In this document: positions 1-64,000 of the stretch, piece by piece | How the letters are laid out: the number at the start of each line of letters is the position of its first letter | Numbering within the stretch: the first letter of the stretch is position 1 | NCBI RefSeq assembly: GCF_008642375.1 | Contig: NZ_CP029194.1 | Span: 1,116,001 to 1,180,000 of the forward strand | DNA: 64,000 bases | Origin: Streptomyces venezuelae | Lineage (GTDB): Bacteria > Actinomycetota > Actinomycetes > Streptomycetales > Streptomycetaceae | Direction of reading: 5' to 3' | The notes under the pieces: generated by a model | Database searches by the model: none | The model's input: the letters and a program-made list of their open reading frames with translations, nothing else | What the model was told of the DNA's origin: nothing | Position numbers and translations under genes: made by a program

Positions 1-911
1 CGGTCGCCGTCTCCCGGCGGCCGCCGCCCTCGGATCCCGACCCCGATCTCGTCGAGCGCCGCGGGCCCGCCGTCCCCGGCTGGCTCGCCGTGCTCGCCGG
101 CCTCACCGCGCTCGCCGGGGCCGCGGCGACGCTGTGGCGGGCCCGCCCCCTCGGCGGCGCGCAGCTGCCGCCCTGGCAGTGGGCCGTGCTCGCCGGCTGC
201 GCCGTCGTCACCGTCGTCGCCTTCGGCGGCCTGACCCGCGGACGTACGGGCTCCGCCTGGGTGCTGTCGCTCTTCGGCCGCTACCGCGGCACCGTGCGGC
301 GCACCGGCCTCGCCTGGGTCAGCCCGTTCGTGCTGCGCCGCCGGATCGACATCAGGCTGCGGCACTGGCGCAGCGAACCGATCTCCGTCGTCGACGCCGA
401 GGGTTCGGCGCTCCGCGTCGTGGTCCTGGTGGTCTGGTCGGTTCGGGACACCGCCCGGGCGCTCTACGCCGTCGACGACCATCTCGGCTATCTGCGGGAG
501 CAGGTGGAGGCGGCAGCGGCTCGTGTCCTCTCCCAGCTGCCGGCCGACGCCTTCCGCGGTGACGCACCGACCCTGCGGAACGCCGAGGCCGTCGGCGACG
601 CCCTCACCCGCATGCTCGCGGCCGAGTGCCGGCCGGTCGGCATCGCGGTCTTCTCCGCCCAGCCGACACACATCGAGTACGCACCCGAGGTGGCCGCCGC
701 GATGCAGCGGCGACAGATCGCGGCACTCGACGCCAAGCACCGGGACACCGTCCTCACCGGCGTGATCGACGCCGTGGACGACACGGTGACCCGGCTGACC
801 ACACGCGGACTCGTCGAACTCGACGACTTCGAACGCCAGGCCCTGGTCAAGGACTTGACCGTGGCCTTCTACACCCGGCGTGGCGGGCCGGCCCCACAGG
901 ATCAGGAGTGA
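1..911 (+). CDS. SPFH/Band 7 domain protein, 5' end outside window
   Basis: The frame is open from base 3 to the TGA at 909-911. A GTG at 90 could start it, but there is no stop before it, so I infer that the true start lies to the left. Two hydrophobic stretches near the beginning (around LAGLTALAGAAATLW and WAVLAGCAVVTVVAFGG) look like membrane segments, followed by a prohibitin/stomatin-type SPFH region (RYRGTVRRTGLAWVSPFVL, then RLRHWRSEP) and an alpha-helical tail rich in Ala and Arg. SPFH proteins form membrane-associated scaffolds; the specific role here is not known. Its stop overlaps the GTG of the following peptidase gene, so the two are probably translated together. Confidence 0.8.
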   Translation, partial: VAVSRRPPPSDPDPDLVERRGPAVPGWLAVLAGLTALAGAAATLWRARPLGGAQLPPWQWAVLAGCAVVTVVAFGGLTRGRTGSAWVLSLFGRYRGTVRRTGLAWVSPFVLRRRIDIRLRHWRSEPISVVDAEGSALRVVVLVVWSVRDTARALYAVDDHLGYLREQVEAAAARVLSQLPADAFRGDAPTLRNAEAVGDALTRMLAAECRPVGIAVFSAQPTHIEYAPEVAAAMQRRQIAALDAKHRDTVLTGVIDAVDDTVTRLTTRGLVELDDFERQALVKDLTVAFYTRRGGPAPQDQE

Positions 912-1870
912 CGAGGATCGTGAACACCCCCGGCTTCACCGCACCCGAACTCACTGCACCCGAACTCCCTGCACCCGGCTTCACCGACGAGATTCCTCTC
1001 GACTGCGCCTGCGCGGGCTGCACCGAAGCCGCCCGGATCCTGGGCGCGGACGGTGTGCGCTCGGGTGCGGCGGCCCTGCACGGGGTACGCCGTGCCGTCG
1101 TCGCGACCGTCGGCGCGGTCGCCCTGGTGGGCGCCGGAAGCGGAACGGCGCTCGCCGAACCGGCCCCGGCGCACGCCGGCTGGGACGGCTCGAAGTACTG
1201 GTTCCGGAACGCGGCGGGCGAGTGGCGCTGGACCAGCCATCACTCCACGTACGTCCAGCGCACGGGCGGCACCGACGGTGGCCGCACCGGCGAGCCCGTC
1301 TTCCGGGGGCGGCAGGGCTGGGACGCCCAGGACCGCGTCTACTGGTACGAGTCCCGCGGCCACTGGTACTGGACCGGTCACCGGTCGAAGTACGAGCAGC
1401 GGACGGGCACCTCGGGGAACACCTCGAAGCCGGCCGGACCCACGACCCCGACCGCTCCCTCCTCGCGAGGCTGGACGGCGCCGGTCTCCTCGTACGTCTT
1501 CACGGGGTACTACGGGCAGCCGGGCGCCTGGTCGAGGGGCTATCACACGGGCCAGGACCTCGCGGTCCCGACGGGGACGACGGTCCGCTCGGTCGGCCCG
1601 GGGCGCGTGGTGACGGCCCAGTACAGCCGCTCGTACGGCTACGAGGTGGTGATCCGCCACCCCGACGGCCGTTACACCCAGTACGCCCATCTCTCACGGA
1701 TCGACGTGTCCGCCCGGCAGAGCGTGTCGGCCGGTCAGCGGATCGCGCGGTCCGGGAGGACGGGGCGGGTGACGGGTCCGCACCTCCACTTCGAGGTGCG
1801 GACCACGCCGTACTTCGGCTCGGACGTCAACCCGCTGGCCTATCTGCGCGGTCACGGCGTGCGCGTATAG
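908..1870 (+). CDS. M23 family metallopeptidase with duplicated aromatic repeat
   Basis: Predicted peptidoglycan endopeptidase, 320 residues. The GTG at 908 overlaps the upstream stop (GTGA); a second in-frame GTG at 920 is possible. The frame stays open much further upstream, but that part lies inside the SPFH gene. A hydrophobic stretch (VVATVGAVALVGAGSGTALA) looks like an internal signal or anchor. Two copies of a roughly 30-residue aromatic repeat follow: one has KYWF, WRWTSHHSTYVQRTG and the other VYWY, WYWTGHRSKYEQRTG. The C-terminal third is an M23/LytM domain with the zinc-site pattern HTGQD and HLHFEV. The long N-terminal segment before the membrane region contains CACAGC, unusual for the family. 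Confidence 0.85.
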   Translation: MTRIVNTPGFTAPELTAPELPAPGFTDEIPLDCACAGCTEAARILGADGVRSGAAALHGVRRAVVATVGAVALVGAGSGTALAEPAPAHAGWDGSKYWFRNAAGEWRWTSHHSTYVQRTGGTDGGRTGEPVFRGRQGWDAQDRVYWYESRGHWYWTGHRSKYEQRTGTSGNTSKPAGPTTPTAPSSRGWTAPVSSYVFTGYYGQPGAWSRGYHTGQDLAVPTGTTVRSVGPGRVVTAQYSRSYGYEVVIRHPDGRYTQYAHLSRIDVSARQSVSAGQRIARSGRTGRVTGPHLHFEVRTTPYFGSDVNPLAYLRGHGVRV

Positions 1871-1897
1871 GGAGCTGCGGGAGGACGAGAAGCGGGA

Positions 1898-2770
1898 TCA
1901 GCCCGCCACGCGTTCGATCCAGGCGGTGAGGTCGGCGACGACCTCGTCCCGGTTGGTCTCGTTGAGGACCTCGTGGCGTGCGCCCTCGTAGCTGCGGTAC
2001 GTGAGGTCGGTGAGCCCGGCCTCGCGGTAGCGGGCGACCAGCAGGTCGGAGAGGGCGAGGCGGGCGTTGAGCGGGTCGTGGTCGCCGACCAGTACGTAGA
2101 CCGGCAGGCCCGCCGGGATGCCCTCGGGTACGGCGAGCCGGCCCGCCGCGGCCCCCATGTCGGCCATCCCCCGGTCGTCGGCGGCGAAGCCGCAGAGCGG
2201 GTCGGCGAGGTACGCGTCGACCTGCTTCTCGTCACGGCTGAGCCAGTCCGCCTCCGTACGGTTGGGCGCGAAGGCGGCGTTGAAGGCGTCGAAGACCCCG
2301 CCTCCATCGACGCCCGCCTCCGCGGCCTGCCGGGCGGCCTCCGCGAGTCCCGCGAGCAGCCCGTCCACGGCCGTCGTCCCGGAGAGGGCGACGCCGTCGA
2401 CGAGGGCGGCGTGGTCCAGGAGGTACTGCTGGGCGGCGAAGGAGCCCATGCTGTGTCCCAGGAGGATCACCGGCACCCCGGGGTGCCGGTCGCGCGCGAT
2501 CCGGGTGAGGGCGGCGATGTCCTCGACGAGGAGGTTCCAGCCGTCCTCGCCGAAGTGGCCCGCGCCCGCGTGCATCGAGAGTCCGTGGCCGCGGTGGTCC
2601 CCCGCGTAGACGACGAAGCCGAGGCCGGTGAGATGCTCGGCGAGCGGGGCGTAACGGGCGGCGTGCTCGCCCATGCCGTGCGCGATCTGCACGACGCCCC
2701 GCGCCTCCCCCTCGGGGAGCCACGTGTGGACGTGGATGGCGATCCCGTCGCGGGAGGTGAAGGTGAACAT
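1898..2770 (-). CDS. alpha/beta hydrolase, monoacylglycerol lipase-like
   Basis: Predicted serine hydrolase of 290 residues. The ATG at 2770 begins MFTFTSRDG, the usual first strand of this family; a TTG at 2881 would add 37 residues of non-conserved sequence that cross a large palindrome, so I reject it. The nucleophile is Ser107 in GHSMGS, the oxyanion-hole motif is AHGMGEH, and Asp in VGDHDPLN with His in GARHEV complete the triad. The layout matches bacterial monoacylglycerol lipases and lysophospholipases. No signal peptide is seen, so it acts in the cytoplasm. It is the last gene of a minus-strand run and is preceded by a striking near-perfect palindrome at 2861-2901. Confidence 0.85.
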   Translation of the reverse strand: MFTFTSRDGIAIHVHTWLPEGEARGVVQIAHGMGEHAARYAPLAEHLTGLGFVVYAGDHRGHGLSMHAGAGHFGEDGWNLLVEDIAALTRIARDRHPGVPVILLGHSMGSFAAQQYLLDHAALVDGVALSGTTAVDGLLAGLAEAARQAAEAGVDGGGVFDAFNAAFAPNRTEADWLSRDEKQVDAYLADPLCGFAADDRGMADMGAAAGRLAVPEGIPAGLPVYVLVGDHDPLNARLALSDLLVARYREAGLTDLTYRSYEGARHEVLNETNRDEVVADLTAWIERVAG

Positions 2771-2860
2771 CGCGGCTCCTGACTCGTAACGCGAAACGCG
2801 TGACTCGTGAATCGTGACCGTGTGACTCGTGACTGCGCACTCCGGACACTGACGCCCGGA

Positions 2861-2901
2861 CACCGTAACGGTGTTCGGCAATGCCGAACACCGCTACGGT
2901 G
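2861..2901. promoter_or_regulatory. 41-bp near-perfect palindrome upstream of the lipase gene
   Basis: Bases 2861-2880 and 2882-2901 are reverse complements with one mismatch (2868 against 2894) around a single central base. The core is GGTGTTCGGCA and its complement. It lies between the end of the ABC ATPase gene (2932) and the lipase start (2770), both on the minus strand. It could be an operator for the lipase gene or a terminator of the ABC operon; there is no run of T after it, and a one-base loop is poor for a hairpin, so I favour a protein-binding site. Confidence 0.55.
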
Positions 2902-2931
2902 GGGTGATCCCCGTCTCAGCCGCTCACCCGG

Positions 2932-3630
<699 letters not shown>

Positions 3631-3671
3631 GGTGGGACTCCTGTGTGAGGTGGTGCGGTGCGGGCGGGCGA

Positions 3672-5192
3672 CTACTCGACGCGGCGCAGCGCGTCGGCGG
3701 GGCGCAGGCGCGAGGCGCGCCACGCGCCGAAGCCGCCCGCGACGAGACCGCCGCCGAGGGCCAGGAGCACGGCGAGACCGACGGTGGCCACGCCGACGGG
3801 GGCGGTGAGGGCGATGTCGATGGTCTTGCCGACGGCCGTACGGGCTCCGCCGGGGCCGCCGGCGGCTCCGCCGAAGACCATCCCGCCGCCGCCCCGCCCG
3901 GCGAAGCCGCCGACGCTCGCGCCGAGTTCGGCAGTGAGGTTCGGGCTGACGGCGGTGACCGCGTACGCTCCGGCGAGGCCGGCCGCGATGCCGAGGGCGC
4001 CGCCGACGACGCCGTTGACGAGGGCCTCGCCGACGACCTGGCGCGTGACGCGGGCGCTCGTCCAGCCGAGCGCCTTGAGCGTGCCGAACTCGCGGACGCG
4101 GCGGCCGACCGCCGAGGAGGTGAGCAGGCCGGCGACGACGACCGCGGCGAGGAGCACCGCGTACGAGAGCCACTTGCCCATGGTGGAGGCGAGGTTCGCG
4201 GCGGTGTCCAGGGAGCCGGAGACCGTCTGGGCGAGGTCGGCCGAGGTGGTGACGGTCGTGCCGGAGACGTTCTTCTGGATGGCCGTCTTGACCGCCTCGA
4301 TCTTCGTCGAATCCGTGGCCTTCACGTAGATCGTGGTGATCTTGCCGGTGGAGGCGGAGAGCGTCTGCGCCTGCTTCAGGGGCAGGTAGACCTGGGCGGC
4401 CGACTGGCCGCTGTCGGCGGTCGCGATCCCGATGATCTCGAACGACACGCCCTTGACCGCCAGCTTCCCGCCGACCGCGAGCCCCTCCTGCTGGGCGTAG
4501 GCACTGTCGAGGACGGCGACCTTCGCGTCGGTCTCGGTGGTCTTGAAGGTGCGGCCCGTGGAGACGGTGGAGGTGGTGAGGGGGCCGAGGTCGGGGGCCG
4601 TGACGTCGGTGCCGTAGATCGTGAAGGAGTCGACGTCGAAGGCGGCGCCGCCGCCGGTGACCGTGTCGCCGGGACCGCCCGAGCCGCCGCCGGTGGCATC
4701 ACCCGGCTGAACGGACGGGCCGGGCTGGGCGGGCTGCGCCTGCTGCCCGGGCTGCTGCTCGCCGCGCTGGATCCGGCCGCGCGTGAACTCGCCGTCGATC
4801 TTGAGGTTGACGAGGCTCAGACCGCCCACCGCCCGGTCGACACCCTGCTGCTTCGCGACCGTGGCGACGGTGGAGTCCGCGAGGGTCTGGAAGCCCTGGA
4901 CCATCAGGCGGTCGCTGCTCTGCTTCTCCTCCCCCTCCTCCTGGCCCTCGAACTCGAACCGGGGTCGCTGCGGCCGCGCTCCCTCCTGGAGCTGCTCCTG
5001 GGCCTTGGTCACCGTCAGGTCCGTACCGAGCCCGTACAGGGACTCGAGCACCTTGCCCTGGGCGACCTTCATGCCGGAGGAGACGGAGTTGACGACGATG
5101 ACCAGCGCGATCCCGAGCGCGAGCCCGGAGGCGACGACGAGCGCCGCCTTTCTGCGGCGGCGCAGCTCGCGCCGGAGGTAGGTGAAGAACAT
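3672..5192 (-). CDS. ABC transporter permease, FtsX/MacB type
   Basis: 506 residues from the ATG at 5192 ([18 protein letters not shown]). One N-terminal membrane segment ([16 protein letters not shown]) is followed by a large extracytoplasmic domain, then three membrane segments near the C terminus ([19 protein letters not shown], the alanine/glycine-rich [16 protein letters not shown], and [17 protein letters not shown]), the FtsX layout. The outer domain carries a Gln/Pro/Gly-rich insertion (about residues 130-175), and a Gly-rich loop ([15 protein letters not shown]) lies between the last two membrane segments. These are low-complexity additions not needed for the fold. It pairs with the ATPase gene at 2932-3630. 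Confidence 0.9.
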
Positions 5193-5269
5193 GGCGCGAA
5201 GGTAGGAGCGGCGTGTGATGGTGGGATAAGGCCCGCGTGAGAGCCGGATGAGAGCACGTCAGCCTCGTG

Positions 5270-5307
5270 GGCCTGCCCAGGGAATCGGCCGGTTCCCTGG
5301 GCAGGCC
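5270..5307. promoter_or_regulatory. perfect 15-bp inverted repeat between divergent genes
   Basis: Arms 5270-5284 (GGCCTGCCCAGGGAA) and 5293-5307 (its exact complement) flank an 8-base loop. The repeat sits between the start of the permease gene (5192, minus) and the hydrolase gene (5335, plus), a place where a terminator is not expected. It ends 27 bp before the hydrolase start, so it may be an operator or a leader hairpin for that gene. Confidence 0.5.
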
Positions 5308-5334
5308 GGACCTCCCGGTGGCAGAGTCGGCGCC

Positions 5335-6204
5335 ATGTCCGACAACGGGGGAACGGTCAGGCCGGGAACGGCGCACGAGGGTCCGATGCGGCCGGTGCCG
5401 CCGGACGCGGCACGGCAGGGTCCGGTGACCGCGCTGCTCGACGCCACCGGGATGTTCTTCAAGCCGGCGCGGGACGCGTTCCCCGGGGCGCGCCCGGCCG
5501 ACTGGGCGGCCGCCGCCGCCCTGGACCCGGGCTCGGTCGGGCCCGACGGAGCCTGGCGGCTGGACTTCCGGTGCTTCGCCGTCGCCGACCCTGGCGGCAC
5601 GGGCTGGACCCTGATCGACGCGGGCGTGGGCCCCGCGGAGGGTCCCGGAGCGCCCTGGTGCCCCGTCCCGGGCCGGCTGCCGGACCTGCTCGCGGAGGCC
5701 GGGATCGACCGGCGCGACATCCACACCGTGGTCCTGACGCACCTGCACGAGGACCACACGGGCTGGGCCGCCGAGGCCTCGGGGCGGCCCTTCTTCCCGG
5801 ACGCCCGGTACGTCGTCCAGAGCGCGGAGACGGCCGCGCTCGACCGGAGCGACCCGGTGTGGTCCTGGGTCGTCGAACCACTGCGGGCCGCCGGTCGGTT
5901 GCACGAGGTCGACGGCGTGCACCGGCTCCGCCCGGGTGTCACGCTGCTGCCCACGCCGGGGCACACACCCGGCCACCAGTCGGTCCTCGTCGAGCACGCC
6001 GACGGCCGGGACGTCCTGGTCACCGGCGACCTCCTCGTCCACGCCGTCCAGCTCGCCGCACCGGCCGTCGCGTACGCCCACGAACGCGATCCCGCGACGG
6101 CGCGGGCCTCCCGCGAGAAGCTGCTCGCGCGGGCCGTCGAACGCGGCGCGGTGCTGGCGACGGCCCACCTGACCCGCCCGTTCGTCGAACCGTCCGGGTC
6201 CTGA
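5335..6204 (+). CDS. MBL-fold metallo-hydrolase
   Basis: 289 residues from the ATG at 5335 (MSDNGGTVRPG); the frame is open back to 5248, but that part spans the inverted repeat and is unlikely to be translated. The metallo-beta-lactamase signature HLHEDH (His136, His138, Asp140, His141) is intact, with the later ligand His in TPGHTPGH and Asp in VTGDLLVH. The sequence resembles the lactonase/AttM-like group of MBL hydrolases, which act on lactones or other esters, but the substrate cannot be fixed. It is transcribed away from the ABC transporter pair. Confidence 0.85.
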   Translation: MSDNGGTVRPGTAHEGPMRPVPPDAARQGPVTALLDATGMFFKPARDAFPGARPADWAAAAALDPGSVGPDGAWRLDFRCFAVADPGGTGWTLIDAGVGPAEGPGAPWCPVPGRLPDLLAEAGIDRRDIHTVVLTHLHEDHTGWAAEASGRPFFPDARYVVQSAETAALDRSDPVWSWVVEPLRAAGRLHEVDGVHRLRPGVTLLPTPGHTPGHQSVLVEHADGRDVLVTGDLLVHAVQLAAPAVAYAHERDPATARASREKLLARAVERGAVLATAHLTRPFVEPSGS

Positions 6205-6251
6205 TCACCGGCGGTGTCCCGGTCACCCGCCGAGTCCCTCCTTGAGGAGCG

Positions 6252-7469
6252 TCAGGCGACCGTCGTGGCGTAGGCGAGCGGGTCCGACAGGACGTCGTGG
6301 AGGACGAGGGCCGCCGCGCCCCGGGCCGCGTCGGACGTCGGGGAGGCGGCGCGGAGGCGGGCGGAGTCCGGGGGCCAGAGGCCCGAGACGACGCGGGCGG
6401 AGAGTTCCTCGGCGACGGCCGGGGCGAGCCAGGGCATGAGCAGCGGGTAGATGCCGCCGAGGACGACGGCCTCGGGGTCGAGGAGGTTCACGGCGCCCGA
6501 CAGGGCGCGGCCGAGCATGCGGCCCGCCTCGGCGAGCGCGCCGAGCGTGCGCGGGTCCCCGGTCTCGGCACGGCGTACGAGCTCCGCGACGTCGGAGGCC
6601 TCCGCCGCCCGCAGCAGCGCGGCCTGGCCCGCGTACTGCTCCAGGCAGCCGCGTGATCCGCAGCGGCAGCGGGGGCCCTCGGCGTCGACGACCAGGTGGC
6701 CGATCTCGCCGGCGAAGCCGTGTGCGCCGCGCAGGAGTTCACCGCGGACGACGATCGCGCCGCCGACGCCGATCTCGCCGGTCAGGTGCAGGAAGGTCCG
6801 CAGGTCGCCGAGCGCGCCGAACCACAGCTCGGCGAGGGCCGCCATGTTGGCCTCGTTGTCGGAGGTCAGGGCCAGGCCCGCCGGGCCGCCGGTGCCGGGG
6901 CGCCGCGCGGCGAGGGCCTCGCCGAAGAGGCGCTCGGCGGCCACCTCGTTCCAGCCGAGGTTGGGCGCCTGCCGGACGGTCCCGCGGGTGACGAGCCCGG
7001 GCAGGGCGAGCCCGGCTCCGGCCGGAACCAGCCCCACTGCTGCCGCCTCGTCGAGGGCTTCCGCCGCGATGCGGGCGGCCCGGTCCAGGACCTCGGCCGC
7101 GTCGGCCGCGCGGTTGTCGAGGCGCTCGCTGCGCCGGACGCGGTCGGTGCCGGTCAGGTCGGCGACGCAGACCGTCACGTAGTCGATGTTGACCTCGACG
7201 CCGAGTCCCGCGGGACCGGTGTCCGCCGGTTTCAGCACGGTGCCCGGCCGGCCCGCCTGCCCGCTGAACGTCTTGCCCGACTCGACGAGGAAGCCGAGGT
7301 CGAGGAGCTGCTCGACGAGCGAGGAGACCGCGGGCCGGGTGAGTCCGACGCGGGCGGCGACGGCGGCCCTGGTCGTCTCGCCCGCCTCGTGGACGGTCCG
7401 CAGGACGAGACTCAGGTTGTGCCGGCGCACTCCCGACTTGTCGGCCTTGGGTTCCGTGGGCTGGTTCAT
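6252..7469 (-). CDS. ROK family transcriptional regulator
   Basis: 405 residues if the ATG at 7469 is used (MNQPTEPKADKSG); a TTG three codons upstream is also possible. The N terminus has a winged helix-turn-helix (TTRAAVAARVGLTRPAVSSL) followed by a ROK sugar-kinase-like domain. The zinc-binding segment RCRCGSRGCLE is present, which argues for a functional ROK fold. ROK regulators respond to sugars or sugar phosphates. It faces the HxlR regulator gene across an 80-bp gap containing the palindrome at 7504-7536. There is no sugar operon next to it, though xylAB, about 6 kb away, lacks a local regulator. Confidence 0.88.
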   Translation of the reverse strand: MNQPTEPKADKSGVRRHNLSLVLRTVHEAGETTRAAVAARVGLTRPAVSSLVEQLLDLGFLVESGKTFSGQAGRPGTVLKPADTGPAGLGVEVNIDYVTVCVADLTGTDRVRRSERLDNRAADAAEVLDRAARIAAEALDEAAAVGLVPAGAGLALPGLVTRGTVRQAPNLGWNEVAAERLFGEALAARRPGTGGPAGLALTSDNEANMAALAELWFGALGDLRTFLHLTGEIGVGGAIVVRGELLRGAHGFAGEIGHLVVDAEGPRCRCGSRGCLEQYAGQAALLRAAEASDVAELVRRAETGDPRTLGALAEAGRMLGRALSGAVNLLDPEAVVLGGIYPLLMPWLAPAVAEELSARVVSGLWPPDSARLRAASPTSDAARGAAALVLHDVLSDPLAYATTVA

Positions 7470-7503
7470 GGTGAGCAAAAGCCTAGTCGTCCCTTTCGCT
7501 CAC

Positions 7504-7536
7504 CCGAAAACAGTTCGGTGACCGAACTGTTTTCGG
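7504..7536. promoter_or_regulatory. 33-bp perfect palindrome, likely HxlR operator
   Basis: Sixteen-base arms around a central G (7520); the left arm reads CCGAAAACAGTTCGGT and the right is its exact complement. It ends 13 bp before the ATG of the HxlR regulator gene and lies between that gene and the divergent ROK gene. Position and symmetry fit an autoregulatory site that may control both directions; which protein binds is inferred. Confidence 0.7.
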
Positions 7537-7549
7537 TTACGGTCTCCCC

Positions 7550-8119
7550 ATGACGCTTCCGCGCGACTACCGCGGCCAGACCTGCGCCCTCTCCCGCTCC
7601 ATGGAGATCGTCGGCGAGCGCTGGACGCTGCTCATCCTGCGCGACGCCTTCTACGGGGTCCGGAGGTTCGGGGAGTTCGCGGCGCACCTCGCGGTCCCCC
7701 GGGCCGTCCTCACCGACCGGCTCGCCGCCCTCGTCGAGGCAGGCGTCCTGGACCGGCGGCCCGAGACGGGCGCCGGCCGCCGCGAGGTCTACGTCCTGAC
7801 ACCCAAGGGGATCGCCCTCTGGCCGGCCGTCCGCGCGCTCACCGCCTGGGGCGAGGAGTTCTACGCGGCGGAGGGCGGCCCGCGCCGCGTCTTCCGGCAC
7901 GTCGGCGACGAGGCCCCCATCGGCCCCGAGGGCCACTGCACCGGCTGCGGAACGGCCGTACCCGTCGGAGACGTCCTGGTCGCCCCCGGTCCGGGGCTCC
8001 CGCCCCCGGCCGAGGGCGCCGACCCGGTGACGGCGGCGCTCGCCCGCCCGCACCGGCTGCTCACCCCCCTGCTCACCACCGCGCCCCAGCGGCGCACCAC
8101 GAGAGGTTCGCACCCATGA
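7550..8119 (+). CDS. HxlR family winged-helix transcriptional regulator
   Basis: 189 residues. The N-terminal half is a standard HxlR domain: CALSRSMEIVGERWTLLILR with the conserved Cys, then FYGVRRFGEFAAHL, the recognition region VPRAVLTDRLAALVEAGVL and the wing (RREVYVLTPKG). The extra C-terminal tail has a GHCTGCG motif with two Cys and one His that could bind metal or sense redox state. HxlR proteins often respond to aldehydes, quinones or oxidants through the N-terminal Cys. The stop overlaps the ATG of the reductase gene (ATGA), so the regulator and enzyme are co-translated. Confidence 0.9.
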   Translation: MTLPRDYRGQTCALSRSMEIVGERWTLLILRDAFYGVRRFGEFAAHLAVPRAVLTDRLAALVEAGVLDRRPETGAGRREVYVLTPKGIALWPAVRALTAWGEEFYAAEGGPRRVFRHVGDEAPIGPEGHCTGCGTAVPVGDVLVAPGPGLPPPAEGADPVTAALARPHRLLTPLLTTAPQRRTTRGSHP

Positions 8120-9051
8120 AGATCCTGGTCGTCGGCGCCGGTGCCACCGGTGGCTACTTCGGCGCACTGCTCGCCCGGTCCGGGCAGGACGTCACCTTCC
8201 TGGTCCGCCCGGCCCGCGCCGCCGCGCTGCGTGAGCGCGGGCTGCGGGTCGTCGGCAGGGACGAGGAGTGGGTCGTCGCTCCGCGGCTCGTCACGGCCGA
8301 CGAACTGACCGGCCCGTACGACCTCGTCCTGCTCTCGGTGAAGTCCACCGGGCTCGACCGGGCCGTCGAGGACGTCGCGCCGGCCGTCGGCCCCCACACC
8401 GCCGTCGTCCCGCTCCTCAACGGCCTCGCCCACATCGACGTCCTCAACGCCCGGTTCGGCGCGCCCGCCGTCCTCGGCGGGGTGGCCAAGGTCGTCACGA
8501 CGCTCGACGCGACCGGTGACATCCGGCGGCTGGCCCCGCTCGCCCATCTGGCCTTCGGTGAGCAGGACGGCACGGTCTCCCCGCGCGTGGAGCGGATCAG
8601 GGCCGTCCTCGAAGCGGCGGGGATCGACGCGCCGGTGCCGGAGCGGGTCGTGACGGCGATGTGGCACAAGTGGGTCTTCATCACGACCTTCGGCGCCGTG
8701 ACGAGCCTGATGCGCGGCACCGTCGGCGAGGTGTACGACACCCCGGGCGGGCCCGCGCTCGGACCCGCGGTCCTGGACGAGGCCGCCGCGGTCGCCGCCG
8801 CGGCGGGCCATCCCGTACCGGAGGCGGAGCGGGCGGCGACGCTCGCCGTGGTGTCCGCGCCGGGCTCGCCGATGGTGCCGTCCCTTTACCGCGATCTGAC
8901 GGCGGGGCACCCCACCGAGGTCGAGCACCTCTTCGGCGATCTGACCGGCCGTGCGCGCGACTTCGGTGTGGCGACCCCGCTGCTCGACCTGGCGACCCTG
9001 CACCTGCGGGTCCACCAGCGCCGGGTCGGCGCGTCGGCGGCCGGCCAGTAG
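8116..9051 (+). CDS. ketopantoate reductase family oxidoreductase (ApbA/PanE-like)
   Basis: 311 residues. The N terminus has a Rossmann motif GAGATGGYFG; later landmarks are LLSVKST, LLNGLAH and the conserved lysine in MWHKWVF, all typical of 2-dehydropantoate 2-reductases. The family reduces 2-oxo acids with NADPH. Because the gene is coupled to an HxlR regulator rather than to pantothenate genes, it may act on another 2-oxo acid or aldehyde, so I do not assign panE. The ATG at 8116 overlaps the regulator's stop. Confidence 0.88.
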   Translation: MKILVVGAGATGGYFGALLARSGQDVTFLVRPARAAALRERGLRVVGRDEEWVVAPRLVTADELTGPYDLVLLSVKSTGLDRAVEDVAPAVGPHTAVVPLLNGLAHIDVLNARFGAPAVLGGVAKVVTTLDATGDIRRLAPLAHLAFGEQDGTVSPRVERIRAVLEAAGIDAPVPERVVTAMWHKWVFITTFGAVTSLMRGTVGEVYDTPGGPALGPAVLDEAAAVAAAAGHPVPEAERAATLAVVSAPGSPMVPSLYRDLTAGHPTEVEHLFGDLTGRARDFGVATPLLDLATLHLRVHQRRVGASAAGQ

Positions 9052-9115
9052 GCCGAATCCCCGGGCCGACGGGCCAGGCCGACGGGCCGGGCCCGTCGGC
9101 CTGGGCGCCGCGCCG

Positions 9116-10390
9116 TCAGGCGAGGTCGTCCAGCGGCGTGCCCGGCGCGAGTTCCGCCGCGATGAGCTCGGCGACCGCCTGGGCCATGTTGCCGTCGGGC
9201 GTGGTCGCGGTCTTCGTGGCGGAGACCGCGATGGCGAGACGTTCGGACGGGAGGTATGCCTGGATCGCCGCGTACCCCGAGAAGGACGGGTTCTGGATCA
9301 CCCAGCCGTTGATCACGATGACGCCGAGGCCGAAGTGCTTGGCCTCGGTCTGCTTCAGGCAGATCGAGGCGGGGCACTTCTCGGTCGCGCCGCCGAGGCC
9401 GACCGTGCCGGGGTCGAGCAGGGTGCGGTAGGAGCGGGGCGAGAGGAGCTCGCCGCTGCCGATGGCCTGGGCCGAGCGGGCCAGGTCGCAGATGTGGGTG
9501 GTGATGACGGCGCCGGGCGCGGTGGTCCACGAGGGGTTCCAGAAGGTGGACTCCTCGTAGAAGCCCCGGTCCGAGGTGAAGGCGTGGAGGGCGGGTCGCG
9601 GGGTGTCGGGGGTGAAGTTGTTCTGCGTGTCGCGCAGTTCGAGGGGGCCGGTGACCTTCTCCCTCACGAGCCGGTCGATCCGTACTCCGGTGATCTTCTC
9701 CAACGCGGCTACCAGGAGTACGTAGTTGGCGTGGGAGTAGCTCCAACTGGCCCCCGGCTCGTACCAGAACGAGTGGCGGAGGGGGTACGCGACCAGCTCC
9801 TCCGGGGTCCAGGCGCGGAAGGGGTGGGCCTCCAGTTCGGCGAGGAAGGCCGGGTCCGTGACGTAGTCGTGGAGGCCGGTGGTGTTGGTGGCCAGCATCC
9901 GCAGGGTGATCCTGTCGGCCTTGGGCAGGTCGGGCAGCCAGCGCTCCACGGTGTCGTCGAGCCGGACCCTCTTCTCCTCGACGAGCCGGAGGAGGGCCGT
10001 TCCGATGTGGGCGAAGGCGACGGAGCCGGCGCGGAAGTGCATGTCCGGCTCGGCCGGGACACCCGTCATGGACTCGCCCAGCGCGTCGGTGACGACCTCG
10101 CGCCCGTCGACGGTGACCCGCAGCTGCACGGCCTTCAGGCGGAGGTCCTTCTTGGCCTTGCGGGTGACGGCCAGGATCCGGCGGGCCCGGTCGTCGCGGG
10201 GGTCCTCGGTCCGCACGCAGTCGCGCCCACCGTGTCCGGAACGGCCGCCGGGCTCCTCGGCGGACACGGGCGCGGCGGCGGTCGTCTGGACGGTGACGGC
10301 GAGGAGGGCGGCGCCGAGCAGGGCCCTGCGGGCGCCCGCCCGGGGACGCGTACGGGGCAGCGTCCGGGTACGGAAGGGGGTGCGTGTCAT
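9116..10390 (-). CDS. serine hydrolase-fold protein, catalytic lysine missing
   Basis: 424 residues from the ATG at 10390; an upstream ATG four codons earlier is possible. An arginine-rich start and hydrophobic stretch (LLGAALLAVTVQTTAAAPVSA) form a signal peptide, so it is exported. The fold is that of class C beta-lactamase/D-Ala carboxypeptidases. The expected SxxK motif is Ser123-Val-Ala-Phe126 (HFRAGSVAFAHIG), so the general-base lysine is replaced; the second motif is Tyr218-Ser-His; and the region of the third motif reads QNPSFSGYAA instead of H/K-T-G-G. It is probably a pseudoenzyme or has changed chemistry. The frame is open further upstream but overlaps the divergent acetyltransferase gene. 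Confidence 0.85.
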   Translation of the reverse strand: MTRTPFRTRTLPRTRPRAGARRALLGAALLAVTVQTTAAAPVSAEEPGGRSGHGGRDCVRTEDPRDDRARRILAVTRKAKKDLRLKAVQLRVTVDGREVVTDALGESMTGVPAEPDMHFRAGSVAFAHIGTALLRLVEEKRVRLDDTVERWLPDLPKADRITLRMLATNTTGLHDYVTDPAFLAELEAHPFRAWTPEELVAYPLRHSFWYEPGASWSYSHANYVLLVAALEKITGVRIDRLVREKVTGPLELRDTQNNFTPDTPRPALHAFTSDRGFYEESTFWNPSWTTAPGAVITTHICDLARSAQAIGSGELLSPRSYRTLLDPGTVGLGGATEKCPASICLKQTEAKHFGLGVIVINGWVIQNPSFSGYAAIQAYLPSERLAIAVSATKTATTPDGNMAQAVAELIAAELAPGTPLDDLA

Positions 10391-10562
10391 GGGCCGCACC
10401 ATGTCCGGATCACGGTCGGCGCCTGCCGGAACACTCCGCACACGACGCCGGACGCGCCCGTGCGGGGCAGACGCCTGACGCCGTTCGGACGCAACGTCAC
10501 GCGGAGGCGGCCCGGCGGAAACCGGGGTGCGGACCGACGGTGCCGTGCGGTGTGATCGGGGC

Positions 10563-11432
10563 ATGGGAATCGTGTCGGGTACGCCGGAAGTCGACGGACT
10601 GGGTCGCGCTGTGGGCGCGCTGCGGGAATGGCAGGACGACGGTGCGCCGTTCCAGCTGCATCCGGGGGACGTGGGCTGGTTCTGGCGGTCGGGTGGGGAA
10701 GCGACCGCCGCCGCGGTCAGGACGTGGAGCCGGGACGGACGGATTCTCGCCGTCGGGCTGCTGGACGGCCCCGGGCTGCTGCGCCTGACGATCGCGCCGG
10801 ACGCACGGCGGGACGAGGAGCTGGCGCGGCGCCTGGTCGAGGACGTGACCGCGCCGGAGCGCGGGGTACTGCCCGAGGGGCGGGCGAGCATCGACACACC
10901 GACGGATGCCCTGGTCCAGGAGCTGCTGTCCGAACGCGGCTGGAACACCGACGAGCCGTGGACGCCCCTGCGCCGTGACCTCTCCGAACGGGTGCCCGAC
11001 CCGGGCGTACGGATCGAGGTGGCCCGGCCGGAGCAGGCGCACGTGTACGCCGCCGTCCACCGGGCGGCGTTCGACGGGTCGCCGTTCACGGAGGACCGTT
11101 GGCACGCGATGGCGGCCGGACTGCCGTTCGCCGACGCCCGGTGCCTCGTCGCGTACGACGACGAGGGAGAGGCCGTGGCGGCGGTGACGGTGTGGTCGGC
11201 CGGCCCGGGCAGGCCCGGACTGCTCGAACCGCTGGGCGTGCACCGGGCCCATCGGGGCCGCGGCCACGGCCGGGCGATCAGCCTCGCCGCGGCGGCCGCC
11301 CTCCGGGAGCTGGGCGCGTCGACCGCGCTCGTCTGCACCCCGAGCGCGAACACCGGCGCCGTCGCCACCTACGAGTCGGCCGGCTTCCGCAAAGCCCCCG
11401 AGGTCCGGGACCGGTGCCGGCAGGCGTCGTAG
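10563..11432 (+). CDS. GNAT family N-acetyltransferase
   Basis: 289 residues from the ATG at 10563 (MGIVSGTPEVDGL). The C-terminal half is a GNAT domain: AAVHRAAFDG, then EAVAAVTVWSAGPGRPGLLEPLGVHRAHRGRGHGRAI contains the Q/RxxGxG/A-type acetyl-CoA loop (HRGRGHGRA), and the end has NTGAVATYESAGFRKAPE. The first 140 residues form a second, weaker acetyltransferase-like half (FQLHPGDVGWFWR), so it may be a tandem GNAT. The acceptor substrate is unknown. It stands alone, divergent from the serine-hydrolase gene and ending before a strong terminator. Confidence 0.82.
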   Translation: MGIVSGTPEVDGLGRAVGALREWQDDGAPFQLHPGDVGWFWRSGGEATAAAVRTWSRDGRILAVGLLDGPGLLRLTIAPDARRDEELARRLVEDVTAPERGVLPEGRASIDTPTDALVQELLSERGWNTDEPWTPLRRDLSERVPDPGVRIEVARPEQAHVYAAVHRAAFDGSPFTEDRWHAMAAGLPFADARCLVAYDDEGEAVAAVTVWSAGPGRPGLLEPLGVHRAHRGRGHGRAISLAAAAALRELGASTALVCTPSANTGAVATYESAGFRKAPEVRDRCRQAS

Positions 11433-11474
11433 GGCGCGCCCTCGGCGCCCGCGCGCTGTCCAGCCGTTTGCACC

Positions 11475-11510
11475 GCTGCCACCTCGCCGGTCCCCCGGCG
11501 AGGTGGCAGC
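11475..11510. terminator. bidirectional terminator hairpin
   Basis: A perfect 16-bp stem (11475-11490 with 11495-11510; arm begins GCTGCCACCTCG) and a TCCC loop lie between the convergent acetyltransferase (ends 11432) and VOC gene (ends 11536). No T-run follows, as is usual for high-GC terminators. Confidence 0.85.
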
Positions 11511-11535
11511 CGCCTGCTTCCGTCTCGCCCGGCCC

Positions 11536-11922
11536 TCAGGCCTCGGCGTCCTGCGGGTACCAGCGCAGTTCGACCGTGTTGCCGTCCGGGTCCTTCACGT
11601 AGACCGACTGGGCCGAACCGCGCGCGCCCCAGCGCGGGACGGGGCCCTCCAGGACGTCGAACGTCCCGGAGTCGATGACCTCCTGCCAGTCAAGGGGATC
11701 CACGACCAGGCAGATGTGGTCGACGTTGGACTCGCCGCGCGGACGCGAGAAGAGGTCGATGACCGTGCCCTCGTCGATGCGCACGGACGGGAAGGGGACC
11801 TTGCCGGCCCGCCACTCCTCGACCCGCTCGGGAGCGAGGCCCAGCGCACCGGTGTAGAAGTCGAGCGCCTTGTCGACGTCGGTCACGTTGAGTACGAGGT
11901 GGTCGAAGGCTTTGACTCGCAT
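11536..11922 (-). CDS. VOC family protein (glyoxalase/dioxygenase fold)
   Basis: 128 residues, one vicinal-oxygen-chelate domain. The first module starts FDHLVLNVTDVDKALDFYTGALGL, the second has HICLVVD, and the end has VYVKDPDGNTVELRWY, giving metal-ligand positions His/Glu typical of the fold. It could be a dioxygenase, a lyase or a resistance protein; nothing nearby narrows this. It precedes a second, different VOC gene on the same strand by 109 bp. Confidence 0.88.
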   Translation of the reverse strand: MRVKAFDHLVLNVTDVDKALDFYTGALGLAPERVEEWRAGKVPFPSVRIDEGTVIDLFSRPRGESNVDHICLVVDPLDWQEVIDSGTFDVLEGPVPRWGARGSAQSVYVKDPDGNTVELRWYPQDAEA

Positions 11923-12031
11923 GTGTGGGATCCCCGTTCTGGAAGGTGGTTCGGGTCCGGCCGTGCCGGAGCCAGATGATCATGCAGGTCGGGAAGTCGA
12001 CGATCAAGTGCTCGGTGCGACTCCGGTGTGG

Positions 12032-12415
12032 TCACACGGTCGGGATCCGGGCGCGCAGGAGACAGAACTCGTTGCCTTCCGGGTCGGCCAGGACGTGCCA
12101 GTTCTCGGTGCCGTCCTGGCCCACGTCGGCGGGTCTGGCGCCGAGCGCGAGCAGGCGCGCCAGCTCGGCGTCCTGGTCCCGGTCCGTGGGGTTGACGTCG
12201 ATGTGCAGGCGGAGCTTCCCGGTGCGCGGGTCGCTGCTCGGGCTGAGGATCATGGTGGGCTGCGGGCCCCCGAAGCCGGTGTCCGGCGGCCCGATCTCGA
12301 TGCTTCCGTCGTCCTCCCGGCCGAGTTCGACGTAGCCGAGGACCTCGCTCCAGAACACGGCGAGCCGGGCCGGGTCCACGCAGTCGACGACCAGTTCGCT
12401 GATGCGGCATGCCAT
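12032..12415 (-). CDS. VOC family protein
   Basis: 127 residues from the ATG at 12415 (MACRISELVVDCVDPARLA). A single VOC-like unit: ARLAVFWSEVLGYVE, then LHIDVNPTD and the C-terminal WHVLADPEGNEFCLL. It belongs to the Glyoxalase_6-like group common in Streptomyces, usually annotated only by fold. Orientation and spacing suggest it may share a transcript with the VOC gene at 11536-11922, but they are not close paralogs. Confidence 0.85.
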   Translation of the reverse strand: MACRISELVVDCVDPARLAVFWSEVLGYVELGREDDGSIEIGPPDTGFGGPQPTMILSPSSDPRTGKLRLHIDVNPTDRDQDAELARLLALGARPADVGQDGTENWHVLADPEGNEFCLLRARIPTV

Positions 12416-12489
12416 GCCGTCAGTCTAAGGAGAGGGCCGTGGAATTGTCGGCACCGATCGTCGTTCTCAGGGCTCGTCGCAGCCCGGCG

Positions 12490-13047
12490 TCAGCGGTAGT
12501 CGTCGGGGTGGTCCTGCATCCAGGTGGTGATCCGGTCGCGCGTGCCGGTCAACAGGCTCCGGTGCTTCTTCAGGTTCTCGAAGGAACGGTCGCCGTCCAG
12601 CTCTCCGTCGAGCTTCTCGATCAGCGCGATCGGCTCGGGGAAGTGCCCGGGCCCCTTCGGGTCCGCCTTCATGGCCCGGTCCAGGCGGTGGAGTTCGTCA
12701 TGGACCCTTCCCAGGAAGGACTCGCAGTTGCCGGGGTGCCGCACGAGTCGTTCAGGGTCGCCTGGAGCCCGGCGAAGGCGTCGCGGACCCGTTCGGGGGG
12801 GCGTGTCCCCGGGGGTCGAGGAGGCGTCCGGAGCACCTGTCCCGGACCCGGACCCCTCCGCGGGCGATGCGCCGGGCTCCTCGTCGGCCGAAGCCGAAGC
12901 CGAAGCCGTCGTCCCGGCCGACCCGGGCGACCCGGCCGCGCGGGCCGTCTCACGCGTGCCGCTCGCGTCGTCGGCACCGCAGCCCACACCGAGTACGGCC
13001 AGGGCCACGGCCACCGCCACCGCGCCCGGTGCCGAGAACTGGGACAT
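12490..13047 (-). CDS. small lipoprotein with probable pair of compensating frameshifts
   Basis: 185 residues as an uninterrupted frame. The signal region VAVALAVLGVGC is a lipobox, so the mature protein starts at Cys and is lipid-anchored outside the cell. A Ser/Ala/Gly/Pro-rich spacer follows, then a helical domain (NCESFLGRVHDELHRL, later SFENLKKHRSLL). Between about 12733 and 12801 the current frame reads Arg/Pro-rich and has poor GC at third positions, while the next frame reads ERVRDAFAGLQATLNDSCG with nearly all G/C third positions and flows naturally into NCESFLG. An extra base in the seven-G run at 12795-12801 and a lost base near 12731-12737 would explain this. Function unknown. Confidence 0.65.
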   Translation of the reverse strand: MSQFSAPGAVAVAVALAVLGVGCGADDASGTRETARAAGSPGSAGTTASASASADEEPGASPAEGSGSGTGAPDASSTPGDTPPRTGPRRLRRAPGDPERLVRHPGNCESFLGRVHDELHRLDRAMKADPKGPGHFPEPIALIEKLDGELDGDRSFENLKKHRSLLTGTRDRITTWMQDHPDDYR

Positions 13048-13113
13048 ACGACTCCCCCTTGGTCTGCTGATCGTGGAAACCGCCGACCTTGCAGAACTCC
13101 TGTTCCCGGCAGG

Positions 13114-14655
13114 TCAGCGCAGAGGGCCCGGGCTCGCCGCCGTGAGGACTCCGGCGATCCGGTCCCACGTCTCCGCGGAGCGTGCCAGCGGCGGCAGGAG
13201 TTCACCCGCGCCCGTGCCCCAGGCGTGGGCCAGAGCCACAGGGTCCTCGCCGGTCACCGCGCCCCCGGCCAGGGCGGCGGCGCCGAGGGCGACGAGTTCC
13301 TCGGCGGCGGGGACGACCAGGGGCCGCCCGGAGAGCCTGCGTACGGTGTCGGTCCAGGTCCTGCCGCGCGCGCCGCCCCCGATCAGGCGCAGCGGACGGT
13401 CACGTACCGCGGAGTCCGTCAGGTCGAGGCCGCAGGCGGCGAGGAGTCCGTCGAGGGCGCGCAGGACGGTGAAGGCCGCGCCCTCGTAGGCGGCGCCGAG
13501 GATCGCGCGCGGGTCGGTGGTGTGGCGCAGGCCGGTGACGAGACCGGCGGCGTGCGGCAGGTCGGGGGTGCGTTCGCCGTCCAGGTACGGCAGGACCACG
13601 ACCCCCGCGTCGCCGCCCGGCACCGCGTCCTCGCGGTCGAGGCCGAAGAGGGCGGCGAACCGGTCGACGGCGAGCGTGCAGTTGAGGGTGCAGCCGAGCG
13701 GAAGGTACGTGCCGTCGGTGGCTGCGAAGCCGGCCAGCCCGGGGTCGGCCGGCCTGGTGCGGGTGGCGGCGAAGACCGTGCCGGAGGTGCCGAGGCTGAC
13801 CACCGGGTGGTCGAGCAGGCCCGCGCCGCCGAGGCCGAGGCCGACGGCCGCCGCCATGTTGTCGCCGGTGCCGGCGGCGACGACGACCGTACGGGGCAGT
13901 CCGAGGGCCTCCGCCGCGGCCGCGGTGAGGGTGCCGACGCGGGTGGCGCCGGAGGGGGCGACGGCGGGCAGGAGGGCCGGGTCGAGAGCGAGGAGGTCCA
14001 GGATCTCGGGGTCGTAGCCGCCGCCGCTTCCTGTGCCCCTGGCGCTTCCCCTGACCCCGCCGCTTTCGGCGCCGCCACCGCTTCCGTACCAGCACGTCCC
14101 CGACGCGTCCCCGGGGTCCGTGACCGCGTGGCCCGTCAGGCGTTCGGTGAGGTAGTCGTGCGGGAGGCGGACCCCGGTGGCCGCGGCGGCGTGCGCCGGC
14201 TCGTGCTCGCACAGCCACTGCCACTTCGCGGCGGTCATGGAGGCGACGGGCACCGAACCGGTGCGCTCCAGCCAGGACTTCGGCCCGCCGAGCCCGGCGG
14301 CGAGGGCGGCGGCCTCCGGCGCGGAGCGGGTGTCGTTCCAGAGCAGCGCCGGGCGCAGGGGCCGGCCGTCGGCGCCGAGCGTGACGAGGCCGTGCTGCTG
14401 TCCGGCGACCGCGATGCCGGTGACGGCGGACGCCGGGACGCCCGCGTCCCGTACCGCCGCACGGACGGCCGTCGTGAGGGCGGTCCACCACTCCTCGGGG
14501 TCGCTCTCCCGCGCGCCGCCCTCCCCGGTGACGGTGTGCGGGGCGCGGCCGACGGCGAGGAGCTCACCGGTCACGGTGTCGACGGCAACGGCCTTGGTGG
14601 ACTGCGTCGAGCTGTCCACGCCGATCACGACGGAGCGGCTGGTGCGCGTGGGCAC
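13114..14655 (-). CDS. xylB: xylulokinase
   Basis: 513 residues from a GTG at 14655. FGGY-family kinase that phosphorylates D-xylulose. Landmarks: the N-terminal phosphate loop VIGVDSSTQSTKAVAVD, the sugar-site segment GIAVAGQQHGLVTLG with LLWNDTRS, and the C-terminal ATP region (GGGARGRTWTDTVRRL). Adjacent and divergent to xylA, which supports xylulokinase rather than another FGGY kinase. A Gly/Ser-rich insertion (about residues 186-206) is unusual but in frame. Regulation is probably through the palindrome at 14745-14767 shared with xylA. Confidence 0.93.
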   Translation of the reverse strand: MPTRTSRSVVIGVDSSTQSTKAVAVDTVTGELLAVGRAPHTVTGEGGARESDPEEWWTALTTAVRAAVRDAGVPASAVTGIAVAGQQHGLVTLGADGRPLRPALLWNDTRSAPEAAALAAGLGGPKSWLERTGSVPVASMTAAKWQWLCEHEPAHAAAATGVRLPHDYLTERLTGHAVTDPGDASGTCWYGSGGGAESGGVRGSARGTGSGGGYDPEILDLLALDPALLPAVAPSGATRVGTLTAAAAEALGLPRTVVVAAGTGDNMAAAVGLGLGGAGLLDHPVVSLGTSGTVFAATRTRPADPGLAGFAATDGTYLPLGCTLNCTLAVDRFAALFGLDREDAVPGGDAGVVVLPYLDGERTPDLPHAAGLVTGLRHTTDPRAILGAAYEGAAFTVLRALDGLLAACGLDLTDSAVRDRPLRLIGGGARGRTWTDTVRRLSGRPLVVPAAEELVALGAAALAGGAVTGEDPVALAHAWGTGAGELLPPLARSAETWDRIAGVLTAASPGPLR

Positions 14656-14744
14656 GCCCTCACCTCATCTCTCTGGGTCGTCTTCTCGTGTTTTTCGCTG
14701 ATTGCCCCGGATGCGGGTCTGGCGTCGCGGCACCCTCATCCCGT

Positions 14745-14767
14745 ATTAGTTATCTCAGATAACAAAT
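14745..14767. promoter_or_regulatory. palindromic operator in the xylB-xylA divergent region
   Basis: The core GTTATCT-C-AGATAAC (14749-14763) is a perfect palindrome and extends to 14745-14767 with one mismatched pair. It lies 25 bp upstream of the xylA GTG. AT-rich symmetry of this kind fits a ROK-type (XylR) or LacI-type repressor; no xylose regulator is adjacent, so the binder is inferred. Confidence 0.65.
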
Positions 14768-14792
14768 CACGAGAGCAAGGGAAGGACACATC

Positions 14793-15962
14793 GTGCCGGA
14801 GCTCTTCTCCCCCACCCCCGAGGACCGCTTCACCTTCGGCCTCTGGACCGTCGGCTGGCAGGGCCGCGACCCCTTCGGCGAGGCCACCCGCCCCGCCCTG
14901 GACCCGGTCGAGGCCGTCGAACGGCTCGCCGCCCTCGGCGCGTACGGCATCACGTTCCACGACGACGACCTCATCCCCTTCGGCGCCTCGGAGGATGAGC
15001 GCGACACCGCCGTCAAGCGTTTCCGCGCGGCGCTGGAGCGGACCGGGCTCGCGGTCCCCATGGCGACGACCAATCTCTTCACCCACCCCGTCTTCAAGGA
15101 CGGCGCCTTCACCGCCAACGACCGGGACGTGCGCCGCTTCGCCCTGCGCAAGACCCTCCGCAACATCGACCTGGCCGTCGAGCTCGGCGCGACCGTGTAC
15201 GTGGCCTGGGGCGGCCGGGAGGGCGCCGAGTCCGGTGCCGCCAAGGACGTCCGGGTCGCGCTCGACCGGATGAAGGAGGCCTTCGACCTCCTCGGGGAGT
15301 ACGTCACCGAGCAGGGCTACGACCTGCGCTTCGCGATCGAGCCCAAGCCGAACGAGCCGCGCGGCGACATCCTGCTGCCCACCATCGGGCACGCCCTCGC
15401 CTTCATCGAGCGCCTGGAGCGCCCCGAGCTCGTCGGCGTGAACCCCGAGACGGGTCACGAGCAGATGGCCGGGCTCAACTTCCCGCACGGCATCGCGCAG
15501 GCGCTGTGGGCGGGCAAGCTCTTCCACATCGACCTCAACGGCCAGTCGGGCATCAAGTACGACCAGGACTTCCGCTTCGGGGCCGGCGATCTGCGCCAGG
15601 CCTTCTGGCTGGTGGACCTCCTGGAGACGGCCGGGTACACGGGCCCGCGCCACTTCGACTTCAAGCCCGTCCGCACGGACGGCTTCGACGGGGTGTGGGA
15701 GTCCGCGAAGAACTGCATGCGCAACTACCTGATCCTGAAGGAGCGCGCGGCCGCCTTCCGCGCCGACCCCGACGTCCAGGGGGCGCTGACCGCCTCACGA
15801 CTGCCCGAGCTCGCCGTGCCCACGGCCGCCGACGGCCTCGCCGCGCTGCTCGCCGACCCCACGGCGTACGAGACCTTCGACGCGGACGCGGCGGCCGCCC
15901 GCTCGATGGCCTTCGAGCACCTCGACCAGCTGGCCCTGGAGCACCTCCTCGGCGTCCGCTGA
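14793..15962 (+). CDS. xylA: xylose isomerase
   Basis: 389 residues from the GTG at 14793, preceded by GGGAAGGA. It converts D-xylose to D-xylulose (and D-glucose to D-fructose). The sequence matches the short actinobacterial class: FGLWTVGW, the ring-opening His56 in ITFHDDDL, metal ligand Glu183 and Lys185 in [11 protein letters not shown], and the second-metal region [11 protein letters not shown] and FHIDLNGQ. The length equals the family norm. It is transcribed away from xylB, so xylose is consumed through the isomerase route into the pentose phosphate pathway. Confidence 0.97.
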
Positions 15963-15984
15963 GCCTCCGAGGAGCGGGCGGGCG

Positions 15985-17022
15985 TCAGCGCGTGGCGAGA
16001 GTCGAGCGGCGGACGACCAGCTCCGGCTGGAGCACCACGTGTTCGTGCCGGTGCTCGTCCGCCCGCTCGCCGGTCTCCTCCAGGAGCAGTTCGGCGGCCT
16101 TCGCCCCGAGGGTGACCGCCGGCTGCCGCACGGAGGTCAGGGGTACGGTCGCGGCCGCCGCGAACTCGATGTCGTCGTAGCCGACGATGGCCATGTCCTC
16201 CGGGACCCGGACCCCGGCCGCGTACAGCGACTGGAGGACCCCGAGGGCCAGCAGGTCGTTGGCGCAGAAGACGGCGGTCGGCCGCTCGGAGAGGCCGAGC
16301 AGGCGGGCGCCGGCGTCGCGCCCGGAGGCCACGTCGAGGCGCTCGGCCGGGAGCTCCCGGAGGGCCGAGGCGGGCAGGCCGGCCTCGGCGAGCGCGAGGA
16401 GGGCGCCCTCGCGCCGGTCGCGGATCTGCTGGAGGTGGGACGGGCCGCTGACATAGGCGAAGGAGCGGTGTCCCGCCGCCGCGAGGTGGCGGATCGCGAG
16501 GGTGCCGCCGACGACGTCGTCGACGGAGACCGAGCAGCCGGCGCCGTCGCCCGCGACGCGGTCGACGAGCACGGAGGGGATGCCGTGGCGGCGGAACTCC
16601 CGGAGGTTCGCGCCGCTGGGGTCGGCGGGCGTGACGAGGACGCCCCGGACGCGCTGCTCGGCGAAGAGGGAGAGGTAGTCGGCCTCGTCGGCCGGGTTCT
16701 GGTCGCTGTTGCAGACCATGACGCCGAGGCCGGCGGCGCGGGCGGTGCGCTCGGCTCCCCGGGCGATGTCGACGAAGAAGGGGTTGCCCATGTCGAGGAC
16801 GAGCAGGGCCATGATCCTGCTGCGCCCGGCGCGCAGCTGGCGGGCCGACTCGCTGCGGACGTAGCCGAGGCGGGCGATGACCCGCCGCACGTGCTGGAGC
16901 GTCGCGGGCGAGACCCGGTCCGGCTGGTTGATCACATTGGAGACGGTGCCGACGGAGACGCCCGCCTCGCGTGCCACGTCTTTGATGCCGACGGTCCCGA
17001 CCGTCCGCGCGGTGTCCGTCAT
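15985..17022 (-). CDS. LacI family regulator, probable rhamnose regulator
   Basis: 345 residues from the ATG at 17022; a GTG three codons upstream is possible. The helix-turn-helix is GIKDVAREAGVSVGTVSNV with the hinge QLRAGRSRIMALLV, followed by a periplasmic-binding-like sensor domain (VLVDRVAGDGAG, VGYDDIEFAAAATVPLTSVRQP). It is followed at 105 bp by rhaM on the same strand (upstream in position), and two operators sit in the adjacent rhaM-rhamnose isomerase divergent region, so it probably controls rhamnose genes. It could instead regulate xylA, with which it converges. Confidence 0.9.
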   Translation of the reverse strand: MTDTARTVGTVGIKDVAREAGVSVGTVSNVINQPDRVSPATLQHVRRVIARLGYVRSESARQLRAGRSRIMALLVLDMGNPFFVDIARGAERTARAAGLGVMVCNSDQNPADEADYLSLFAEQRVRGVLVTPADPSGANLREFRRHGIPSVLVDRVAGDGAGCSVSVDDVVGGTLAIRHLAAAGHRSFAYVSGPSHLQQIRDRREGALLALAEAGLPASALRELPAERLDVASGRDAGARLLGLSERPTAVFCANDLLALGVLQSLYAAGVRVPEDMAIVGYDDIEFAAAATVPLTSVRQPAVTLGAKAAELLLEETGERADEHRHEHVVLQPELVVRRSTLATR

Positions 17023-17126
17023 CCGTCCCACCTGGTCCGTCCTGCCCCTGCCGCCACCCGGTCCGGGTGGGCTTCCGCCCCGCGTTTCATCCTATGCGGC
17101 CCCACCTGCCCGCCCTCCCCCTCCGC

Positions 17127-17447
17127 TCACGCGAGGTGGAAGACCTCGGTCAGCGGGCGCATCGCCGCGTCGGGCGCCCGCCCGTCCGGTTCCTCGAAGA
17201 ACTCCGCCATCTCGGCCTGCCAGCGGGCGTTGACCTCGGCGGCCTCCATCGCCGCGCGCGCCCGGTCGAAGTCCGGGGTCTCCAGGTAGCCGACGAGCAG
17301 CCCGTCCTCGCGCAGGAAGAGGGAGTAGTTGTGCCAGCCGGCGGCGGAGAGCGCCGCGAGCATGTCGGCCCAGACGTGCTCGTGGCGTGCGCGGTACTCG
17401 TCCGCCCGCTCGGCCCGGACCTTCAGCAGGAAACAGACCCGCTGCAT
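17127..17447 (-). CDS. rhaM: L-rhamnose mutarotase
   Basis: 106 residues from the ATG at 17447 (MQRVCFLLKVR, the usual family start; a GTG two codons earlier is possible). It interconverts alpha and beta anomers of L-rhamnose, supplying the anomer used by the isomerase. Recognisable family segments are RHEHVWADMLAAL, NYSLFLREDGLLVGYLE and the C-terminal MRPLTEVFHL; the conserved His in RHEHVW is present. It is transcribed away from the rhamnose isomerase gene, with its own promoter and operator in the shared region, and leads toward the LacI regulator. Confidence 0.94.
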   Translation of the reverse strand: MQRVCFLLKVRAERADEYRARHEHVWADMLAALSAAGWHNYSLFLREDGLLVGYLETPDFDRARAAMEAAEVNARWQAEMAEFFEEPDGRAPDAAMRPLTEVFHLA

Positions 17448-17471
17448 GTTCACCCTCCGCTCCTCGTGTGA

Positions 17472-17491
17472 CTGAAATGTTTCATTTCTCA
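17472..17491 (-). promoter_or_regulatory. operator-like inverted repeat downstream of the rhaM promoter
   Basis: GAAATG-TTT-CATTTC (17474-17488) lies within this span and shares the AATGAA half-site with the larger palindrome at 17573-17588. On the minus strand it falls just after the predicted -10 of rhaM, the usual place for a LacI-type repressor site. Confidence 0.5.
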
Positions 17492-17499
17492 GGATCGCG

Positions 17500-17529
17500 A
17501 CGCTAGGACGTGAGCGCCTCCATGGTCAA
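17500..17529 (-). promoter_or_regulatory. predicted rhaM promoter
   Basis: On the minus strand TTGACC (17529-17524), an 18-bp spacer and TAGCGT (17505-17500) form a vegetative-type promoter reading toward rhaM. Confidence 0.55.
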
Positions 17530-17534
17530 GAGTC

Positions 17535-17563
17535 TTGACGACACACCGGGCTATGGCTAGCTT
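17535..17563 (+). promoter_or_regulatory. predicted promoter of the rhamnose operon
   Basis: TTGACG (17535-17540), a 17-bp spacer and TAGCTT (17558-17563) read toward the isomerase gene. The same two hexamers and spacing recur upstream of the FadR gene at 45825-45853. Confidence 0.65.
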
Positions 17564-17572
17564 CCCCCCCAT

Positions 17573-17588
17573 AATGAATCGATTCATT
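17573..17588. promoter_or_regulatory. 16-bp perfect palindrome, LacI-type operator
   Basis: AATGAATCGATTCATT begins 10 bp downstream of the predicted -10, so a bound repressor would block transcript start. The even-spaced symmetric CG centre is typical of LacI family operators; the LacI protein at 15985-17022 is the likely binder. Confidence 0.7.
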
Positions 17589-17610
17589 TCATGGCTCCGA
17601 GGACTCTGAG

Positions 17611-18783
17611 GTGGACATGCCCGACATCGCTGCCGTGAAGGCCGCACTCGCCGCCCAGCGGATCGAAACGCCCTCCTGGGGCTACGGCAACTCCGGGACC
17701 CGGTTCAAGGTCTTCGCGCAGCCGGGCGTGCCCCGGACCCCTTACGAGAAGCTCGACGACGCGGCCCAGGTCCAGACGTTCACGGGCGTCGCCCCGAAGG
17801 TGTCGCTGCACATCCCGTGGGACCGGGTCGACGACTACGTGGCCCTCGCCTCGTACGCGAAGGAGCGCGGGCTCGAACTGGGCGCGATCAACTCCAACAC
17901 CTTCCAGGACGACACGTACAGGCTCGGCAGTGTCTGCCACCCGGACGCCGCCGTGCGCCGCAGCGCCGTGGACCATCTCCTCGACTGCGTCGACATCATG
18001 GACGCGACCGGCTCGGCCGATCTGAAGCTGTGGTTCGCGGACGGCACGAACTACCCCGGGCAGGACGACGTCACCGCCCGGCAGGAGCGGCTCGCGGAAT
18101 GCCTCGCCGAGGTGTACGAGCGGCTCGGCGAGGGGCAGCGGATGCTCCTGGAGTACAAGTTCTTCGAGCCGGCCTTCTACACGACCGACGTGCCGGACTG
18201 GGGCACGGCCTACGCGCACTGCCTCAAGCTGGGTCCCAGGGCGCAGGTGGTCGTGGACACCGGCCACCACGCGCCCGGCACCAACATCGAGTTCATCGTC
18301 GCCCTGCTGCTGCGGGAGGGGAGGCTCGGCGGCTTCGACTTCAACTCGCGCTTCTACGCGGACGACGACCTGATGGCCGGCGCGGCCGACCCCTTCCAGC
18401 TCTTCCGGATCATGCACGAGGTCGTCCGCAACGGCGGCCTCGCACCGGCGGCGAACGTCGCCTTCATGCTCGACCAGTGCCACAACATCGAGGCGAAGGT
18501 GCCCGCGGTGATCCGCTCGGTGGCCAACGTCCAGGAGGCCACGGCCAAGGCACTGCTCGTCGACGGCGACGCCCTGGCCGCCGCCCAGCGGGACGGGGAC
18601 GTGCTCGCCGCCAACGCCGTCCTGATGGACGCCTACGACACCGACGTACGGCCCCTGCTGCGCGCGCTGCGCGAGGAGCGGGGCCTCGACCCGGACCCGG
18701 TCGCCGCCTACCTCCGCTCCGGACGGCAGGAGCGGATCGCCGCCGAGCGCGTCGGCGGGGACCAGGCCGGCTGGGGCGCGTAG
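17611..18783 (+). CDS. rhaI: L-rhamnose isomerase (RhaI type)
   Basis: 390 residues from a GTG at 17611; an ATG two codons later (17617) is also well placed after GAGG. It isomerises L-rhamnose to L-rhamnulose with two divalent metals in a TIM barrel. The sequence is the Pseudomonas/actinobacterial RhaI type, not the E. coli RhaA type: VSLHIPWDRVDDY, LKLWFADGTNYPGQ, EYKFFEPAFYTTDVPDWG, VVDTGHHAPGTNIE and GFDFNSRFYADDDL carry the metal and substrate residues. It heads the rhamnose series; the next gene begins 43 bp downstream. Confidence 0.95.
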   Translation: MDMPDIAAVKAALAAQRIETPSWGYGNSGTRFKVFAQPGVPRTPYEKLDDAAQVQTFTGVAPKVSLHIPWDRVDDYVALASYAKERGLELGAINSNTFQDDTYRLGSVCHPDAAVRRSAVDHLLDCVDIMDATGSADLKLWFADGTNYPGQDDVTARQERLAECLAEVYERLGEGQRMLLEYKFFEPAFYTTDVPDWGTAYAHCLKLGPRAQVVVDTGHHAPGTNIEFIVALLLREGRLGGFDFNSRFYADDDLMAGAADPFQLFRIMHEVVRNGGLAPAANVAFMLDQCHNIEAKVPAVIRSVANVQEATAKALLVDGDALAAAQRDGDVLAANAVLMDAYDTDVRPLLRALREERGLDPDPVAAYLRSGRQERIAAERVGGDQAGWGA

Positions 18784-18826
18784 CCCCCCTCGCTCTCCGT
18801 TCACCTCCCGCCCGAAGGAAGACCAC

Positions 18827-20872
18827 ATGACCCCGGCCACACCCCTCGCCGTCACCTCTCTCCTGGGACGTGCGCACCGGCTCGGCGCCGACCCCCGTAC
18901 CACCAACTACGCCGGCGGCAACGCCTCCGCGAAGGGCTCCGTCACCGATCCCGTGACCGGCGGCCCGACCGACCTCATGTGGGTCAAGGGATCCGGCGGC
19001 GACCTGGGCACGCTCACCGAGGACGGGCTCGCGGTGCTGCGGCTCGACCGGCTGCGCGCGCTCGTCGACGTCTACCCGGGCGTCGAGCGCGAGGACGAGA
19101 TGGTCGCCGCCTTCGACCACTGCCTGTACGGGAAGGGGGGCGCGGCCCCGTCCATCGACACCGCCATGCACGGCCTGGTGCCCGCGGCCCACGTCGACCA
19201 CCTCCACCCGGACGCGGGGATCGCGCTCGCCTGCGCGGCCGACGGGGAGAAGCTGACCGCCGAGTGCTTCGGCGACACGGTGGTGTGGGTGCCGTGGCGG
19301 CGCCCCGGATTCCAGCTGGGCCTGGACATCGCCGCGGTGAAGGCGGCCCACCCGGCGGCGATCGGCGTCGTCCTCGGCGGCCACGGCATCACCGCCTGGG
19401 GCGAGACCTCCGAGGAGTGCGAGCGCAACGCGCTGCACATCATCCGCACCGCCGAGGCCTTCCTCGTCGAGCGGGGCCGCCCGGAGCCCTTCGGCCCGGC
19501 CGTCGAGGGGTACGCGCCGCTGCCCGAGGCCGAGCGGCGGGAGCGGGCCGCCGCGCTCGCCCCGTACGTCCGGGGGCTCGCCTCGCAGGACCGTCCGCAG
19601 GTCGGGCACTTCACGGACTCCGACGCGGTCCTCGACTTCCTCGCCCGTGCCGAGCACCCGCGGCTCGCCGCCCTCGGCACGTCCTGCCCCGACCACTTCC
19701 TGCGGACGAAGGTCCGGCCGCTCGTCCTCGACCTGCCGGCCGACGCGCCCCTCGACCTGGCGGTCGAGCGACTGCGGGAGCTGCACACCGCCTATCGCGA
19801 GGAGTACGCGGCGTACTACGCGCGCCACGCCGCCGCGGACTCCCCCGCCATGCGGGGCGCCGACCCGGCGATCGTCCTCGTCCCGGGCGTCGGCATGTTC
19901 TCCTTCGGGCGCGACAAGCAGACGGCACGGGTGGCGGGCGAGTTCTACGTCAACGCGATCAACGTGATGCGCGGGGCGGAGGCGGTCTCGGCGTACGCGC
20001 CGATCGAGGAGTCGGAGAAGTTCCGCATCGAGTACTGGGAGCTGGAGGAGGCGAAGCTGCGGAGGATGCCGCGACCGAAGCCGCTCGCGACCAGGGTCGC
20101 GCTCGTGACGGGCGCGGGCAGTGGCATCGGCCGGGCGATCGCACACCGGCTGGTCGCGGAGGGCGCGTGCGTGGTGGTCGCCGACCTCGACGCCGCCAAC
20201 GCGGCTGTCGTGGCGGAGGAGTTGGGCGGGCCGGACAAGGCGGTGGCGGTCGCCGTGGACGTGACGTCGGAGGAGCGGATCGGCGCGGCCTTCCGGTCGG
20301 CGCTGCTCGCCTTCGGCGGGGTGGACCTGGTCGTGAACAACGCGGGCATCTCCCTCTCCAAGTCGCTCCTGGAGACGACGGCGAAGGACTGGGACGTCCA
20401 GCACGACGTCATGGCGCGGGGTTCGTTCCTCGTCTCCCGGGAGGCGGCACGGGTGATGACGGCCCAGGGGCTGGGCGGCGACATCGTCTACATCGTCTCC
20501 AAGAACGCGGTCTTCGCCGGCCCGAACAACATCGCCTACTCCGCCACGAAGGCCGACCAGGCCCATCAAGTGCGGCTCCTGGCAGCCGAGCTGGGTGAGC
20601 ACGGCATCCGGGTCAACGGCGTCAACCCGGACGGTGTGGTACGCGGATCGGGCATCTTCGCCGGCGGCTGGGGAGCCCGGCGGGCCGCCACGTACGGCAT
20701 CGCGGAGGAGGATCTGGGTGCCTTCTACGCCCAGCGGACGCTGCTGAAGCGGGAGGTGCTGCCCGAGCACGTCGCCAACGCGGTGTTCGCGCTCACCGGC
20801 GGCGACCTCAGCCATACGACCGGCCTGCACGTCCCGGTGGACGCGGGCGTGGCCGCCGCGTTCCTCCGGTGA
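18827..20872 (+). CDS. bifunctional rhamnulose-1-phosphate aldolase/lactaldehyde dehydrogenase
   Basis: 681 residues, two enzymes in one chain. The N-terminal class II aldolase domain (about 1-400) has the metal-site segment HVDHLHPDAG and GHGITAWGET and splits rhamnulose 1-phosphate to dihydroxyacetone phosphate and L-lactaldehyde. The C-terminal short-chain dehydrogenase domain has TGAGSGIGRA, NNAGIS and the Tyr/Lys pair in YSATKAD and, by family knowledge (RhaE/YuxG type), oxidises lactaldehyde to lactate. Its stop overlaps the kinase GTG (GTGA). The fusion suits a pathway whose lactate product is taken up by the lut genes just downstream. Confidence 0.93.
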   Translation: MTPATPLAVTSLLGRAHRLGADPRTTNYAGGNASAKGSVTDPVTGGPTDLMWVKGSGGDLGTLTEDGLAVLRLDRLRALVDVYPGVEREDEMVAAFDHCLYGKGGAAPSIDTAMHGLVPAAHVDHLHPDAGIALACAADGEKLTAECFGDTVVWVPWRRPGFQLGLDIAAVKAAHPAAIGVVLGGHGITAWGETSEECERNALHIIRTAEAFLVERGRPEPFGPAVEGYAPLPEAERRERAAALAPYVRGLASQDRPQVGHFTDSDAVLDFLARAEHPRLAALGTSCPDHFLRTKVRPLVLDLPADAPLDLAVERLRELHTAYREEYAAYYARHAAADSPAMRGADPAIVLVPGVGMFSFGRDKQTARVAGEFYVNAINVMRGAEAVSAYAPIEESEKFRIEYWELEEAKLRRMPRPKPLATRVALVTGAGSGIGRAIAHRLVAEGACVVVADLDAANAAVVAEELGGPDKAVAVAVDVTSEERIGAAFRSALLAFGGVDLVVNNAGISLSKSLLETTAKDWDVQHDVMARGSFLVSREAARVMTAQGLGGDIVYIVSKNAVFAGPNNIAYSATKADQAHQVRLLAAELGEHGIRVNGVNPDGVVRGSGIFAGGWGARRAATYGIAEEDLGAFYAQRTLLKREVLPEHVANAVFALTGGDLSHTTGLHVPVDAGVAAAFLR

Positions 20873-22380
20873 GCGGGTCGACCACCCGGCCCCGCGACGT
20901 CTTCGCTGCCGTGGATCTCGGGGCCACCAGCGGGCGGGTGATGCTCGGCCGCGTCGGCCCCGGGACCCTCGACCTCACCGAGGCGCACCGCTTCCCCAAC
21001 ACGCCGGTCCGTCTGCCGGACGGGCTGCGCTGGGACGTCCTCGGCCTCTACCGGGGCGTCCTGGACGGACTGCGCGCGGCCGCCCGCTCCGGCGGGGTCG
21101 CCTCCGTCGGCGTCGACACCTGGGGCGTGGACTACGGGCTCCTCGACGCGGACGGCGCCCTCCTCGGCGTTCCGTACCACTACCGCGACGCGCGCACCGA
21201 GGGAGCCGCCGAGGCCGTGTGGGCGCGGGTCGGCCCGGCGGAGATGTACCGGGTCACCGGCCTCCAGCACCTGCCGTTCAACACCGTCTTCCAGCTCGCC
21301 GCCGCCACCGGCAGCACCCAACTGGCGGCGGCGGGAACGCTGTTGCTGATGCCGGACCTGATGGTCCACTGGCTGACGGGGACGCTCGGGGCCGAGGAGA
21401 CCAACGCCTCCACCACGGGCCTCTTCGACGCCCGCGCGGGCACCTGGTCCACGGAGCTGCTCGGCAGGCTCGGGGTGGATGCCGGGCTGCTGCCGCCGCT
21501 CCGCTCCCCCGGCGACCCGGCGGGCGAACTCCTCCCTCACGTCGTAGAGTTCACCGGGCTCGACGCCCGGACCCGGGTGACGACGGTCGCTTCGCACGAC
21601 ACGGCGTCGGCCGTGGTCGCCGTCCCGGCCACCGCCCCGGACTTCGCCTATCTGTCCTGCGGCACCTGGTCGCTCGCGGGACTGGAGCTGGACGGCCCGG
21701 TGCTCACCGAGGAGTCCCGGGCCGCCAACTTCACCAACGAGCGCGGTGTCGACGGCACCGTCCGATTCCTCCGGAACATCATGGGCCTGTGGCTCCTGGA
21801 GGAGTGCCGCCGGGCGTGGGCGTCACAGGGGCAGGGGCAGGCGCCATCCGGCCTGCCCGACCTGCTCGCGGCGGCGGCGCGGGCGGAGCCTTTCGCGGCG
21901 CTCGTCGACCCGGACGCACCGGAGTTCCTGGCCCCGGGCGACATGCCGGAGCGGATACGGGCCCACTGCCGCGGGTCCGGGCAGCGGGCACCCGAGAGCC
22001 CGGGAGCGGTGGTCCGCTGCGTCCTGGAGAGCCTGGCGCTGGCCCACCGGAGGACGCTGCGGCAGGCCGCCGAGCTGGCCGGCCGGGAGATCACACGGGT
22101 CCATCTCGTGGGCGGCGGGGCGCGCAACGAGCTGCTGTGCCAGTGGACGGCGGACGCCACCGGGCTGCCGGTGGCCGCCGGCCCGGTCGAGGCCACGGCC
22201 CTCGGCAACGTCCTCGTGCAGGCGCGGGCCGCGGGGCTCGTCGGCGACCTGCCCTCGACGCGTCGGCTCGTCGCGGCGACGCAGCCCCTGCGACACTACG
22301 TACCGCGGAAGGACCCCGCCGGCCGCGCCGCCTGGGACGCGGCCGCCGCCCGAATCGAACCGTCCCCGAGGAACCCGTGA
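20869..22380 (+). CDS. rhaB: rhamnulokinase
   Basis: 503 residues from a GTG at 20869 overlapping the upstream stop. FGGY kinase that forms L-rhamnulose 1-phosphate. Landmarks: FAAVDLGATSGRVMLGRV at the start, VGVDTWGVDYGLLD, YHYRDARTEG, the TVASHDTASAVVAVP segment characteristic of rhamnulokinases, and GGGARNELLCQWTADATGLP near the end. It lies between the aldolase/dehydrogenase gene and lutA; its TGA shares one base with the lutA ATG. Confidence 0.95.
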   Translation: MSGSTTRPRDVFAAVDLGATSGRVMLGRVGPGTLDLTEAHRFPNTPVRLPDGLRWDVLGLYRGVLDGLRAAARSGGVASVGVDTWGVDYGLLDADGALLGVPYHYRDARTEGAAEAVWARVGPAEMYRVTGLQHLPFNTVFQLAAATGSTQLAAAGTLLLMPDLMVHWLTGTLGAEETNASTTGLFDARAGTWSTELLGRLGVDAGLLPPLRSPGDPAGELLPHVVEFTGLDARTRVTTVASHDTASAVVAVPATAPDFAYLSCGTWSLAGLELDGPVLTEESRAANFTNERGVDGTVRFLRNIMGLWLLEECRRAWASQGQGQAPSGLPDLLAAAARAEPFAALVDPDAPEFLAPGDMPERIRAHCRGSGQRAPESPGAVVRCVLESLALAHRRTLRQAAELAGREITRVHLVGGGARNELLCQWTADATGLPVAAGPVEATALGNVLVQARAAGLVGDLPSTRRLVAATQPLRHYVPRKDPAGRAAWDAAAARIEPSPRNP

Positions 22381-23096
22381 TGCGCGTCGCCCTCTTCGTC
22401 ACCTGCGTCAACGACGCCGTCTTCCCCGCGACGGGCGTGGCGACGGTCCGGCTCCTCGAACGGCTCGGCGTGGAGGTCGACTTCCCCGCCGCGCAGACCT
22501 GTTGCGGGCAACCGCAGTTCAACACCGGCTACCGGGAGGAGACCGGTCCGCTGGTGCGGCGCACGGTCCGGGCCTTCGAGGGGTACGAGTACGTCGTCGT
22601 CCCGTCCGGCTCCTGCGCGGCGATGGTGCGGCACCACTACCCGTCGTTCGGCACGGAGGCGGCGGCCCTCGGTCCGCGCGTGTACGAGCTGACGGAGTTC
22701 CTGGTGGACGTGCTCGGTGTGACGGACGTGGGCGCGTACTTCCCGCACAAGGTGACGTACCACCCGTCCTGTCACGGGCTCCGGATGCTCGGGCTCGGCG
22801 AGCGGCCCCGGCGGCTCCTGGAGGCGGTGAAGGGTCTGGAGCTCGTGGAGCTGCCGGGGGCGGAGGAGTGCTGCGGCTTCGGCGGGACCTTCGCGGTGAA
22901 GAACCCGGACGTGTCGGCCGCCATGGGCGCCGACAAGATCACGAACGCGCTGTCCACGGGGGCGGAGGTGCTGTGCGGCGCGGACAACTCCTGCCTGCTG
23001 CATCTCGGCGGCATGCTGAGACGGCGGGAAGACCCGCTGCGCGCCCTGCACTTGGCGGAGATCCTGGCGAGCACGGAAGAGGAGCCCTGGCGGTGA
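22380..23096 (+). CDS. lutA: L-lactate utilization protein LutA, (Fe-S)-binding
   Basis: 238 residues; the ATG at 22380 overlaps the rhaB stop by one base. It contains the two cysteine-rich CCG motifs of the LutA/GlpC family (Cys41-Cys42 in TCCGQPQ, Cys164-Cys165 in ECCGFGG) plus YHPSCHG and GSCAAMVR cysteines that hold iron-sulphur or heterodisulphide-like centres. With LutB and LutC it forms the non-flavin lactate oxidation complex giving pyruvate. Its position inside the rhamnose operon suggests its lactate comes from lactaldehyde. Confidence 0.94.
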   Translation: MRVALFVTCVNDAVFPATGVATVRLLERLGVEVDFPAAQTCCGQPQFNTGYREETGPLVRRTVRAFEGYEYVVVPSGSCAAMVRHHYPSFGTEAAALGPRVYELTEFLVDVLGVTDVGAYFPHKVTYHPSCHGLRMLGLGERPRRLLEAVKGLELVELPGAEECCGFGGTFAVKNPDVSAAMGADKITNALSTGAEVLCGADNSCLLHLGGMLRRREDPLRALHLAEILASTEEEPWR

Positions 23097-24571
23097 GTGA
23101 CAAGAAGGTGCGCGCGTCAGCGCTCGATGAGGGGCGGCGGTCGGGTGACGGGAGGGCGTTCATGGGGATGCCGTCCTTTCCGAAGGCGGCGCACGACGCG
23201 GTCGGTGACACGACCCTCCGCGCGAACCTGCGGCACGCGACACACACGATCCGGGACAAGCGGGCGCGGGCAGTGGCCGAGCTCGACGACTGGGCCGCGC
23301 TGCGGGAGGCAGGGAAGCGGATCAAGGACGAGACGCTCCGCCGTCTGGACACGTATCTGGTCCGGTTGGAGGCGGCGGTGACGGCCGCGGGCGGCACCGT
23401 GCACTGGGCCGCGGACGCGGCGGAGGCCAACCGGATCGTCGCCGCTCTGGTCAGGGCCACGGGCGAGACGGAGGTCGTCAAGGTCAAGTCGATGGCCACC
23501 CAGGAGATCCGGCTCAACGAACACCTGGAGGCCGAGGGCATCGCCGCCTACGAGACGGACCTCGCCGAGCTCATCGTGCAGCTCGGCGAGGACCGCCCCT
23601 CGCACATCCTGGTCCCGGCCATCCACCGCAACCGTGGCGAGATCCGCGACATCTTCAAGGAGAAGATGGGGAGTTGGGGCCGCCCGGCACCGGAGGGGCT
23701 GAGCGACACCCCGGCCGAGCTCGCGGAGGCGGCCCGCCTGCACCTGCGGGAGAAGTTCCTGCGGGCCAAGGTGGGGATCTCGGGGGCGAACTTCATGGTC
23801 GCCGAGACCGGCACCCTGGTCGTCGTCGAGTCCGAGGGCAACGGCCGCATGTGCCTGACCCTGCCCGAGACCCTCATCTCCGTCGTCGGGATCGAGAAGG
23901 TGGTGCCGACCTGGCGGGACCTGGAGGTGTTCCTCCAGACGCTGCCCCGCTCGTCGACGGCCGAGCGCATGAACCCGTACACCAGCATGTGGACCGGCAC
24001 GGCCGACGAGGACGGGCCGCGCGCCTTCCATCTGGTGCTCCTCGACAACGGCCGTACGGACGCCCTGGCCGACGAGGTGGGGCGCCAGGCGCTGCGCTGC
24101 ATCCGCTGCTCGGCCTGCCTCAACGTCTGCCCGGTGTACGAGCGGGCCGGCGGCCACGCGTACGGCTCGGTCTACCCCGGGCCGATCGGCGCCATCCTCA
24201 CCCCCCAACTCCGGGGCACCAGCAGCGAGATCGACGCGTCACTGCCGTACGCCTCCTCGCTGTGCGGCGCCTGCTACGAAGTGTGCCCGGTCGCCATCGA
24301 CATCCCCGAGGTCCTGGTGCACCTGCGCGAGCGGGTCGCCGAGGAGGGCGGGAGCGGCCACCGGCTGGAGAAGGCCGCGATCAAGGCCGCCTCCTGGATC
24401 CTCGACCGTCCGAACGTCCTGGCCGCCGGTGAGCGGCTGGCGTCCGCGACCCGCAAGGTCCACCCGAAGCGCCTGCCGGGCCCCGGCGCCCGGCAGTGGT
24501 CCGACCACCGGGACCTGCCCGAACTGCCCGCCGAACCGTTCCGCGACTGGTGGAGGAAGAACCGCTCATGA
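23093..24571 (+). CDS. lutB: L-lactate utilization protein LutB, iron-sulphur
   Basis: 492 residues from the GTG at 23093 (GTGA overlap with lutA); the frame is open far upstream but only in shadow of other genes. The LUD domain occupies most of the chain (VVKVKSMATQEIRLNEHLE, ANFMVAETGTLVVVESEGNG), and two cluster motifs lie near the C terminus: CIRCSACLNVCPVY and CGACYEVCPVAI, typical of two [4Fe-4S] centres. It probably passes electrons from lactate onward to the respiratory chain. Its stop overlaps the lutC ATG. Confidence 0.95.
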   Translation: MSDKKVRASALDEGRRSGDGRAFMGMPSFPKAAHDAVGDTTLRANLRHATHTIRDKRARAVAELDDWAALREAGKRIKDETLRRLDTYLVRLEAAVTAAGGTVHWAADAAEANRIVAALVRATGETEVVKVKSMATQEIRLNEHLEAEGIAAYETDLAELIVQLGEDRPSHILVPAIHRNRGEIRDIFKEKMGSWGRPAPEGLSDTPAELAEAARLHLREKFLRAKVGISGANFMVAETGTLVVVESEGNGRMCLTLPETLISVVGIEKVVPTWRDLEVFLQTLPRSSTAERMNPYTSMWTGTADEDGPRAFHLVLLDNGRTDALADEVGRQALRCIRCSACLNVCPVYERAGGHAYGSVYPGPIGAILTPQLRGTSSEIDASLPYASSLCGACYEVCPVAIDIPEVLVHLRERVAEEGGSGHRLEKAAIKAASWILDRPNVLAAGERLASATRKVHPKRLPGPGARQWSDHRDLPELPAEPFRDWWRKNRS

Positions 24572-25212
24572 CCGACGCCGTCTCCGCACGCGAGCGGATC
24601 CTCGCCCGGGTCCGCGCGGCCGTCGCGAACGCGCCCGAGGCCCCCGCCGTCGCCCGCGACTACCGGACGAGCCACACCGCGGACGACCCCGCGGCCGTCC
24701 TCGGCCTGCTCCACGAGAACCTCGCCGACTACCGCGCCCACGTCCACCGCACGGCCCCCGCCGACCTCGCCGCCCTGGTCGCCGAGCGGCTCGCGGAGCG
24801 CGGTGCCCGGAGCATCGCCGTCCCGCCCGGGCTGCCCGAGGCGTGGCTCGCCGCCACGGACGCCGTCCGGCGGCCCGACGAGCCCCGGCTCACCCCGTAC
24901 GAACTCGACGGCGTCGACGCCGTGGTCACGGGCTGCGCGCTGGCGATCGCCGAGACCGGCACGATCGTCCTCGACGGCGGTCCCGGGCAGGGCCGCCGCG
25001 CCCTCACCCTCGTCCCCGACCTGCACGTCTGCGTGGTCCTGGCGCCGGAGCAGGTGGTGGCCTCGGTGCCGCTGGCGCTCCCCCGGCTCGACCCGGGGCG
25101 TCCGCTCACCTGGATCTCCGGGCCGTCCGCGACGAGCGACATCGAGCTCGACCGGGTCGAAGGCGTCCACGGCCCGCGCACCCTGGAAGTGATCCTGGTG
25201 ACCGGCGACTGA
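24568..25212 (+). CDS. lutC: lactate utilization protein LutC
   Basis: 214 residues from the ATG at 24568 (ATGA overlap with lutB). It is a short LUD-domain protein with VTGCALAIAETGTIVLDGG and the C-terminal ISGPSATSDIELDRVEGVHGP, both hallmarks of LutC. It is the last gene of the rhamnose-to-pyruvate series. A hairpin at 25217-25250 directly after the stop probably ends the transcript. Confidence 0.95.
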   Translation: MTDAVSARERILARVRAAVANAPEAPAVARDYRTSHTADDPAAVLGLLHENLADYRAHVHRTAPADLAALVAERLAERGARSIAVPPGLPEAWLAATDAVRRPDEPRLTPYELDGVDAVVTGCALAIAETGTIVLDGGPGQGRRALTLVPDLHVCVVLAPEQVVASVPLALPRLDPGRPLTWISGPSATSDIELDRVEGVHGPRTLEVILVTGD

Positions 25213-25216
25213 CGCC

Positions 25217-25250
25217 GAACGGCCGGGCCCCCGAAGGAGCCAGGCCGTTC
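25217..25250. terminator. terminator hairpin after lutC
   Basis: GAACGGCC (25217-25224) and GGCCGTTC (25243-25250) form an 8-bp stem with an 18-base loop just after the lutC stop, between convergent genes. Confidence 0.5.
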
Positions 25251-25315
25251 CCGTTCGCCACGACCGTTCGCCACGACCGTTCGTCGCGCCCGTTCTCCAC
25301 GTCCGTTCGCTACGC
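25251..25315. repeat. five-copy 13-bp tandem repeat
   Basis: Five consecutive 13-mers begin with CCGTTC: copies one and two are identical (CCGTTCGCCACGA), and copies three to five (starting 25277, 25290, 25303) carry two to four changes each. The array fills the gap between convergent lutC and the LacI gene and runs over the last codons of the latter. Confidence 0.85.
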
Positions 25316-26335
25316 CGATTCCCGGCGGACGAGCTCCGTGGGCAGGATGACCGCCGCGGGTTCCTCGCCCGCTATCCGGGCGAGGAGCGTCCGCACCATC
25401 TCGGTGCTGATGCGGTCCCACGGCTGGCGGATCGTGGTGAGCGAGGGGCGGCTGGAGAGGGCCGCCGGGGAGTCGTCGAAGCCGCCCACGGCGATGTCCT
25501 CGGGGACGCGCCGGCCCGCGCGGGCCAGGGTGTCGAGGACGCCCTGCGCCATCAGGTCGGAGGCGACGAAGACGGCGTCGATGTCGGGAGCGCGCTCCAG
25601 GAGGACGCGGGCCGCGTCCTCACCGCTCGCCCGGCTGTAGTCGCCGGTGGCGACGAGGTTCTCGTCGACGGGGAGTCCGACCTCGGCGAGCGTCTCGCGG
25701 TAGCCGGCGAGGCGCTCGACGCCGCCCGGGGTGTCGAGCGGGCCGGTGACGGTGGCGATCCGCCGCCGCCCCGAGGCGTGGAGGTGACGCACCATGTCGC
25801 GGGCGCCGTCACGGTCGTCGGCGGCGACGTAGCCGATCTTGGCGGTCTGGCCGAGCGGCTTTCCGCAGGCGACGACGGGCACACCGGCCTCGTGCAGCCG
25901 GGCCACGACGGGGTCGCCGGAGTGGCTGGAGACGAGGAGGACGCCGTCGACGTGGCCGGCCTCGATGTAGCGGAGGTTGCGGCGGCGTTCGTCCTCGGTG
26001 CCCGCGATCATCAGGAGGAGCGGGATGTCCTGGGCGGCGAGGGCCTGGGTGCAGGCGCGCAGCAGGACGTTGAAGTTGGGGTCCTCGAAGAACCGCTCCT
26101 GCGGCTCGGTCAGGAGGAAGGCGACCGAGTCGGACTTGCCGGTGATCAGCGAGCGGGCGTGCCGGTTGACGACGTATCCCGTTCTGCGGATCGCCGCGTC
26201 GACGGCGGCCTTCGCCGACGGGCTGACGTAGTGGCCGCCGTTGAGGACACGGGAGACGGTGCCGCGCGAGACCCCGGCCTCGCGGGCCACGTCGTGGATG
26301 GTCGCAGGGCGGCGCCTTCCCGCTGCTGTGCTCAT
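25310..26335 (-). CDS. LacI family regulator, probable galactan regulator
   Basis: 341 residues from the ATG at 26335. The DNA-binding region is TIHDVAREAGVSRGTVSRV followed by LNGGHYVSPSAKAAV; the sensor domain ends FDDSPAALSSRPSLTTIRQPW. It lies 44 bp downstream of the ganQ-like permease gene on the same strand, like GanR in Bacillus gan loci, and the gan divergent promoter region holds a LacI-type operator (29639-29654). Its 3' end is overlapped by the 13-bp tandem repeat array. The alternative, control of the lut genes, is less likely since those are coupled to rhaB. Confidence 0.9.
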   Translation of the reverse strand: MSTAAGRRRPATIHDVAREAGVSRGTVSRVLNGGHYVSPSAKAAVDAAIRRTGYVVNRHARSLITGKSDSVAFLLTEPQERFFEDPNFNVLLRACTQALAAQDIPLLLMIAGTEDERRRNLRYIEAGHVDGVLLVSSHSGDPVVARLHEAGVPVVACGKPLGQTAKIGYVAADDRDGARDMVRHLHASGRRRIATVTGPLDTPGGVERLAGYRETLAEVGLPVDENLVATGDYSRASGEDAARVLLERAPDIDAVFVASDLMAQGVLDTLARAGRRVPEDIAVGGFDDSPAALSSRPSLTTIRQPWDRISTEMVRTLLARIAGEEPAAVILPTELVRRESA

Positions 26336-26379
26336 GTTGCTGTGCCCATGCTGTGTGTTTCCCCTCGATCCCCTGTGGT

Positions 26380-27333
26380 TCAGGACTTTACGGCGCCGGA
26401 GAGCAGATCGAGGCTCCAGAAGCGCTGGATGAGAAGGAAGAGGGCGATGAGCGGAACGATCGCGAGGAGCGCGCCGGTGATGACCAGGGTGTAGAGGGCG
26501 GGCTGGCTCGCGCCCTGCTTGAGGAGGGTGAACAGGCCGACGGTCATCGGGAACTTCTCGTCGTCGCCGAGCATGATGAACGGCAGGAGGAAGTTGTTCC
26601 AGATCGCGACGAACTGGAAGAGGAAGATCGTCACCAGGCCCGGGGACATCATGGGGACGGCGATCCTGAGGAAGATCCGCCACTCGCCGGCGCCGTCCAT
26701 GCGGCCGGCCTCGACGAGCTCCATCGGGACGGCGGCCTCGGCGTAGATGCGGCCGAGGTAGACGCCGTACGGGGAGAGGACCAGCGGCAGGAGGACGGAG
26801 GCGTATGTGTCCGTGAGGTCGGCCTCGGCCATCAGCAGGTACTGCGGGATGGCGAGGATGACGGGGGGCATGAGGACGCCCGCGAGCATGATGTTGAAGA
26901 ACGCCTCGCGGCCGCGGAAGCGGTAGACGGCGAGGGCGTAGCCGGCGAACGCGGAGACCACCGTGGACAGGACGCCGCCGAGGCCCGCGTACAGCACGGA
27001 GTTGGCCATCCAGCGCCAGTAGATGCCGTCGCGGTATCCGGTGAGCTCGCCGATGTTGTCGGTGAGGCCGCTGCCGGGCAGGAAGGTGAAGGTGGAGAAG
27101 AGTTCGTCGTCGGCCTTGGTGGCGGCGACGAGGACCCAGGCGACGGGCAGCAGGCAGTAGAGCGCGCCGAGGACGAGGGCGGTCGTCGGCAGCAGGGCGG
27201 TGCGGCGGGGGCTGCCGGTGCCACCGCCGGGAATGTCTCCTCGGGAGGCGGCGGGAGGCCCCTGGGAGGTGCCGGGGGTGCTGCCGGCCGCGGGGGCCGC
27301 TTTGCGGAGCCTGGGGGAGGCGAGCCCGGTCAT
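26380..27333 (-). CDS. ganQ: sugar ABC transporter permease (GanQ/MalG type)
   Basis: 317 residues. It has six predicted membrane segments, starting around ALLPTTALVLGALYCLLPVAWVLVAATK, and the MalG-type EAA loop (MELVEAGRMDGAGEWRIFLR). A Gly/Ser/Pro-rich N-terminal tail of about 40 residues precedes the first membrane segment. With the upstream permease (ATGA-type overlap at 27330-27333) and binding protein it forms an importer, inferred to carry beta-1,4-galacto-oligosaccharides because the GH42 and GH53 genes are adjacent. No ATPase gene accompanies it. Confidence 0.88.
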   Translation of the reverse strand: MTGLASPRLRKAAPAAGSTPGTSQGPPAASRGDIPGGGTGSPRRTALLPTTALVLGALYCLLPVAWVLVAATKADDELFSTFTFLPGSGLTDNIGELTGYRDGIYWRWMANSVLYAGLGGVLSTVVSAFAGYALAVYRFRGREAFFNIMLAGVLMPPVILAIPQYLLMAEADLTDTYASVLLPLVLSPYGVYLGRIYAEAAVPMELVEAGRMDGAGEWRIFLRIAVPMMSPGLVTIFLFQFVAIWNNFLLPFIMLGDDEKFPMTVGLFTLLKQGASQPALYTLVITGALLAIVPLIALFLLIQRFWSLDLLSGAVKS

Positions 27334-28262
27334 CGGCCTGCTCCTTGTGTGGTGCGGCGGTTGGAGATCCTGAGGAGCGCGAAGGACAGCGCGAAGGTGG
27401 CGAGGGCGAGCACGACGGCGGTGGCCGAGGCCGCGTGGATGTTCCCGCCGGTGAAGGCGTCGCTGTAGACCTTCATGAGGGGGCTCCAGGTGGACGGGAT
27501 GCCGTTGGTGAGCGGCTTGAGCGTCATGGGCTCGTTGAAGACCTGGAGGGTCGCGATGATCGAGAAGAAGAAGGTGAGCACCAGCGAGGGCACCACCATC
27601 GGGATCTTGATGCGGAGCGCGATCTGGAGTTCGGAGCAGCCGTCGAGCTTGGCCGCCTCGTACACCTCGGCGGGCAGGGCGCGCAGCGCGGTGTAGATGA
27701 CGATCATGTTGAAGCCGGTTCCGCCCCAGACGGCGATGTTGGACATCGCCAGGTAGAGGGGTCCGCCGTCCATGAGGTCGGGCTGCGGGAGGCCGGCCTT
27801 GTCGAGGAGGTAGTGGAAGGGGCTGACGTCGGGGAGGTAGAGAAAGCCCCAGAGGACGGCCGCGATGACGCCGGGGACGGCGTACGGGAGGAAGATCGCG
27901 AGACGGGCGAAGGAACGGCCCCGGACGCGCTCGGAGTCGAGCAGGAGCGCGAAGAAGAGGGCGAGGCCGAGCATGACGGGGACGACGATGGCGCCGTAGC
28001 CGAGGACGCGCAGGGCGCTCGCGAGGAGTTCGGAGTCGGCGAGGGCGGAGGTGTAGTTCTCCAGTCCGGCCCAGACCTCGGTCTTCGCGCCCTTGCCGAG
28101 GCCGAGACCCTTGATCCGGACCTTGTGGAAGCTGAGCCAGACCGCGTAGCCGATGGGCAGGGCGAAGAAGAGGGTGAAGAGTACGGCGGCGGGCAGGAGG
28201 AAGCCGTACGGGGCCGCCTTGACCCCGTACGACCGGCGCACGCCCTTGGGGGGCTGCGTCAC
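27330..28262 (-). CDS. ganP: sugar ABC transporter permease (GanP/MalF type)
   Basis: 310 residues from a GTG at 28262 that overlaps the binding-protein stop (GTGA). Membrane segments are evident at FLLPAAVLFTLFFALPIGYA, GYGAIVVPVMLGLALFFALL and further on, and the MalF-type EAA loop YEAAKLDGCSELQIALRIK is present. The frame is open upstream through the binding-protein gene, but only as a shadow. It forms the importer with ganQ and the binding protein. Confidence 0.88.
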   Translation of the reverse strand: MTQPPKGVRRSYGVKAAPYGFLLPAAVLFTLFFALPIGYAVWLSFHKVRIKGLGLGKGAKTEVWAGLENYTSALADSELLASALRVLGYGAIVVPVMLGLALFFALLLDSERVRGRSFARLAIFLPYAVPGVIAAVLWGFLYLPDVSPFHYLLDKAGLPQPDLMDGGPLYLAMSNIAVWGGTGFNMIVIYTALRALPAEVYEAAKLDGCSELQIALRIKIPMVVPSLVLTFFFSIIATLQVFNEPMTLKPLTNGIPSTWSPLMKVYSDAFTGGNIHAASATAVVLALATFALSFALLRISNRRTTQGAGR

Positions 28263-29578
28263 TTGGCGACCTCGAAGCCCTGCTTCTTCAGGTCCGCGAC
28301 GGTGGCGTCCTGCATGGCGGTGAGGGCCGCGGGGAAGCCGCTCTTGGACTTGGCGGCCTTGCCGAACTGGTCCTTGAAGGAGGTGTAGGCGACGTTCACG
28401 TTGGGGCCCCAGGCCGCGGGCGCGGTGGTCTTCGCTATCTGGGCGGCACGGGTGTAGAAGTCGGGCTGGTTGGCGAAGTAGTCGGGGGCCTTGGCGAGGG
28501 CTCCGCTGGTCTGGGCGGCGGTGGCCGCGGGGTAGATGCCGCTCTCCTTGACGAGGGCGGCGAGGGCCTCCGGGTCGGTGTTCAGCCAGGTGGCGAACTT
28601 GGCGGCGGCGGCCTTGTGCTTCGAGTCGGTGGTGACGGCGGTGGAGGAGCCGCCCCAGCTGCCGGTGGCGTTCTCGCCCTTGTTCCACTGCGGGAGGGGG
28701 GCCATGGCCCACTTGCCCTTGGTGTCGGGTGCGGCGGTGGTGAGGGTGCCGGGCGCCCAGACGGCGCTGACCCAGGCGAGCTGTTCGCCGGTGTTGAGCG
28801 CCTTGTTCCAGGCGGGCGTGTACATCGGCTGGTTGTCGACGGCTCCCTCGGCGACCAGGCCGCCCCAGAAGTCGGTGACCTTCTTGGTGGCGGCGTCGTC
28901 GATGGCGACCTTCCAGGCTTCGCCCTCGAAGGTCCACCACTTGGCGCCGGCCTGCTGGGAGAGGCCGGCGAAGAGGCCCGAGTCGTTGGCGGAGAAGGTG
29001 GTCAGGGACTTCTTGGGAGACTTCTTCTTGACGGCGCGGGCGGTCTCGGCGAACTCGTCCCAGGTGGTGGGGACGGTCAGGCCGTACTGCTTGAAGAGGT
29101 CCTCGCGGTAGAAGAACATCAGCGGGCCCGAGTCCTGCGGCAGGGCGTAGACGGCCTCGCCGCCGAAGGTGGTCTGCTGCCAGATGCCGGGCGCGAACTT
29201 GCCCTTGACGCCGTGGACCTCCTGGGCGATGTCGGCGAGGGCGTCGTTGCTGACGAGCGTCGGCAGGGCCTGGTACTCGGCCTGGACCAGGTCGGGGGCC
29301 TTGTGCGCCTTCGCCGCGGTGATGATCTTGGTGACGAGGTCGTCGCCGGACGCCTGCTTCTGCACGGTGACCTTGATGTCGGGGTGCTTGGCGTTCCAGA
29401 GGGCCGCGACCTTGTCCATGCCGGGCGCCCAGGCCCAGTAGGTGAGCGAGACCGGGCCGGACTCGGCGCCCGCCTTGTCGCCGGAGTCGGAGTCGGCGGA
29501 TCCACAGGCGGTGAGCGCGGTGGCGCCGAGGAGCACGGCGGTGGCGGCGGCGAGGCTGCGGCGCGTGAGGTGTGGCAT
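28259..29578 (-). CDS. ganS: sugar ABC transporter substrate-binding lipoprotein
   Basis: 439 residues from the ATG at 29578. A signal peptide with lipobox (AVLLGATALTACGSADS) anchors it outside the membrane. The rest is a family-1 solute-binding protein: LTYWAWAPGMDKVAALWN, PDLVQAEYQALPTL, ALPQDSGPLMFFYREDLF, FSANDSGLFAGL and later repeats. It is first in the minus-strand ganS-P-Q series and divergent from the GH42 gene. The predicted ligand is a galacto-oligosaccharide, inferred from context only. Confidence 0.9.
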   Translation of the reverse strand: MPHLTRRSLAAATAVLLGATALTACGSADSDSGDKAGAESGPVSLTYWAWAPGMDKVAALWNAKHPDIKVTVQKQASGDDLVTKIITAAKAHKAPDLVQAEYQALPTLVSNDALADIAQEVHGVKGKFAPGIWQQTTFGGEAVYALPQDSGPLMFFYREDLFKQYGLTVPTTWDEFAETARAVKKKSPKKSLTTFSANDSGLFAGLSQQAGAKWWTFEGEAWKVAIDDAATKKVTDFWGGLVAEGAVDNQPMYTPAWNKALNTGEQLAWVSAVWAPGTLTTAAPDTKGKWAMAPLPQWNKGENATGSWGGSSTAVTTDSKHKAAAAKFATWLNTDPEALAALVKESGIYPAATAAQTSGALAKAPDYFANQPDFYTRAAQIAKTTAPAAWGPNVNVAYTSFKDQFGKAAKSKSGFPAALTAMQDATVADLKKQGFEVAK

Positions 29579-29638
29579 GGGGTACTTCTCCCTGACCGAA
29601 AGGGGCCTCTCTCTCAGACGGAGAGGCCGTCCATGCAT

Positions 29639-29654
29639 CTGTGAGCGTTCACAG
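29639..29654. promoter_or_regulatory. LacI-type operator in the gan divergent region
   Basis: CTGTGAGCGTTCACAG is a palindrome with a single mismatched pair next to the CG centre. It overlaps the end of the predicted -10 of the ganS promoter and lies 20 bp upstream of the -35 of the GH42 promoter, so one repressor could control both directions. Confidence 0.7.
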
Positions 29655-29681
29655 TAGAGAAACGTTCCGGACACTTGTCAA
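29653..29681 (-). promoter_or_regulatory. predicted ganSPQ promoter
   Basis: On the minus strand TTGACA (29681-29676), a 17-bp spacer and TCTACT (29658-29653). The -35 box overlaps that of the opposite-strand GH42 promoter, so the two may compete for polymerase. Confidence 0.6.
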
Positions 29682-29704
29682 TGGTTGTTCGTGTGCGCTT
29701 ATGT
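29675..29704 (+). promoter_or_regulatory. predicted GH42 gene promoter
   Basis: TTGTCA (29675-29680), an 18-bp spacer and TTATGT (29699-29704) read toward the galactosidase gene, leaving an untranslated leader of about 75 bases before the ATG at 29786. Confidence 0.5.
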
Positions 29705-29785
29705 TGCGTTGCCACATCGAGATCGAGTGTGTGCACGTTCCCAAACGAACAAAGCTTCCATCTTCCGAGCTTTCAGGAGAGACTC

Positions 29786-31834
29786 ATGCCGCAGACCACT
29801 CCCAAGGGCCTGCAGCGGCTCGCGTTCGGGGGCGACTACAACCCCGAGCAATGGCCGGAAAGCGTCTGGCAGGAGGACGTTCGGCTGATGCGAGAGGCCG
29901 GCGTCACCATGGTGAGCGTCGGGATCTTCTCCTGGGCCCTCCTGGAACCCGAGAGCGGCCGCCACGACTTCGGCTGGCTGGACCGGCTCCTCGACCTGCT
30001 GCACACCCACGGCATCCGGGTGGACCTGGGCACGCCCACCGTGGCACCGCCCGCCTGGTTCTACCGCGCCCACCCCGAGGCACTGCCCGTCACCGCCGAG
30101 GGCGTGCGCTACTCGTACGGTTCACGTGGAGCGATCTGCCACAGTTCGTCCGCGTACCGCGCGGCCGCCGCCGGCATCACCACCGAGCTCGCCCGCCGCT
30201 ACGGCAGCCACCCGGCCCTCGCCCTCTGGCACGTCCACAACGAGTACGGCGTACCCGTCAGCGCCTGCTACTGCGAAGGCTGCGCCGCCCACTTCCGCCG
30301 CTGGCTCCACGAGACCTACGGGTCGGTGGAGGCCGTCAACGAGGCCTGGGGCACGGCCTTCTGGGGCCAGCGCTACGGCTCGTACGAGGAGATCGACCCG
30401 CCCCGCGTCACCCCGACCGTCGGCAACCCGGCCCAGCAGCTCGACTACCGGCGCTTCGCCGACGCCACCATCCGGGAGAACTTCCGGATGGAGCGGGACA
30501 TCCTGCACGAACTGGCCCCCGGCATCCCCGTCACCACCAACTTCATGACCGCACTCAGCCAGTGCGACTCGATCGACTACTGGGCCTGGGGCCGCGAGGT
30601 CGACCTCGTCACCAACGACCACTATCTGATGACCGACGGCCGCCGCACCCATGTCAACCTCGCGATGGCCGCCGACCTCACCCGCTCCGTCGCCGGCGGC
30701 GCGCCCTGGCTGCTCCTGGAGCACTCCACGTCCGGCGTGAACTGGCAGGCCCGCAACCCCGCCAAGCGGCCGGGCGAGATGGCCCGCAACTCCCTCGCCC
30801 ATGTGGCCCGCGGCTCCGAGGGCGCCATGTTCTTCCAGTGGCGCCAGTCCCGGCGCGGCGCCGAGAAGTTCCACTCCGCGATGGTCCCGCACGGCGGCAC
30901 CGACACCCGCGTCTGGCGCGAGGTCGTCGCCCTCGGGGCCGGCCTGGAGGCCCTGGAGGAGGTGCGCGGCACCCGGACCGTCCCGGACGTCGCCGTGCTC
31001 TGGGACTGGCACTCCTGGTGGGCACAGAGCCTGGAGTGGCGGCCGAACGAGGCCCACGACGCGCGCGAGCGTGCCGACAGCTTCTACGAGACCCTGTACG
31101 ACCGGCACCTCACCGTCGACTTCGCGCACCCCGAGGCCGACCTGTCGGCCTACCCGCTGGTCGTCGTGCCCGCGCTCTACCTCATGACCGAGGCCGCCGG
31201 GCAGAACCTCCGCGAGTACGTCGAGAACGGCGGCACGCTCGTCGTCTCGTACTTCTCCGGGATCGTCGACGAGCACGACGCCGTGCACCCCGGCGCCTAC
31301 CCGGGCGCCCTGCGGGACGTCCTCGGTCTGACCGTGGAGGAGTGGTCGCCGCTCCTCGACGAGCAGCGCGTACGGATCGAGGGACCGGACGGCGCCTCGC
31401 TCACCGGCGACGTGTGGACGGAGTTCGTCCGGCCGCGCGGCGCCGAGACCGTGTGGTCGTACGCCGACGGACCGGCCGCCGGCGGGCCCGCCGTCACCCG
31501 GCACCGGCTCGGCCGGGGCTCCGCCTGGTACGTCTCCACCCGACTCGACGCGGCCTCGCTGGACGCGATCGTGGCCGCCGCCTGCGAGGACGCGGGGGTC
31601 GCGGAGCGTGCCGCGCTCCCGCGTGACGTGGAGGTCGTGCGCCGCGCCGGGGACGGCGGGCGGCGGTACCTCTTCGCGCTCAACCACTCCGCCGAGGACG
31701 CCGGGGTGCCGCTCGACGGCTCCGGGACGGAGCTGCTGGGCGCCACGGAGGGCGGTCCTGTCGGCGGTACGCCGGTCGACGGGAAGCTCACCGTCCCGGC
31801 CGGTGCCGTCAGGGTCGTCCGCCTCGACGCCTGA
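29786..31834 (+). CDS. ganA: beta-galactosidase, GH42
   Basis: 682 residues from the ATG at 29786, preceded by AGGAGAG. No signal peptide, so it acts on imported oligosaccharides. The GH42 TIM barrel has the acid/base Glu153 in WHVHNEYG and nucleophile Glu312 in LLLEHSTSGVNW. Cys118 and the CYCEGC cluster (161-166) form the family's metal site. The trimerisation domain (ALEEVRGTRTVPDVAVLWDW onward) and a C-terminal beta domain complete the chain; length is as expected. It should remove galactose from beta-1,4-galacto-oligosaccharides made by the secreted GH53 enzyme encoded downstream. Confidence 0.95.
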   Translation: MPQTTPKGLQRLAFGGDYNPEQWPESVWQEDVRLMREAGVTMVSVGIFSWALLEPESGRHDFGWLDRLLDLLHTHGIRVDLGTPTVAPPAWFYRAHPEALPVTAEGVRYSYGSRGAICHSSSAYRAAAAGITTELARRYGSHPALALWHVHNEYGVPVSACYCEGCAAHFRRWLHETYGSVEAVNEAWGTAFWGQRYGSYEEIDPPRVTPTVGNPAQQLDYRRFADATIRENFRMERDILHELAPGIPVTTNFMTALSQCDSIDYWAWGREVDLVTNDHYLMTDGRRTHVNLAMAADLTRSVAGGAPWLLLEHSTSGVNWQARNPAKRPGEMARNSLAHVARGSEGAMFFQWRQSRRGAEKFHSAMVPHGGTDTRVWREVVALGAGLEALEEVRGTRTVPDVAVLWDWHSWWAQSLEWRPNEAHDARERADSFYETLYDRHLTVDFAHPEADLSAYPLVVVPALYLMTEAAGQNLREYVENGGTLVVSYFSGIVDEHDAVHPGAYPGALRDVLGLTVEEWSPLLDEQRVRIEGPDGASLTGDVWTEFVRPRGAETVWSYADGPAAGGPAVTRHRLGRGSAWYVSTRLDAASLDAIVAAACEDAGVAERAALPRDVEVVRRAGDGGRRYLFALNHSAEDAGVPLDGSGTELLGATEGGPVGGTPVDGKLTVPAGAVRVVRLDA

Positions 31835-31939
31835 CCGCAACACCCGCGCACCACACCGCTCCCCCTCCCCCGGCCTGCCACCGGGGCCCCCGATCTCCCC
31901 GGGGGCGGCCGCGCCCCGCTGCACCGCCCCCGGGTGAGC

Positions 31940-32002
31940 CGCACCACCCGCACCACCGGACGAAATCGCACCACCGGACGAAATCGCACCACCCGCACCA
32001 CC
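31940..32002. repeat. array of seven 9-bp units in order A-A-B-A-B-A-A
   Basis: Unit A is CGCACCACC (starting 31940, 31949, 31967, 31985, 31994) and unit B is GGACGAAAT (31958, 31976). The unit order reads the same both ways. The array lies in the 219-bp gap between the GH42 and GH53 genes. No clear promoter is seen in that gap. Confidence 0.85.
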
Positions 32003-32035
32003 CGTTAGGAACGCACCACTTCTCACATCCGCCAC

Positions 32036-32053
32036 CGTCGAAGGGACTCGACG
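32036..32053 (+). promoter_or_regulatory. hairpin displaying the ribosome-binding site of the GH53 gene
   Basis: CGTCGA (32036-32041) and TCGACG (32048-32053) pair directly before the ATG at 32054, placing the AGGG of the ribosome-binding site in the six-base loop. It could tune translation of this secreted enzyme. Confidence 0.4.
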
Positions 32054-33643
32054 ATGCACCTCACCCCCACCAGAAGCCGCATCCGCCTGCGGGCCGCGGC
32101 AATCGCCGCCGCGCTGGGCGCCCTGCTCCTGGCCCCGCTGCCCGCCGCCCCGCAGGCCGAGGCGGCCTCGACCCTCACCAACGCCGGGTTCGAGAGCGGC
32201 GGCGCCGGGACCGCCACCCCCGCCGGCTGGTCCACCTACTCGGCCGCCGGCCAGAACGCCGCCTCGTTCACCGAGGCGGGGGGCCACGGCGGCAGCTACC
32301 GCCTCAGCCACTGGTCGGCCTCCGCGTACAAGGTGGAGACGTACCAGTACCTCTCCGGTCTCACCAACGGCACGTACACGCTCAGCGCCTGGGTCCGCTC
32401 CGGCGGCGGGCAGAACTCGGCCTACCTGGCCCTGCGCAACTGCGGCTCCGCCGAGCAGCGCACCGACCTGCCGGTGACGTCCAACGGTTCCTGGATACGC
32501 CTCGTCACCTCGGTGAACGTCACCTCGGGTGCCTGCACGATCAGCATCAACTCCGATGCGAACGCGGGCAACTGGCTGAACGTCGACGACCTCACCTTCA
32601 CCTCCGGTTCGACCGGGCTCGCGGTCAAGGGCGTCGACCTCTCCGCGCTGAAGAAGAGCGAGGACCTGGGCGGGACGTACAGAACGAGTGCCGGCGCGAC
32701 CGGTGACCCGGTCGCGATCCTGAAGAACGCGGGCGCCAACTACGGCCGCCTCAAGGTGTGGGTGAACCCCGCCGACGGCTACAACACCAAGGCGCGCGTC
32801 CTCGCCACGGCCCAGCGCATCAAGGCCCAGGGCATGAAGCTCCTCGTCGACTTCCACTACTCCGACATCTGGGCCGACCCGGGCGCCCAGAGCAAGCCCG
32901 CGGCCTGGTCGGGCCACTCGTACTCCCAGCTCACCACGGACGTCTACAACCACACCTACGACGTCCTCAACGCCCTGAAGGCGCAGGGCACCACGGCCGA
33001 CATGGTGCAGATCGGCAACGAGATCAACACCGGCATGCTGTGGCCCGAGGGCTCGACCTCCAACTGGTCACAGCTCGGGGGGCTGCTCAAGTCCGGCATC
33101 TCGGCGGCCAAGGCCGTGTCGTCGAGCACGCAGATCGCGCTGCACCTCGCCAACGGCGGCGACAACGCCCTCTACCGCAACTGGTTCGACAACGCCGCCG
33201 CGCAGGGCGTGAGTTACGACGTCATCGCGCTGTCCTTCTACGGCTACTGGCACGGCGCTCTCTCCGCGCTGCAGACCAACCTCGACGACATCTCCGCCCG
33301 TTACGGCAAGAAGGTCATGGTCGTGGAGACCGCCTACCCGTTCCGCCTCGACAGCGAGGACAGCCACGAGAACATCATCGACCTGTCGAGCGAACTGGTC
33401 TCCGGCTACCCGGCGAGCAGCGCCGGGCAGTCGGCCTGGCTGCGGGACATCATGAACGTCGTCGAGGCCGTGCCGAACGGCCGCGGTCTCGGGGTCGTCT
33501 ACTGGGAGCCGGCGTGGACCGCCGTCACCGGCAACGGCTGGGATCCCACGGACTCCTCCTCCGGCAACGGCTGGGAGAACCAGGCCCTGTTCGACTACGA
33601 CAGCAAGCTGCTCCCGGCGGCGGCCTGGCTGGCCCACCGCTAG
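32054..33643 (+). CDS. ganB: secreted arabinogalactan endo-beta-1,4-galactanase, GH53
   Basis: 529 residues. Signal peptide at 1-38 (LRAAAIAAALGALLLAPLPA, cleavage near AEAAS). Residues 40-185 form a carbohydrate-binding-like beta domain (NAGFESGGAGTATPAGWS, LSAWVRSGGGQNSAYLALRN). The GH53 catalytic domain follows from about 188 (VKGVDLSALKKSE), with acid/base Glu323 in GNEINTGMLWP and nucleophile Glu425 in VMVVETAYPF. It cuts beta-1,4-galactan side chains outside the cell, feeding the gan importer and GH42. An N-terminal binding domain is an addition to the core GH53 enzyme. Confidence 0.95.
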   Translation: MHLTPTRSRIRLRAAAIAAALGALLLAPLPAAPQAEAASTLTNAGFESGGAGTATPAGWSTYSAAGQNAASFTEAGGHGGSYRLSHWSASAYKVETYQYLSGLTNGTYTLSAWVRSGGGQNSAYLALRNCGSAEQRTDLPVTSNGSWIRLVTSVNVTSGACTISINSDANAGNWLNVDDLTFTSGSTGLAVKGVDLSALKKSEDLGGTYRTSAGATGDPVAILKNAGANYGRLKVWVNPADGYNTKARVLATAQRIKAQGMKLLVDFHYSDIWADPGAQSKPAAWSGHSYSQLTTDVYNHTYDVLNALKAQGTTADMVQIGNEINTGMLWPEGSTSNWSQLGGLLKSGISAAKAVSSSTQIALHLANGGDNALYRNWFDNAAAQGVSYDVIALSFYGYWHGALSALQTNLDDISARYGKKVMVVETAYPFRLDSEDSHENIIDLSSELVSGYPASSAGQSAWLRDIMNVVEAVPNGRGLGVVYWEPAWTAVTGNGWDPTDSSSGNGWENQALFDYDSKLLPAAAWLAHR

Positions 33644-33663
33644 GACCTGTCCGGCGCGTCGTC

Positions 33664-33692
33664 GGCCGGGCCCCGTTCGTCGGGCCCCGGCC
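33664..33692. terminator. terminator hairpin after the GH53 gene
   Basis: Twelve-base arms 33664-33675 and 33681-33692 pair with one mismatch around the loop TTCGT, shortly after the GH53 stop. Confidence 0.55.
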
Positions 33693-33764
33693 GCGTGCCG
33701 GCCGGCGCGGGCGGATACCTTCACGGCGGGACCGACGCGACCAGCAGAAGAGAGATCAGGACCG

Positions 33765-34250
33765 ATGCCGAAGGAAGACACCGACCGCCAGGACCGGCCC
33801 GTGGTGCTCGAGGAGATCACGGACGAGAACTGGCGCGCCGTCGCCGATGTGGCCCCCGCCGACGACCAACGCCGGTTCGTGGCCGCACTCGGTGCGCGCT
33901 ACCTGCTGCTCTCGATGCGCGGAGGGCTCTGGAACTCCCTGGCCGTCCGGGCCGGCGACGAGATCGTGGGTCATGTCATGTGGGCGTACGACGAGGAGGA
34001 CGGGACCCACTGGGTCGGCGGCATGGTCGTCGATGCCGGCGAACAGGGCAAGGGAGTGGGCCGCGCCTCGATGCGCGCCCTGCTGCGACGTCTCGCCGCG
34101 CTGCCCTCCTGCCGGGAGATCCGGCTCTCGTACCACCCGGAGAACAAGCCCGCCGCCGCCCTGTACACGGCTCTCGGGTTCACGCCCACCGGCGACTTCG
34201 AGGACGAGGAGGTCGTGGTCGCCCTGAGCGCCGAAGCGGCCGCCGCCTGA
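33765..34250 (+). CDS. GNAT family N-acetyltransferase
   Basis: 161 residues from the ATG at 33765, preceded by a purine-rich AGAGAGA site. The GNAT core is clear: EIVGHVMWAYDEEDGTHWVGGMVVD, the acetyl-CoA loop EQGKGVGRASMRALL, and the end NKPAAALYTALGFTPTG. The acceptor is unknown. It is a single gene inserted between the galactan genes and the galactonate operon, and it is bounded by hairpins on both sides. Confidence 0.88.
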   Translation: MPKEDTDRQDRPVVLEEITDENWRAVADVAPADDQRRFVAALGARYLLLSMRGGLWNSLAVRAGDEIVGHVMWAYDEEDGTHWVGGMVVDAGEQGKGVGRASMRALLRRLAALPSCREIRLSYHPENKPAAALYTALGFTPTGDFEDEEVVVALSAEAAAA

Positions 34251-34297
34251 GGGCGGTCCGAAGGAGGCATCCCGGCCACGGCGGCGCGTGACCCCGA

Positions 34298-34325
34298 GGG
34301 GCGGGCTCGTGTACGAGCCCGCCCC
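34298..34325. terminator. bidirectional terminator hairpin
   Basis: Perfect 13-bp arms 34298-34310 (GGGGCGGGCTCGT) and 34313-34325 lie between the convergent acetyltransferase and galactonate dehydratase genes. The GC-rich stem with a tiny formal loop probably opens to four to six bases. Confidence 0.75.
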
Positions 34326-34340
34326 TTACGTGCGTCCTGG

Positions 34341-35486
34341 TCACCACTCGGCCAGGGAGCCGTCGTCCCGGCGCCACGCCGGGTTGCGCCAGCGGTGGCC
34401 CACCTCGGCGGCCCGCTCGACCGCCTTCTCGTCGACCTCGATGCCGAGGCCCGGCCCGGTCGGCAGGGCCACGTGCCCGTCCTCGTACCGGAAGACCGCC
34501 GGGTCCACGAGGTAGTCGAGCAGGTCGGAGCCGGTGTTGTAGTGGATGCCGAGGCTCTGCTCCTGGATCAGCAGGTTCGGTGCGGCGAAGCCGACCTGGA
34601 GGCAGGAGGCGAGCGCGATCGGGCCCAGCGGGCAGTGCGGGGCGAGGGAGACGTCGTACGCCTCGGCCATCGCGGCGATCCTGCGCACCTCCGAGATGCC
34701 TCCCGCGTGCGAGAGGTCGGGCTGTGCGACGGCGATGCCCTGGTCGAGGACCTTCTTGAAGTCCCAGCGGGAGTAGAGGCGTTCGCCGGTCGCGATGGGG
34801 ATGGACGTGGAGCGCACGATGTCGCCGATGTGGTCGCTCATCTCCGGGACGACCGGCTCCTCCACGAAGAAGGGCAGGTACGGCTCCAGGAGCGGCAGGA
34901 CCCGGCGGGCCATGGGCGCGGTGAGGCGGCCGTGGAAGTCGATCGCGATGTCGAACTCGTCGCCGACGGCCTCCCGGACGGAGGCGACCCGGTCCACGAT
35001 CGCCTGGGTGGCGGCGGGGGTGTCGATGAGCCGCAGCTGTGCGGAGGCGTTCATCTTGATCGCGGTGAAGCCCTCGTTCCTGCGGGCCAGGGCCTCCGAG
35101 GCGACCTCGTCCGGCCGGTCGCCGCCGATCCAGCTGTAGACGCGGACCCGGTCGCGGACGTTGCCGCCGAGGAGCTGCCAGACGGGGACGCCGAGGGCCT
35201 TGCCCGTGATGTCCCAGAGGGCCTGGTCGATGCCGGCGACGGCGCTGGAGAGGACCGGGCCGCCGCGGTAGAAGCCTCCCTTGGTGAGGACCTGCCAGTG
35301 GTCCTCGATCTTCATCGGGTCCTGGCCGATCAGGTAGTCGGAGAGCTCCTCGACCGCGGCGGCGACGGTGTGGGCGCGGCCCTCGACGACGGGCTCGCCC
35401 CAGCCCGTGATGCCCTCGTCGGTGTCGATGCGCAGGAAGCACCAGCGCGGGGCGACGAGGTGGGTGCGCAGGGAGGTGATCTTCAC
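34341..35486 (-). CDS. dgoD: D-galactonate dehydratase, enolase superfamily
   Basis: 381 residues from a GTG at 35486 overlapping the upstream stop. The E. coli enzyme has nearly the same length, and the active-site residues fall at the same positions: Asp183 and His185 in IDFHGR, Glu209 in FFVEEP, Glu235 in ATGERL and the catalytic His in LAPHCPLG. It removes water from D-galactonate to give 2-keto-3-deoxygalactonate. It is the last gene in a five-gene operon that also contains the dehydrogenase, kinase, aldolase and lactonase of the same route. Confidence 0.93.
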   Translation of the reverse strand: MKITSLRTHLVAPRWCFLRIDTDEGITGWGEPVVEGRAHTVAAAVEELSDYLIGQDPMKIEDHWQVLTKGGFYRGGPVLSSAVAGIDQALWDITGKALGVPVWQLLGGNVRDRVRVYSWIGGDRPDEVASEALARRNEGFTAIKMNASAQLRLIDTPAATQAIVDRVASVREAVGDEFDIAIDFHGRLTAPMARRVLPLLEPYLPFFVEEPVVPEMSDHIGDIVRSTSIPIATGERLYSRWDFKKVLDQGIAVAQPDLSHAGGISEVRRIAAMAEAYDVSLAPHCPLGPIALASCLQVGFAAPNLLIQEQSLGIHYNTGSDLLDYLVDPAVFRYEDGHVALPTGPGLGIEVDEKAVERAAEVGHRWRNPAWRRDDGSLAEW

Positions 35487-36235
35487 TTGGAGTCCTTCTT
35501 CACGGTCCAGCCGCCGTCGACGACCAGGTTCGTTCCGGTGATGTAGGTGGCGTCGGCGGAGGCGAGGAAGGCGACGGCGGACGCCACCTCCTCGGGGCGG
35601 CCGAGGCGGGCGAGGGCGGTGGCGTCGGCGGAGATCCGCCGTCCTTCCTCGTCGACGTCGTTCCACACGTCGGTGAGGATCGGTCCGGGCAGGACGGAGT
35701 TGAAGCGGACGTCTGGCCCGTACTCGACGGCGAACTGCCTTACCAGGGCGCACATTCCGCCCTTCGCTGCGGCGTACGCGGGGTAGCCGGGCAGGCCGAA
35801 GTCGGCGTGCACGCTGGAGGTGGCGACGAGGCTGCCGCGCTCGGCGCGCAGGTCGTCGAGGAAGGTGCGGGTGGCGAGGTAGAGGGCCCGCAGGTTGACG
35901 GCCATCTCCCGGTCCCAGGTGGCGACGGGGAGTTCGTGGGCGGCGCCGGCGGTGTGGGTGAAGGCGTTGCTGTGGAGGACGCCCACCGGGCCGAAGCGGG
36001 CGTGGGCCTCCTCGCGGAGGGCGGTCCAGTCCTCCTCGGAGGAGACGTCGCAGTGGACGTAGGCGGCGCGGCCGCCGTCGGCGCGGATCGCGGCGGCGAC
36101 GGCCTCGCCGGCCTCGTCGGCGATGTCGGAGACGAGGACCGAGGCGCCCTCGGCGGCGAGGCGGGCGGCGCTGGCGGCGCCGATGCCCGAGGCCGCGCCG
36201 GTGACGACGGCGGTCCGTCCGGAGAATCGGTTCAT
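35483..36235 (-). CDS. SDR family oxidoreductase, candidate galactose dehydrogenase
   Basis: 250 residues from the ATG at 36235. Short-chain dehydrogenase with TGAASGIGAA, the Asp at the end of strand two (VLVSDIADEAG) that favours NAD, the SSVHADFGLPGYPAYAAAKGG region with Tyr and Lys of the active site, and the closing ITGTNLVVDGGW. SDR enzymes act as galactose 1-dehydrogenases in several bacteria; the operon context supports that here, but oxidation of another sugar is possible. Its stop overlaps the dgoD GTG. Confidence 0.85.
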   Translation of the reverse strand: MNRFSGRTAVVTGAASGIGAASAARLAAEGASVLVSDIADEAGEAVAAAIRADGGRAAYVHCDVSSEEDWTALREEAHARFGPVGVLHSNAFTHTAGAAHELPVATWDREMAVNLRALYLATRTFLDDLRAERGSLVATSSVHADFGLPGYPAYAAAKGGMCALVRQFAVEYGPDVRFNSVLPGPILTDVWNDVDEEGRRISADATALARLGRPEEVASAVAFLASADATYITGTNLVVDGGWTVKKDSK

Positions 36236-36287
36236 GGGCGGGGTTCCTGTGTGCTGGTACGGAGACGGTGCTGCCGGGCTCGTGGCC

Positions 36288-37253
36288 TCAGCGGCTGATG
36301 TCCTGGGCGGCGAGCAGGCCGAGTTCGGCGCGGCGTGGGAGGCCCTCCCAGTCGCCGGGGACGGAGACGGCGAACGCGCCGCAGAGCGCGGCGAGTCGGA
36401 GGCGGTCCGGGACCGGGGAGCCGTCGAGGGCTGCGGCGAGGTAGCCGGAGACGAAGGCGTCGCCCGCGCCGACGGGGTCGACGGCGGTGACGCGTACGGC
36501 CGGTCGGAGGTGCAGCTCGCCGTCGGCGACCGCGAGGGCACCCTCCGCGCCGAGCTTGAGGACGGCCTGTGCCGGGCCGAGTCCGGTGAGGACGCGGGCC
36601 ATCCGCTCCGGCTCGTCCTCGGGCACGAAGAGGGACGCCTCCTCGGGGCCTGCGAAGACGATGTCGGCGTACGGGAGGAGGCGGCCGAGCACGTCGGCGG
36701 CCTCGGCGCGGCTCCAGAGGCGCTCGCGGTGGTTGACGTCGAAGGAGACGGTGACGCCGGCGGCGCGGGCGACCGTGACGGCGCGCTCGACGGCGGCGCG
36801 GGCGGTGGGGCTCAACGCCGGGGTGATGCCGGTGACATGAAGGATCCGGGCGCCGGCGATCCGCGCCTCGTCCAGGTCCTGGGGGGCGAGCCGGGAGCCT
36901 GCGAGTCCGGCGCGGTAGTAGGTGACGCGGAGCCGGTCGGCGGTGCGCCGTTCGCGGAGCATCAGGCCTGTGGGGGCCGCCGGGTCCATACGGGCGCCGG
37001 AGACGTCGACACCCTCGGCGCGCAGTCCGGCGAGGACCATCGCACCCGTCGCGTCCTCCCCGACGCGGCCGGTCCAGGCGGCGCTGTGGCCGAGCCGGCT
37101 CACGCCGACGGCGACGGTCGCCTCGGCACCCGCCCAGCCGAGGCGCAGGGGTGCTCCCGTGGCGAGCGGGCCGGGCGTGGTGGCGGCGGCGACGGCCATG
37201 ACCTCGCCGAGGGTGACGAGTTCGGGGTGAGCGGCGGGTGCCGGGGAGTTCAT
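36288..37253 (-). CDS. PfkB family sugar kinase, 2-keto-3-deoxy sugar acid kinase
   Basis: 321 residues. PfkB/ribokinase fold: GEVMAVAAATTPGPL at the start, WAGAEATVAVGVSRLG, substrate region YYRAGLAGSRL, and the C-terminal anion hole and catalytic Asp in DPVGAGDAFVSGYLAA. The Tyr-Tyr-Arg segment is typical of 2-keto-3-deoxygluconate/galactonate kinases. It should phosphorylate the dehydratase product at C6 for the aldolase. The start ATG at 37253 overlaps the aldolase stop. Confidence 0.88.
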   Translation of the reverse strand: MNSPAPAAHPELVTLGEVMAVAAATTPGPLATGAPLRLGWAGAEATVAVGVSRLGHSAAWTGRVGEDATGAMVLAGLRAEGVDVSGARMDPAAPTGLMLRERRTADRLRVTYYRAGLAGSRLAPQDLDEARIAGARILHVTGITPALSPTARAAVERAVTVARAAGVTVSFDVNHRERLWSRAEAADVLGRLLPYADIVFAGPEEASLFVPEDEPERMARVLTGLGPAQAVLKLGAEGALAVADGELHLRPAVRVTAVDPVGAGDAFVSGYLAAALDGSPVPDRLRLAALCGAFAVSVPGDWEGLPRRAELGLLAAQDISR

Positions 37254-37924
37254 CGCCGTATCCCGTCGAGGAAGGCGGCCGCCCGCTCGGCGAGGGCCGC
37301 CAGGGAGCCGCCCTCGCAGGCGTCCCCGACGAGGGGGCCGCCGACGCCGAGGGCGGCGGCGCCCGCGGCGAGGTAGGCGGGGGCGTCGGCGGCGCCGATG
37401 CCCCCGGTCGGGACGAGGGGGACGTCGGGGAGCGGGGCACGTACGGCGCGGAGGTACTCCGGTCCGCCGGTCGCGGCGGGGAAGAGTTTGACCATGGCGG
37501 CGCCGGCCCGCCAGGCGGTGAGGATCTCGGTGGGCGTGTAGGCGCCGGGGAGCACCGGGACGTCCAGGCGCACGGCTTCGGCGATGACCTCGGTGGAGGT
37601 GGTCGGGGTGATGAGGTAGGTGGCTCCCGCCTCGACGGCGGCGTGGGCCTCGGCGGGCGTGGTCACCGTGCCCGCGCCGAGCGCGAGCCCGGGCGGGGCG
37701 TCGGCGGCGTACTCGCGGAGCGCGTCGAGGACTCCGGGGGTGGTGAGGGTGAACTCGGCGGCGCGGACGCCGGACGCCCTGAGCGTGTCGGTGACTTCGG
37801 CGAAGTGGGTGGCGGCCGTGGAACGGAGGATCGCGATGACGGGGGCGGCGGCCAGTGCGGCGGACAGCCCTGCGTGGGCGGTGCCGGGGGTGGGCGGAGC
37901 GGCGGTCTCGTGCGGAGTGGTCAC
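37250..37924 (-). CDS. 2-keto-3-deoxy-6-phosphogluconate/galactonate aldolase
   Basis: 224 residues. KDPG/KDPGal aldolase of the Eda family: APVIAILRS at the start, catalytic Glu in [21 protein letters not shown], the [12 protein letters not shown] segment and the Schiff-base lysine in [10 protein letters not shown] with [10 protein letters not shown] at the phosphate site. It splits the phosphorylated keto-deoxy acid to pyruvate and glyceraldehyde 3-phosphate. In this operon the galactonate form is the likely substrate. The start is preceded by a gap with tandem repeats that separates it from the lactonase gene. Confidence 0.9.
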
Positions 37925-37981
37925 GGTGCGGGGCTTCCTTGCGGGTCGGAGCGCGTTCCGCCGGGAGGGCGGCGGCGTACC

Positions 37982-38066
37982 GGGTCGGTGATCGGCGTAC
38001 GGGATCGGCGCTCGGGATCCGTGATCGGGATCCGTGATCGGCTTACGGGGTCGGTGATCGGCCTGC
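37982..38066. repeat. cluster of 13-bp and 19-bp repeats
   Basis: GGGATCCGTGATC occurs twice in tandem (38014-38026, 38027-38039) after a diverged copy at 38001-38013, flanked by two near-identical copies of a 19-mer starting GGGTCGGTGATCGGC at 37982 and 38048. They fill the gap between the aldolase and lactonase genes, inside what should be one operon. Confidence 0.8.
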
Positions 38067-38078
38067 GGGTTTCAGCGG

Positions 38079-38984
38079 TCAGCGGTCGGCGTACAGCGGG
38101 GTGGGCAGGCCCGTGGCGCCGGGGCGGCAGACGAAGAGGCGGCCCGCGTCGGGCTCGGCGCGGCGCCGTTCCTCGTCGAGGCCCTCGGTCGCCGTGGTGA
38201 TGACGAGGACGTCCCGCGCGGGCCCGGCGAAGGCGCAGCTCGTCACGTGCGAGGCGGGTACCTCCACGCGCGCGTGGAGGGTGCCGTCGGGCTCGAAGGC
38301 GAGGACCTCGCCGGCTCCCCAGACCGCGACCCAGACGCGCCCCGCGCTGTCGACGGTGAGCCCGTCGGGGGCGCCCCGGTCGAGCACGGCGAAGGGGCGG
38401 CGGTCACCGAGGGCGCCGCTCTCCGTGTCGTAGGCGAGGACGTCGACGCGGCCGGTCTGGCTGTCGGCGTAGTAGAGGAGGCTGCCGTCGAGGCTCCAGC
38501 CGAGGCCGTTCGAGATGCCGACGGAGTCGATCAGGGTGACGAGCCGGTCGCCGTCGAGGCGGTAGAGGGCGCCCGCGCCGGGGCTCTCGTCGTACGCCAT
38601 GGTGCCGGCGAGGAGCCGGCCCGCTGGGTCGACGGCCGCGTCGTTCATCCGGCGCGGCAGGCCGTCGTCGGGGAGGGCGGGCGCGGCGAGTTCGACCGCC
38701 TCGGCGACCGGGCGGCCCTCGTCCAGGCGCAGGACGGAGGTGCCCGCGGCGGCGAGGACGGCGCCGGAGGCGCAGAGGGCGACAGCGCCGACGGGGCGGT
38801 CGAAGCGGAGGGTGGCGACGGGCGCGAGGTCCGGTCCGCCGGCTCCGTCGGTCAGGGCGGCCCGGTGGACCAGCCCTTCCGGGATGTCCACCCAGAGGAC
38901 CTCCTGGCGCCGGTCGTCCCAGAGGGGCCCTTCCGCGAGACGTCCGGGCAGGGGGGAGCAGGGCACGGCCCTGAGGTGAAGCAT
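38079..38984 (-). CDS. SMP-30/gluconolactonase family lactonase
   Basis: 301 residues from the ATG at 38984, preceded by GAGGAGGA. Six-bladed propeller lactonase with the expected metal ligands: Glu in AEGPLWDD, Asn in SNGLGWSLDGSLLYYAD, and Asp in DGLTVDSAGRVWVA; RRMNDAAVDPAGR carries the substrate Arg/Asn. It would open the sugar lactone made by the SDR enzyme to the free acid used by DgoD. First gene of the minus-strand operon; a promoter at 39010-39038 fits. Confidence 0.92.
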   Translation of the reverse strand: MLHLRAVPCSPLPGRLAEGPLWDDRRQEVLWVDIPEGLVHRAALTDGAGGPDLAPVATLRFDRPVGAVALCASGAVLAAAGTSVLRLDEGRPVAEAVELAAPALPDDGLPRRMNDAAVDPAGRLLAGTMAYDESPGAGALYRLDGDRLVTLIDSVGISNGLGWSLDGSLLYYADSQTGRVDVLAYDTESGALGDRRPFAVLDRGAPDGLTVDSAGRVWVAVWGAGEVLAFEPDGTLHARVEVPASHVTSCAFAGPARDVLVITTATEGLDEERRRAEPDAGRLFVCRPGATGLPTPLYADR

Positions 38985-39009
38985 CTGTCCTCCTCGGTTG
39001 GCTCCTCAA

Positions 39010-39038
39010 AAAGTAGGGCTTCGTCTAACGGTTGTAAA
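39010..39038 (-). promoter_or_regulatory. predicted promoter of the galactonate operon
   Basis: On the minus strand TTTACA (39038-39033), a 17-bp spacer and TACTTT (39015-39010), ending about 25 bp before the lactonase ATG. Confidence 0.5.
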
Positions 39039-39113
39039 TATCCCGCCCTCCCCTTCTTCCAACCCTTCGAATAACATCATCGGGACAGCGTGGCCGACCG
39101 GAGGACAGCACAG

Positions 39114-40391
39114 ATGATCAAGCGGACGTCGCAGGACATCCGACGCCTGAACCGCTTCGAGGTCCTGCGGCGGGTCTACGCGGGCCCCGGCGCGATGAGC
39201 CGTCAGGACATCGCGACGGCGACCGGGCTCTCCTTCGCCACCGTCGCCAACCTCACCTCCGAGCTCCTGGAGGCCGGGGTGCTCGTCGAGGCGGGCCACG
39301 AGGACTCCAGCGGCGGCCGCCCCCGTGCGCGCCTCGCCGTGAACGCCGGGCGGGGCGCCCTGATCGGCGTCGACATCGCCGAGACCTCGGTGCACGCCGA
39401 GCTCTTCGACCTGGCCCTGGCGGTCCGGCACTCCGTCGAGCGCCCCCTCCCGCCGGGTGAGGTCCGTCCCTCCGACGTCGTCGACGTCCTCGCCGGCTGC
39501 GTGGAGGAGCTGCTGGCCGCCTCCGGCACGCCCCGCGAGCGGGTGCTCGGTGCCGGGGTCAGCGTGCCGGGCATGGTGGAGCGCGAGGGCGGCGTCTCGT
39601 CCTTCTCGCCGTACTGGTCCTGGCACGAGGTACCGCTGCGCGCCCTGCTCGACGAGCGTCTCGGACTGCCCCTGTGGCTCGACAACCCGCTGCGGGCCAG
39701 CACGGTCGCCGAGCTGTGGTTCGGCGCCGGGCGCGAGGCCGACGACCTGGTGGTGCTGACGCTGCGGGCCGGTGTCGGCGCCGGGATCGCGATCGGCGGG
39801 CAGCTGTACCGGGGCTTCACCAACAGCGCGGGCGAATGGGGCCACACCTGCCTCGCCCTCGACGGCCGCCTGTGCACCTGCGGCAACCGGGGCTGTGTCG
39901 AGGCGTACGTGAGCACCCGGGGGATCGCGCAGACCTGGCGCGAGCTGGCCCCGGGCGACGAGCGGGCGGCGGGCGCGGACGACGCGGCGACGGTCGCGGC
40001 CCTGGCGCGCGCGGAGGCGGAGGGGGACACGACGGCCGCCGCCGTCATCGACGCGACCGGGCGCTACCTGGGCGCGGCGGTGGCCAATCTGGTCAATCTG
40101 TTCAACCCGCGCGTGCTCGTCCTCGGCAACGAGGTCGTGGACCTGCTCGGTGAGCGCCTGCTGACCGCCGCGTACGAGGCCGTGCCCCGGCACGCCCTGC
40201 CGCTGCCGCACCGGGCCGCGACCCTGCGGCGCAGCGCGGTCCCGCACAACGCGGTGACCCGGGGCGCCGCCACCTTCGCACTGGAAGGGTTCCTCAACGA
40301 CCGGGAGGTCTTCGGGCCGGTCAGCCGGATGCGTCAGCCCCGGGAGCGCCGGGACGGGCGCCGCGCCGGGCCCGCCGATGCGGAGGGGTGA
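39114..40391 (+). CDS. ROK family transcriptional regulator, galactonate operon
   Basis: 425 residues from the ATG at 39114, well spaced after GGAGGA (39101-39106); a GTG at 39090 is an alternative. The helix-turn-helix is MSRQDIATATGLSFATVANL followed by SGGRPRARL, and the ROK domain has the zinc segment LCTCGNRGCVEAY. It is divergent from the lactonase-led operon with a 129-bp gap, so it is the obvious candidate regulator. A charged C-terminal tail (RERRDGRRAG) extends beyond the usual end. Confidence 0.9.
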   Translation: MIKRTSQDIRRLNRFEVLRRVYAGPGAMSRQDIATATGLSFATVANLTSELLEAGVLVEAGHEDSSGGRPRARLAVNAGRGALIGVDIAETSVHAELFDLALAVRHSVERPLPPGEVRPSDVVDVLAGCVEELLAASGTPRERVLGAGVSVPGMVEREGGVSSFSPYWSWHEVPLRALLDERLGLPLWLDNPLRASTVAELWFGAGREADDLVVLTLRAGVGAGIAIGGQLYRGFTNSAGEWGHTCLALDGRLCTCGNRGCVEAYVSTRGIAQTWRELAPGDERAAGADDAATVAALARAEAEGDTTAAAVIDATGRYLGAAVANLVNLFNPRVLVLGNEVVDLLGERLLTAAYEAVPRHALPLPHRAATLRRSAVPHNAVTRGAATFALEGFLNDREVFGPVSRMRQPRERRDGRRAGPADAEG

Positions 40392-40488
40392 CGGGCGCCC
40401 CGCGCCCGCCCTGCCGCCTGACCTGCGCTCAGCGCCCGGCCCGCTGCCTGACCCGCACTCGGCTCCCGCCCTGCCGCTCGCCCCGTGC

Positions 40489-41325
40489 TCAGCGTCCGCC
40501 CTGTTGCCCGCCGTGGTGCCCCAGCCGGGCCGAGAGCTCGGCGGCGCCCTTCGTGGCGAGGGCGGTGAGTTCGTTCTCCCGGTCCTCGCTCCAGCGGTGG
40601 ACCGGCACCGAGACGGACAGCGCCGCGACGACCCGGCCGGACCGGTCCCGCACGGGCGCGGCGACGCAGCTGACGTCCGGGTTGGACTCCTGGAGTTCGA
40701 CGGCGACGCCGAGGATCCGGATCTCGGCGAGCGCGGCCCGCAGCACGTCCGGGTCACTGAGGCTGTTCGGCGTCATCGCCTCCAACGGCCCCTCCTCCAG
40801 GCGCTCTTCGAGCCGTGCTTCGAGCTCGGCGGCGGGGAGGGAGGCGAGGAGCATCTTGCCGACGGCGGTGCAGTGGGCGGGCAGGCGGCGCCCGGTCGCG
40901 GAGACCATCCGTACCGCGTGCGTCGAGTCGACCTTGGCGATGTAGATGACGTCCATGTCCTCCAGGAGGGCCACATGGACGGTCTCGCCGCAGGTGTCGG
41001 CCACCTCGCGGGCGACCTGGTGGCCCTCGGCCGCGAGGTCGAGCTGTTCCGCGTACCGGCTGCCGAGCTGGTACGTGCGGACGCCGAGCCGGTAGCGGCC
41101 GGGCTGCTCCGGCACCGGGACGAGGTAGTTGCGGGCGGTCAGGGTCGTGACCAGCTCGTGCGTGGTCGTGCGCGGCAGCTGGAGCCTGCGGGTGATCTCG
41201 GGCGCGGAGAGCGTCCCGTCGCCCTGGAGGAAGAGCTCCAGTATGTCGAATGCCCTGGTCACCGCCGGAACGAGTCGTCCCACGGGGCCCACCCCACCCT
41301 CTGCTCGTTCGATATCCCGTACCAC
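40489..41325 (-). CDS. IclR family transcriptional regulator
   Basis: 278 residues from a GTG at 41325; an internal GTG nearer VGRLVPAVTRAF would also fit. The winged helix is PAVTRAFDILELFLQGDG with LSAPEITRRLQLPRTTTHEL, and the effector domain has VHVALLEDMDVIYIAKVDS, HCTAVGKMLLASLP and CVAAPVRDRSG. IclR proteins sense small acids such as aldonates and uronates. It is divergent from the enolase-superfamily gene at 41507 and is its likely regulator. Between it and the ROK gene (40392-40488) lies C-rich, imperfectly repeated sequence. Confidence 0.92.
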   Translation of the reverse strand: MVRDIERAEGGVGPVGRLVPAVTRAFDILELFLQGDGTLSAPEITRRLQLPRTTTHELVTTLTARNYLVPVPEQPGRYRLGVRTYQLGSRYAEQLDLAAEGHQVAREVADTCGETVHVALLEDMDVIYIAKVDSTHAVRMVSATGRRLPAHCTAVGKMLLASLPAAELEARLEERLEEGPLEAMTPNSLSDPDVLRAALAEIRILGVAVELQESNPDVSCVAAPVRDRSGRVVAALSVSVPVHRWSEDRENELTALATKGAAELSARLGHHGGQQGGR

Positions 41326-41409
41326 GACCGAAATCGCGGACAGAGACTAGCCGTGGACCACGGGGCGGGCAACGGCCGGCCGGGGCCCCGCGGCGGGGAC
41401 GCGCTCCCA

Positions 41410-41439
41410 TTGACATGCCGACGGGCCGCTGCCTACGGT
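41410..41439 (+). promoter_or_regulatory. predicted promoter of the dehydratase-dehydrogenase pair
   Basis: TTGACA (41410-41415), an 18-bp spacer and TACGGT (41434-41439). The segment just downstream (41453-41477), containing CGAACAGTAT and ATACCGAAC as imperfect inverted halves, is a candidate IclR site. Confidence 0.55.
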
Positions 41440-41506
41440 CTCGCCGGTCCACCGAACAGTATTCGAGATACCGAACATCACGCCAGCGCCCCCGGGAGCA
41501 ACCATC

Positions 41507-42661
41507 GTGCGCATCACGGGAATCACCACGCATGTCGTCGGAACGCCGTGGCGCGATCTGACCTACGTCCTGGTCCACACCGACGAGGGGCTGACCGGTG
41601 TCGGCGAGACCCGGATGCTCGGGCACACCGACGCCCTGATCGGCTATCTCCGCGAGGCGGAGGCGAACCACATCGCCGGCTCCGACCCCTTCGCCGTCGA
41701 GGATCTCGTCCGCCGCATGAAGTACGGCGACTTCGGGCGGGCCGGCGAGATCGTGATGTCGGGCATCGCCGTCGTGGAGACGGCCTGCTGGGACATCAAG
41801 GGCAAGGCCCTCGGCGTGCCCGTGTGGCAGCTGCTCGGCGGGCAGGTGACCGACCGCGTACCGGCGTACGCGAACGGCTGGTACACCACCGAGCGCACCC
41901 CGGAGGCCTACCACGCGGCGGCCCGCGAGGTCGTGGCGCGCGGCTACCGGGCGCTGAAGATCGACCCGTTCGGCAACGGCCGGTTCGAGCTGGACGCCGA
42001 GCGGTCGCGGTACGCGGTCTCGCTCATCGAGGCCGTACGGGACGCGATCGGCCCGGACACCGAGCTGATGGTGGAGATGCACGGCCGCTTCTCCCCCGCG
42101 ACCGCGGTCCGGCTCGCCCACGACCTGGCGCCGTTCCGTCCCGCGTGGCTGGAGGAGCCGGTGCCGCCGGAGAACCTCAAGGCCCTGCGGAAGGTGGCAG
42201 AGAAGGTCGACCTGCCGATCGCCACCGGGGAGCGGATCCACGACCGGATCGAGTTCCGCGAGCTGTTCGAGTCGCAGGCCGCCGACATCGTCCAGCCCGA
42301 CGTCGGCCACATCGGCGGCATCCTGGAGGCCAGGAAGCTCGCCGCCACCGCCGAGACGCATGACGTGCTCGTCGCCCCGCACAACGTCGGCGGCTCCGTC
42401 CTCACCGCCGCCTCCCTCCAACTCGCAGCCTGCACCCCGAACTTCAAGGTTCTGGAGCACTTCAACGACTTCGCGGACGCCGAGATCAAGAAGGTCGTGC
42501 GCGGGGCTCCGGAGGTCGATCCGGAGACGGGCTGCTTCGCGGTCTCGCACGCTCCGGGCCTGGGCGTCGAGCTCGACGTGGACGCGGCGGCCGAATTCCC
42601 GCAGCAGCGCGCCCGGTTCGACCTGTGGGCCGAGGACTGGGAGAAGAGGCGTCCCCGGTGA
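41507..42661 (+). CDS. mandelate racemase/muconate lactonizing enzyme family sugar-acid dehydratase
   Basis: 384 residues from a GTG at 41507. Enolase superfamily: lid domain DLTYVLVHTDEGLTGVGET, Lys151 in LKIDPFG, metal ligands Glu190 (VEMHGRF, with His192), Glu217 (LEEPVP) and Glu242 (ATGERI), and the catalytic His292 in VAPHNVGG. The Glu-Met-His-Gly-Arg pattern resembles galactonate/mannonate-type dehydratases, but the ligand at 190 is Glu where DgoD has Asp, so the substrate differs from the dgoD product line at 34341. Candidates are a hexonate, a deoxyhexonate or a uronate-derived acid. Its stop overlaps the dehydrogenase GTG. Confidence 0.87.
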   Translation: MRITGITTHVVGTPWRDLTYVLVHTDEGLTGVGETRMLGHTDALIGYLREAEANHIAGSDPFAVEDLVRRMKYGDFGRAGEIVMSGIAVVETACWDIKGKALGVPVWQLLGGQVTDRVPAYANGWYTTERTPEAYHAAAREVVARGYRALKIDPFGNGRFELDAERSRYAVSLIEAVRDAIGPDTELMVEMHGRFSPATAVRLAHDLAPFRPAWLEEPVPPENLKALRKVAEKVDLPIATGERIHDRIEFRELFESQAADIVQPDVGHIGGILEARKLAATAETHDVLVAPHNVGGSVLTAASLQLAACTPNFKVLEHFNDFADAEIKKVVRGAPEVDPETGCFAVSHAPGLGVELDVDAAAEFPQQRARFDLWAEDWEKRRPR

Positions 42662-43689
42662 GCGGCGGTCCGGCGCGCCGAAGCCGCGCGATCGTCGTCG
42701 AACGACCCGGTGAACACCGTCTCATGGAAAGGGAGTTGCCCGAACCCGGGCCGGGTGAGGTACGCGTACGGGTCGCGGCCGCCGGGATCTGCATGAGCGA
42801 CCGCGAGCTGTACGACGGCCATCGTGCCCCGGGCTACGTCCGCTACCCGGTGGTCCCCGGGCACGAGTGGTCCGGCACCGTGGAGGCCGTCGGCGCCGGG
42901 GTAGACCCCGGGCTCGTCGGCCGGCCGTGCGTCGCCGAGGGCTTCCGGTCCTGCGGCACGTGCGAGCGGTGCCGGTACGGGGAGACCAGCCTCTGCACGG
43001 CCGGGTACGCGGAGACCGGCTTCACCGAGCCGGGCGCCTTCGCCGACCACCTGGTGGTGCCCGCGCGCCTGCTGCACCCACTCCCCGAGGGCGTGGACCT
43101 GCGGGCCGCGGCGCTCCTCGAACCGGCCGCCGTCGTCGCCGCGGCGGTACGGGCCGGGCGGCCGCGCCCGGGCGAGCGGGTCGCCGTCGTCGGTGCCGGG
43201 ACGCTCGGGCTGCTCGCCGTCCAGTGGCTCGCGGCCTCCTCCCCCGCCGAGCTGGCCGTCGTCGACCCGCGCAAGGAACGGGCCGCGCAGGCCCTGGACT
43301 TCGGCGCGGACCGGGAGCTGTCCCCTGCGGAGGCGGACGGTGCCTCCGGGCGCTACGACCTGGTCGTGGAGACCGCCGGGGCGCCGACGACGGCGGCGTC
43401 CTCCTGCCTGCTCGCGCGGCGGGGCGGCCGGGTGGTGCTGACCGGCATGTTCGCGGCGGGGGCCACCGGGATCGACCCGGTCCACCTGTCGGTGAGCCAG
43501 CTGGAGCTCCGCTCCGTGTTCGGCGCGCCCTCCGCCGCCTGGGCGGACGCGGTACGCGCCTTCTCGGCCGGGCTGCTCGACCCCGCGCCGCTCGTCACCC
43601 ATGTGTTCCCGCTGGAGCGGTTCGGCGAGGCGCTCGCCCTGGTGGGCGGCGGCGCCCCGGGGACCGGGAAGGTCCTCCTGCACCCCTGA
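42658..43689 (+). CDS. zinc-dependent alcohol/sugar-acid dehydrogenase (MDR)
   Basis: 343 residues from the GTG at 42658 (GTGA overlap); the frame is open to 42625 but only within the preceding gene. Medium-chain dehydrogenase with catalytic zinc residues Cys in GICMSDRE and GHEWSG, four structural-zinc cysteines in CGTCERCRYGETSLC, and cofactor fold VVGAGTLGLLA. Its coupling to a sugar-acid dehydratase suggests oxidation of a hydroxyl of an aldonate or keto-deoxy acid, comparable to L-galactonate or idonate dehydrogenases. Substrate unknown. Confidence 0.88.
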   Translation: MSGGPARRSRAIVVERPGEHRLMERELPEPGPGEVRVRVAAAGICMSDRELYDGHRAPGYVRYPVVPGHEWSGTVEAVGAGVDPGLVGRPCVAEGFRSCGTCERCRYGETSLCTAGYAETGFTEPGAFADHLVVPARLLHPLPEGVDLRAAALLEPAAVVAAAVRAGRPRPGERVAVVGAGTLGLLAVQWLAASSPAELAVVDPRKERAAQALDFGADRELSPAEADGASGRYDLVVETAGAPTTAASSCLLARRGGRVVLTGMFAAGATGIDPVHLSVSQLELRSVFGAPSAAWADAVRAFSAGLLDPAPLVTHVFPLERFGEALALVGGGAPGTGKVLLHP

Positions 43690-43749
43690 CAGGCCCGTAC
43701 GCCCCCTCCTCCGCAGCTCACCGACCTCCCGACCAATGGATCGATCCCG

Positions 43750-44067
43750 ATGACCACGCGCCCGGCACCACGACGTCCCGGCGGCGACGCGCTCCGCCGC
43801 ATCGGCCACCCCGTCCAGGCGGACGGCCTCGCCGCCACCTCCCCGCACACCTTCCCCGACGGCGGGCCCTGGCGGACCGAACCGCCCTCCTTCGAGGGCC
43901 CCGAGGCGCTCGGCGCCGTCCTCGCCGAGAGCGAGCGGCTGGACGTCCCCGTCCACCGGGTCAGCCGGGCACCCTTGGACCTGCACGTCGAGGCCCGGAC
44001 GACCTGGGCCCCCCTGGGCGCCAGGAGCCCGGGCCCGCTCGTCCGCTTCCCGGCCGACACCGTCTGA
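43750..44067 (+). CDS. short protein, probably an internally deleted remnant
   Basis: 105 residues. The first two thirds (DALRRIGHPVQADGLAATSP, TFPDGGPWRTEPPSFEGPEA, SERLDVPVHRVS) resemble, from memory, the N terminus of a much longer conserved Streptomyces protein of the U32-peptidase-like group. After VHRVS the sequence jumps to RAPLDLHVEA, which looks like a segment from the middle of that protein, and then to PGPLVRFPADTV, which looks like its very end. This points to internal deletions that kept the frame. I cannot verify this without a search; it may be a small real protein. Confidence 0.55.
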   Translation: MTTRPAPRRPGGDALRRIGHPVQADGLAATSPHTFPDGGPWRTEPPSFEGPEALGAVLAESERLDVPVHRVSRAPLDLHVEARTTWAPLGARSPGPLVRFPADTV

Positions 44068-44078
44068 GGCCCCGTCGT

Positions 44079-44390
44079 TCAGCCGACGACCTCGGGCTCC
44101 GGCTCGGCGAGGAGGTCGTCGACGATGGTGAGGCGGGTCTCGGGGAAGTACTCGAGGATCGCCTCGCGCATCATCGCCTCGCCCTCCGGGTCGGGGGTTC
44201 CGCACTTCTCGCGGGTCTCCCGGTCGGGCCAGCGGGCGTACGCCACCCAGGTGCCGTCGTCCGCCTTGTGGAGCCGGGAACCGTAGCTTCCGCACTCCTG
44301 GTGGATCGCCATGGTCACCCGGTGCCAGCCGTCGATGAGCAGCTGCTCCTTGCCCGGTCGCACCCGCCACCGGTACACCAACGCGAACAT
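44079..44390 (-). CDS. antibiotic biosynthesis monooxygenase (ABM) domain protein
   Basis: 103 residues from the ATG at 44390; the frame is open to 44579 but that crosses promoter-like DNA. A single ferredoxin-like ABM domain: MFALVYRWRVRPGKEQLLIDGWHRV, YGSRLHKADDGTWVAYARWPDRE and the C-terminal VDDLLAEPE. Such proteins are small monooxygenases or stress-linked proteins. It is alone, converging on the short ORF at 43750. The region upstream holds TGAAC-type inverted repeats (44443-44484). Confidence 0.85.
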   Translation of the reverse strand: MFALVYRWRVRPGKEQLLIDGWHRVTMAIHQECGSYGSRLHKADDGTWVAYARWPDRETREKCGTPDPEGEAMMREAILEYFPETRLTIVDDLLAEPEPEVVG

Positions 44391-44442
44391 CGCTCCGCCT
44401 CTCTCGTCACGGCGACGGCGATCGAACCGCCCTCGGCAGCAC

Positions 44443-44484
44443 TGAACTATACCGATCAGTTCACTGTCAAGACTGAACAGTTCA
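44443..44484. promoter_or_regulatory. TGAAC inverted repeats upstream of the ABM gene
   Basis: TGAACT and AGTTCA flank a 9-bp centre (44443-44463), and TGAACAGTTCA is a second palindrome (44474-44484). They resemble operators of TetR, PadR or HxlR regulators. No such regulator gene is adjacent. A TTGACA (44469-44464 on the minus strand) lies between them. Confidence 0.5.
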
Positions 44485-44585
44485 ATCGATGGAGGCGTGA
44501 TCCCGACGCCGAAGCGCTTCGGCATCCCTCGCGCCCTCCACCTGAACACGTCAAATCCCCCGCGCTGCGGAGAGCGCACGTACCG

Positions 44586-44623
44586 AGGGGCCCGGCACCG
44601 CGTTCCCGCGGTGCCGGGCCCCT
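44586..44623. terminator. strong terminator hairpin
   Basis: A perfect 17-bp stem, 44586-44602 with 44607-44623, and loop TTCC lies just beyond the 3' end of the minus-strand gene at 44648-44968. Confidence 0.85.
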
Positions 44624-44647
44624 GTCACATCCGTACGGGCGCGAGGC

Positions 44648-44968
44648 TCAGGCCTCGCCCCGCCCCTTCTCGACGGCCTTGCGGACGTCGTCCCCCCACC
44701 CGAGGTCGTCGGCGATCCGCACCGCGTCCCGCTCGACGACGACCTTCTCCTCGCTCTTGCGGACCTGCACCCCGGCCACCCCCGCCTCGACGAGGAACTT
44801 CCGCAGCTTCGCGTCGTGCCCCTGGGCGTACGTGGACTGGGTCGTGCTGGTGCAGCGGGTCGTCCGGGGCTCCCAGGTCCGGTCGCCGTGCGGCGTCTCG
44901 TGGAGGAGCACCAGGTAGGAGTAACTCCCGCAGGCGCACGGGCGGGTGGCGTTCGTCGCTGTCGTCAT
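44648..44968 (-). CDS. conserved hypothetical protein
   Basis: 106 residues from the ATG at 44968. I do not recognise a named family. It begins with a Cys pair in RPCACGSYSYLVLLHETPHG, continues RCTSTTQSTYAQGHDAKLRKFLVEA, and ends with a charged helix ([20 protein letters not shown]). Codon use is normal for the region, so it is probably a real gene. It follows the VOC gene at 45025 on the same strand with a 56-bp gap and ends before a strong terminator. Confidence 0.7.
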   Translation of the reverse strand: MTTATNATRPCACGSYSYLVLLHETPHGDRTWEPRTTRCTSTTQSTYAQGHDAKLRKFLVEAGVAGVQVRKSEEKVVVERDAVRIADDLGWGDDVRKAVEKGRGEA

Positions 44969-45024
44969 GGCCGGATCATAGGTACGGCGAACCCCGCCCG
45001 ACGAGCCCGCCGGCGGCCGGCCGG

Positions 45025-45552
45025 CTAGGCATCGGGTTCGCCGCCGCCGGGGCCAGGGGAGTACAGCGCCCCTTGGACGTACTCCATGGCCTTCGTGAAG
45101 ACGGGGTCGGTGAGGCGGCGGGCCGCCTCCGCCTCGTCGACGTCCTCGATGTGCGTCTGGATCCACCAGAGGTTGCCGAAGGGGTCGCGGACGCGGCCGA
45201 CGAGGTCGCCGAAGAAGAGGTGGGTGACCTCGGTGACCGAGGTGCCGCCCGCCTCGACCGCGCGCCGGTGGACAGCGCGCGCGTCGTCCACGTACAGCCG
45301 GACGAACGCCGGGGTCGGCGCCCAGCCGGGCGGGCTGTCGAAGGCCATGATCCGGCCGTTGCCGATCCGCAGTTCGGCGTGGCCGATCGTGCCGTCCTCC
45401 AGCTCGAACCGGCCCAGGTCCTCGGCCCCGAAGGCCCGCTCCAGGTAGTCGATGAGACCGGCGGTGTCGGCTCCGATGATCCAGGGCGTCACGGTCGTGT
45501 AGCCCTCGGGGACGGCCCGGACGGGGGTTGCGGGCGTGGTGTCGTCGCTCAT
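45025..45552 (-). CDS. VOC family protein, PhnB-like
   Basis: 175 residues. VOC fold of the PhnB/YdeB type: VTPWIIGADTAGLIDYLERAFGA, IGHAELRIGNGRIMAFDSPP, FVRLYVDDARAVHRRAVEAG, and GDLVGRVRDPFGNLWWIQTH. These proteins are usually of unknown function. A C-terminal extension of about 30 residues follows the domain. It probably shares a transcript with the hypothetical gene at 44648. Confidence 0.88.
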   Translation of the reverse strand: MSDDTTPATPVRAVPEGYTTVTPWIIGADTAGLIDYLERAFGAEDLGRFELEDGTIGHAELRIGNGRIMAFDSPPGWAPTPAFVRLYVDDARAVHRRAVEAGGTSVTEVTHLFFGDLVGRVRDPFGNLWWIQTHIEDVDEAEAARRLTDPVFTKAMEYVQGALYSPGPGGGEPDA

Positions 45553-45561
45553 GCGGCCACG

Positions 45562-45825
45562 CTAGGCCGCATCCAGGTCGGCTTCCGTCCTCCATACTCC
45601 CGGCCCCAGGATCCGTACCTCGTACGGCAGATCGGTCCCCGCGGCCGTCGCCGTCGAGCCAGTCGCCGTCCGGGCGGGCGTCGTCCGGGCGGGCGTCGTC
45701 CGCGCCCAGGGGCAGGACCGCACCGGGGCGGACTGCCGAGCATGTACTGCCGGTCCGGGGGCCGGCAGGCCGGGCCGCCGGCCCCTTCGCGTAGAAAACG
45801 CTTTCACGAACCCTGTGCGAAGCAT
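45562..45825 (-). pseudogene. possible gene remnant with a frameshift
   Basis: The 363-bp stretch 45553-45915 has no clear gene. On the minus strand one frame reads VLPLGADDARPDDARPDGDW with G/C-rich third positions, then degrades; the neighbouring frame then reads TDLPYEVRILGPGVWRTEAD to a stop at 45562-45564. Removing one G from the four-G run at 45638-45641 would join them. This may be the tail of a lost gene or chance. The right part of the stretch is the FadR promoter region. Confidence 0.2.
45794..45805. promoter_or_regulatory. LacI-type operator-like site upstream of the FadR gene
   Basis: GAAAACGCTTTC is palindromic except for one central pair and resembles LacI family sites. It sits 20 bp upstream of the predicted -35. 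Confidence 0.4.
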
Positions 45826-45853
45826 TGACGAAACACGAACGCCCCCCTAGCTT
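45825..45853 (+). promoter_or_regulatory. predicted promoter of the FadR-led pectin operon
   Basis: TTGACG (45825-45830), a 17-bp spacer and TAGCTT (45848-45853): the same hexamers and spacing as the rhamnose promoter at 17535-17563. Confidence 0.65.
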
Positions 45854-45876
45854 CATGCCCGTTGCACTTCGTACGT

Positions 45877-45886
45877 CATATATGAG
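45877..45886. promoter_or_regulatory. TCATATATGA palindrome, candidate FadR operator
   Basis: A 10-bp perfect AT-rich palindrome begins 24 bp after the predicted -10 and 39 bp before the FadR ATG. Short symmetric sites with an AT centre are typical of the FadR subfamily; autoregulation is inferred. Confidence 0.5.
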
Positions 45887-45915
45887 ACGCGATACACGAG
45901 ATCTGAGAGTGCTCC

Positions 45916-46566
45916 ATGGCCTTCGCCCCCAGCCCCATCCCGTCCCGCACCCAGTACGTCCTGGAGGCGATCAAGCACGACATCCTCACCGGAGGGCTCA
46001 GACCCGGCCAGGCGCTCGTGGAGACCGAACTCGCCGCGCGCTTCGGGGTGTCGAAGACCCCGGTGCGCGAGGCGCTCAAGACCCTCGCGGGCAGCGGGCT
46101 CGTGGTGATGAGCCAGTACAAGGGCGTCACGGTCCGGATGGTCGACGCGGACATGGCCCGCGCGGTCTACGACGTGCGCCTGCTCCTGGAGCCCGAGGCG
46201 GTCCGTCGCGCCGTCGCCTCCGCCGCCCCGCTCGACGCGGCGCACGAGGCGCTGCGCCGGGCCGCCGGGGCCGAGGACCCGGCCGAACGGTCCCTGGCCA
46301 ACCGCGACTTCCACCGCGCGCTCTACCTGCCCTGCGGCAATCCGCTGCTCGGCCGGATGCTCGACGAGGTCCGCGACCAGGCCGCCCTGGTCTCCACCGT
46401 CGCCTGGGCCTCCGTCCCCTCCTGGGAGCGCGAGGCCTCCGAGCACGAGGAGATCCTGCGGCTCGCCGCCGCGGGCGATGTCGAGGGAGCCGGCCGGGCC
46501 GTGCACGACCACATCGCCTCGTTCGTCGAGCGTGCCTTCCCCCACTCCCCTCTGATCAGCGAATGA
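45916..46566 (+). CDS. GntR family regulator, FadR subfamily
   Basis: 216 residues. The winged helix (SRTQYVLEAIKHDILTGGLR, LAARFGVSKTPVREALKTL) is followed by an FCD effector domain with the metal-binding pattern ANRDFHRALYLPCGN and later SEHEEILRLAAAGDVEGAGRAVHDHI. FadR/FCD regulators often sense aldonates, uronates or keto-deoxy acids. It is the first gene of the long pectin series and its stop overlaps the next ATG, so it probably controls its own operon through the metabolite made by the two enzymes that follow. Confidence 0.92.
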   Translation: MAFAPSPIPSRTQYVLEAIKHDILTGGLRPGQALVETELAARFGVSKTPVREALKTLAGSGLVVMSQYKGVTVRMVDADMARAVYDVRLLLEPEAVRRAVASAAPLDAAHEALRRAAGAEDPAERSLANRDFHRALYLPCGNPLLGRMLDEVRDQAALVSTVAWASVPSWEREASEHEEILRLAAAGDVEGAGRAVHDHIASFVERAFPHSPLISE

Positions 46567-47486
46567 GCGAACAGCGAGTGACCATGGATTCCGAGACCCT
46601 GAGGGCCGCCCTCGCCGACGTGGTGGCCATCCCCGTCACCCCGTTCGCCGAGGACGGCTCGGTCGACACCGTCGCCCACCGGGCGCTGCTGCGCCGGCTT
46701 CTCGACGGCGGCGTCCGCACCCTCACGCCGAACGGCAACACCGGCGAGTTCTACGCCCTGACCCCCGAGGAGCGCCGCTCCCTCACCGAGGCGACCGTCG
46801 AGGAGGCCGGCGACCGCGCCGTGATCCTGGTCGGAGTCGGCCACGACGTGCCGACGGCCGTCGAGGCCGCCCGGCACGCCCGCTCCGCCGGGGCCCACAT
46901 GGTGATGGTGCACCAGCCCGTGCACCCGTACGTCTCCGAGAGCGGCTGGGTCGACTACCACCGGGCCATCGCCGAGGCCGTACCGGAGCTCGGCGTCGTC
47001 CCCTACATCCGCAACCCGCTCCTGACCGGCGCCCGGCTCGCCGAGCTCGGCGCGGCCTGCCCCAACGTCGTCGGCGTGAAGTACGCCGTCCCGGACGCGT
47101 CCCGGTTCGCCGGCTTCGCCCGGGACGCGGGCCTCGACCGCTTCGTGTGGGTCGCGGGACTCGCCGAGCCGTACGCCCCCTCGTACTTCGCGAGCGGCGC
47201 CACCGGCTTCACCTCCGGCCTCGTCAACGTCTCCCCCGCGCTCTCCCTGGAGATGCTGCACGCGCTGCGGGCGGGCGACTACCCGACCGCGATGAAGGTG
47301 TGGGAGCGGATCCGCCGCTTCGAGGAGCTGCGCGCCGCGAACGGCAGCGCCGACAACGTGACCGTCGTCAAGGAGGCCCTCGCCTCCCTCGGCCTGTGCC
47401 GCCGCGACATCCGCCCGCCGAGCCGGGAACTCCCGGAGAGCGAGCGGGCCGAGGTCGCCGCGATAGCCGCCGGGTGGCCTGTATGA
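46563..47486 (+). CDS. dihydrodipicolinate synthase family aldolase/dehydratase
   Basis: 307 residues from the ATG at 46563 (ATGA overlap); a later ATG at 46584 is possible. Class I aldolase fold: VVAIPVTPFAEDG, LTPNGNTGEFYALTPEER, ILVGVG, the Tyr in VPYIRNPLL and the Schiff-base lysine in VVGVKYAVPD. In sugar-acid operons this family includes 2-keto-3-deoxy acid aldolases, L-2-keto-3-deoxyarabonate dehydratase and ketodeoxyglucarate dehydratase. Coupling to the IlvD-type gene makes it the likely next step after that enzyme. Confidence 0.88.
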   Translation: MSEQRVTMDSETLRAALADVVAIPVTPFAEDGSVDTVAHRALLRRLLDGGVRTLTPNGNTGEFYALTPEERRSLTEATVEEAGDRAVILVGVGHDVPTAVEAARHARSAGAHMVMVHQPVHPYVSESGWVDYHRAIAEAVPELGVVPYIRNPLLTGARLAELGAACPNVVGVKYAVPDASRFAGFARDAGLDRFVWVAGLAEPYAPSYFASGATGFTSGLVNVSPALSLEMLHALRAGDYPTAMKVWERIRRFEELRAANGSADNVTVVKEALASLGLCRRDIRPPSRELPESERAEVAAIAAGWPV

Positions 47487-49204
47487 GCCGGAGTCCCGAG
47501 GACCTGCGCAGCCACCAGTGGTACGGCACGGACGGGCTCCGCTCGTTCAGCCACCGTGCCCGCACCCGCCAGCTCGGCTACCTGCCCGAGGAGCACCTCG
47601 GCAAGCCGGTGATCGCGATCCTCAACACCTGGTCCGACATCAATCCGTGTCACGTCCACCTCCGCGACCGCGCGCAGGCCGTGAAGCGCGGGGTGTGGCA
47701 GGCGGGCGGCTTCCCGCTGGAGTTCCCGGTCTCCACCCTCTCGGAGACCTTCCAGAAGCCGACGCCGATGCTCTACCGCAATCTCCTCGCCCTGGAGACG
47801 GAGGAGCTGCTCCGCTCCTACCCGGTGGACGGGGCGGTCCTGATGGGCGGTTGCGACAAGACGACCCCGGCGCTGCTCATGGGCGCCGCCTCCGTCGACC
47901 TGCCGACCGTCTTCGTACCGGCCGGTCCGATGCTGCCCGGCCACTGGCGAGGCGAGACCCTCGGCTCCGGTACGGACATGTGGAAGTACTGGGACGAGAA
48001 GCGGGCGGGGCGGATCGGCGACTGCGAGATGGCCGAGCTGGAGAGCGGCCTGGCCCGCTCCCCGGGCCACTGCATGACGATGGGGACGGCTTCCACGCTC
48101 ACGGCCGCCGCGGAGACCCTGGGCGTGACCGTGCCGGGCGCCTCCTCGGTGCCGGCGGTGGACTCGGGCCACGACCGGATGGCCGCGGCCTCGGGGCTGC
48201 GGATCGTGGAGCTCGTACGGCAGGACCTGCGGCTGTCGCGGCTGCTGACCCGGGAGGCGTACGAGGACGCGGTCGCCGCCGTCCTGGCGCTCGGTGGCTC
48301 GACGAACGCGGTGATCCATCTGATCGCGATGGCGGGGCGCTCCGGGGTGAAGCTCACGCTCGACGACTTCGACCGGATCGCGCGGACCGTCCCGGTCCTG
48401 GCGAACCTCCGGCCCGGCGGCCGGTACCTCATGGAGGACTTCCACTTCGCGGGCGGGATGCCGGGGTTCCTGTCGCGGCTCACGGACGTGCTGCACCTGG
48501 ACCGTCCGACGGTCTCGCACGCCACCCTGCGCGAGCAGCTCGCCGGCGCGCTCGTCCACGACGAGGACGTGATCCGGGACCGGGGCAGGCCGTTGGCCGC
48601 GGAGGGCGGGGTGGCCGTGCTGCGCGGCAACCTCTGTCCGGACGGTGCGGTGATCAAGCACATCGCGGCCGAGCCGCGGCTGCTGAAGCACACGGGCCCC
48701 GCGGTCGTCTTCGACGACTACCGGACCATGCAGCGGACCATCGACGACCCGGCGCTCGGCATCACCGCCGACCATGTGCTCGTGCTGCGCGGGGCGGGCC
48801 CCAAGGGCGGTCCCGGCATGCCGGAGTACGGGATGCTGCCGATCCCCTCGTACCTCCTGGAGCAGGGGGTGAAGGACATGGTCCGGATCTCCGATGCCCG
48901 GATGAGCGGGACGAGCTACGGGGCGTGTGTGCTGCACGTGGCGCCCGAGTCCCATGTCGGCGGACCCCTTGCCCTCGTCCGTACGGGCGATACGATCACC
49001 CTCGACGTCACGGCACGCTCCCTCCATCTGCACGTCACGGACGAGGAGATGGACCGCCGCAGGGCCGCGTGGACGCCTCCTCCGGCCCGGTACGAGCGCG
49101 GCTACGGCGCGCTCTACATGGAGCAGATCTCCCAGGCCGACACCGGCTGCGACTTCGCGTTCCTGGCCAGGCCGGGGACCACCCCCGATCCGTACGCGGG
49201 CTGA
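47483..49204 (+). CDS. IlvD/Edd family dehydratase, L-arabonate dehydratase-like
   Basis: 573 residues from the ATG at 47483 (overlaps the aldolase stop). The iron-sulphur and active-site motifs are present: DINPCHVHLRDRAQAVKRG, GGCDKTTPALLMGAASVD, SPGHCMTMGTASTL, GSTNAVIHLIAMAG, NLCPDGAVIKH and DARMSGTSYGACVLH. Length and the GTDMWKYWDEKR segment resemble sugar-acid dehydratases such as L-arabonate dehydratase rather than branched-chain IlvD. With the DapA-family gene it would give keto-deoxy acid and then a 2-oxo product. A real gap of 123 bp with operator-like DNA follows. Confidence 0.88.
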   Translation: MSRSPEDLRSHQWYGTDGLRSFSHRARTRQLGYLPEEHLGKPVIAILNTWSDINPCHVHLRDRAQAVKRGVWQAGGFPLEFPVSTLSETFQKPTPMLYRNLLALETEELLRSYPVDGAVLMGGCDKTTPALLMGAASVDLPTVFVPAGPMLPGHWRGETLGSGTDMWKYWDEKRAGRIGDCEMAELESGLARSPGHCMTMGTASTLTAAAETLGVTVPGASSVPAVDSGHDRMAAASGLRIVELVRQDLRLSRLLTREAYEDAVAAVLALGGSTNAVIHLIAMAGRSGVKLTLDDFDRIARTVPVLANLRPGGRYLMEDFHFAGGMPGFLSRLTDVLHLDRPTVSHATLREQLAGALVHDEDVIRDRGRPLAAEGGVAVLRGNLCPDGAVIKHIAAEPRLLKHTGPAVVFDDYRTMQRTIDDPALGITADHVLVLRGAGPKGGPGMPEYGMLPIPSYLLEQGVKDMVRISDARMSGTSYGACVLHVAPESHVGGPLALVRTGDTITLDVTARSLHLHVTDEEMDRRRAAWTPPPARYERGYGALYMEQISQADTGCDFAFLARPGTTPDPYAG

Positions 49205-49282
49205 GCCCGCCGCCCGGAGCACCAGCGCCACCCACCCGCCGACCCGTCCGGAACTCCCCCTCGCCCCACCTGTCCGAAATCT

Positions 49283-49306
49283 CGAACGTCGTTCGCGAAG
49301 CGCTTC
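49283..49306. promoter_or_regulatory. two adjacent palindromes upstream of the permease genes
   Basis: CGAACGTCGTTCG (49283-49295) and GAAGCGCTTC (49297-49306) lie 22-45 bp before the permease ATG at 49328. The second matches the general LacI-family pattern with a CG centre. They suggest a separate control point inside the long pectin series. Confidence 0.55.
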
Positions 49307-49327
49307 ACCGAGAACGGAGCCGCCGTC

Positions 49328-50281
49328 ATGGCCTCAGCTGTGACCTCACCGCCCCAGGCCGGAACGCCCCAGGCCGATCCGGCACGGAGGCGCCGCCGCA
49401 CGGGAGCGGCCCCCCGCCGACTGCCGTATCTCCTGATCGCCCCCGCCGGACTGCTGATGCTGGGCTTCATCGCCTACCCGGTGCTCAGCGTCTTCTACTA
49501 CAGCCTCCAGCACTACAACCCCACCAAGCCCTGGCGGAACGGCTTCGCCGGCCTCGACAACTTCACCCGGATCTTCACCGACGACCCGCACTTCTGGGGG
49601 ACGCTGTCCTTCAGCCTGAAGTGGGTCGTGGTCGAGGTGACGCTCCAGCTCCTCTTCGGCCTCGCCCTCGCCCTGATCGTGAACCAGACCTTCGTGGGCC
49701 GCGCCCTGGGCCGGGCCCTCGTCTTCTCGCCGTGGGCCGTCTCCGGCGTGCTCACCTCCGCGATCTGGGTGCTGCTCTACAACTCCCAGACCGGCATCAC
49801 GCGTTACCTGGCGGACCTGGGCATCGGCGAGTACGGCACGTCCCTGCTCTCCGACACCGCGACCGTCTTCCCCGCGGCGATCGTCGCCGACCTCTGGCGC
49901 GGGGTGCCCTTCTTCGCCATCCTCATCCTGGCCGACCTCCAGTCCGTACCGAAGGACCTGTACGAGGCGGCCGAGGTCGACGGGGCGGGCCGGATCCGCC
50001 AGTTCCTGCACATCACGCTGCCCCACATCCGGGACGCGATCGTGCTGTCCACGCTGCTGCGCGCGGTATGGGAGTTCAACAACGTCGACCTGCTCTACAC
50101 GCTGACCGGCGGCGGCCCCGCGGGCGAGACGACCACCCTCCCCCTGTACATCGCCCACACCAGCGTCGACGCCCACAACTTCGGATACGCCTCCGCCCTC
50201 ACCACGGTGGCGTTCGTGATCCTTCTCTTCTGCTCCATGGTCTATCTGCGCCTGAGCAAGTTCGGAGGCGACGGCAAGTGA
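49328..50281 (+). CDS. sugar ABC transporter permease (MalF type)
   Basis: 317 residues. After a 30-residue charged tail (ARRRRRTGAAPRRL) come six membrane segments beginning LLIAPAGLLMLGFIAYPVLS; the EAA loop YEAAEVDGAGRIRQFLHIT is typical of MalF-type permeases. With the next permease and the binding protein at 54859 it forms the second sugar importer in the window. Based on the esterases, lyase and GH43 in the same operon, the cargo is probably a pectin or arabinan fragment. No ATPase is encoded. Confidence 0.9.
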   Translation: MASAVTSPPQAGTPQADPARRRRRTGAAPRRLPYLLIAPAGLLMLGFIAYPVLSVFYYSLQHYNPTKPWRNGFAGLDNFTRIFTDDPHFWGTLSFSLKWVVVEVTLQLLFGLALALIVNQTFVGRALGRALVFSPWAVSGVLTSAIWVLLYNSQTGITRYLADLGIGEYGTSLLSDTATVFPAAIVADLWRGVPFFAILILADLQSVPKDLYEAAEVDGAGRIRQFLHITLPHIRDAIVLSTLLRAVWEFNNVDLLYTLTGGGPAGETTTLPLYIAHTSVDAHNFGYASALTTVAFVILLFCSMVYLRLSKFGGDGK

Positions 50282-51195
50282 CAGCCGAGTCCACCCTGAC
50301 CGCCGCCCCCGCCCCCGGGGCCGCGCAGGCCCCCCCGCCCCCCGACCGGACCCCGCCGGCGGCCGGTCGCAAGCGCCGCCCGGCCTGGGACGAGGTCCCC
50401 CGCTGGCAGATCTACCTGCCCCTCGGGATCTACCTCGTCTTCACGCTGGTCCCCTTCTACTGGATCCTGCTGTTCGCGGTGCGGCCGGCCGGTTCCACCT
50501 CGCTCCTGCCCTGGCCGATGACCACCGCGCACTTCGAGAAGGTGTGGACGGAGCGCAGCTTCGGCGTCTTCTTCCAGAACAGCCTGCTCATCGGCATCGC
50601 GGTGCTCGTCATGACCACGGTCGTCGCCCTGGCCGGGGGTTACGCGCTCGCCCGCTTCGACTTCCGGATCAAGAAGGGCTTCATGCTGGCCCTGCTCTGC
50701 TCGCAGTTCGTGCCGGGCGCCCTGCTGCTCGTCCCGCTCTTCCAGATCTTCGCCGAGCTGCGGATGATCAACTCCCTCGGCTCCGTCATCATCGCCGAGA
50801 CCGTCTTCCAGCTCCCGCTGTCGATGATCCTCATCAGCGGCTTCATCAGGAACGTGCCGTACTCCCTGGAGGAGGCCGCCTGGGTCGACGGCTGCAACCG
50901 CTTCTCCGCGTTCCGGATCGTCGTCCTGCCGCTCCTGCGGCCCGGGCTCGTCGCCGTCGGCTCCTTCGCCTTCGTCCACGCCTGGAACCACTTCCTCTTC
51001 GCCCTGATGTTCCTGAGCAGCCAGTCCAAGCAGACGATCCCGGTCGGCCTCAACACCCTGATGGGCGCCGACAGCGTCGACCTCGGCGCGCTCGCGGCGG
51101 GCGGGGTCATCGCCGCCGTCCCCGTCGTCATCGTCTTCGCCTTCATCCAGAAGTGGCTGGTCACCGGCTTCAGCGCCGGGGCGGTGAAGGGATGA
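50278..51195 (+). CDS. sugar ABC transporter permease (MalG type)
   Basis: 305 residues from the GTG at 50278 overlapping the previous stop; the frame is open for kilobases upstream only as a shadow. A Pro/Ala-rich tail precedes membrane segments IYLPLGIYLVFTLVPFYWIL and GIAVLVMTTVVALAGGYALA; the EAA loop is LEEAAWVDGCNRFSAFRIV, and the chain ends FSAGAVKG like other MalG-type permeases. Partner of the permease at 49328. Confidence 0.9.
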   Translation: MTAESTLTAAPAPGAAQAPPPPDRTPPAAGRKRRPAWDEVPRWQIYLPLGIYLVFTLVPFYWILLFAVRPAGSTSLLPWPMTTAHFEKVWTERSFGVFFQNSLLIGIAVLVMTTVVALAGGYALARFDFRIKKGFMLALLCSQFVPGALLLVPLFQIFAELRMINSLGSVIIAETVFQLPLSMILISGFIRNVPYSLEEAAWVDGCNRFSAFRIVVLPLLRPGLVAVGSFAFVHAWNHFLFALMFLSSQSKQTIPVGLNTLMGADSVDLGALAAGGVIAAVPVVIVFAFIQKWLVTGFSAGAVKG

Positions 51196-52391
51196 ACGGC
51201 ATACACACGACCCCGCACAAGGAAGACATGAACACCGCACGTACCCCGTTGCCCGTCGTCCTCGCCGGCGCCCGCGGCCACGGCCGCAGCCACCTCCTCA
51301 ACATCCGCCGCCTCGAGGAGCGCGGCCTCGTCCGCCTCGCCGGGGTCTGCGAGCTGCGCCCGCTGGACGCGGCCGAGCTGGACGGCATCGGGGACCCGGA
51401 GCAGTCCGCCGACTTCGAGGCGCTCCTCGCCTCGACCGGCGCCCGGATGGCCGTGCTCAGCACGCCCATCCAGACCCACACCGACATGACGCTCGCCGCC
51501 GCCCGGCACGGGGCGCACATCCTCCTGGAGAAGCCGCCCGCCCCGTCGCTCGCGGAGTTCCGCAGGATGGCCGACGGGGTCGCCGAGGCCGGGGTGGCCT
51601 GTCAGATCGGCTTCCAGTCGCTCGGCTCGCACGCGGTGCCCGCGATCCGCCGGATGGTCGAGGAGGGCGCTATCGGCGAACTCCTCGGGGTCGGTGCCGC
51701 CGGTGCCTGGGTCCGCGACGAGGCCTACTTCCGGCGCGCGCCCTGGGCGGGTCACCGGCGCCTCGGCGGCGTCGACGTCGTCGACGGGGCGCTCACCAAC
51801 CCCCTCGCGCACGCCGTCGCCACCGCGCTCGCGCTCTCCGGCTCCACCCGGGCCGAGGACGTCGAGCACATCGAGACCGAACTGCACCACGCCAACGCGA
51901 TCGAGTCCGACGACACCTCCTGCGTACGGGTCGTGACGGCGGCCGGCACCCAGGTGACCGTGGCGGCGACGCTCTGCGCCGAGCGGTCCTCGGAGCCGTA
52001 CGTCGTGGTCCACGGCAGCCAGGGCCGCATCACCTTCTGGTACCGGCAGGACCGGGTCCTCGTGCAGCGGGCGGGGCACGGCCCCGTGGAGACCGAGTAC
52101 GGGCGGACCGACCTCCTGGAGAACCTCGTCGCCCATGTGACGGACGGCGAGCCGCTGTGGGTGCCCCCGGCGGAGACCGGTGCGTTCATGCGGGTCGTCG
52201 AGGCGGTTCGGACCGCTCCGGATCCGCTGGAGGTGCCCGCCGGGCACTGGCACGCCGAGCCCGGCGAGAGCGCGCCCCGCCGGGTCGTCGACGGGATCGA
52301 CGCCCTGGTCGACGCCAGCGCCGACGAGCTGAGGCTCTTCTCCGAACTCGGCGCCGCCTGGGCGCCGTCGGCCCGGGCGGGGGCCCGATGA
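51192..52391 (+). CDS. Gfo/Idh/MocA family oxidoreductase
   Basis: 399 residues from the ATG at 51192 (overlap with the permease stop); an ATG at 51228 (MNTARTPL) gives a chain closer to the Rossmann start. The cofactor fold is VVLAGARGHGRSHLLNI, the catalytic-lysine motif EKPPAPS is present, and the C-terminal domain has DGALTNPLAHAVATALALSG with the His used by many members. The family includes sugar 1-dehydrogenases and deoxyhexose-modifying enzymes. Directly coupled to the DUF6807 gene. It could be the dehydrogenase that starts an oxidative arabinose or uronate route; this is inference. Confidence 0.88.
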   Translation: MNGIHTTPHKEDMNTARTPLPVVLAGARGHGRSHLLNIRRLEERGLVRLAGVCELRPLDAAELDGIGDPEQSADFEALLASTGARMAVLSTPIQTHTDMTLAAARHGAHILLEKPPAPSLAEFRRMADGVAEAGVACQIGFQSLGSHAVPAIRRMVEEGAIGELLGVGAAGAWVRDEAYFRRAPWAGHRRLGGVDVVDGALTNPLAHAVATALALSGSTRAEDVEHIETELHHANAIESDDTSCVRVVTAAGTQVTVAATLCAERSSEPYVVVHGSQGRITFWYRQDRVLVQRAGHGPVETEYGRTDLLENLVAHVTDGEPLWVPPAETGAFMRVVEAVRTAPDPLEVPAGHWHAEPGESAPRRVVDGIDALVDASADELRLFSELGAAWAPSARAGAR

Positions 52392-53239
52392 GCACCGAGC
52401 GGCCGACCCTCCTGCGCTGCGCGGGCCGCACCGTCGCCCGTTACACCACCCGGCCCCCGCTGGCCCTCGACCACGCGCCCCGGCCGTACCTGCACCCCGT
52501 GACGACCCTCGGCGGGCGGGTCGTGACCGAGACCGCGCCCGAGGACCATCCGCACCACCTGGGGGCGGGGGTCGCCGTCCCCGACGTGGCGGGCCACAAC
52601 TTCTGGGGCGGGCGCACCTTCGTCCGGGGCCGCGGATCGGTCGAGCTCGACAACCACGGCGTGCAGCGCCACGACGGGTTCAAGCTGTGCGACCCGGACG
52701 GCTTCGTCGAGGAGCTGACCTGGTGGGCGGCGGGTGAGCGGCTCCTGCGCGAGCACCGGACCGTGGCGGCCGTCGCCCTCACGGACACCGCCTGGGCGCT
52801 CGACCTCACCTTCTCCCTCGTGAACGTGTCGGGGCGGGACCTGTCGGTCGGCAGCCCCGCGACGAACGGCCGGCCGGGGGCCGCGTACGGCGGGTTCTTC
52901 TGGCGCGCGCCCAAGGAGGCGGCGGCGCCCGTGGTCTTCGGCGCGGACCCCGGCGCCGACGACGAGGAGTCGGTGCACGGGGCCCGCGCCGACTGGGTGG
53001 CGCTCGCGGGCGAGGGCTGGACCCTGGTCTTCGCCGGGGCGACGGAGACGACCCGGCGCGACCCGTGGTTCGTGCGGGCCGCCGAGTACCCGGGCGTGGG
53101 TTCGTCCCTGGCCCACGACGGCCGGCTGCCGGTGCCCGCCGGGGAGACCTTCGTACGGCGCGTGGTGACCGTCGTGGCCGACGGCCGGCTCGACAAGTCC
53201 GGCGCGGCCGCCCTGATCCGCAAGGCGGTGGCCTCGTGA
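52388..53239 (+). CDS. DUF6807 (PmoA-like) family protein
   Basis: 283 residues from the ATG at 52388 (ATGA overlap). I recognise the fold only by family: RPYLHPVTTLGGRVVTETAPEDHPHHLG, NFWGGRTF, FSLVNVSGRDLSVG, YGGFFWRAP and WVALAGEGWTLVFA are the conserved DUF6807 segments, with clustered His residues (DHPHHLG) that could bind a metal or a sugar acid. These genes very often sit beside a Gfo/Idh oxidoreductase, as here, but their reaction is not established to my knowledge. No signal peptide. Confidence 0.85.
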   Translation: MSTERPTLLRCAGRTVARYTTRPPLALDHAPRPYLHPVTTLGGRVVTETAPEDHPHHLGAGVAVPDVAGHNFWGGRTFVRGRGSVELDNHGVQRHDGFKLCDPDGFVEELTWWAAGERLLREHRTVAAVALTDTAWALDLTFSLVNVSGRDLSVGSPATNGRPGAAYGGFFWRAPKEAAAPVVFGADPGADDEESVHGARADWVALAGEGWTLVFAGATETTRRDPWFVRAAEYPGVGSSLAHDGRLPVPAGETFVRRVVTVVADGRLDKSGAAALIRKAVAS

Positions 53240-54786
53240 CCCGGCCGGCCGGCCCGGCCCCCACGGGCGACCTGGGCGACGGCACGTACCGCAATCCGGT
53301 CCTGGCGGCCGACTGGTCGGACCCGGACGTCGTCCGCGTCGGCGAGGACTTCTACCTGACGGCGTCCAGCTTCGGCCGCGCGCCCGGTCTGCCGCTGCTG
53401 CACTCCCGGGACCTGGTCAACTGGACGATCGTGGGCCACGCCCTGGAGCGGCTCGAACCGGCGCCGGCGTTCACCGCGCCCCGGCACGACCGCGGGGTGT
53501 GGGCCCCCTCGCTCAGGCACCACGACGGCCGGTTCTGGATCTTCTGGGGCGATCCCGACCACGGGATCTACCAGGTCAACGCCCCCTCGGTACGCGGGCC
53601 GTGGACCGCCCCGCACCTGGTGAAGTCGGGGCTCGGACTGATCGACGCCTGCCCGCTGTGGGACGAGGAGTCCGGCGAGGCGTACCTCGTCCACGGGTGG
53701 GCGAAGTCCCGGGCCGGGTTCAACAACCGGCTCACCGGGCACCGGATGAGCCCCGACGGCACGAAGGTCCTCGACGAGGGCCGGGTCCTCGTCGACGCCG
53801 ACCTGATCCCGGGCTGGTTCACCCTGGAGGGCCCGAAGCTCTACCGGCACGACGGCTGGTTCTGGATCCTCGCCCCGGCCGGGGGCGTGGCGACGGGCTG
53901 GCAGGGCGCCTTCCGGTCGCGGTCGTTCCACGGCCCGTACGAGGAGCGGACCGTCCTCGCTCAGGGCGACACCGACGTCAACGGCCCCCACCAGGGCGGC
54001 TGGGTGCGCACCCCGCACGGCGAGGACTGGTTCCTTCACTTCCAGCAGTCGGGCGCGCACGGCCGGCTCGTCCACCTCCAGCCGATGCGCTGGGGCGCGG
54101 ACGGCTGGCCGGTGCTCGGCGACGGCGGCGCACCCGTCCGCGTCCACCGCAAGCCGGCCCTGCCGGAGCAGCCGCCGTCGCGGCCCGCGGTCGACGACAC
54201 CTTCCCCGGCGGGCGGTTCGGCCGCCAGTGGCAGTGGACCGCCAACCCGGAGGAGGGCTGGGCGACCCAGCACGCGGGCGACGGCCTGCGCCTCGGCTGT
54301 GTGCGGACGGATCGGCTCGACGACCTGCGGAGCGTCCCGCACGTGCTCACACAGCGGCTGCCGGCCGGGGCGTGCGCGGTCGAGGTCGGGCTGCGGCTGG
54401 ACGGCGAGGCCCCCGGTGCCCGCGCGGGGCTCGTGGTCCTGGGCGACGCGTACGCCTGGATCGGCCTGGAGCGTGCCCCGGACGGCACGGTCCGGCTGAC
54501 GCACCGCTTCGCCCCGGCCAACGCCGACCGCGAGCGGGACGCGGCCCGCTCCCGGCCGGTGGCCGGGGACCGGGTCCTGCTGCGGATCGAGGTCACGGCG
54601 GACGCGCGCTGCCGGTTCTCGTACTCCTCCCACGGCACCGATGACGGTCCGGTCCCGCTGGGCCCGGAGTTCGCCGCCACCCCCTGGCGCTGGGTCGGTG
54701 CGCTGCTCGGCCTGTTCGCCGGCGCGCCTGAGGGCTCGGGAGACGCCGGGACGGCCGTCTTCTCCGACTTCCGCGTCACCGGCTGA
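53236..54786 (+). CDS. GH43 family glycoside hydrolase with beta-xylosidase C-terminal domain
   Basis: 516 residues from the GTG at 53236 (overlap). No signal peptide, so it works on imported sugars. The five-bladed propeller has the general base Asp in WSDPDVVRVG, the pKa-tuning Asp in LIDACPLWD and the general acid Glu in FTLEGPKLYRHDGWF. The last 200 residues (from DDTFPGGRFGRQWQWTANPE) form the concanavalin-like domain found in beta-xylosidases. Members are beta-xylosidases, alpha-L-arabinofuranosidases or exo-galactanases; in this setting an arabinofuranosidase removing pectin side-chain arabinose is plausible. Confidence 0.9.
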   Translation: MTRPAGPAPTGDLGDGTYRNPVLAADWSDPDVVRVGEDFYLTASSFGRAPGLPLLHSRDLVNWTIVGHALERLEPAPAFTAPRHDRGVWAPSLRHHDGRFWIFWGDPDHGIYQVNAPSVRGPWTAPHLVKSGLGLIDACPLWDEESGEAYLVHGWAKSRAGFNNRLTGHRMSPDGTKVLDEGRVLVDADLIPGWFTLEGPKLYRHDGWFWILAPAGGVATGWQGAFRSRSFHGPYEERTVLAQGDTDVNGPHQGGWVRTPHGEDWFLHFQQSGAHGRLVHLQPMRWGADGWPVLGDGGAPVRVHRKPALPEQPPSRPAVDDTFPGGRFGRQWQWTANPEEGWATQHAGDGLRLGCVRTDRLDDLRSVPHVLTQRLPAGACAVEVGLRLDGEAPGARAGLVVLGDAYAWIGLERAPDGTVRLTHRFAPANADRERDAARSRPVAGDRVLLRIEVTADARCRFSYSSHGTDDGPVPLGPEFAATPWRWVGALLGLFAGAPEGSGDAGTAVFSDFRVTG

Positions 54787-54858
54787 ACACCCCCCTGCCC
54801 CCCTCTGAGCTCCCCCACATCCCCATCCCCGCAAGACCCCGAGAGAAGAGAGCCGACG

Positions 54859-56199
54859 ATGACCATCTTCCCCGGCGGACGGCGCAGAGCCGCCGTCTCC
54901 CTCGCCCTGTCCGGTGTCCTCGCCCTGACCGCCACCGCCTGCGGTGACGACGGCAGCGGCGCGGGCGGCGACCAGGGCACGGAGGGATCGGGCAAGGGCA
55001 AGATCACCTTCTGGGACAACAACGGCGGCGTCCGCACCGATGTCTGGAAGGAGATCATCGCCGACTTCGAGAAGGCGAACCCGGACATCGACGTCGAGTA
55101 CGTCGGCGTGGCCTCCAAGGAGGTGCAGTCCAAGTACGACACCGCCATCCAGGGCGGCGCCCTGCCGGACGTCGGCGGCGTCGGCGCGGCCATGCTCGCC
55201 GGGATCGCCGCCCAGGACGCCCTGGAGCCGCTGGACGCCCGGGTCGAGGACAGCGCGCTCAAGGGCAAGCTGAACACCGGCATGGTCGACAGCGTCAAGG
55301 CCGCCGGCGGCCAGGACAAGCTGTTCACCGTCCCGACCTCCGCCAGCAACGGCGTCCTCTACTACCGCACCGACCTGTTCAAGGCGGCCGGCCTGGCCGA
55401 GCCCACCACCTGGTCGGCGTTCTACGCGGCGGCGGAGAAGCTCACGCAGAAGGACAAGAACCGTTTCGGCTACACGATCCGCGGCGGCGCCGGCTCCATC
55501 GCGCAGGCCCTGGACGCGATGTACGGCCAGAGCGGCATCACGGACTTCTGGAACGGCGACAGGACCACGGTCAACGACCCGAAGAACGTCGCGGCCCTGG
55601 AGAAGTACGCCGGCCTGTTCAAGAGGACGACGCCGGCCGCCGACGTCAACAACGACTTCACCAAGATGGTCGCGCAGTGGGACAGCGGCGAGATCGGCAT
55701 GCTGAACCACAATCTGGGCTCGTACCAGGACCACGTGAAGGCCCTCGGCACCGAGAAGTTCCGGGGCATACCGAACCCGACCCTGGACGACGGCACCCGC
55801 GTACAGGTCTCCAACCCGGTCGACGGCCTCGGCCTCTTCTCGTCCAGCAAGAACAAGGCCGCCGCCTGGAAGTTCATCGAGTTCGCCGCCTCCCACGAGT
55901 CCAACAGCAAGTGGAACAAGTCGGCCGGCGCGATCCCCGCCAACACAGAGGCCGCGAAGGACGCGTGGCTCCAGGAGGCCGAGCCGACCAAGCTCGCCGC
56001 CGACGTCCTCTTCAGCGGCAAGGCCGCGATCGTGCAGCTGCCGTACTACCTGCCCGACTGGAACACCATCTCCAAGGCCGACAACGAGGCCGGCTTCCAG
56101 AAGGTCCTGCTCGGGAAGGCCACGGCCAAGGAGTTCCTCGACGGTCTCGCCGAGCAGCTGAACGCGGCCCAGGCCGAGTGGAAGCAGCAGAAGAAGTGA
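54859..56199 (+). CDS. sugar ABC transporter substrate-binding lipoprotein
   Basis: 446 residues. Signal peptide with lipobox (SGVLALTATACGDDGSG). A solute-binding protein of the sugar type: KITFWDNNGGVRTDVWKEI, PDVGGVGAAMLAGIA, VPTSASNGVLYYRTDLF, GYTIRGGAGSIAQA, and NPVDGLGLFSS. It lies three genes downstream of its presumed permeases, an unusual order, with only 72 bp after the GH43 stop. Its stop overlaps the acetylesterase GTG. Confidence 0.9.
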   Translation: MTIFPGGRRRAAVSLALSGVLALTATACGDDGSGAGGDQGTEGSGKGKITFWDNNGGVRTDVWKEIIADFEKANPDIDVEYVGVASKEVQSKYDTAIQGGALPDVGGVGAAMLAGIAAQDALEPLDARVEDSALKGKLNTGMVDSVKAAGGQDKLFTVPTSASNGVLYYRTDLFKAAGLAEPTTWSAFYAAAEKLTQKDKNRFGYTIRGGAGSIAQALDAMYGQSGITDFWNGDRTTVNDPKNVAALEKYAGLFKRTTPAADVNNDFTKMVAQWDSGEIGMLNHNLGSYQDHVKALGTEKFRGIPNPTLDDGTRVQVSNPVDGLGLFSSSKNKAAAWKFIEFAASHESNSKWNKSAGAIPANTEAAKDAWLQEAEPTKLAADVLFSGKAAIVQLPYYLPDWNTISKADNEAGFQKVLLGKATAKEFLDGLAEQLNAAQAEWKQQKK

Positions 56200-57026
56200 G
56201 CGTCGGCCGCCGCGCGGTGGTCACGGCCGGGGCGGGCCTCGCGCTCGCCCTGGCCGGGGCGTCCAGCGCCCGTTCCCAAGGACTCCCTGACCCAGGACTC
56301 CCTCCCAAAGGACGCCCCCGTATGCGCACCGTGTTCCTCGCGGGCGACTCCACGGCCGCCCAGAAGTACGCCGACGCCGCGCCCGAGACCGGCTGGGGCA
56401 TGGCACTCCCTTTCTTCCTGCACAAGGGAATGACCGTCGCCAACCACGCGGTCAACGGACGCAGCACCAAGAGCTTCCTCGACGAGGGCCGGCTCGACGC
56501 GATCCTGACGGCGATCCGCCCCGGCGACCTGCTCCTGGTCCAGTTCGGCCACAACGACGCCAAGACCGCCGACCCCACCCGCTACACCGAGCCGTGGACC
56601 ACCTACCAGGACAACCTGCGGGTCTTCGTCGAGGGCGCGCGGGCCAGGGGCGCCCTCCCGGTGCTCGCGACCTCCGTCGAGCGGCGGAAGTTCGCCGCCG
56701 ACGGCACGGCGCTGCGCACGCACGGCGCCTATCCGGCGGCGATGCGGGAGGCCGCCGTGGAGTCGGACGTCCCGCTCCTCGACATCGAGGCGCTGTCCCT
56801 CGCCCTGTGGCAGGAGCTCGGCCCCGAGGCCACGAAGACCTACTTCAACTGGACCGCGACCGAGCAGGACAACACCCACTTCAACCCGCCCGGCGCGATC
56901 GAGGTGGCCCGCCTCGTCACCGCCGAGCTGCTCCGTACACACGTCCTCGCACCGCGCGAGACGTGCCGCCTGGACGACTCCGTCCCCACCGACCGGATCA
57001 CCTGGCCCGTTTCCGAGGAGAGCTGA
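56196..57026 (+). CDS. rhamnogalacturonan acetylesterase, SGNH/GDSL family (CE12-like)
   Basis: 276 residues from the GTG at 56196 (GTGA overlap). An RR-containing signal (GRRAVVTAGAGLALALAGAS) suggests export, perhaps by Tat. SGNH blocks: Ser in FLAGDSTAA, Gly in GWGMAL, Asn in FGHNDAK, and the Asp/His pair in DNTHFNPPG. NHAVNGRSTKSF is typical of rhamnogalacturonan acetylesterases. It removes acetyl groups that block enzymes on the rhamnogalacturonan backbone. Confidence 0.88.
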   Translation: MSVGRRAVVTAGAGLALALAGASSARSQGLPDPGLPPKGRPRMRTVFLAGDSTAAQKYADAAPETGWGMALPFFLHKGMTVANHAVNGRSTKSFLDEGRLDAILTAIRPGDLLLVQFGHNDAKTADPTRYTEPWTTYQDNLRVFVEGARARGALPVLATSVERRKFAADGTALRTHGAYPAAMREAAVESDVPLLDIEALSLALWQELGPEATKTYFNWTATEQDNTHFNPPGAIEVARLVTAELLRTHVLAPRETCRLDDSVPTDRITWPVSEES

Positions 57027-57028
57027 CC

Positions 57029-58324
57029 GTGAACCGAAGCAAGCAGCTGGGAGTGGTGGCCGCGACCGCCCTCGCCCTGACGGTCACCGCGCCCGCCGCC
57101 GGCGCCCACACCGGCCACCGCCCCGCCGTCGACCCGGCCAGGGCGACCCTGCCGGCCGGCGACGGCTGGGCGGCCGAGGGCGCCGGCACCACCGGCGGGT
57201 CCGCCGCCGACGCGTCCCGGGTCTTCACCGTCACCACCTGGGCGGAGTTCCGCACCGCGCTCGAAGCGCCCGGCACCGAGCCCCGGATCGTGAAGGTACG
57301 GGGCACGCTGAACGCCACCGCCGACGGCTGCGCCGCCTTCGAGGCCCCCGGCTACGACTTCGCCCGCTACCTCGCCGCCTACGATCCGGCGGTCTGGGGG
57401 TACGAGAACGAGGTCACCGGCCCCCAGGAGGACCTGCGGGCCGCCTCGGCCACCGCGCAGGGCAAGGCGATCAAGGTGAAGGTGCCGGCGAACACCACGA
57501 TCGTGGGTGTCGGGAGGCACGCGGGGATCACCGGCGGCAGCCTCCAGGTGCAGGGCGTGGACAACGTCATCGTCCGCAACCTCACCCTGGAGAGCCCCCT
57601 CGACTGCTTCCCGCAGTGGGACCCGACGGACGGCGCGACCGGGGCGTGGAACTCCGAGTACGACAGCCTCGTCGTGTACGGCTCCACACACGTCTGGATC
57701 GACCACAACACCTTCACCGACGGGGCCCACCCGGACAGTTCGCTGCCCTCGTACTACGGGGAGGTCTACCAGCAGCACGACGGCGAGCTGGACGTCGTGC
57801 GCGGCGCGGACCTCGTCACGGCCTCGTGGAACGTCTTCACCGACCACGACAAGACCCTGATGATCGGCAACAGCGACAGCGCGGGCGCCACGGACCGCGG
57901 CAAGCTCCGCGTCACCCTCCACCACAACCTCTTCGACAAGGTCGTGGAGCGGGCGCCCCGGGTGCGCTTCGGTCAGGTCGACGCCTACAACAACCACTTC
58001 GTGGTGGCGGGCCCGCCCTACGTCTACAGCCTCGGCATCGGCCAGGAGTCCCAGCTCGTCGCCGAGAAGAACGCGTTCACGCTCGCCGCCGACGTGCCCG
58101 CCGGGCAGATCCTGAAGAAGTGGAAGGACGCACCGGTCACGACCTCCGGCAACTACGTCGACGGCCGCCCGGTCGACCTGCTCGCCGTCCACAACGAGCA
58201 GTTCCCCGGGGAGATCCTGCGCGGCGACGCGGGCTGGACGCCGGCGCTGCGCACGCGTGTCGACCACCCCAGGGCCGTCCCGGCCCTCGTCGACCACCGC
58301 GCGGGCGCCGGCCGCCTGCGCTGA
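57029..58324 (+). CDS. secreted pectate lyase, PL1 family
   Basis: 431 residues from the GTG at 57029, only two bases after the upstream stop. Signal peptide (LGVVAATALALTVTAPAAGAHT). Parallel beta-helix lyase: VWIDHNTFTDG, LVTASWNVFTDHDKTLMIG with calcium-binding Asp/His, and catalytic Arg in ERAPRVRFGQVDAYNNHF. It cleaves polygalacturonate by beta-elimination once methyl groups are removed, and the next gene encodes the methylesterase. Products would be unsaturated oligogalacturonides, but no gene for their further breakdown (GH88, GH105, KduI/KduD) is present here. Confidence 0.93.
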   Translation: MNRSKQLGVVAATALALTVTAPAAGAHTGHRPAVDPARATLPAGDGWAAEGAGTTGGSAADASRVFTVTTWAEFRTALEAPGTEPRIVKVRGTLNATADGCAAFEAPGYDFARYLAAYDPAVWGYENEVTGPQEDLRAASATAQGKAIKVKVPANTTIVGVGRHAGITGGSLQVQGVDNVIVRNLTLESPLDCFPQWDPTDGATGAWNSEYDSLVVYGSTHVWIDHNTFTDGAHPDSSLPSYYGEVYQQHDGELDVVRGADLVTASWNVFTDHDKTLMIGNSDSAGATDRGKLRVTLHHNLFDKVVERAPRVRFGQVDAYNNHFVVAGPPYVYSLGIGQESQLVAEKNAFTLAADVPAGQILKKWKDAPVTTSGNYVDGRPVDLLAVHNEQFPGEILRGDAGWTPALRTRVDHPRAVPALVDHRAGAGRLR

Positions 58325-58417
58325 CCCCCGAGCGGAAGGGGGCCGGGGCCGACGCGCCTCCCCGGCCTCCTTCCTCCTGTGCCCCCTCCCCTTCCCGCAC
58401 CGCGAAGGAGCACCCGC

Positions 58418-59584
58418 ATGCCCTCGCACCACCCCGCAAGCGCCACCCCCGAAAGCGCCGCCCCCGGTACCGCAGCCCCCGGCCGCCGCGCCCTGCTCAC
58501 CGCCGGTCTCGGCGCCGCCGTCGCCCTGGCCCTGCCCGCCACGACCGCGAGCGCCTCCCCGCCGTCGAACAGGCCCTTCGGCCGCTTCGGTTCGCCCGCC
58601 GCCCGCCTCACCGAGCGGACGCTGTACGTGCACCCCGGCGGCAGCGGCGACCACACCACCGTCCAGGCCGCGGTCACCGCCGCGAGCGGCGCCGGCTGGA
58701 CACTGGTCCTGGCGCCCGGGGCGTACCGGGAGACGGTCCTCGTGAGCGCCGCCCGCACCGGCATGACCTGGATCGGCGCGAGCGGGGATCCCCGGGACGT
58801 CGTCGTGGTGTACGACAACGCGGCGGGCACGCCCCGCCCCGAGGGCGGCACCTACGGCACGAGCGGCTCCGCGACGACCACCGTGCAGGCGGACGGCTTC
58901 ACCGCCCAGGGCGTGACGTTCGCCAACGACTTCCTCCGCACCGACCTCCCCGGGAACGCCGGCACACAGGCCGTCGCGCTGAAGGCGCAGGGCGACCGCT
59001 CGGCGTTCTTCCACTGCCGGTTCCTCGGCCACCAGGACACGCTGTACGCGGACTCGACGTCCCTGGCGTCCTTCGCCCGGCAGTACTTCGCGCACTGCTA
59101 CGTCGAGGGTGACGTCGACTTCGTCTTCGGACGGGCCCGGGCGGTCTTCGAGCACTGCCACTTCCGTACGCTGGTCCGCACCGATCTGGCGGGCGCCCCG
59201 TACGGTTTCGTGTTCGCCCCGTCGACGGCGGGCCCCAACCCGTACGGCTTCCTGGCCTCGCGCTGCCGGATCACCAGCGAGGCACCCGGCGGCTACTACA
59301 AGCTGGCCAGGCCCTGGGTGCCGAGCTCGGACACGACCGCCCGGCCGTCGCTCGTGGTCCGGGACAGTGTCCTCGGCCCCGGGATCGACGCCGTCGCCCC
59401 GTACGCGAACATGCGCGACGCCCACCCGTGGCAGGCGCAGCGCTTCGCCGAGTACCGCAACACCGGCCGGGGCGCGACGGTCACCGTCCCCGAGAACCGC
59501 CCCCAGCTCGACGCCGTCGCGGCCGCGACGGCGACCCGGGAGACGTATCTGGGCGACTGGATCCCCCGCAGGCCCCGCACCTGA
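58418..59584 (+). CDS. secreted pectinesterase, CE8 family
   Basis: 388 residues from the ATG at 58418, preceded by GAAGGAG; an in-frame ATG at 58379 is less well placed. A signal peptide with an RR motif (GRRALLTAGLGAAVALAL) suggests Tat export. CE8 landmarks: GNAGTQAVALKAQGDRSAF, catalytic Asp in FLGHQDTLYAD, second Asp in VEGDVDFVFGRA and Arg in LARPWVP. It removes methyl esters from homogalacturonan so the pectate lyase can act. Last gene of the plus-strand pectin series, followed by a strong terminator. Confidence 0.94.
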   Translation: MPSHHPASATPESAAPGTAAPGRRALLTAGLGAAVALALPATTASASPPSNRPFGRFGSPAARLTERTLYVHPGGSGDHTTVQAAVTAASGAGWTLVLAPGAYRETVLVSAARTGMTWIGASGDPRDVVVVYDNAAGTPRPEGGTYGTSGSATTTVQADGFTAQGVTFANDFLRTDLPGNAGTQAVALKAQGDRSAFFHCRFLGHQDTLYADSTSLASFARQYFAHCYVEGDVDFVFGRARAVFEHCHFRTLVRTDLAGAPYGFVFAPSTAGPNPYGFLASRCRITSEAPGGYYKLARPWVPSSDTTARPSLVVRDSVLGPGIDAVAPYANMRDAHPWQAQRFAEYRNTGRGATVTVPENRPQLDAVAAATATRETYLGDWIPRRPRT

Positions 59585-59594
59585 CGGGGACACG

Positions 59595-59631
59595 CGAAGC
59601 ACCCGGGCCCGGACGGGGCCCGGGTGCTTCG
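59595..59631. terminator. bidirectional terminator hairpin
   Basis: A perfect 16-bp stem (59595-59610 with 59616-59631; arm begins CGAAGCACCCGG) and a five-base loop lie between the convergent pectinesterase and carboxylesterase genes. Confidence 0.87.
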
Positions 59632-59635
59632 TCGT

Positions 59636-61138
59636 TCACGGACGCAGGAGGGGAAAGTCCGCCCCGGCCCAGAGCGTGCGAAGGGGGGCGGGCCCGTCGC
59701 CTTCGTCGGTGTCGTCGGTCCGCCACACCTCGGCCCGCCCGGTGGAGCCGTCGAACAACGGCCAGCCCGGCTCTCCGGTCGCGGCGAAGCCGGCCCAGGC
59801 GCCCACCATCCGGTCCGCGAGGTCGCGGTCGGCGGAGGTGGGGGCGCCGCCGATGAGGAAAGCCGCGCAGTCCTTGTCGACGGCGCCGAAGGCGAAGGGG
59901 ACGTCCGCGCAGTGCCAGGCCCGGACGGCTCCTCCGGGCCCGGTGCGCCGGCGGTCGAAGCGTGCCAGGAACGTCCTGCCGCCGGTCCGGGCGTGCCGCT
60001 CGGCGAGCCGGCAGGCGTACTCCCCGAACAGGAGGTCGCCGAAGACCGTCAGGTAGACGTCGAGCACCGGCGCGTCCGGCATCGCGGCGCGATAGCCGGC
60101 AACCAGTCCTGCGGGTATGCCGAAGTCCTCGGCGAAGCGGTCCAGTTGCTCTCCGGTGGTGACCTTCGCGCAGCTGCCGACGGCATCGAACAGCCAGTAC
60201 TCCTCCGTGGTGTGGCAGACGAGGAGGTCCACGTCCCGGCCCACGCCCTCCCCGATGCCGGTGAGGGGGTCGGTGGGCAGGATGTCCCCGTCGAGGACGG
60301 GGGCGTACAGCGAGGGGTCGTAGTGGCGGGACCCGGAGGCGGGATCGCGCCGGTAGTCCTCGACCACCCGGTCGGACGCGGTGACGAGGTCCTGCGGCGT
60401 CGCCGCCGTCAGGCCCTCGGCGGTGGCGGGGCGGCCCGCCGCGGCGGCGACCTCGCGCGTGGTCGCGGCGGCGATGCCGGGTGTGTAGCAGGGGCTGGCG
60501 GGGCTGTGGAGGACGGCGCGGTGGAACAGCCCGCGTGCTCGGTCCATCACCATGAGGCAGGCGATCGAGGCTGCCCCGGAGGAGTGGCCGGCGACCGTGA
60601 CGTTGCCGGGGTCGCCGCCGAACGCGGCGATGTTCTCCCGCACCCACCGCAGGGCCGCGACCTGGTCGAGCAGGCCCCGGTTGTCGGGGTGGGCGGTTCC
60701 GCCGGCGGCGGGGACGTGCCCGAACCCCTCGAAGCCGAGCCGGTAGTTGACGGTCACGACGACGAGTCCGGCGCGGGCGAGGGCATCGCCGTCGAAGTCG
60801 GGCTGGGCCGAGGATCCGAAGGTGTAGGCGCCCCCGTGGATCCAGACGAGGACGGGCAGGGAACCGCCGTCCGGCGCCGGGGTCCAGACGTTGACGGTGA
60901 GGATGTCCTCGTCCCCCGGCGACCAGACGGGCGAGCCGGGCAGTTCCGCCGACTGGGGGGCGACGGGGCCGAAGGCCGTGCCGTCCCGTACGCCGGTCCA
61001 CGGGGCCGCCGGGGCCGGCTCCCGGAACCGGTGGGTACCGAACGGCGGTGCGGCGTAGGGGATTCCGAGCACGGCGACGACGTCGGCGGAGGCCCGGAAG
61101 CCCCGTACCGCACCGTGTGTCGTCTTGAAGATGTCCAT
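59636..61138 (-). CDS. type B carboxylesterase
   Basis: 500 residues. No signal peptide. Carboxylesterase/lipase fold with the oxyanion motif VWIHGGAYTFGS, nucleophile Ser186 in GHSSGAAS, Glu in CHTTEEYWLF and His in WHCADVPFAF. These enzymes split short esters; in this setting it could act on acetylated or feruloylated sugars, but the family is broad. A TTGACA on the minus strand upstream (near 61220) suggests its own promoter. It converges with the pectin series and follows the lyase gene at 61230 on the same strand. Confidence 0.9.
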   Translation of the reverse strand: MDIFKTTHGAVRGFRASADVVAVLGIPYAAPPFGTHRFREPAPAAPWTGVRDGTAFGPVAPQSAELPGSPVWSPGDEDILTVNVWTPAPDGGSLPVLVWIHGGAYTFGSSAQPDFDGDALARAGLVVVTVNYRLGFEGFGHVPAAGGTAHPDNRGLLDQVAALRWVRENIAAFGGDPGNVTVAGHSSGAASIACLMVMDRARGLFHRAVLHSPASPCYTPGIAAATTREVAAAAGRPATAEGLTAATPQDLVTASDRVVEDYRRDPASGSRHYDPSLYAPVLDGDILPTDPLTGIGEGVGRDVDLLVCHTTEEYWLFDAVGSCAKVTTGEQLDRFAEDFGIPAGLVAGYRAAMPDAPVLDVYLTVFGDLLFGEYACRLAERHARTGGRTFLARFDRRRTGPGGAVRAWHCADVPFAFGAVDKDCAAFLIGGAPTSADRDLADRMVGAWAGFAATGEPGWPLFDGSTGRAEVWRTDDTDEGDGPAPLRTLWAGADFPLLRP

Positions 61139-61229
61139 GGGTCAAGCGTGTCATCCGGCCCCTCGCCCGCACCAACACCAAGATCATGACGATTCACACA
61201 TCGCTGATGTCAATGCGGGCGCCCGCTCC

Positions 61230-62903
61230 TCAGGGCAGCAGGTCGACGCAGTCGAACGCGGTGCCCGCACTCAGGAAGCCGGTGCCGGTGGAGCCGCTGA
61301 CGACGCTCAGCCTGAGGACGTTGTACTGGCTCGGGTCGGTCTTCCAGGCGCTTGCCGGAACGACGTAGGTGAAGGTGTGGTTGTTGCCCCGGTACGAGCC
61401 GGTGGTCAGCGAGCGGGTCGACGGCTGGGCCGGGGGCGAGGGGATCGCGGAGACCCAGTCGTTGACGGTGACCTGGGGCCGTCCGTTGAGGAAGGCGGTG
61501 GTGACGCCGATCCGGAGGGTGTGCGCGGCGGCTGCCTGGGCGGCGGTGAGCCTGAAGTACACGAGTAGGCCGTCGTTGACGTCCTTCCAGAGGTAGCAGG
61601 GGAAGGAGGCGGCGACGTCGCCGGCTCCCAGGACGACGTTCCCGGTCCAGGAGGCGGCCCGGACGTCCGCGGGGTGGGCGTACGTCATGAGGGCGGCGTT
61701 CTTGAACCCGCCTGGTGTGCCGTCCCAGTCGCCGATCCGCCAGATCGCGGGGGCGGTGCTCGGGTCGTTGGTGAGGGTGAGGGTGTGGAGCGCCGTGGCG
61801 GCGCCCGCGGTGACGGTCACCGTGCCCGTGTGGACGGCGAGTTCGCCCTTGTAGACGGTGAGGGTGTAGGTGCCGGGGAGCATCCCCCGGCAGGAGAAGG
61901 CGCCGGTGCCTGCGGTGGCACGGGTCCAGTACTGGGCGGCGGCGTTGGCGAAGCCGACGGTGTACGGGTGGTCCGCGTCCATGCCGGCGAGGCCGACGCC
62001 CGCGACCCTGCCGCGGCCCGCGGCGCCGACCCAGCCGGGGATGCCGAGGTCGTCGACCCAGGACGTGTCGTGGTTCGCGGCGAAGAGCGCCGGGGAGGGC
62101 GTCCCCCCGTCGGTGAAGGCCAGCAGGTAGGGGCCCTGGAGGCCGAAGCGCATCGCCTCCGTCTGGGACTGGTTGTAGTGGAGGATCTCGTACAGGCCGA
62201 CGCCGAGTTCGTTGGAGTGGCGGAGGAGGGAGCGGTAGAACGGGCCGCCCGAGGCCTTCTCGTGGTTGGAGCGGACCATCCAGAGGCCGACCGAGCCGGT
62301 GGTGTACCCGACGGTGTCGTAGTCCATGACCCGGACGCCGGAGTAGTGCTTGGAGCGGGTGTGGCCGTCGGCGCGCTGCCAGACGTCCCCCGCCTCGATG
62401 ACGGTGTCCGCGCCCTCGACCCAGGAGTCGGGGCCCGCGTTGGGGAAGATCCCCGGCTTGAGGCGGGCGATGAAGCGGGTCGCGGTGAAGGACGTGTCGG
62501 CCTTGTCGGTCCACAGGTAGACGTTGTTCAGGCCGGAGCGGGCCGCGATGTAGTGGCGGAGCGTGCCGTGGACGACGGTGACGAGGACGGTCGACCCGGT
62601 CTGGGCGAGGGTGACGGTGGAGGCGCCGAGGCCGGACTCGACGTGCGAGTGCTTGCCGCCGTAGCCCTCGTACTCCGTGCCCTTGTAGACGAGGGACGTG
62701 AGGTCCCCGGTCGACTTCGAGACCTTGAAGACGAGTCCGGCGCCGGTGTCGACGATGTACTGCGTGCCGTCGTCGCTCCAGCCGAAGCCCGCTGCCACGG
62801 CGGTGCCTTCGACGGCGGAGAGGGCAGCGCCTGCGGCCGCTGCGCCGAGGAGGGTGCGGCGGCGGACGGGGTGCGGGGAAGTGGTGTCGTCGTACGAGCG
62901 CAT
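61230..62903 (-). CDS. secreted rhamnogalacturonan lyase, PL4 family
   Basis: 557 residues from the ATG at 62903. A Tat-type signal (VRRRTLLGAAAAGAALSAVEG) is followed by the beta-sandwich catalytic domain (YIVDTGAGLVFKVSKSTGDL, HYSGVRVMDYDTVGYTTG, VGLWMVRSNHEKASGGPFYR), an Ig-like middle domain (MLPGTYTLTVYKGELAV) and a jelly-roll C terminus (AIWRIGDWDGTPGGFKNA, LRIGVTTAFLNGRPQVTVND). It cuts the rhamnose-galacturonate backbone of rhamnogalacturonan I by beta-elimination. This enzyme links the rhamnose, galactan and pectin blocks to one polymer. Confidence 0.93.
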   Translation of the reverse strand: MRSYDDTTSPHPVRRRTLLGAAAAGAALSAVEGTAVAAGFGWSDDGTQYIVDTGAGLVFKVSKSTGDLTSLVYKGTEYEGYGGKHSHVESGLGASTVTLAQTGSTVLVTVVHGTLRHYIAARSGLNNVYLWTDKADTSFTATRFIARLKPGIFPNAGPDSWVEGADTVIEAGDVWQRADGHTRSKHYSGVRVMDYDTVGYTTGSVGLWMVRSNHEKASGGPFYRSLLRHSNELGVGLYEILHYNQSQTEAMRFGLQGPYLLAFTDGGTPSPALFAANHDTSWVDDLGIPGWVGAAGRGRVAGVGLAGMDADHPYTVGFANAAAQYWTRATAGTGAFSCRGMLPGTYTLTVYKGELAVHTGTVTVTAGAATALHTLTLTNDPSTAPAIWRIGDWDGTPGGFKNAALMTYAHPADVRAASWTGNVVLGAGDVAASFPCYLWKDVNDGLLVYFRLTAAQAAAAHTLRIGVTTAFLNGRPQVTVNDWVSAIPSPPAQPSTRSLTTGSYRGNNHTFTYVVPASAWKTDPSQYNVLRLSVVSGSTGTGFLSAGTAFDCVDLLP

Positions 62904-62959
62904 CGGCGTGCGGCTCCTTCGGTACGAGGGGGTACGGGGCGGCTCCCGGTTGTCCCTAG

Positions 62960-62983
62960 GTCGCCACCGGCCGCGGAAGGGTT
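62960..62983 (-). promoter_or_regulatory. possible ECF-sigma promoter of the lyase gene
   Basis: On the minus strand AACC (62983-62980) and CGAC (62963-62960), separated by 16 bp, resemble promoters of ECF sigma factors in Streptomyces. No better vegetative promoter is seen in the 100-bp gap. Confidence 0.3.
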
Positions 62984-63003
62984 GCCCCCGTACGACGCCG
63001 GAG

Positions 63004-63714
63004 TCAGGCGGTGCGCGCCGTCCGGGAGACCGGGAGGCGGGCGCAACGGCGGCAGGCGCGGGCCGAGGTCGCCACGACCGCGTGCGAGGCCGCCGCGAGA
63101 GCTCCGGCGCAGGCGAGCAGCGGCCAGTTCGTGGCGAGGGCGGAGGCGACGGCGAGCGCGAGCGTCGTGACGGCCATGGCGACCCCGGCGGTGGTGCCGG
63201 CCCAGGCGACGAGGAGCGGCAGCCGGGGCGGGGTGGGCAGCCGGCGGGCGAGCGTGCCGGTGACGGCCAGCGTCGCGGCGGAGAGCAGTGCGGCGCCGAT
63301 CGCGACTCCTGCCAGATGTGCGGCGAGCAGCTGCGCGGTGCGGGGGACGAACCCCGTCGGGTCGGCGGCGGGGGTGACGGCCAGGTACCGGCAGGCGATG
63401 AGGAAGGGCGCGGTGAGCGTGACGGCCAGGGCGGTGTGGCGGGCCTGGGCGAGGGTCAGCTCCCGCTGGCAGCTCGGTACGAGCTCCTCGACCGTCCCGA
63501 ACTCCCGCACCGCCGCGCGGACCGCGTCCGGGTACGGGCCGCCCCGCTCGGCGTGGGCGTCCGCCGTGTCGGCGAGTCCGCCGCGGATCTCCTCGACCAG
63601 CCGGGCCTTCGCACGGGCCGGTCCGTGCAGGGCGGCGGCGAGCTCGGCGGCGTACGCGTGGAGCGGGTCACCCGGGTCGAGCGGGTCACGCGGGTCGGTG
63701 CCGGGGGCGGTCAT
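63004..63714 (-). CDS. membrane protein with permease-prefix domain, PadR partner
   Basis: 236 residues from the ATG at 63714, which overlaps the PadR stop. The first 85 residues are cytoplasmic and helical (AYAAELAAALHGPARAKARLVEEIRGGLADTADAH, then EFGTVEELVPSCQ), the pattern of the permease-prefix/DUF1700-like region. Four membrane segments follow (LAVTLTAPFLIACRYLAV, LLAAHLAGVAIGAALLSAA, LLVAWAGTTAGVAMAVTTLA, WPLLACAGALAAASHAVV). A Cys-Arg-Arg-Cys motif lies near the C terminus. Such genes commonly pair with PadR regulators; the job is unknown. Confidence 0.8.
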   Translation of the reverse strand: MTAPGTDPRDPLDPGDPLHAYAAELAAALHGPARAKARLVEEIRGGLADTADAHAERGGPYPDAVRAAVREFGTVEELVPSCQRELTLAQARHTALAVTLTAPFLIACRYLAVTPAADPTGFVPRTAQLLAAHLAGVAIGAALLSAATLAVTGTLARRLPTPPRLPLLVAWAGTTAGVAMAVTTLALAVASALATNWPLLACAGALAAASHAVVATSARACRRCARLPVSRTARTA

Positions 63715-64000
63715 GTGGCGAGCCCGGGCGGCGGCGTGGTCGGGTTCAGGACCGAGCCGATGGCGGCGGTGAACTCGCTCCACGCCGTCCGCTCGCCCGC
63801 CAGGGTCTCCCGGCCGGCCTCGGTGAGCTCGTAGCAGCGCCGGCGCCGCTCGCCGGTGGACTGCCAGCTGCTGCTGAGGAGTCCGAGCCGCTCCAGCCGC
63901 TGGAGCGCCGGATAGATCGTGCCCGTACGCAGTTCGAGCACGCCGCCGCTGCGCTGCTGGACCGCGGAGATGATCGCGTATCCGTGCAGCGGGCCCTCTT
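63711..64000 (-). CDS. PadR family transcriptional regulator, 5' end outside window
   Basis: The frame is open from the right edge to the stop at 63711. The visible part has the PadR winged helix: GPLHGYAIISAVQQRSGGVLE, the recognition region RTGTIYPALQRLERLGLL and the wing RRRRCYELTEAGRETL. The missing N terminus should be only about 20-30 residues. It overlaps the membrane protein gene (ATGA), so the pair forms a small regulator-partner operon as seen for many PadR loci. Confidence 0.9.
   Translation of the reverse strand, partial: EGPLHGYAIISAVQQRSGGVLELRTGTIYPALQRLERLGLLSSSWQSTGERRRRCYELTEAGRETLAGERTAWSEFTAAIGSVLNPTTPPPGLAT

Follow-up and report, generated by a model that had tools for sequence, protein, structure and literature searches.

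Gene content of the window

The window, a 64,000-nt stretch of Streptomyces venezuelae DNA, carries side by side a xylose module, a rhamnose-lactate module, a galactan module, a galactose set, a 12-gene pectin operon and a lone PL4 gene (Table 1). The initial annotation had read 13114–62903 as one 50-kb island for rhamnogalacturonan I (RG-I), a claim that begins with a module for xylulokinase and xylose isomerase, which is outside any RG-I pathway. The enzyme families that it named (PL4, PL1, CE8, GH53, GH42, GH43 and an SGNH esterase) were recovered with Pfam or NCBIfam, as were the DHDPS-family and IlvD/EDD genes of its sugar-acid route and two importers, each a binding protein plus a permease pair, with no ATPase gene adjoining either. 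Secretion is predicted for GH53 and, from signals read by eye, for PL4, PL1 and CE8, and not for the CE12-like SGNH esterase: by-eye reading, rather than a predictor, found no signal peptide at the start of this protein or of GH43, so both are probably cytosolic.

Table 1 Features of the window. Substrates, reactions, operator roles and induction implied by the names are predicted; the last column counts loci out of 80.
Feature	Position	Strand	Basis	Loci
Xylulokinase	13114–14655	-	TIGR01312 391.9 bits, cut-off 380	
Xylose isomerase	14793–15962	+	TIGR02631 706.6, cut-off 447	
LacI-family regulator, predicted RhaR	15985–17022	-	PF00356/PF13377	
L-rhamnose mutarotase RhaM	17127–17453	-	PF05336 E 1.6e-30; NCBIfam 54.8, below cut-off 99.6	
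Predicted RhaR operators	17473–17586		TGAAATGTTTCA at 17473, TGAATCGATTCA at 17575	
Rhamnose-to-pyruvate operon	17611–25212	+	RhaI, RhaEW, RhaB, LutA, LutB, LutC	
RhaI	17611–18783	+	NCBIfam 638.7 bits, cut-off 531	
RhaEW fusion	18827–20872	+	NCBIfam 1354, cut-off 1152	
RhaB	(start probably 20869)–22380	+	409.9, below cut-off 528; Pfam family matches	
LutA	22380–23096	+		
LutB	23162–24571	+	NCBIfam 449.6, just above cut-off 444.8	
LutC	24568–25212	+		
Galactan module LacI	25310–26290	-		
Galactan module permeases	26380–28262	-		
Galactan module binding protein	28259–29578	-		
Predicted galactan-module operator	29640–29653	+	TGTGAGCGTTCACA	
GH42	29786–31834	+	E 1.3e-152	
Secreted GH53	32054–33643	+	E 3.8e-127	
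De Ley-Doudoroff-type galactose set	34341–40391	five genes -, ROK regulator +		
DgoD	34341–35486	-	Specific model 647, cut-off 311	
SDR	35483–36235	-	Family only	
PfkB kinase	36288–37253	-	209, below cut-off 400; family only	
KDPG aldolase	37250–37924	-	155, cut-off 156; family only	
SMP-30 protein	38079–38984	-	Family only	
ROK regulator	39114–40391	+		
IclR regulator, second MR_MLE dehydratase-like enzyme, zinc alcohol dehydrogenase	40489–43689			
Second MR_MLE dehydratase-like enzyme	41507–42661			
Zinc alcohol dehydrogenase	(42625 or 42793)–43689			
Predicted GntR operator, 26-bp element	45868–45893	+	TTCGTACGTCATATATGAGACGCGAT; core 40 bp upstream of gntR start	
GntR/FCD regulator, first gene of pectin operon	45916–46566	+	PF00392/PF07729	77
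DHDPS-family lyase/dehydratase	46578–47486	+	Diverged from KdgD (145 bits, cut-off 278)	77
IlvD/EDD dehydratase	47483–49204	+	PRK13016 918.9 bits, cut-off 882	77
Two ABC permeases, pectin importer	49328–51195	+	PF00528	79
GFO/IDH/MocA oxidoreductase	51192–52391	+	Weakly like glycoside 3-dehydrogenases	80
DUF6807 protein	52388–53239	+	PF14100 2e-71	80 (by construction)
GH43 with C2 domain	53236–54786	+	E 7e-73	75
Solute-binding protein, pectin importer	54859–56199	+	PF01547	77
SGNH esterase, CE12-like	56322–57026	+	PF13472 3.5e-15	62
PL1 pectate lyase	57029–58324	+	PF00544 3.4e-51; signal peptide by eye	73
CE8 pectin methylesterase	58418–59584	+	PF01095 6.3e-33; Tat-like signal by eye	56
PL4 rhamnogalacturonan lyase, separate gene	61230–62903	-	RhgB_N E 1.3e-87; Tat-like signal by eye	

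RhaI, RhaB and the RhaEW fusion lie together in one cluster, the combination that marks the RhaEW rhamnose pathway. The proposed rhamnose route stands on NCBIfam cut-offs for RhaI and RhaEW, barely so for LutB, and at the level of Pfam family for RhaB and RhaM; RhaB, whose called start is late, was best matched by rhamnulokinase models, though below their cut-offs. Among 20 rhamnose regions fetched, some of them cut at the edge, rhaEW and rhaB were found in all and lutB/lutC in 13; a relative of the predicted RhaR was found in 16. The same enzymes are described as a RhaI-RhaB-RhaEW pathway with L-lactate oxidation genes in PMC3870299, which already places lldEFG in the RhaR regulons of certain Actinomycetales. 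In relatives such as L137, RhaI and RhaM are separated by a four-gene ABC importer that this rhamnose locus lacks.

The galactan locus is of a recurrent type: as here, GH42 lies beside GH53 in 20/20 GH53 regions fetched, and 19 or 20 of these also carry LacI, the permeases and the binding protein. The whole De Ley-Doudoroff set is an addition, found beside GH53 here and in 2/20 regions (drawn from 49 GH53 genomes). Of the galactose route proposed earlier, DgoD is secured by a specific model, and the other enzymes fit by family.

Genes of the pectin operon are separated by 4-bp overlaps or gaps of up to 123 bp. Across 80 loci, fetched by the DUF6807 gene, 11 of the 12 were found in 62–80 and the CE8 gene in 56, in conserved order, which additional genes interrupt at some loci. 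The IlvD/EDD enzyme has the three [2Fe-2S] cysteine positions (C56, C124, C197), spaced as in the Rhizobium enzyme of PMC9795676, according to which members of the family differ in substrate. The predicted model of the DUF6807 protein (pLDDT 89.3) is a galactose-mutarotase-like beta-sandwich, and the single NCBIfam match of the SGNH esterase is to pectin acetylesterase PaeY (60.5 bits, cut-off 1000).

Operator-like sites and linkage of the modules

Three modules have three differing conserved operator-like sites, each found within the window at its own module only, barring chance-level partial matches. TGAAACGATTCA occurs upstream of RhaI in 17/21 sequences, and the window holds two such sites and no further match, a number reached in 0/100 shuffles. 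The galactan-type site was found in 20/21 GH42 upstream sequences and once, exactly, in the window. The core of the 26-bp element, with near-invariant columns, is present in the upstream regions of 73 of 77 relatives; the exact 26-mer occurs in 55/80 loci and at a single site in the window. No common control of the modules is visible from these predicted sites, and each of the rhamnose, galactan and galactose modules carries a regulator gene of its own.

Linkage was assessed in 121 Streptomyces genomes, with the IlvD orthologue (80% identity or more) as operon marker. Of 62 genomes with both the rhamnose gene and the marker, two have them no more than 60 kb apart (2/24 when a single contig carries both): the genome of the window itself and G015. 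The marker is present in all 49 GH53 genomes, 14 of which have GH53 within 60 kb of it (14/30 on one contig), and in 26/27 PL4 genomes, with PL4 within 60 kb in 8/26 (8/16 on one contig). PL4 lies beside the operon in 6/80 loci.

It is very unlikely that all modules work together on RG-I as one utilisation island. Gene content does fit RG-I, and linkage of GH53 and PL4 to the operon in many genomes favours one pectin neighbourhood, against a modular reading; G015 also has the same xylose-rhamnose-galactan-pectin order, but with the galactose set reduced and PL4 absent. Set against these are the rarity of a linked rhamnose gene, the separate upstream sites, the restriction of the PL4 family to just 27/121 genomes and the failure to find a GH88/105 to open PL4 products. 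A rhamnogalacturonan lyase, GH105 and a rhamnosidase were not found at one locus: PL4 is present, no GH105 was found in the genome, and no rhamnosidase family was detected among the 40 window proteins scanned, a set without the three short gene calls at 43750–45552. Thus the single island was not confirmed, and of the suggestion that all blocks serve one polymer what survives is the co-occurrence of pectin-related genes, with a rarely linked rhamnose gene and no visible common control on the other side. Synteny across Streptomyces is divided, GH53 and PL4 being near the pectin marker in many genomes and the rhamnose gene rarely. A loose pectin neighbourhood is nevertheless real, since the galactan genes and PL4 lie near the pectin operon more often than the rhamnose gene does. 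The stretch is probably a series of separate sugar-use modules, with a pectin operon whose galacturonate likely enters an oxidative route through uronate dehydrogenase and KdgD rather than the classical Kdu route.

A predicted oxidative route for galacturonate

The classical oligogalacturonide route of Dickeya and Bacillus comprises PL22 or GH88/105, KduI, KduD and KdgK. The operon resembles it in having PL1, CE8 and an importer, but no GH88/105, GH28, PL22 or GarD/UxaA family member was found in the genome at the thresholds used, and the sole KduI-family match is IolB (269.1 bits, cut-off 205). The missing parts listed in the initial annotation were therefore a good lead, and the absence of GH28 and GH88/105, with IolB as the only KduI-family gene, fits a galacturonate route other than Kdu. 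Across Streptomyces, major soil decomposers, the marker was found in 74/121 sampled genomes, 51 of which have no GH88-family match (E 0.001); as counter-evidence, 23 of the 74 do have one (14 strong), and 24 have GH28.

A uronate dehydrogenase is encoded at 6.643 Mb in the same genome (79% to the L073 protein, itself a 262.8-bit match to solved uronate dehydrogenases in the PDB), together with a KdgD-family protein and an unannotated TIM-barrel gene, 5.5 Mb from the pectin operon. The KdgD-family protein is 84% to an L045 protein that passes the PRK03620 subfamily model (430 bits, cut-off 278) and fails the stricter TIGR03249 (316.8, cut-off 374). Two points weigh against the oxidative reading here: the trio is this far from the operon, and the 26-bp site was not found at it, so that co-control with the pectin operon is at most putative. 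Uronate dehydrogenase was identified in 73 of the 74 operon genomes, within 25 kb of the marker in 54/73 (54/60 with both on one contig), and also in 26 genomes lacking the marker, which implies other uses too. A Streptomyces uronate dehydrogenase has been assayed on galacturonate (PMC4476818). Proximity of the dehydrogenase to the operon in most relatives that have the two, together with the missing Kdu-type enzymes, makes an oxidative pathway the likely destination of the operon's galacturonate.

In such a pathway, pectin would be cut and de-esterified outside the cell by PL1 and CE8, oligomers would be imported by the binding protein and permeases, and acetyl groups would be removed by the cytosolic SGNH esterase. 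The oligomers, or the unsaturated ends that they bear, are the predicted target of the GFO/IDH and DUF6807 pair. Inside the cell, uronate dehydrogenase would oxidise galacturonate and the resulting aldarate would pass through KdgD to 2-ketoglutarate semialdehyde; the IlvD/EDD and DHDPS-family enzymes may carry out a sugar-acid dehydration, of galactarate or L-arabinonate. Imported unsaturated oligomers might be opened by the conserved GFO/IDH and DUF6807 pair or by the TIM-barrel protein. A far more specific scheme seems distinctly improbable: a Streptomyces pectin pathway without Kdu in which GFO/IDH and DUF6807 open uronic-acid glycosidic bonds in a redox-assisted manner, replacing GH88/GH105, the TIM-barrel protein represents a new cytosolic uronidase family and the IlvD/EDD enzyme is an aldarate dehydratase.

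Alternative substrates and known systems

Candidates for the dehydratase step are the IlvD/EDD enzyme and a glucarate-dehydratase-like enolase at 6.903 Mb, and the existence of the latter means that the former need not be an aldarate dehydratase. Such enolases occur in 64/74 operon genomes, and in G047 one adjoins uronate dehydrogenase and KdgD, as expected if the enolase served the galacturonate route and the IlvD/EDD and DHDPS-family pair handled another sugar acid. This we consider unlikely, given that 10/74 operon genomes, some of them drafts, have uronate dehydrogenase without such an enolase (E 1e-60) and with no GarD/UxaA match. NCBIfam names the IlvD/EDD enzyme L-arabinonate dehydratase, above cut-off; a solved L-arabinonate dehydratase is among its close relatives in the PDB (608.8 bits), the operon contains GH43 with a C2 domain, and some L-arabinose dehydrogenases are GFO/IDH proteins. 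An oxidative, Weimberg-type route for arabinose freed by GH43, built from the IlvD/EDD, DHDPS-family and GFO/IDH enzymes and compatible with the uronate dehydrogenase route, is therefore possible, if somewhat doubtful: GH43 was not found in 5/80 loci (6 by gene calls) in which the other enzymes are retained, the upstream flank repeatedly holds uronate dehydrogenase and KdgD, and no aldose dehydrogenase is a good match for the GFO/IDH enzyme.

The preferred uronate dehydrogenase-KdgD reading has a precedent in the oxidative pathway of Agrobacterium and Pseudomonas (Udh, Gci or galactarate dehydratase, KdgD and semialdehyde dehydrogenase; PMC6353982), with which it shares a uronate dehydrogenase and a KdgD-family enzyme in the genome, which most of the relatives that carry both have near the operon. 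Unlike that pathway, it is tied here to PL1/CE8, an importer, IlvD/EDD and DHDPS-family enzymes, GFO/IDH plus DUF6807 and the unannotated TIM-barrel protein. The GFO/IDH protein weakly matches glucuronide-3-dehydrogenase 8tdi (40.7 bits) and DgpA (40.4 bits), but its neighbour is DUF6807 and not any known partner enzyme of glycoside 3-dehydrogenase pathways. A vague 'pectin island' is thereby narrowed to assayable genes (GFO/IDH, DUF6807, IlvD/EDD, DHDPS and the TIM-barrel protein), and the conserved 26-bp element provides a handle for finding the regulon.

Gene content and the conserved pectin operon

Gene calling with a codon-usage script and family assignment by Pfam/NCBIfam scans bore out the enzyme families named in the initial annotation. 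The left end of the rhamnogalacturonan I (RG-I) island it proposed is not of RG-I type, the genes there (xylulokinase, xylose isomerase) being for xylose. GH43 and the SGNH esterase are probably cytosolic, since by eye both start without a signal peptide; the latter had been taken for a secreted CE12-like enzyme. No ATPase gene adjoins either of the two importers in the window; a shared ATPase, MsiK, may serve them, as it does importers in other Streptomyces. IclR, the second MR_MLE enzyme (290 bits against the galactonate dehydratase model, under the cut-off of 311) and the zinc dehydrogenase resemble one more small sugar-acid unit.

Gene series of the window, left to right
Genes	Coordinates	Place
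Xylulokinase, xylose isomerase		Left end of series
LacI, RhaM, RhaI, RhaEW, RhaB, LutABC		Right of xylose genes
LacI, two permeases, binding protein, GH42, GH53		Right of LutABC
GNAT protein		Between GH53 and DgoD set
DgoD, SDR, PfkB kinase, KDPG aldolase, SMP-30, ROK		Right of GNAT gene
IclR, second MR_MLE enzyme, zinc alcohol dehydrogenase, then small genes	40489-43689 (first three)	Left of pectin operon
GntR, DHDPS-family, IlvD/EDD, two permeases, GFO/IDH, DUF6807, GH43, binding protein, SGNH, PL1, CE8	45916-59584	Pectin operon (12-gene run)
Carboxylesterase, PL4		Right of pectin operon

A DUF6807 protein scan of the genome collection gave 123 relatives, of which the best 80 of 123 loci were kept and all examined. 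The thresholds for counting a gene as present were 40% identity and half its length; a few loci span as little as 3.6 kb, and such short loci lower every count. GFO/IDH was found in 80/80 loci, as was the search query DUF6807 by construction, the permeases in 79, GntR, DHDPS, IlvD and the binding protein in 77 each, GH43 in 75, PL1 in 73, SGNH in 62 and CE8 in 56. Gene order was constant, with extra genes inserted in some loci (e.g. a second PL1-like gene 3′ of the permeases in five). PL4 was present at the operon in 6/80 loci; any gene for rhamnose, xylose, galactan or galactose that was detected occurred in one or two. DUF6807 is 96% identical in the named relatives Streptomyces narbonensis and S. 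gardneri. A contig of Microtetraspora glauca (L019), outside the genus, carries the complete operon, including the exact 26-bp element upstream of gntR, which would reflect either transfer or a contaminated assembly. In 10/80 loci a GH31-family glycosidase gene is divergent from the operon (e.g. L001, 847-3096); it is not at that place in the window.

Linkage of the sugar modules

Among 121 genomes spread evenly over the genus, own genome counted in, the operon marker IlvD (orthologue of at least 80% identity) was found in 74, RhaI in 77, GH53 in 49, PL4 in 27 and uronate dehydrogenase in 99. IlvD lies within 60 kb of RhaI in 2/62 genomes that have the two genes (in 22 they share a contig at a greater distance, in 38 they are on separate contigs), of GH53 in 14/49 (16 far, 19 different contigs) and of PL4 in 8/26 (8 far, 10 different contigs); proximity was 2/44 for RhaI-GH53, 1/26 for RhaI-PL4 and 2/25 for GH53-PL4. 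From these pairwise distances, the rhamnose block is joined to the operon only in the window's close clade, whereas genomes with galactan or PL4 genes also have the operon (marker in 49/49 GH53 and 26/27 PL4 genomes), and these genes frequently, though not in every case, lie in its broader surroundings. The co-occurrence and frequent proximity of galactan and PL4 genes speak for the single RG-I island of the initial annotation.

Three sets of 20 regions, mostly picked from genomes in few contigs, were read: one for GH53 (present in 49 genomes), one for RhaI (in 77) and one for PL4 (36 matches across 27 genomes). GH42 was beside GH53 in 20/20 and the full De Ley-Doudoroff set in 2/20; this set and the galactan module are of known kinds. 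RhaI was flanked by rhaEW and rhaB in 20/20 and by lutB/lutC in 13/20, and a previous publication (PMC3870299) describes the coupling of rhamnose use with lactate oxidation. Several pectin operon genes occurred at PL4 in one of 20 regions (L150), and three further regions (L152, L154, L156) start with CE8-like genes that would, by position, be the operon's end. By eye, the interval 17453-17611 of the window's rhamnose locus is without the four-gene ABC importer that many relatives have between RhaI and RhaM (e.g. L137, 10486-15200).

A probable oxidative galacturonate route and its candidate dehydratase

Up to three genes precede the operon in many relatives. The first best matches solved uronate dehydrogenases (6mfh, 262.8 bits; 3ay3, 256.1), and the second is KdgD by subfamily PRK03620 (430 against a cut-off of 278), TIGR03249 giving only 316.8 against 374. 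Neither Pfam nor NCBIfam gave a match for the third; an unannotated example (L093, 11379-12557; 392 aa) has a predicted TIM-barrel, glycosidase-like fold, and in many Streptomyces the gene of this TIM-barrel protein adjoins those of uronate dehydrogenase and KdgD. Uronate dehydrogenase occurs in 73/74 operon genomes, within 25 kb of IlvD in 54/73 (6 far, 13 different contigs); in the own genome the trio lies together at 6.643 Mb, 5.48 Mb from the operon. Published work reports an assay of a uronate dehydrogenase of S. viridochromogenes with galacturonate (PMC4476818) and observation of the oxidative pathway (PMC6353982).

Searches of the own genome (single contig of 8,558,202 bases, window at 1,116,001-1,180,000) gave no match to GH88/105, GH28, PL22 or the GarD/UxaA family; GH28 and GH88/GH105 were among the pieces listed initially as missing from the island. 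The remaining genome, suggested as a place to look for GH105 and Kdu genes, yielded a single KduI-family match, at 5.625 Mb, which is IolB. No GH88-family match was found in 51/74 operon genomes at E 0.001, and no strong match (E <1e-60) in 60/74; GH28 is present in 24/74, and PL22 and GarD/UxaA each match in 1/121 genomes.

The IlvD/EDD enzyme is only a candidate aldarate dehydratase, not proven, because glucarate-dehydratase-like enolases are encoded in the own genome and in 64/74 operon genomes (threshold 1e-60, some genomes drafts). The own enolase, at 6.903 Mb among neighbours that by eye are unlike sugar catabolism genes, is 54% identical to a protein of another Streptomyces genome (G047); the top NCBIfam match of the G047 protein is glucarate dehydratase (219 bits against a cut-off of 829). 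In the other 10/74 genomes, which are without such an enolase at this threshold (some again drafts), uronate dehydrogenase is present along with the operon marker. L-arabinonate is a strong rival as the substrate of IlvD/EDD. G047 carries another uronate cluster (L162, 9749-19292) with a second-type IlvD/EDD enzyme, zinc dehydrogenase, TIM-barrel gene, uronate dehydrogenase, KdgD, a glucarate-dehydratase-like enolase and what looks by eye like a symporter of the sodium-solute type.

Our literature search found no description of a pectin operon that has uronate dehydrogenase and KdgD as neighbours, in most cases lacks GH88/105, and includes conserved GFO/IDH and DUF6807 genes.

Predicted control sites

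Of the relatives with enough sequence ahead of gntR, 73/77 carry the core TCATATATGA and its flanks there, nearly invariant over 26 bp; the exact 26-mer occurs in 55/80 loci, in two later regions and once in the window. When three or fewer mismatches are allowed over 14 bp, 41/100 shuffles match as well, so the weight of this site is on conservation rather than on the window count. At the galactan divergent promoter, 20/21 sequences contain TGTGAGCGTTCACA, of which the window has a single exact copy; the total of five window matches with 3 mismatches allowed, one inside the RhaEW gene (19005), is not above chance (13/100 shuffles). Upstream of RhaI, 17/21 sequences contain TGAAACGATTCA; the window has two related sites, both at the RhaI promoter. 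All three are predicted operators of the neighbouring regulators.
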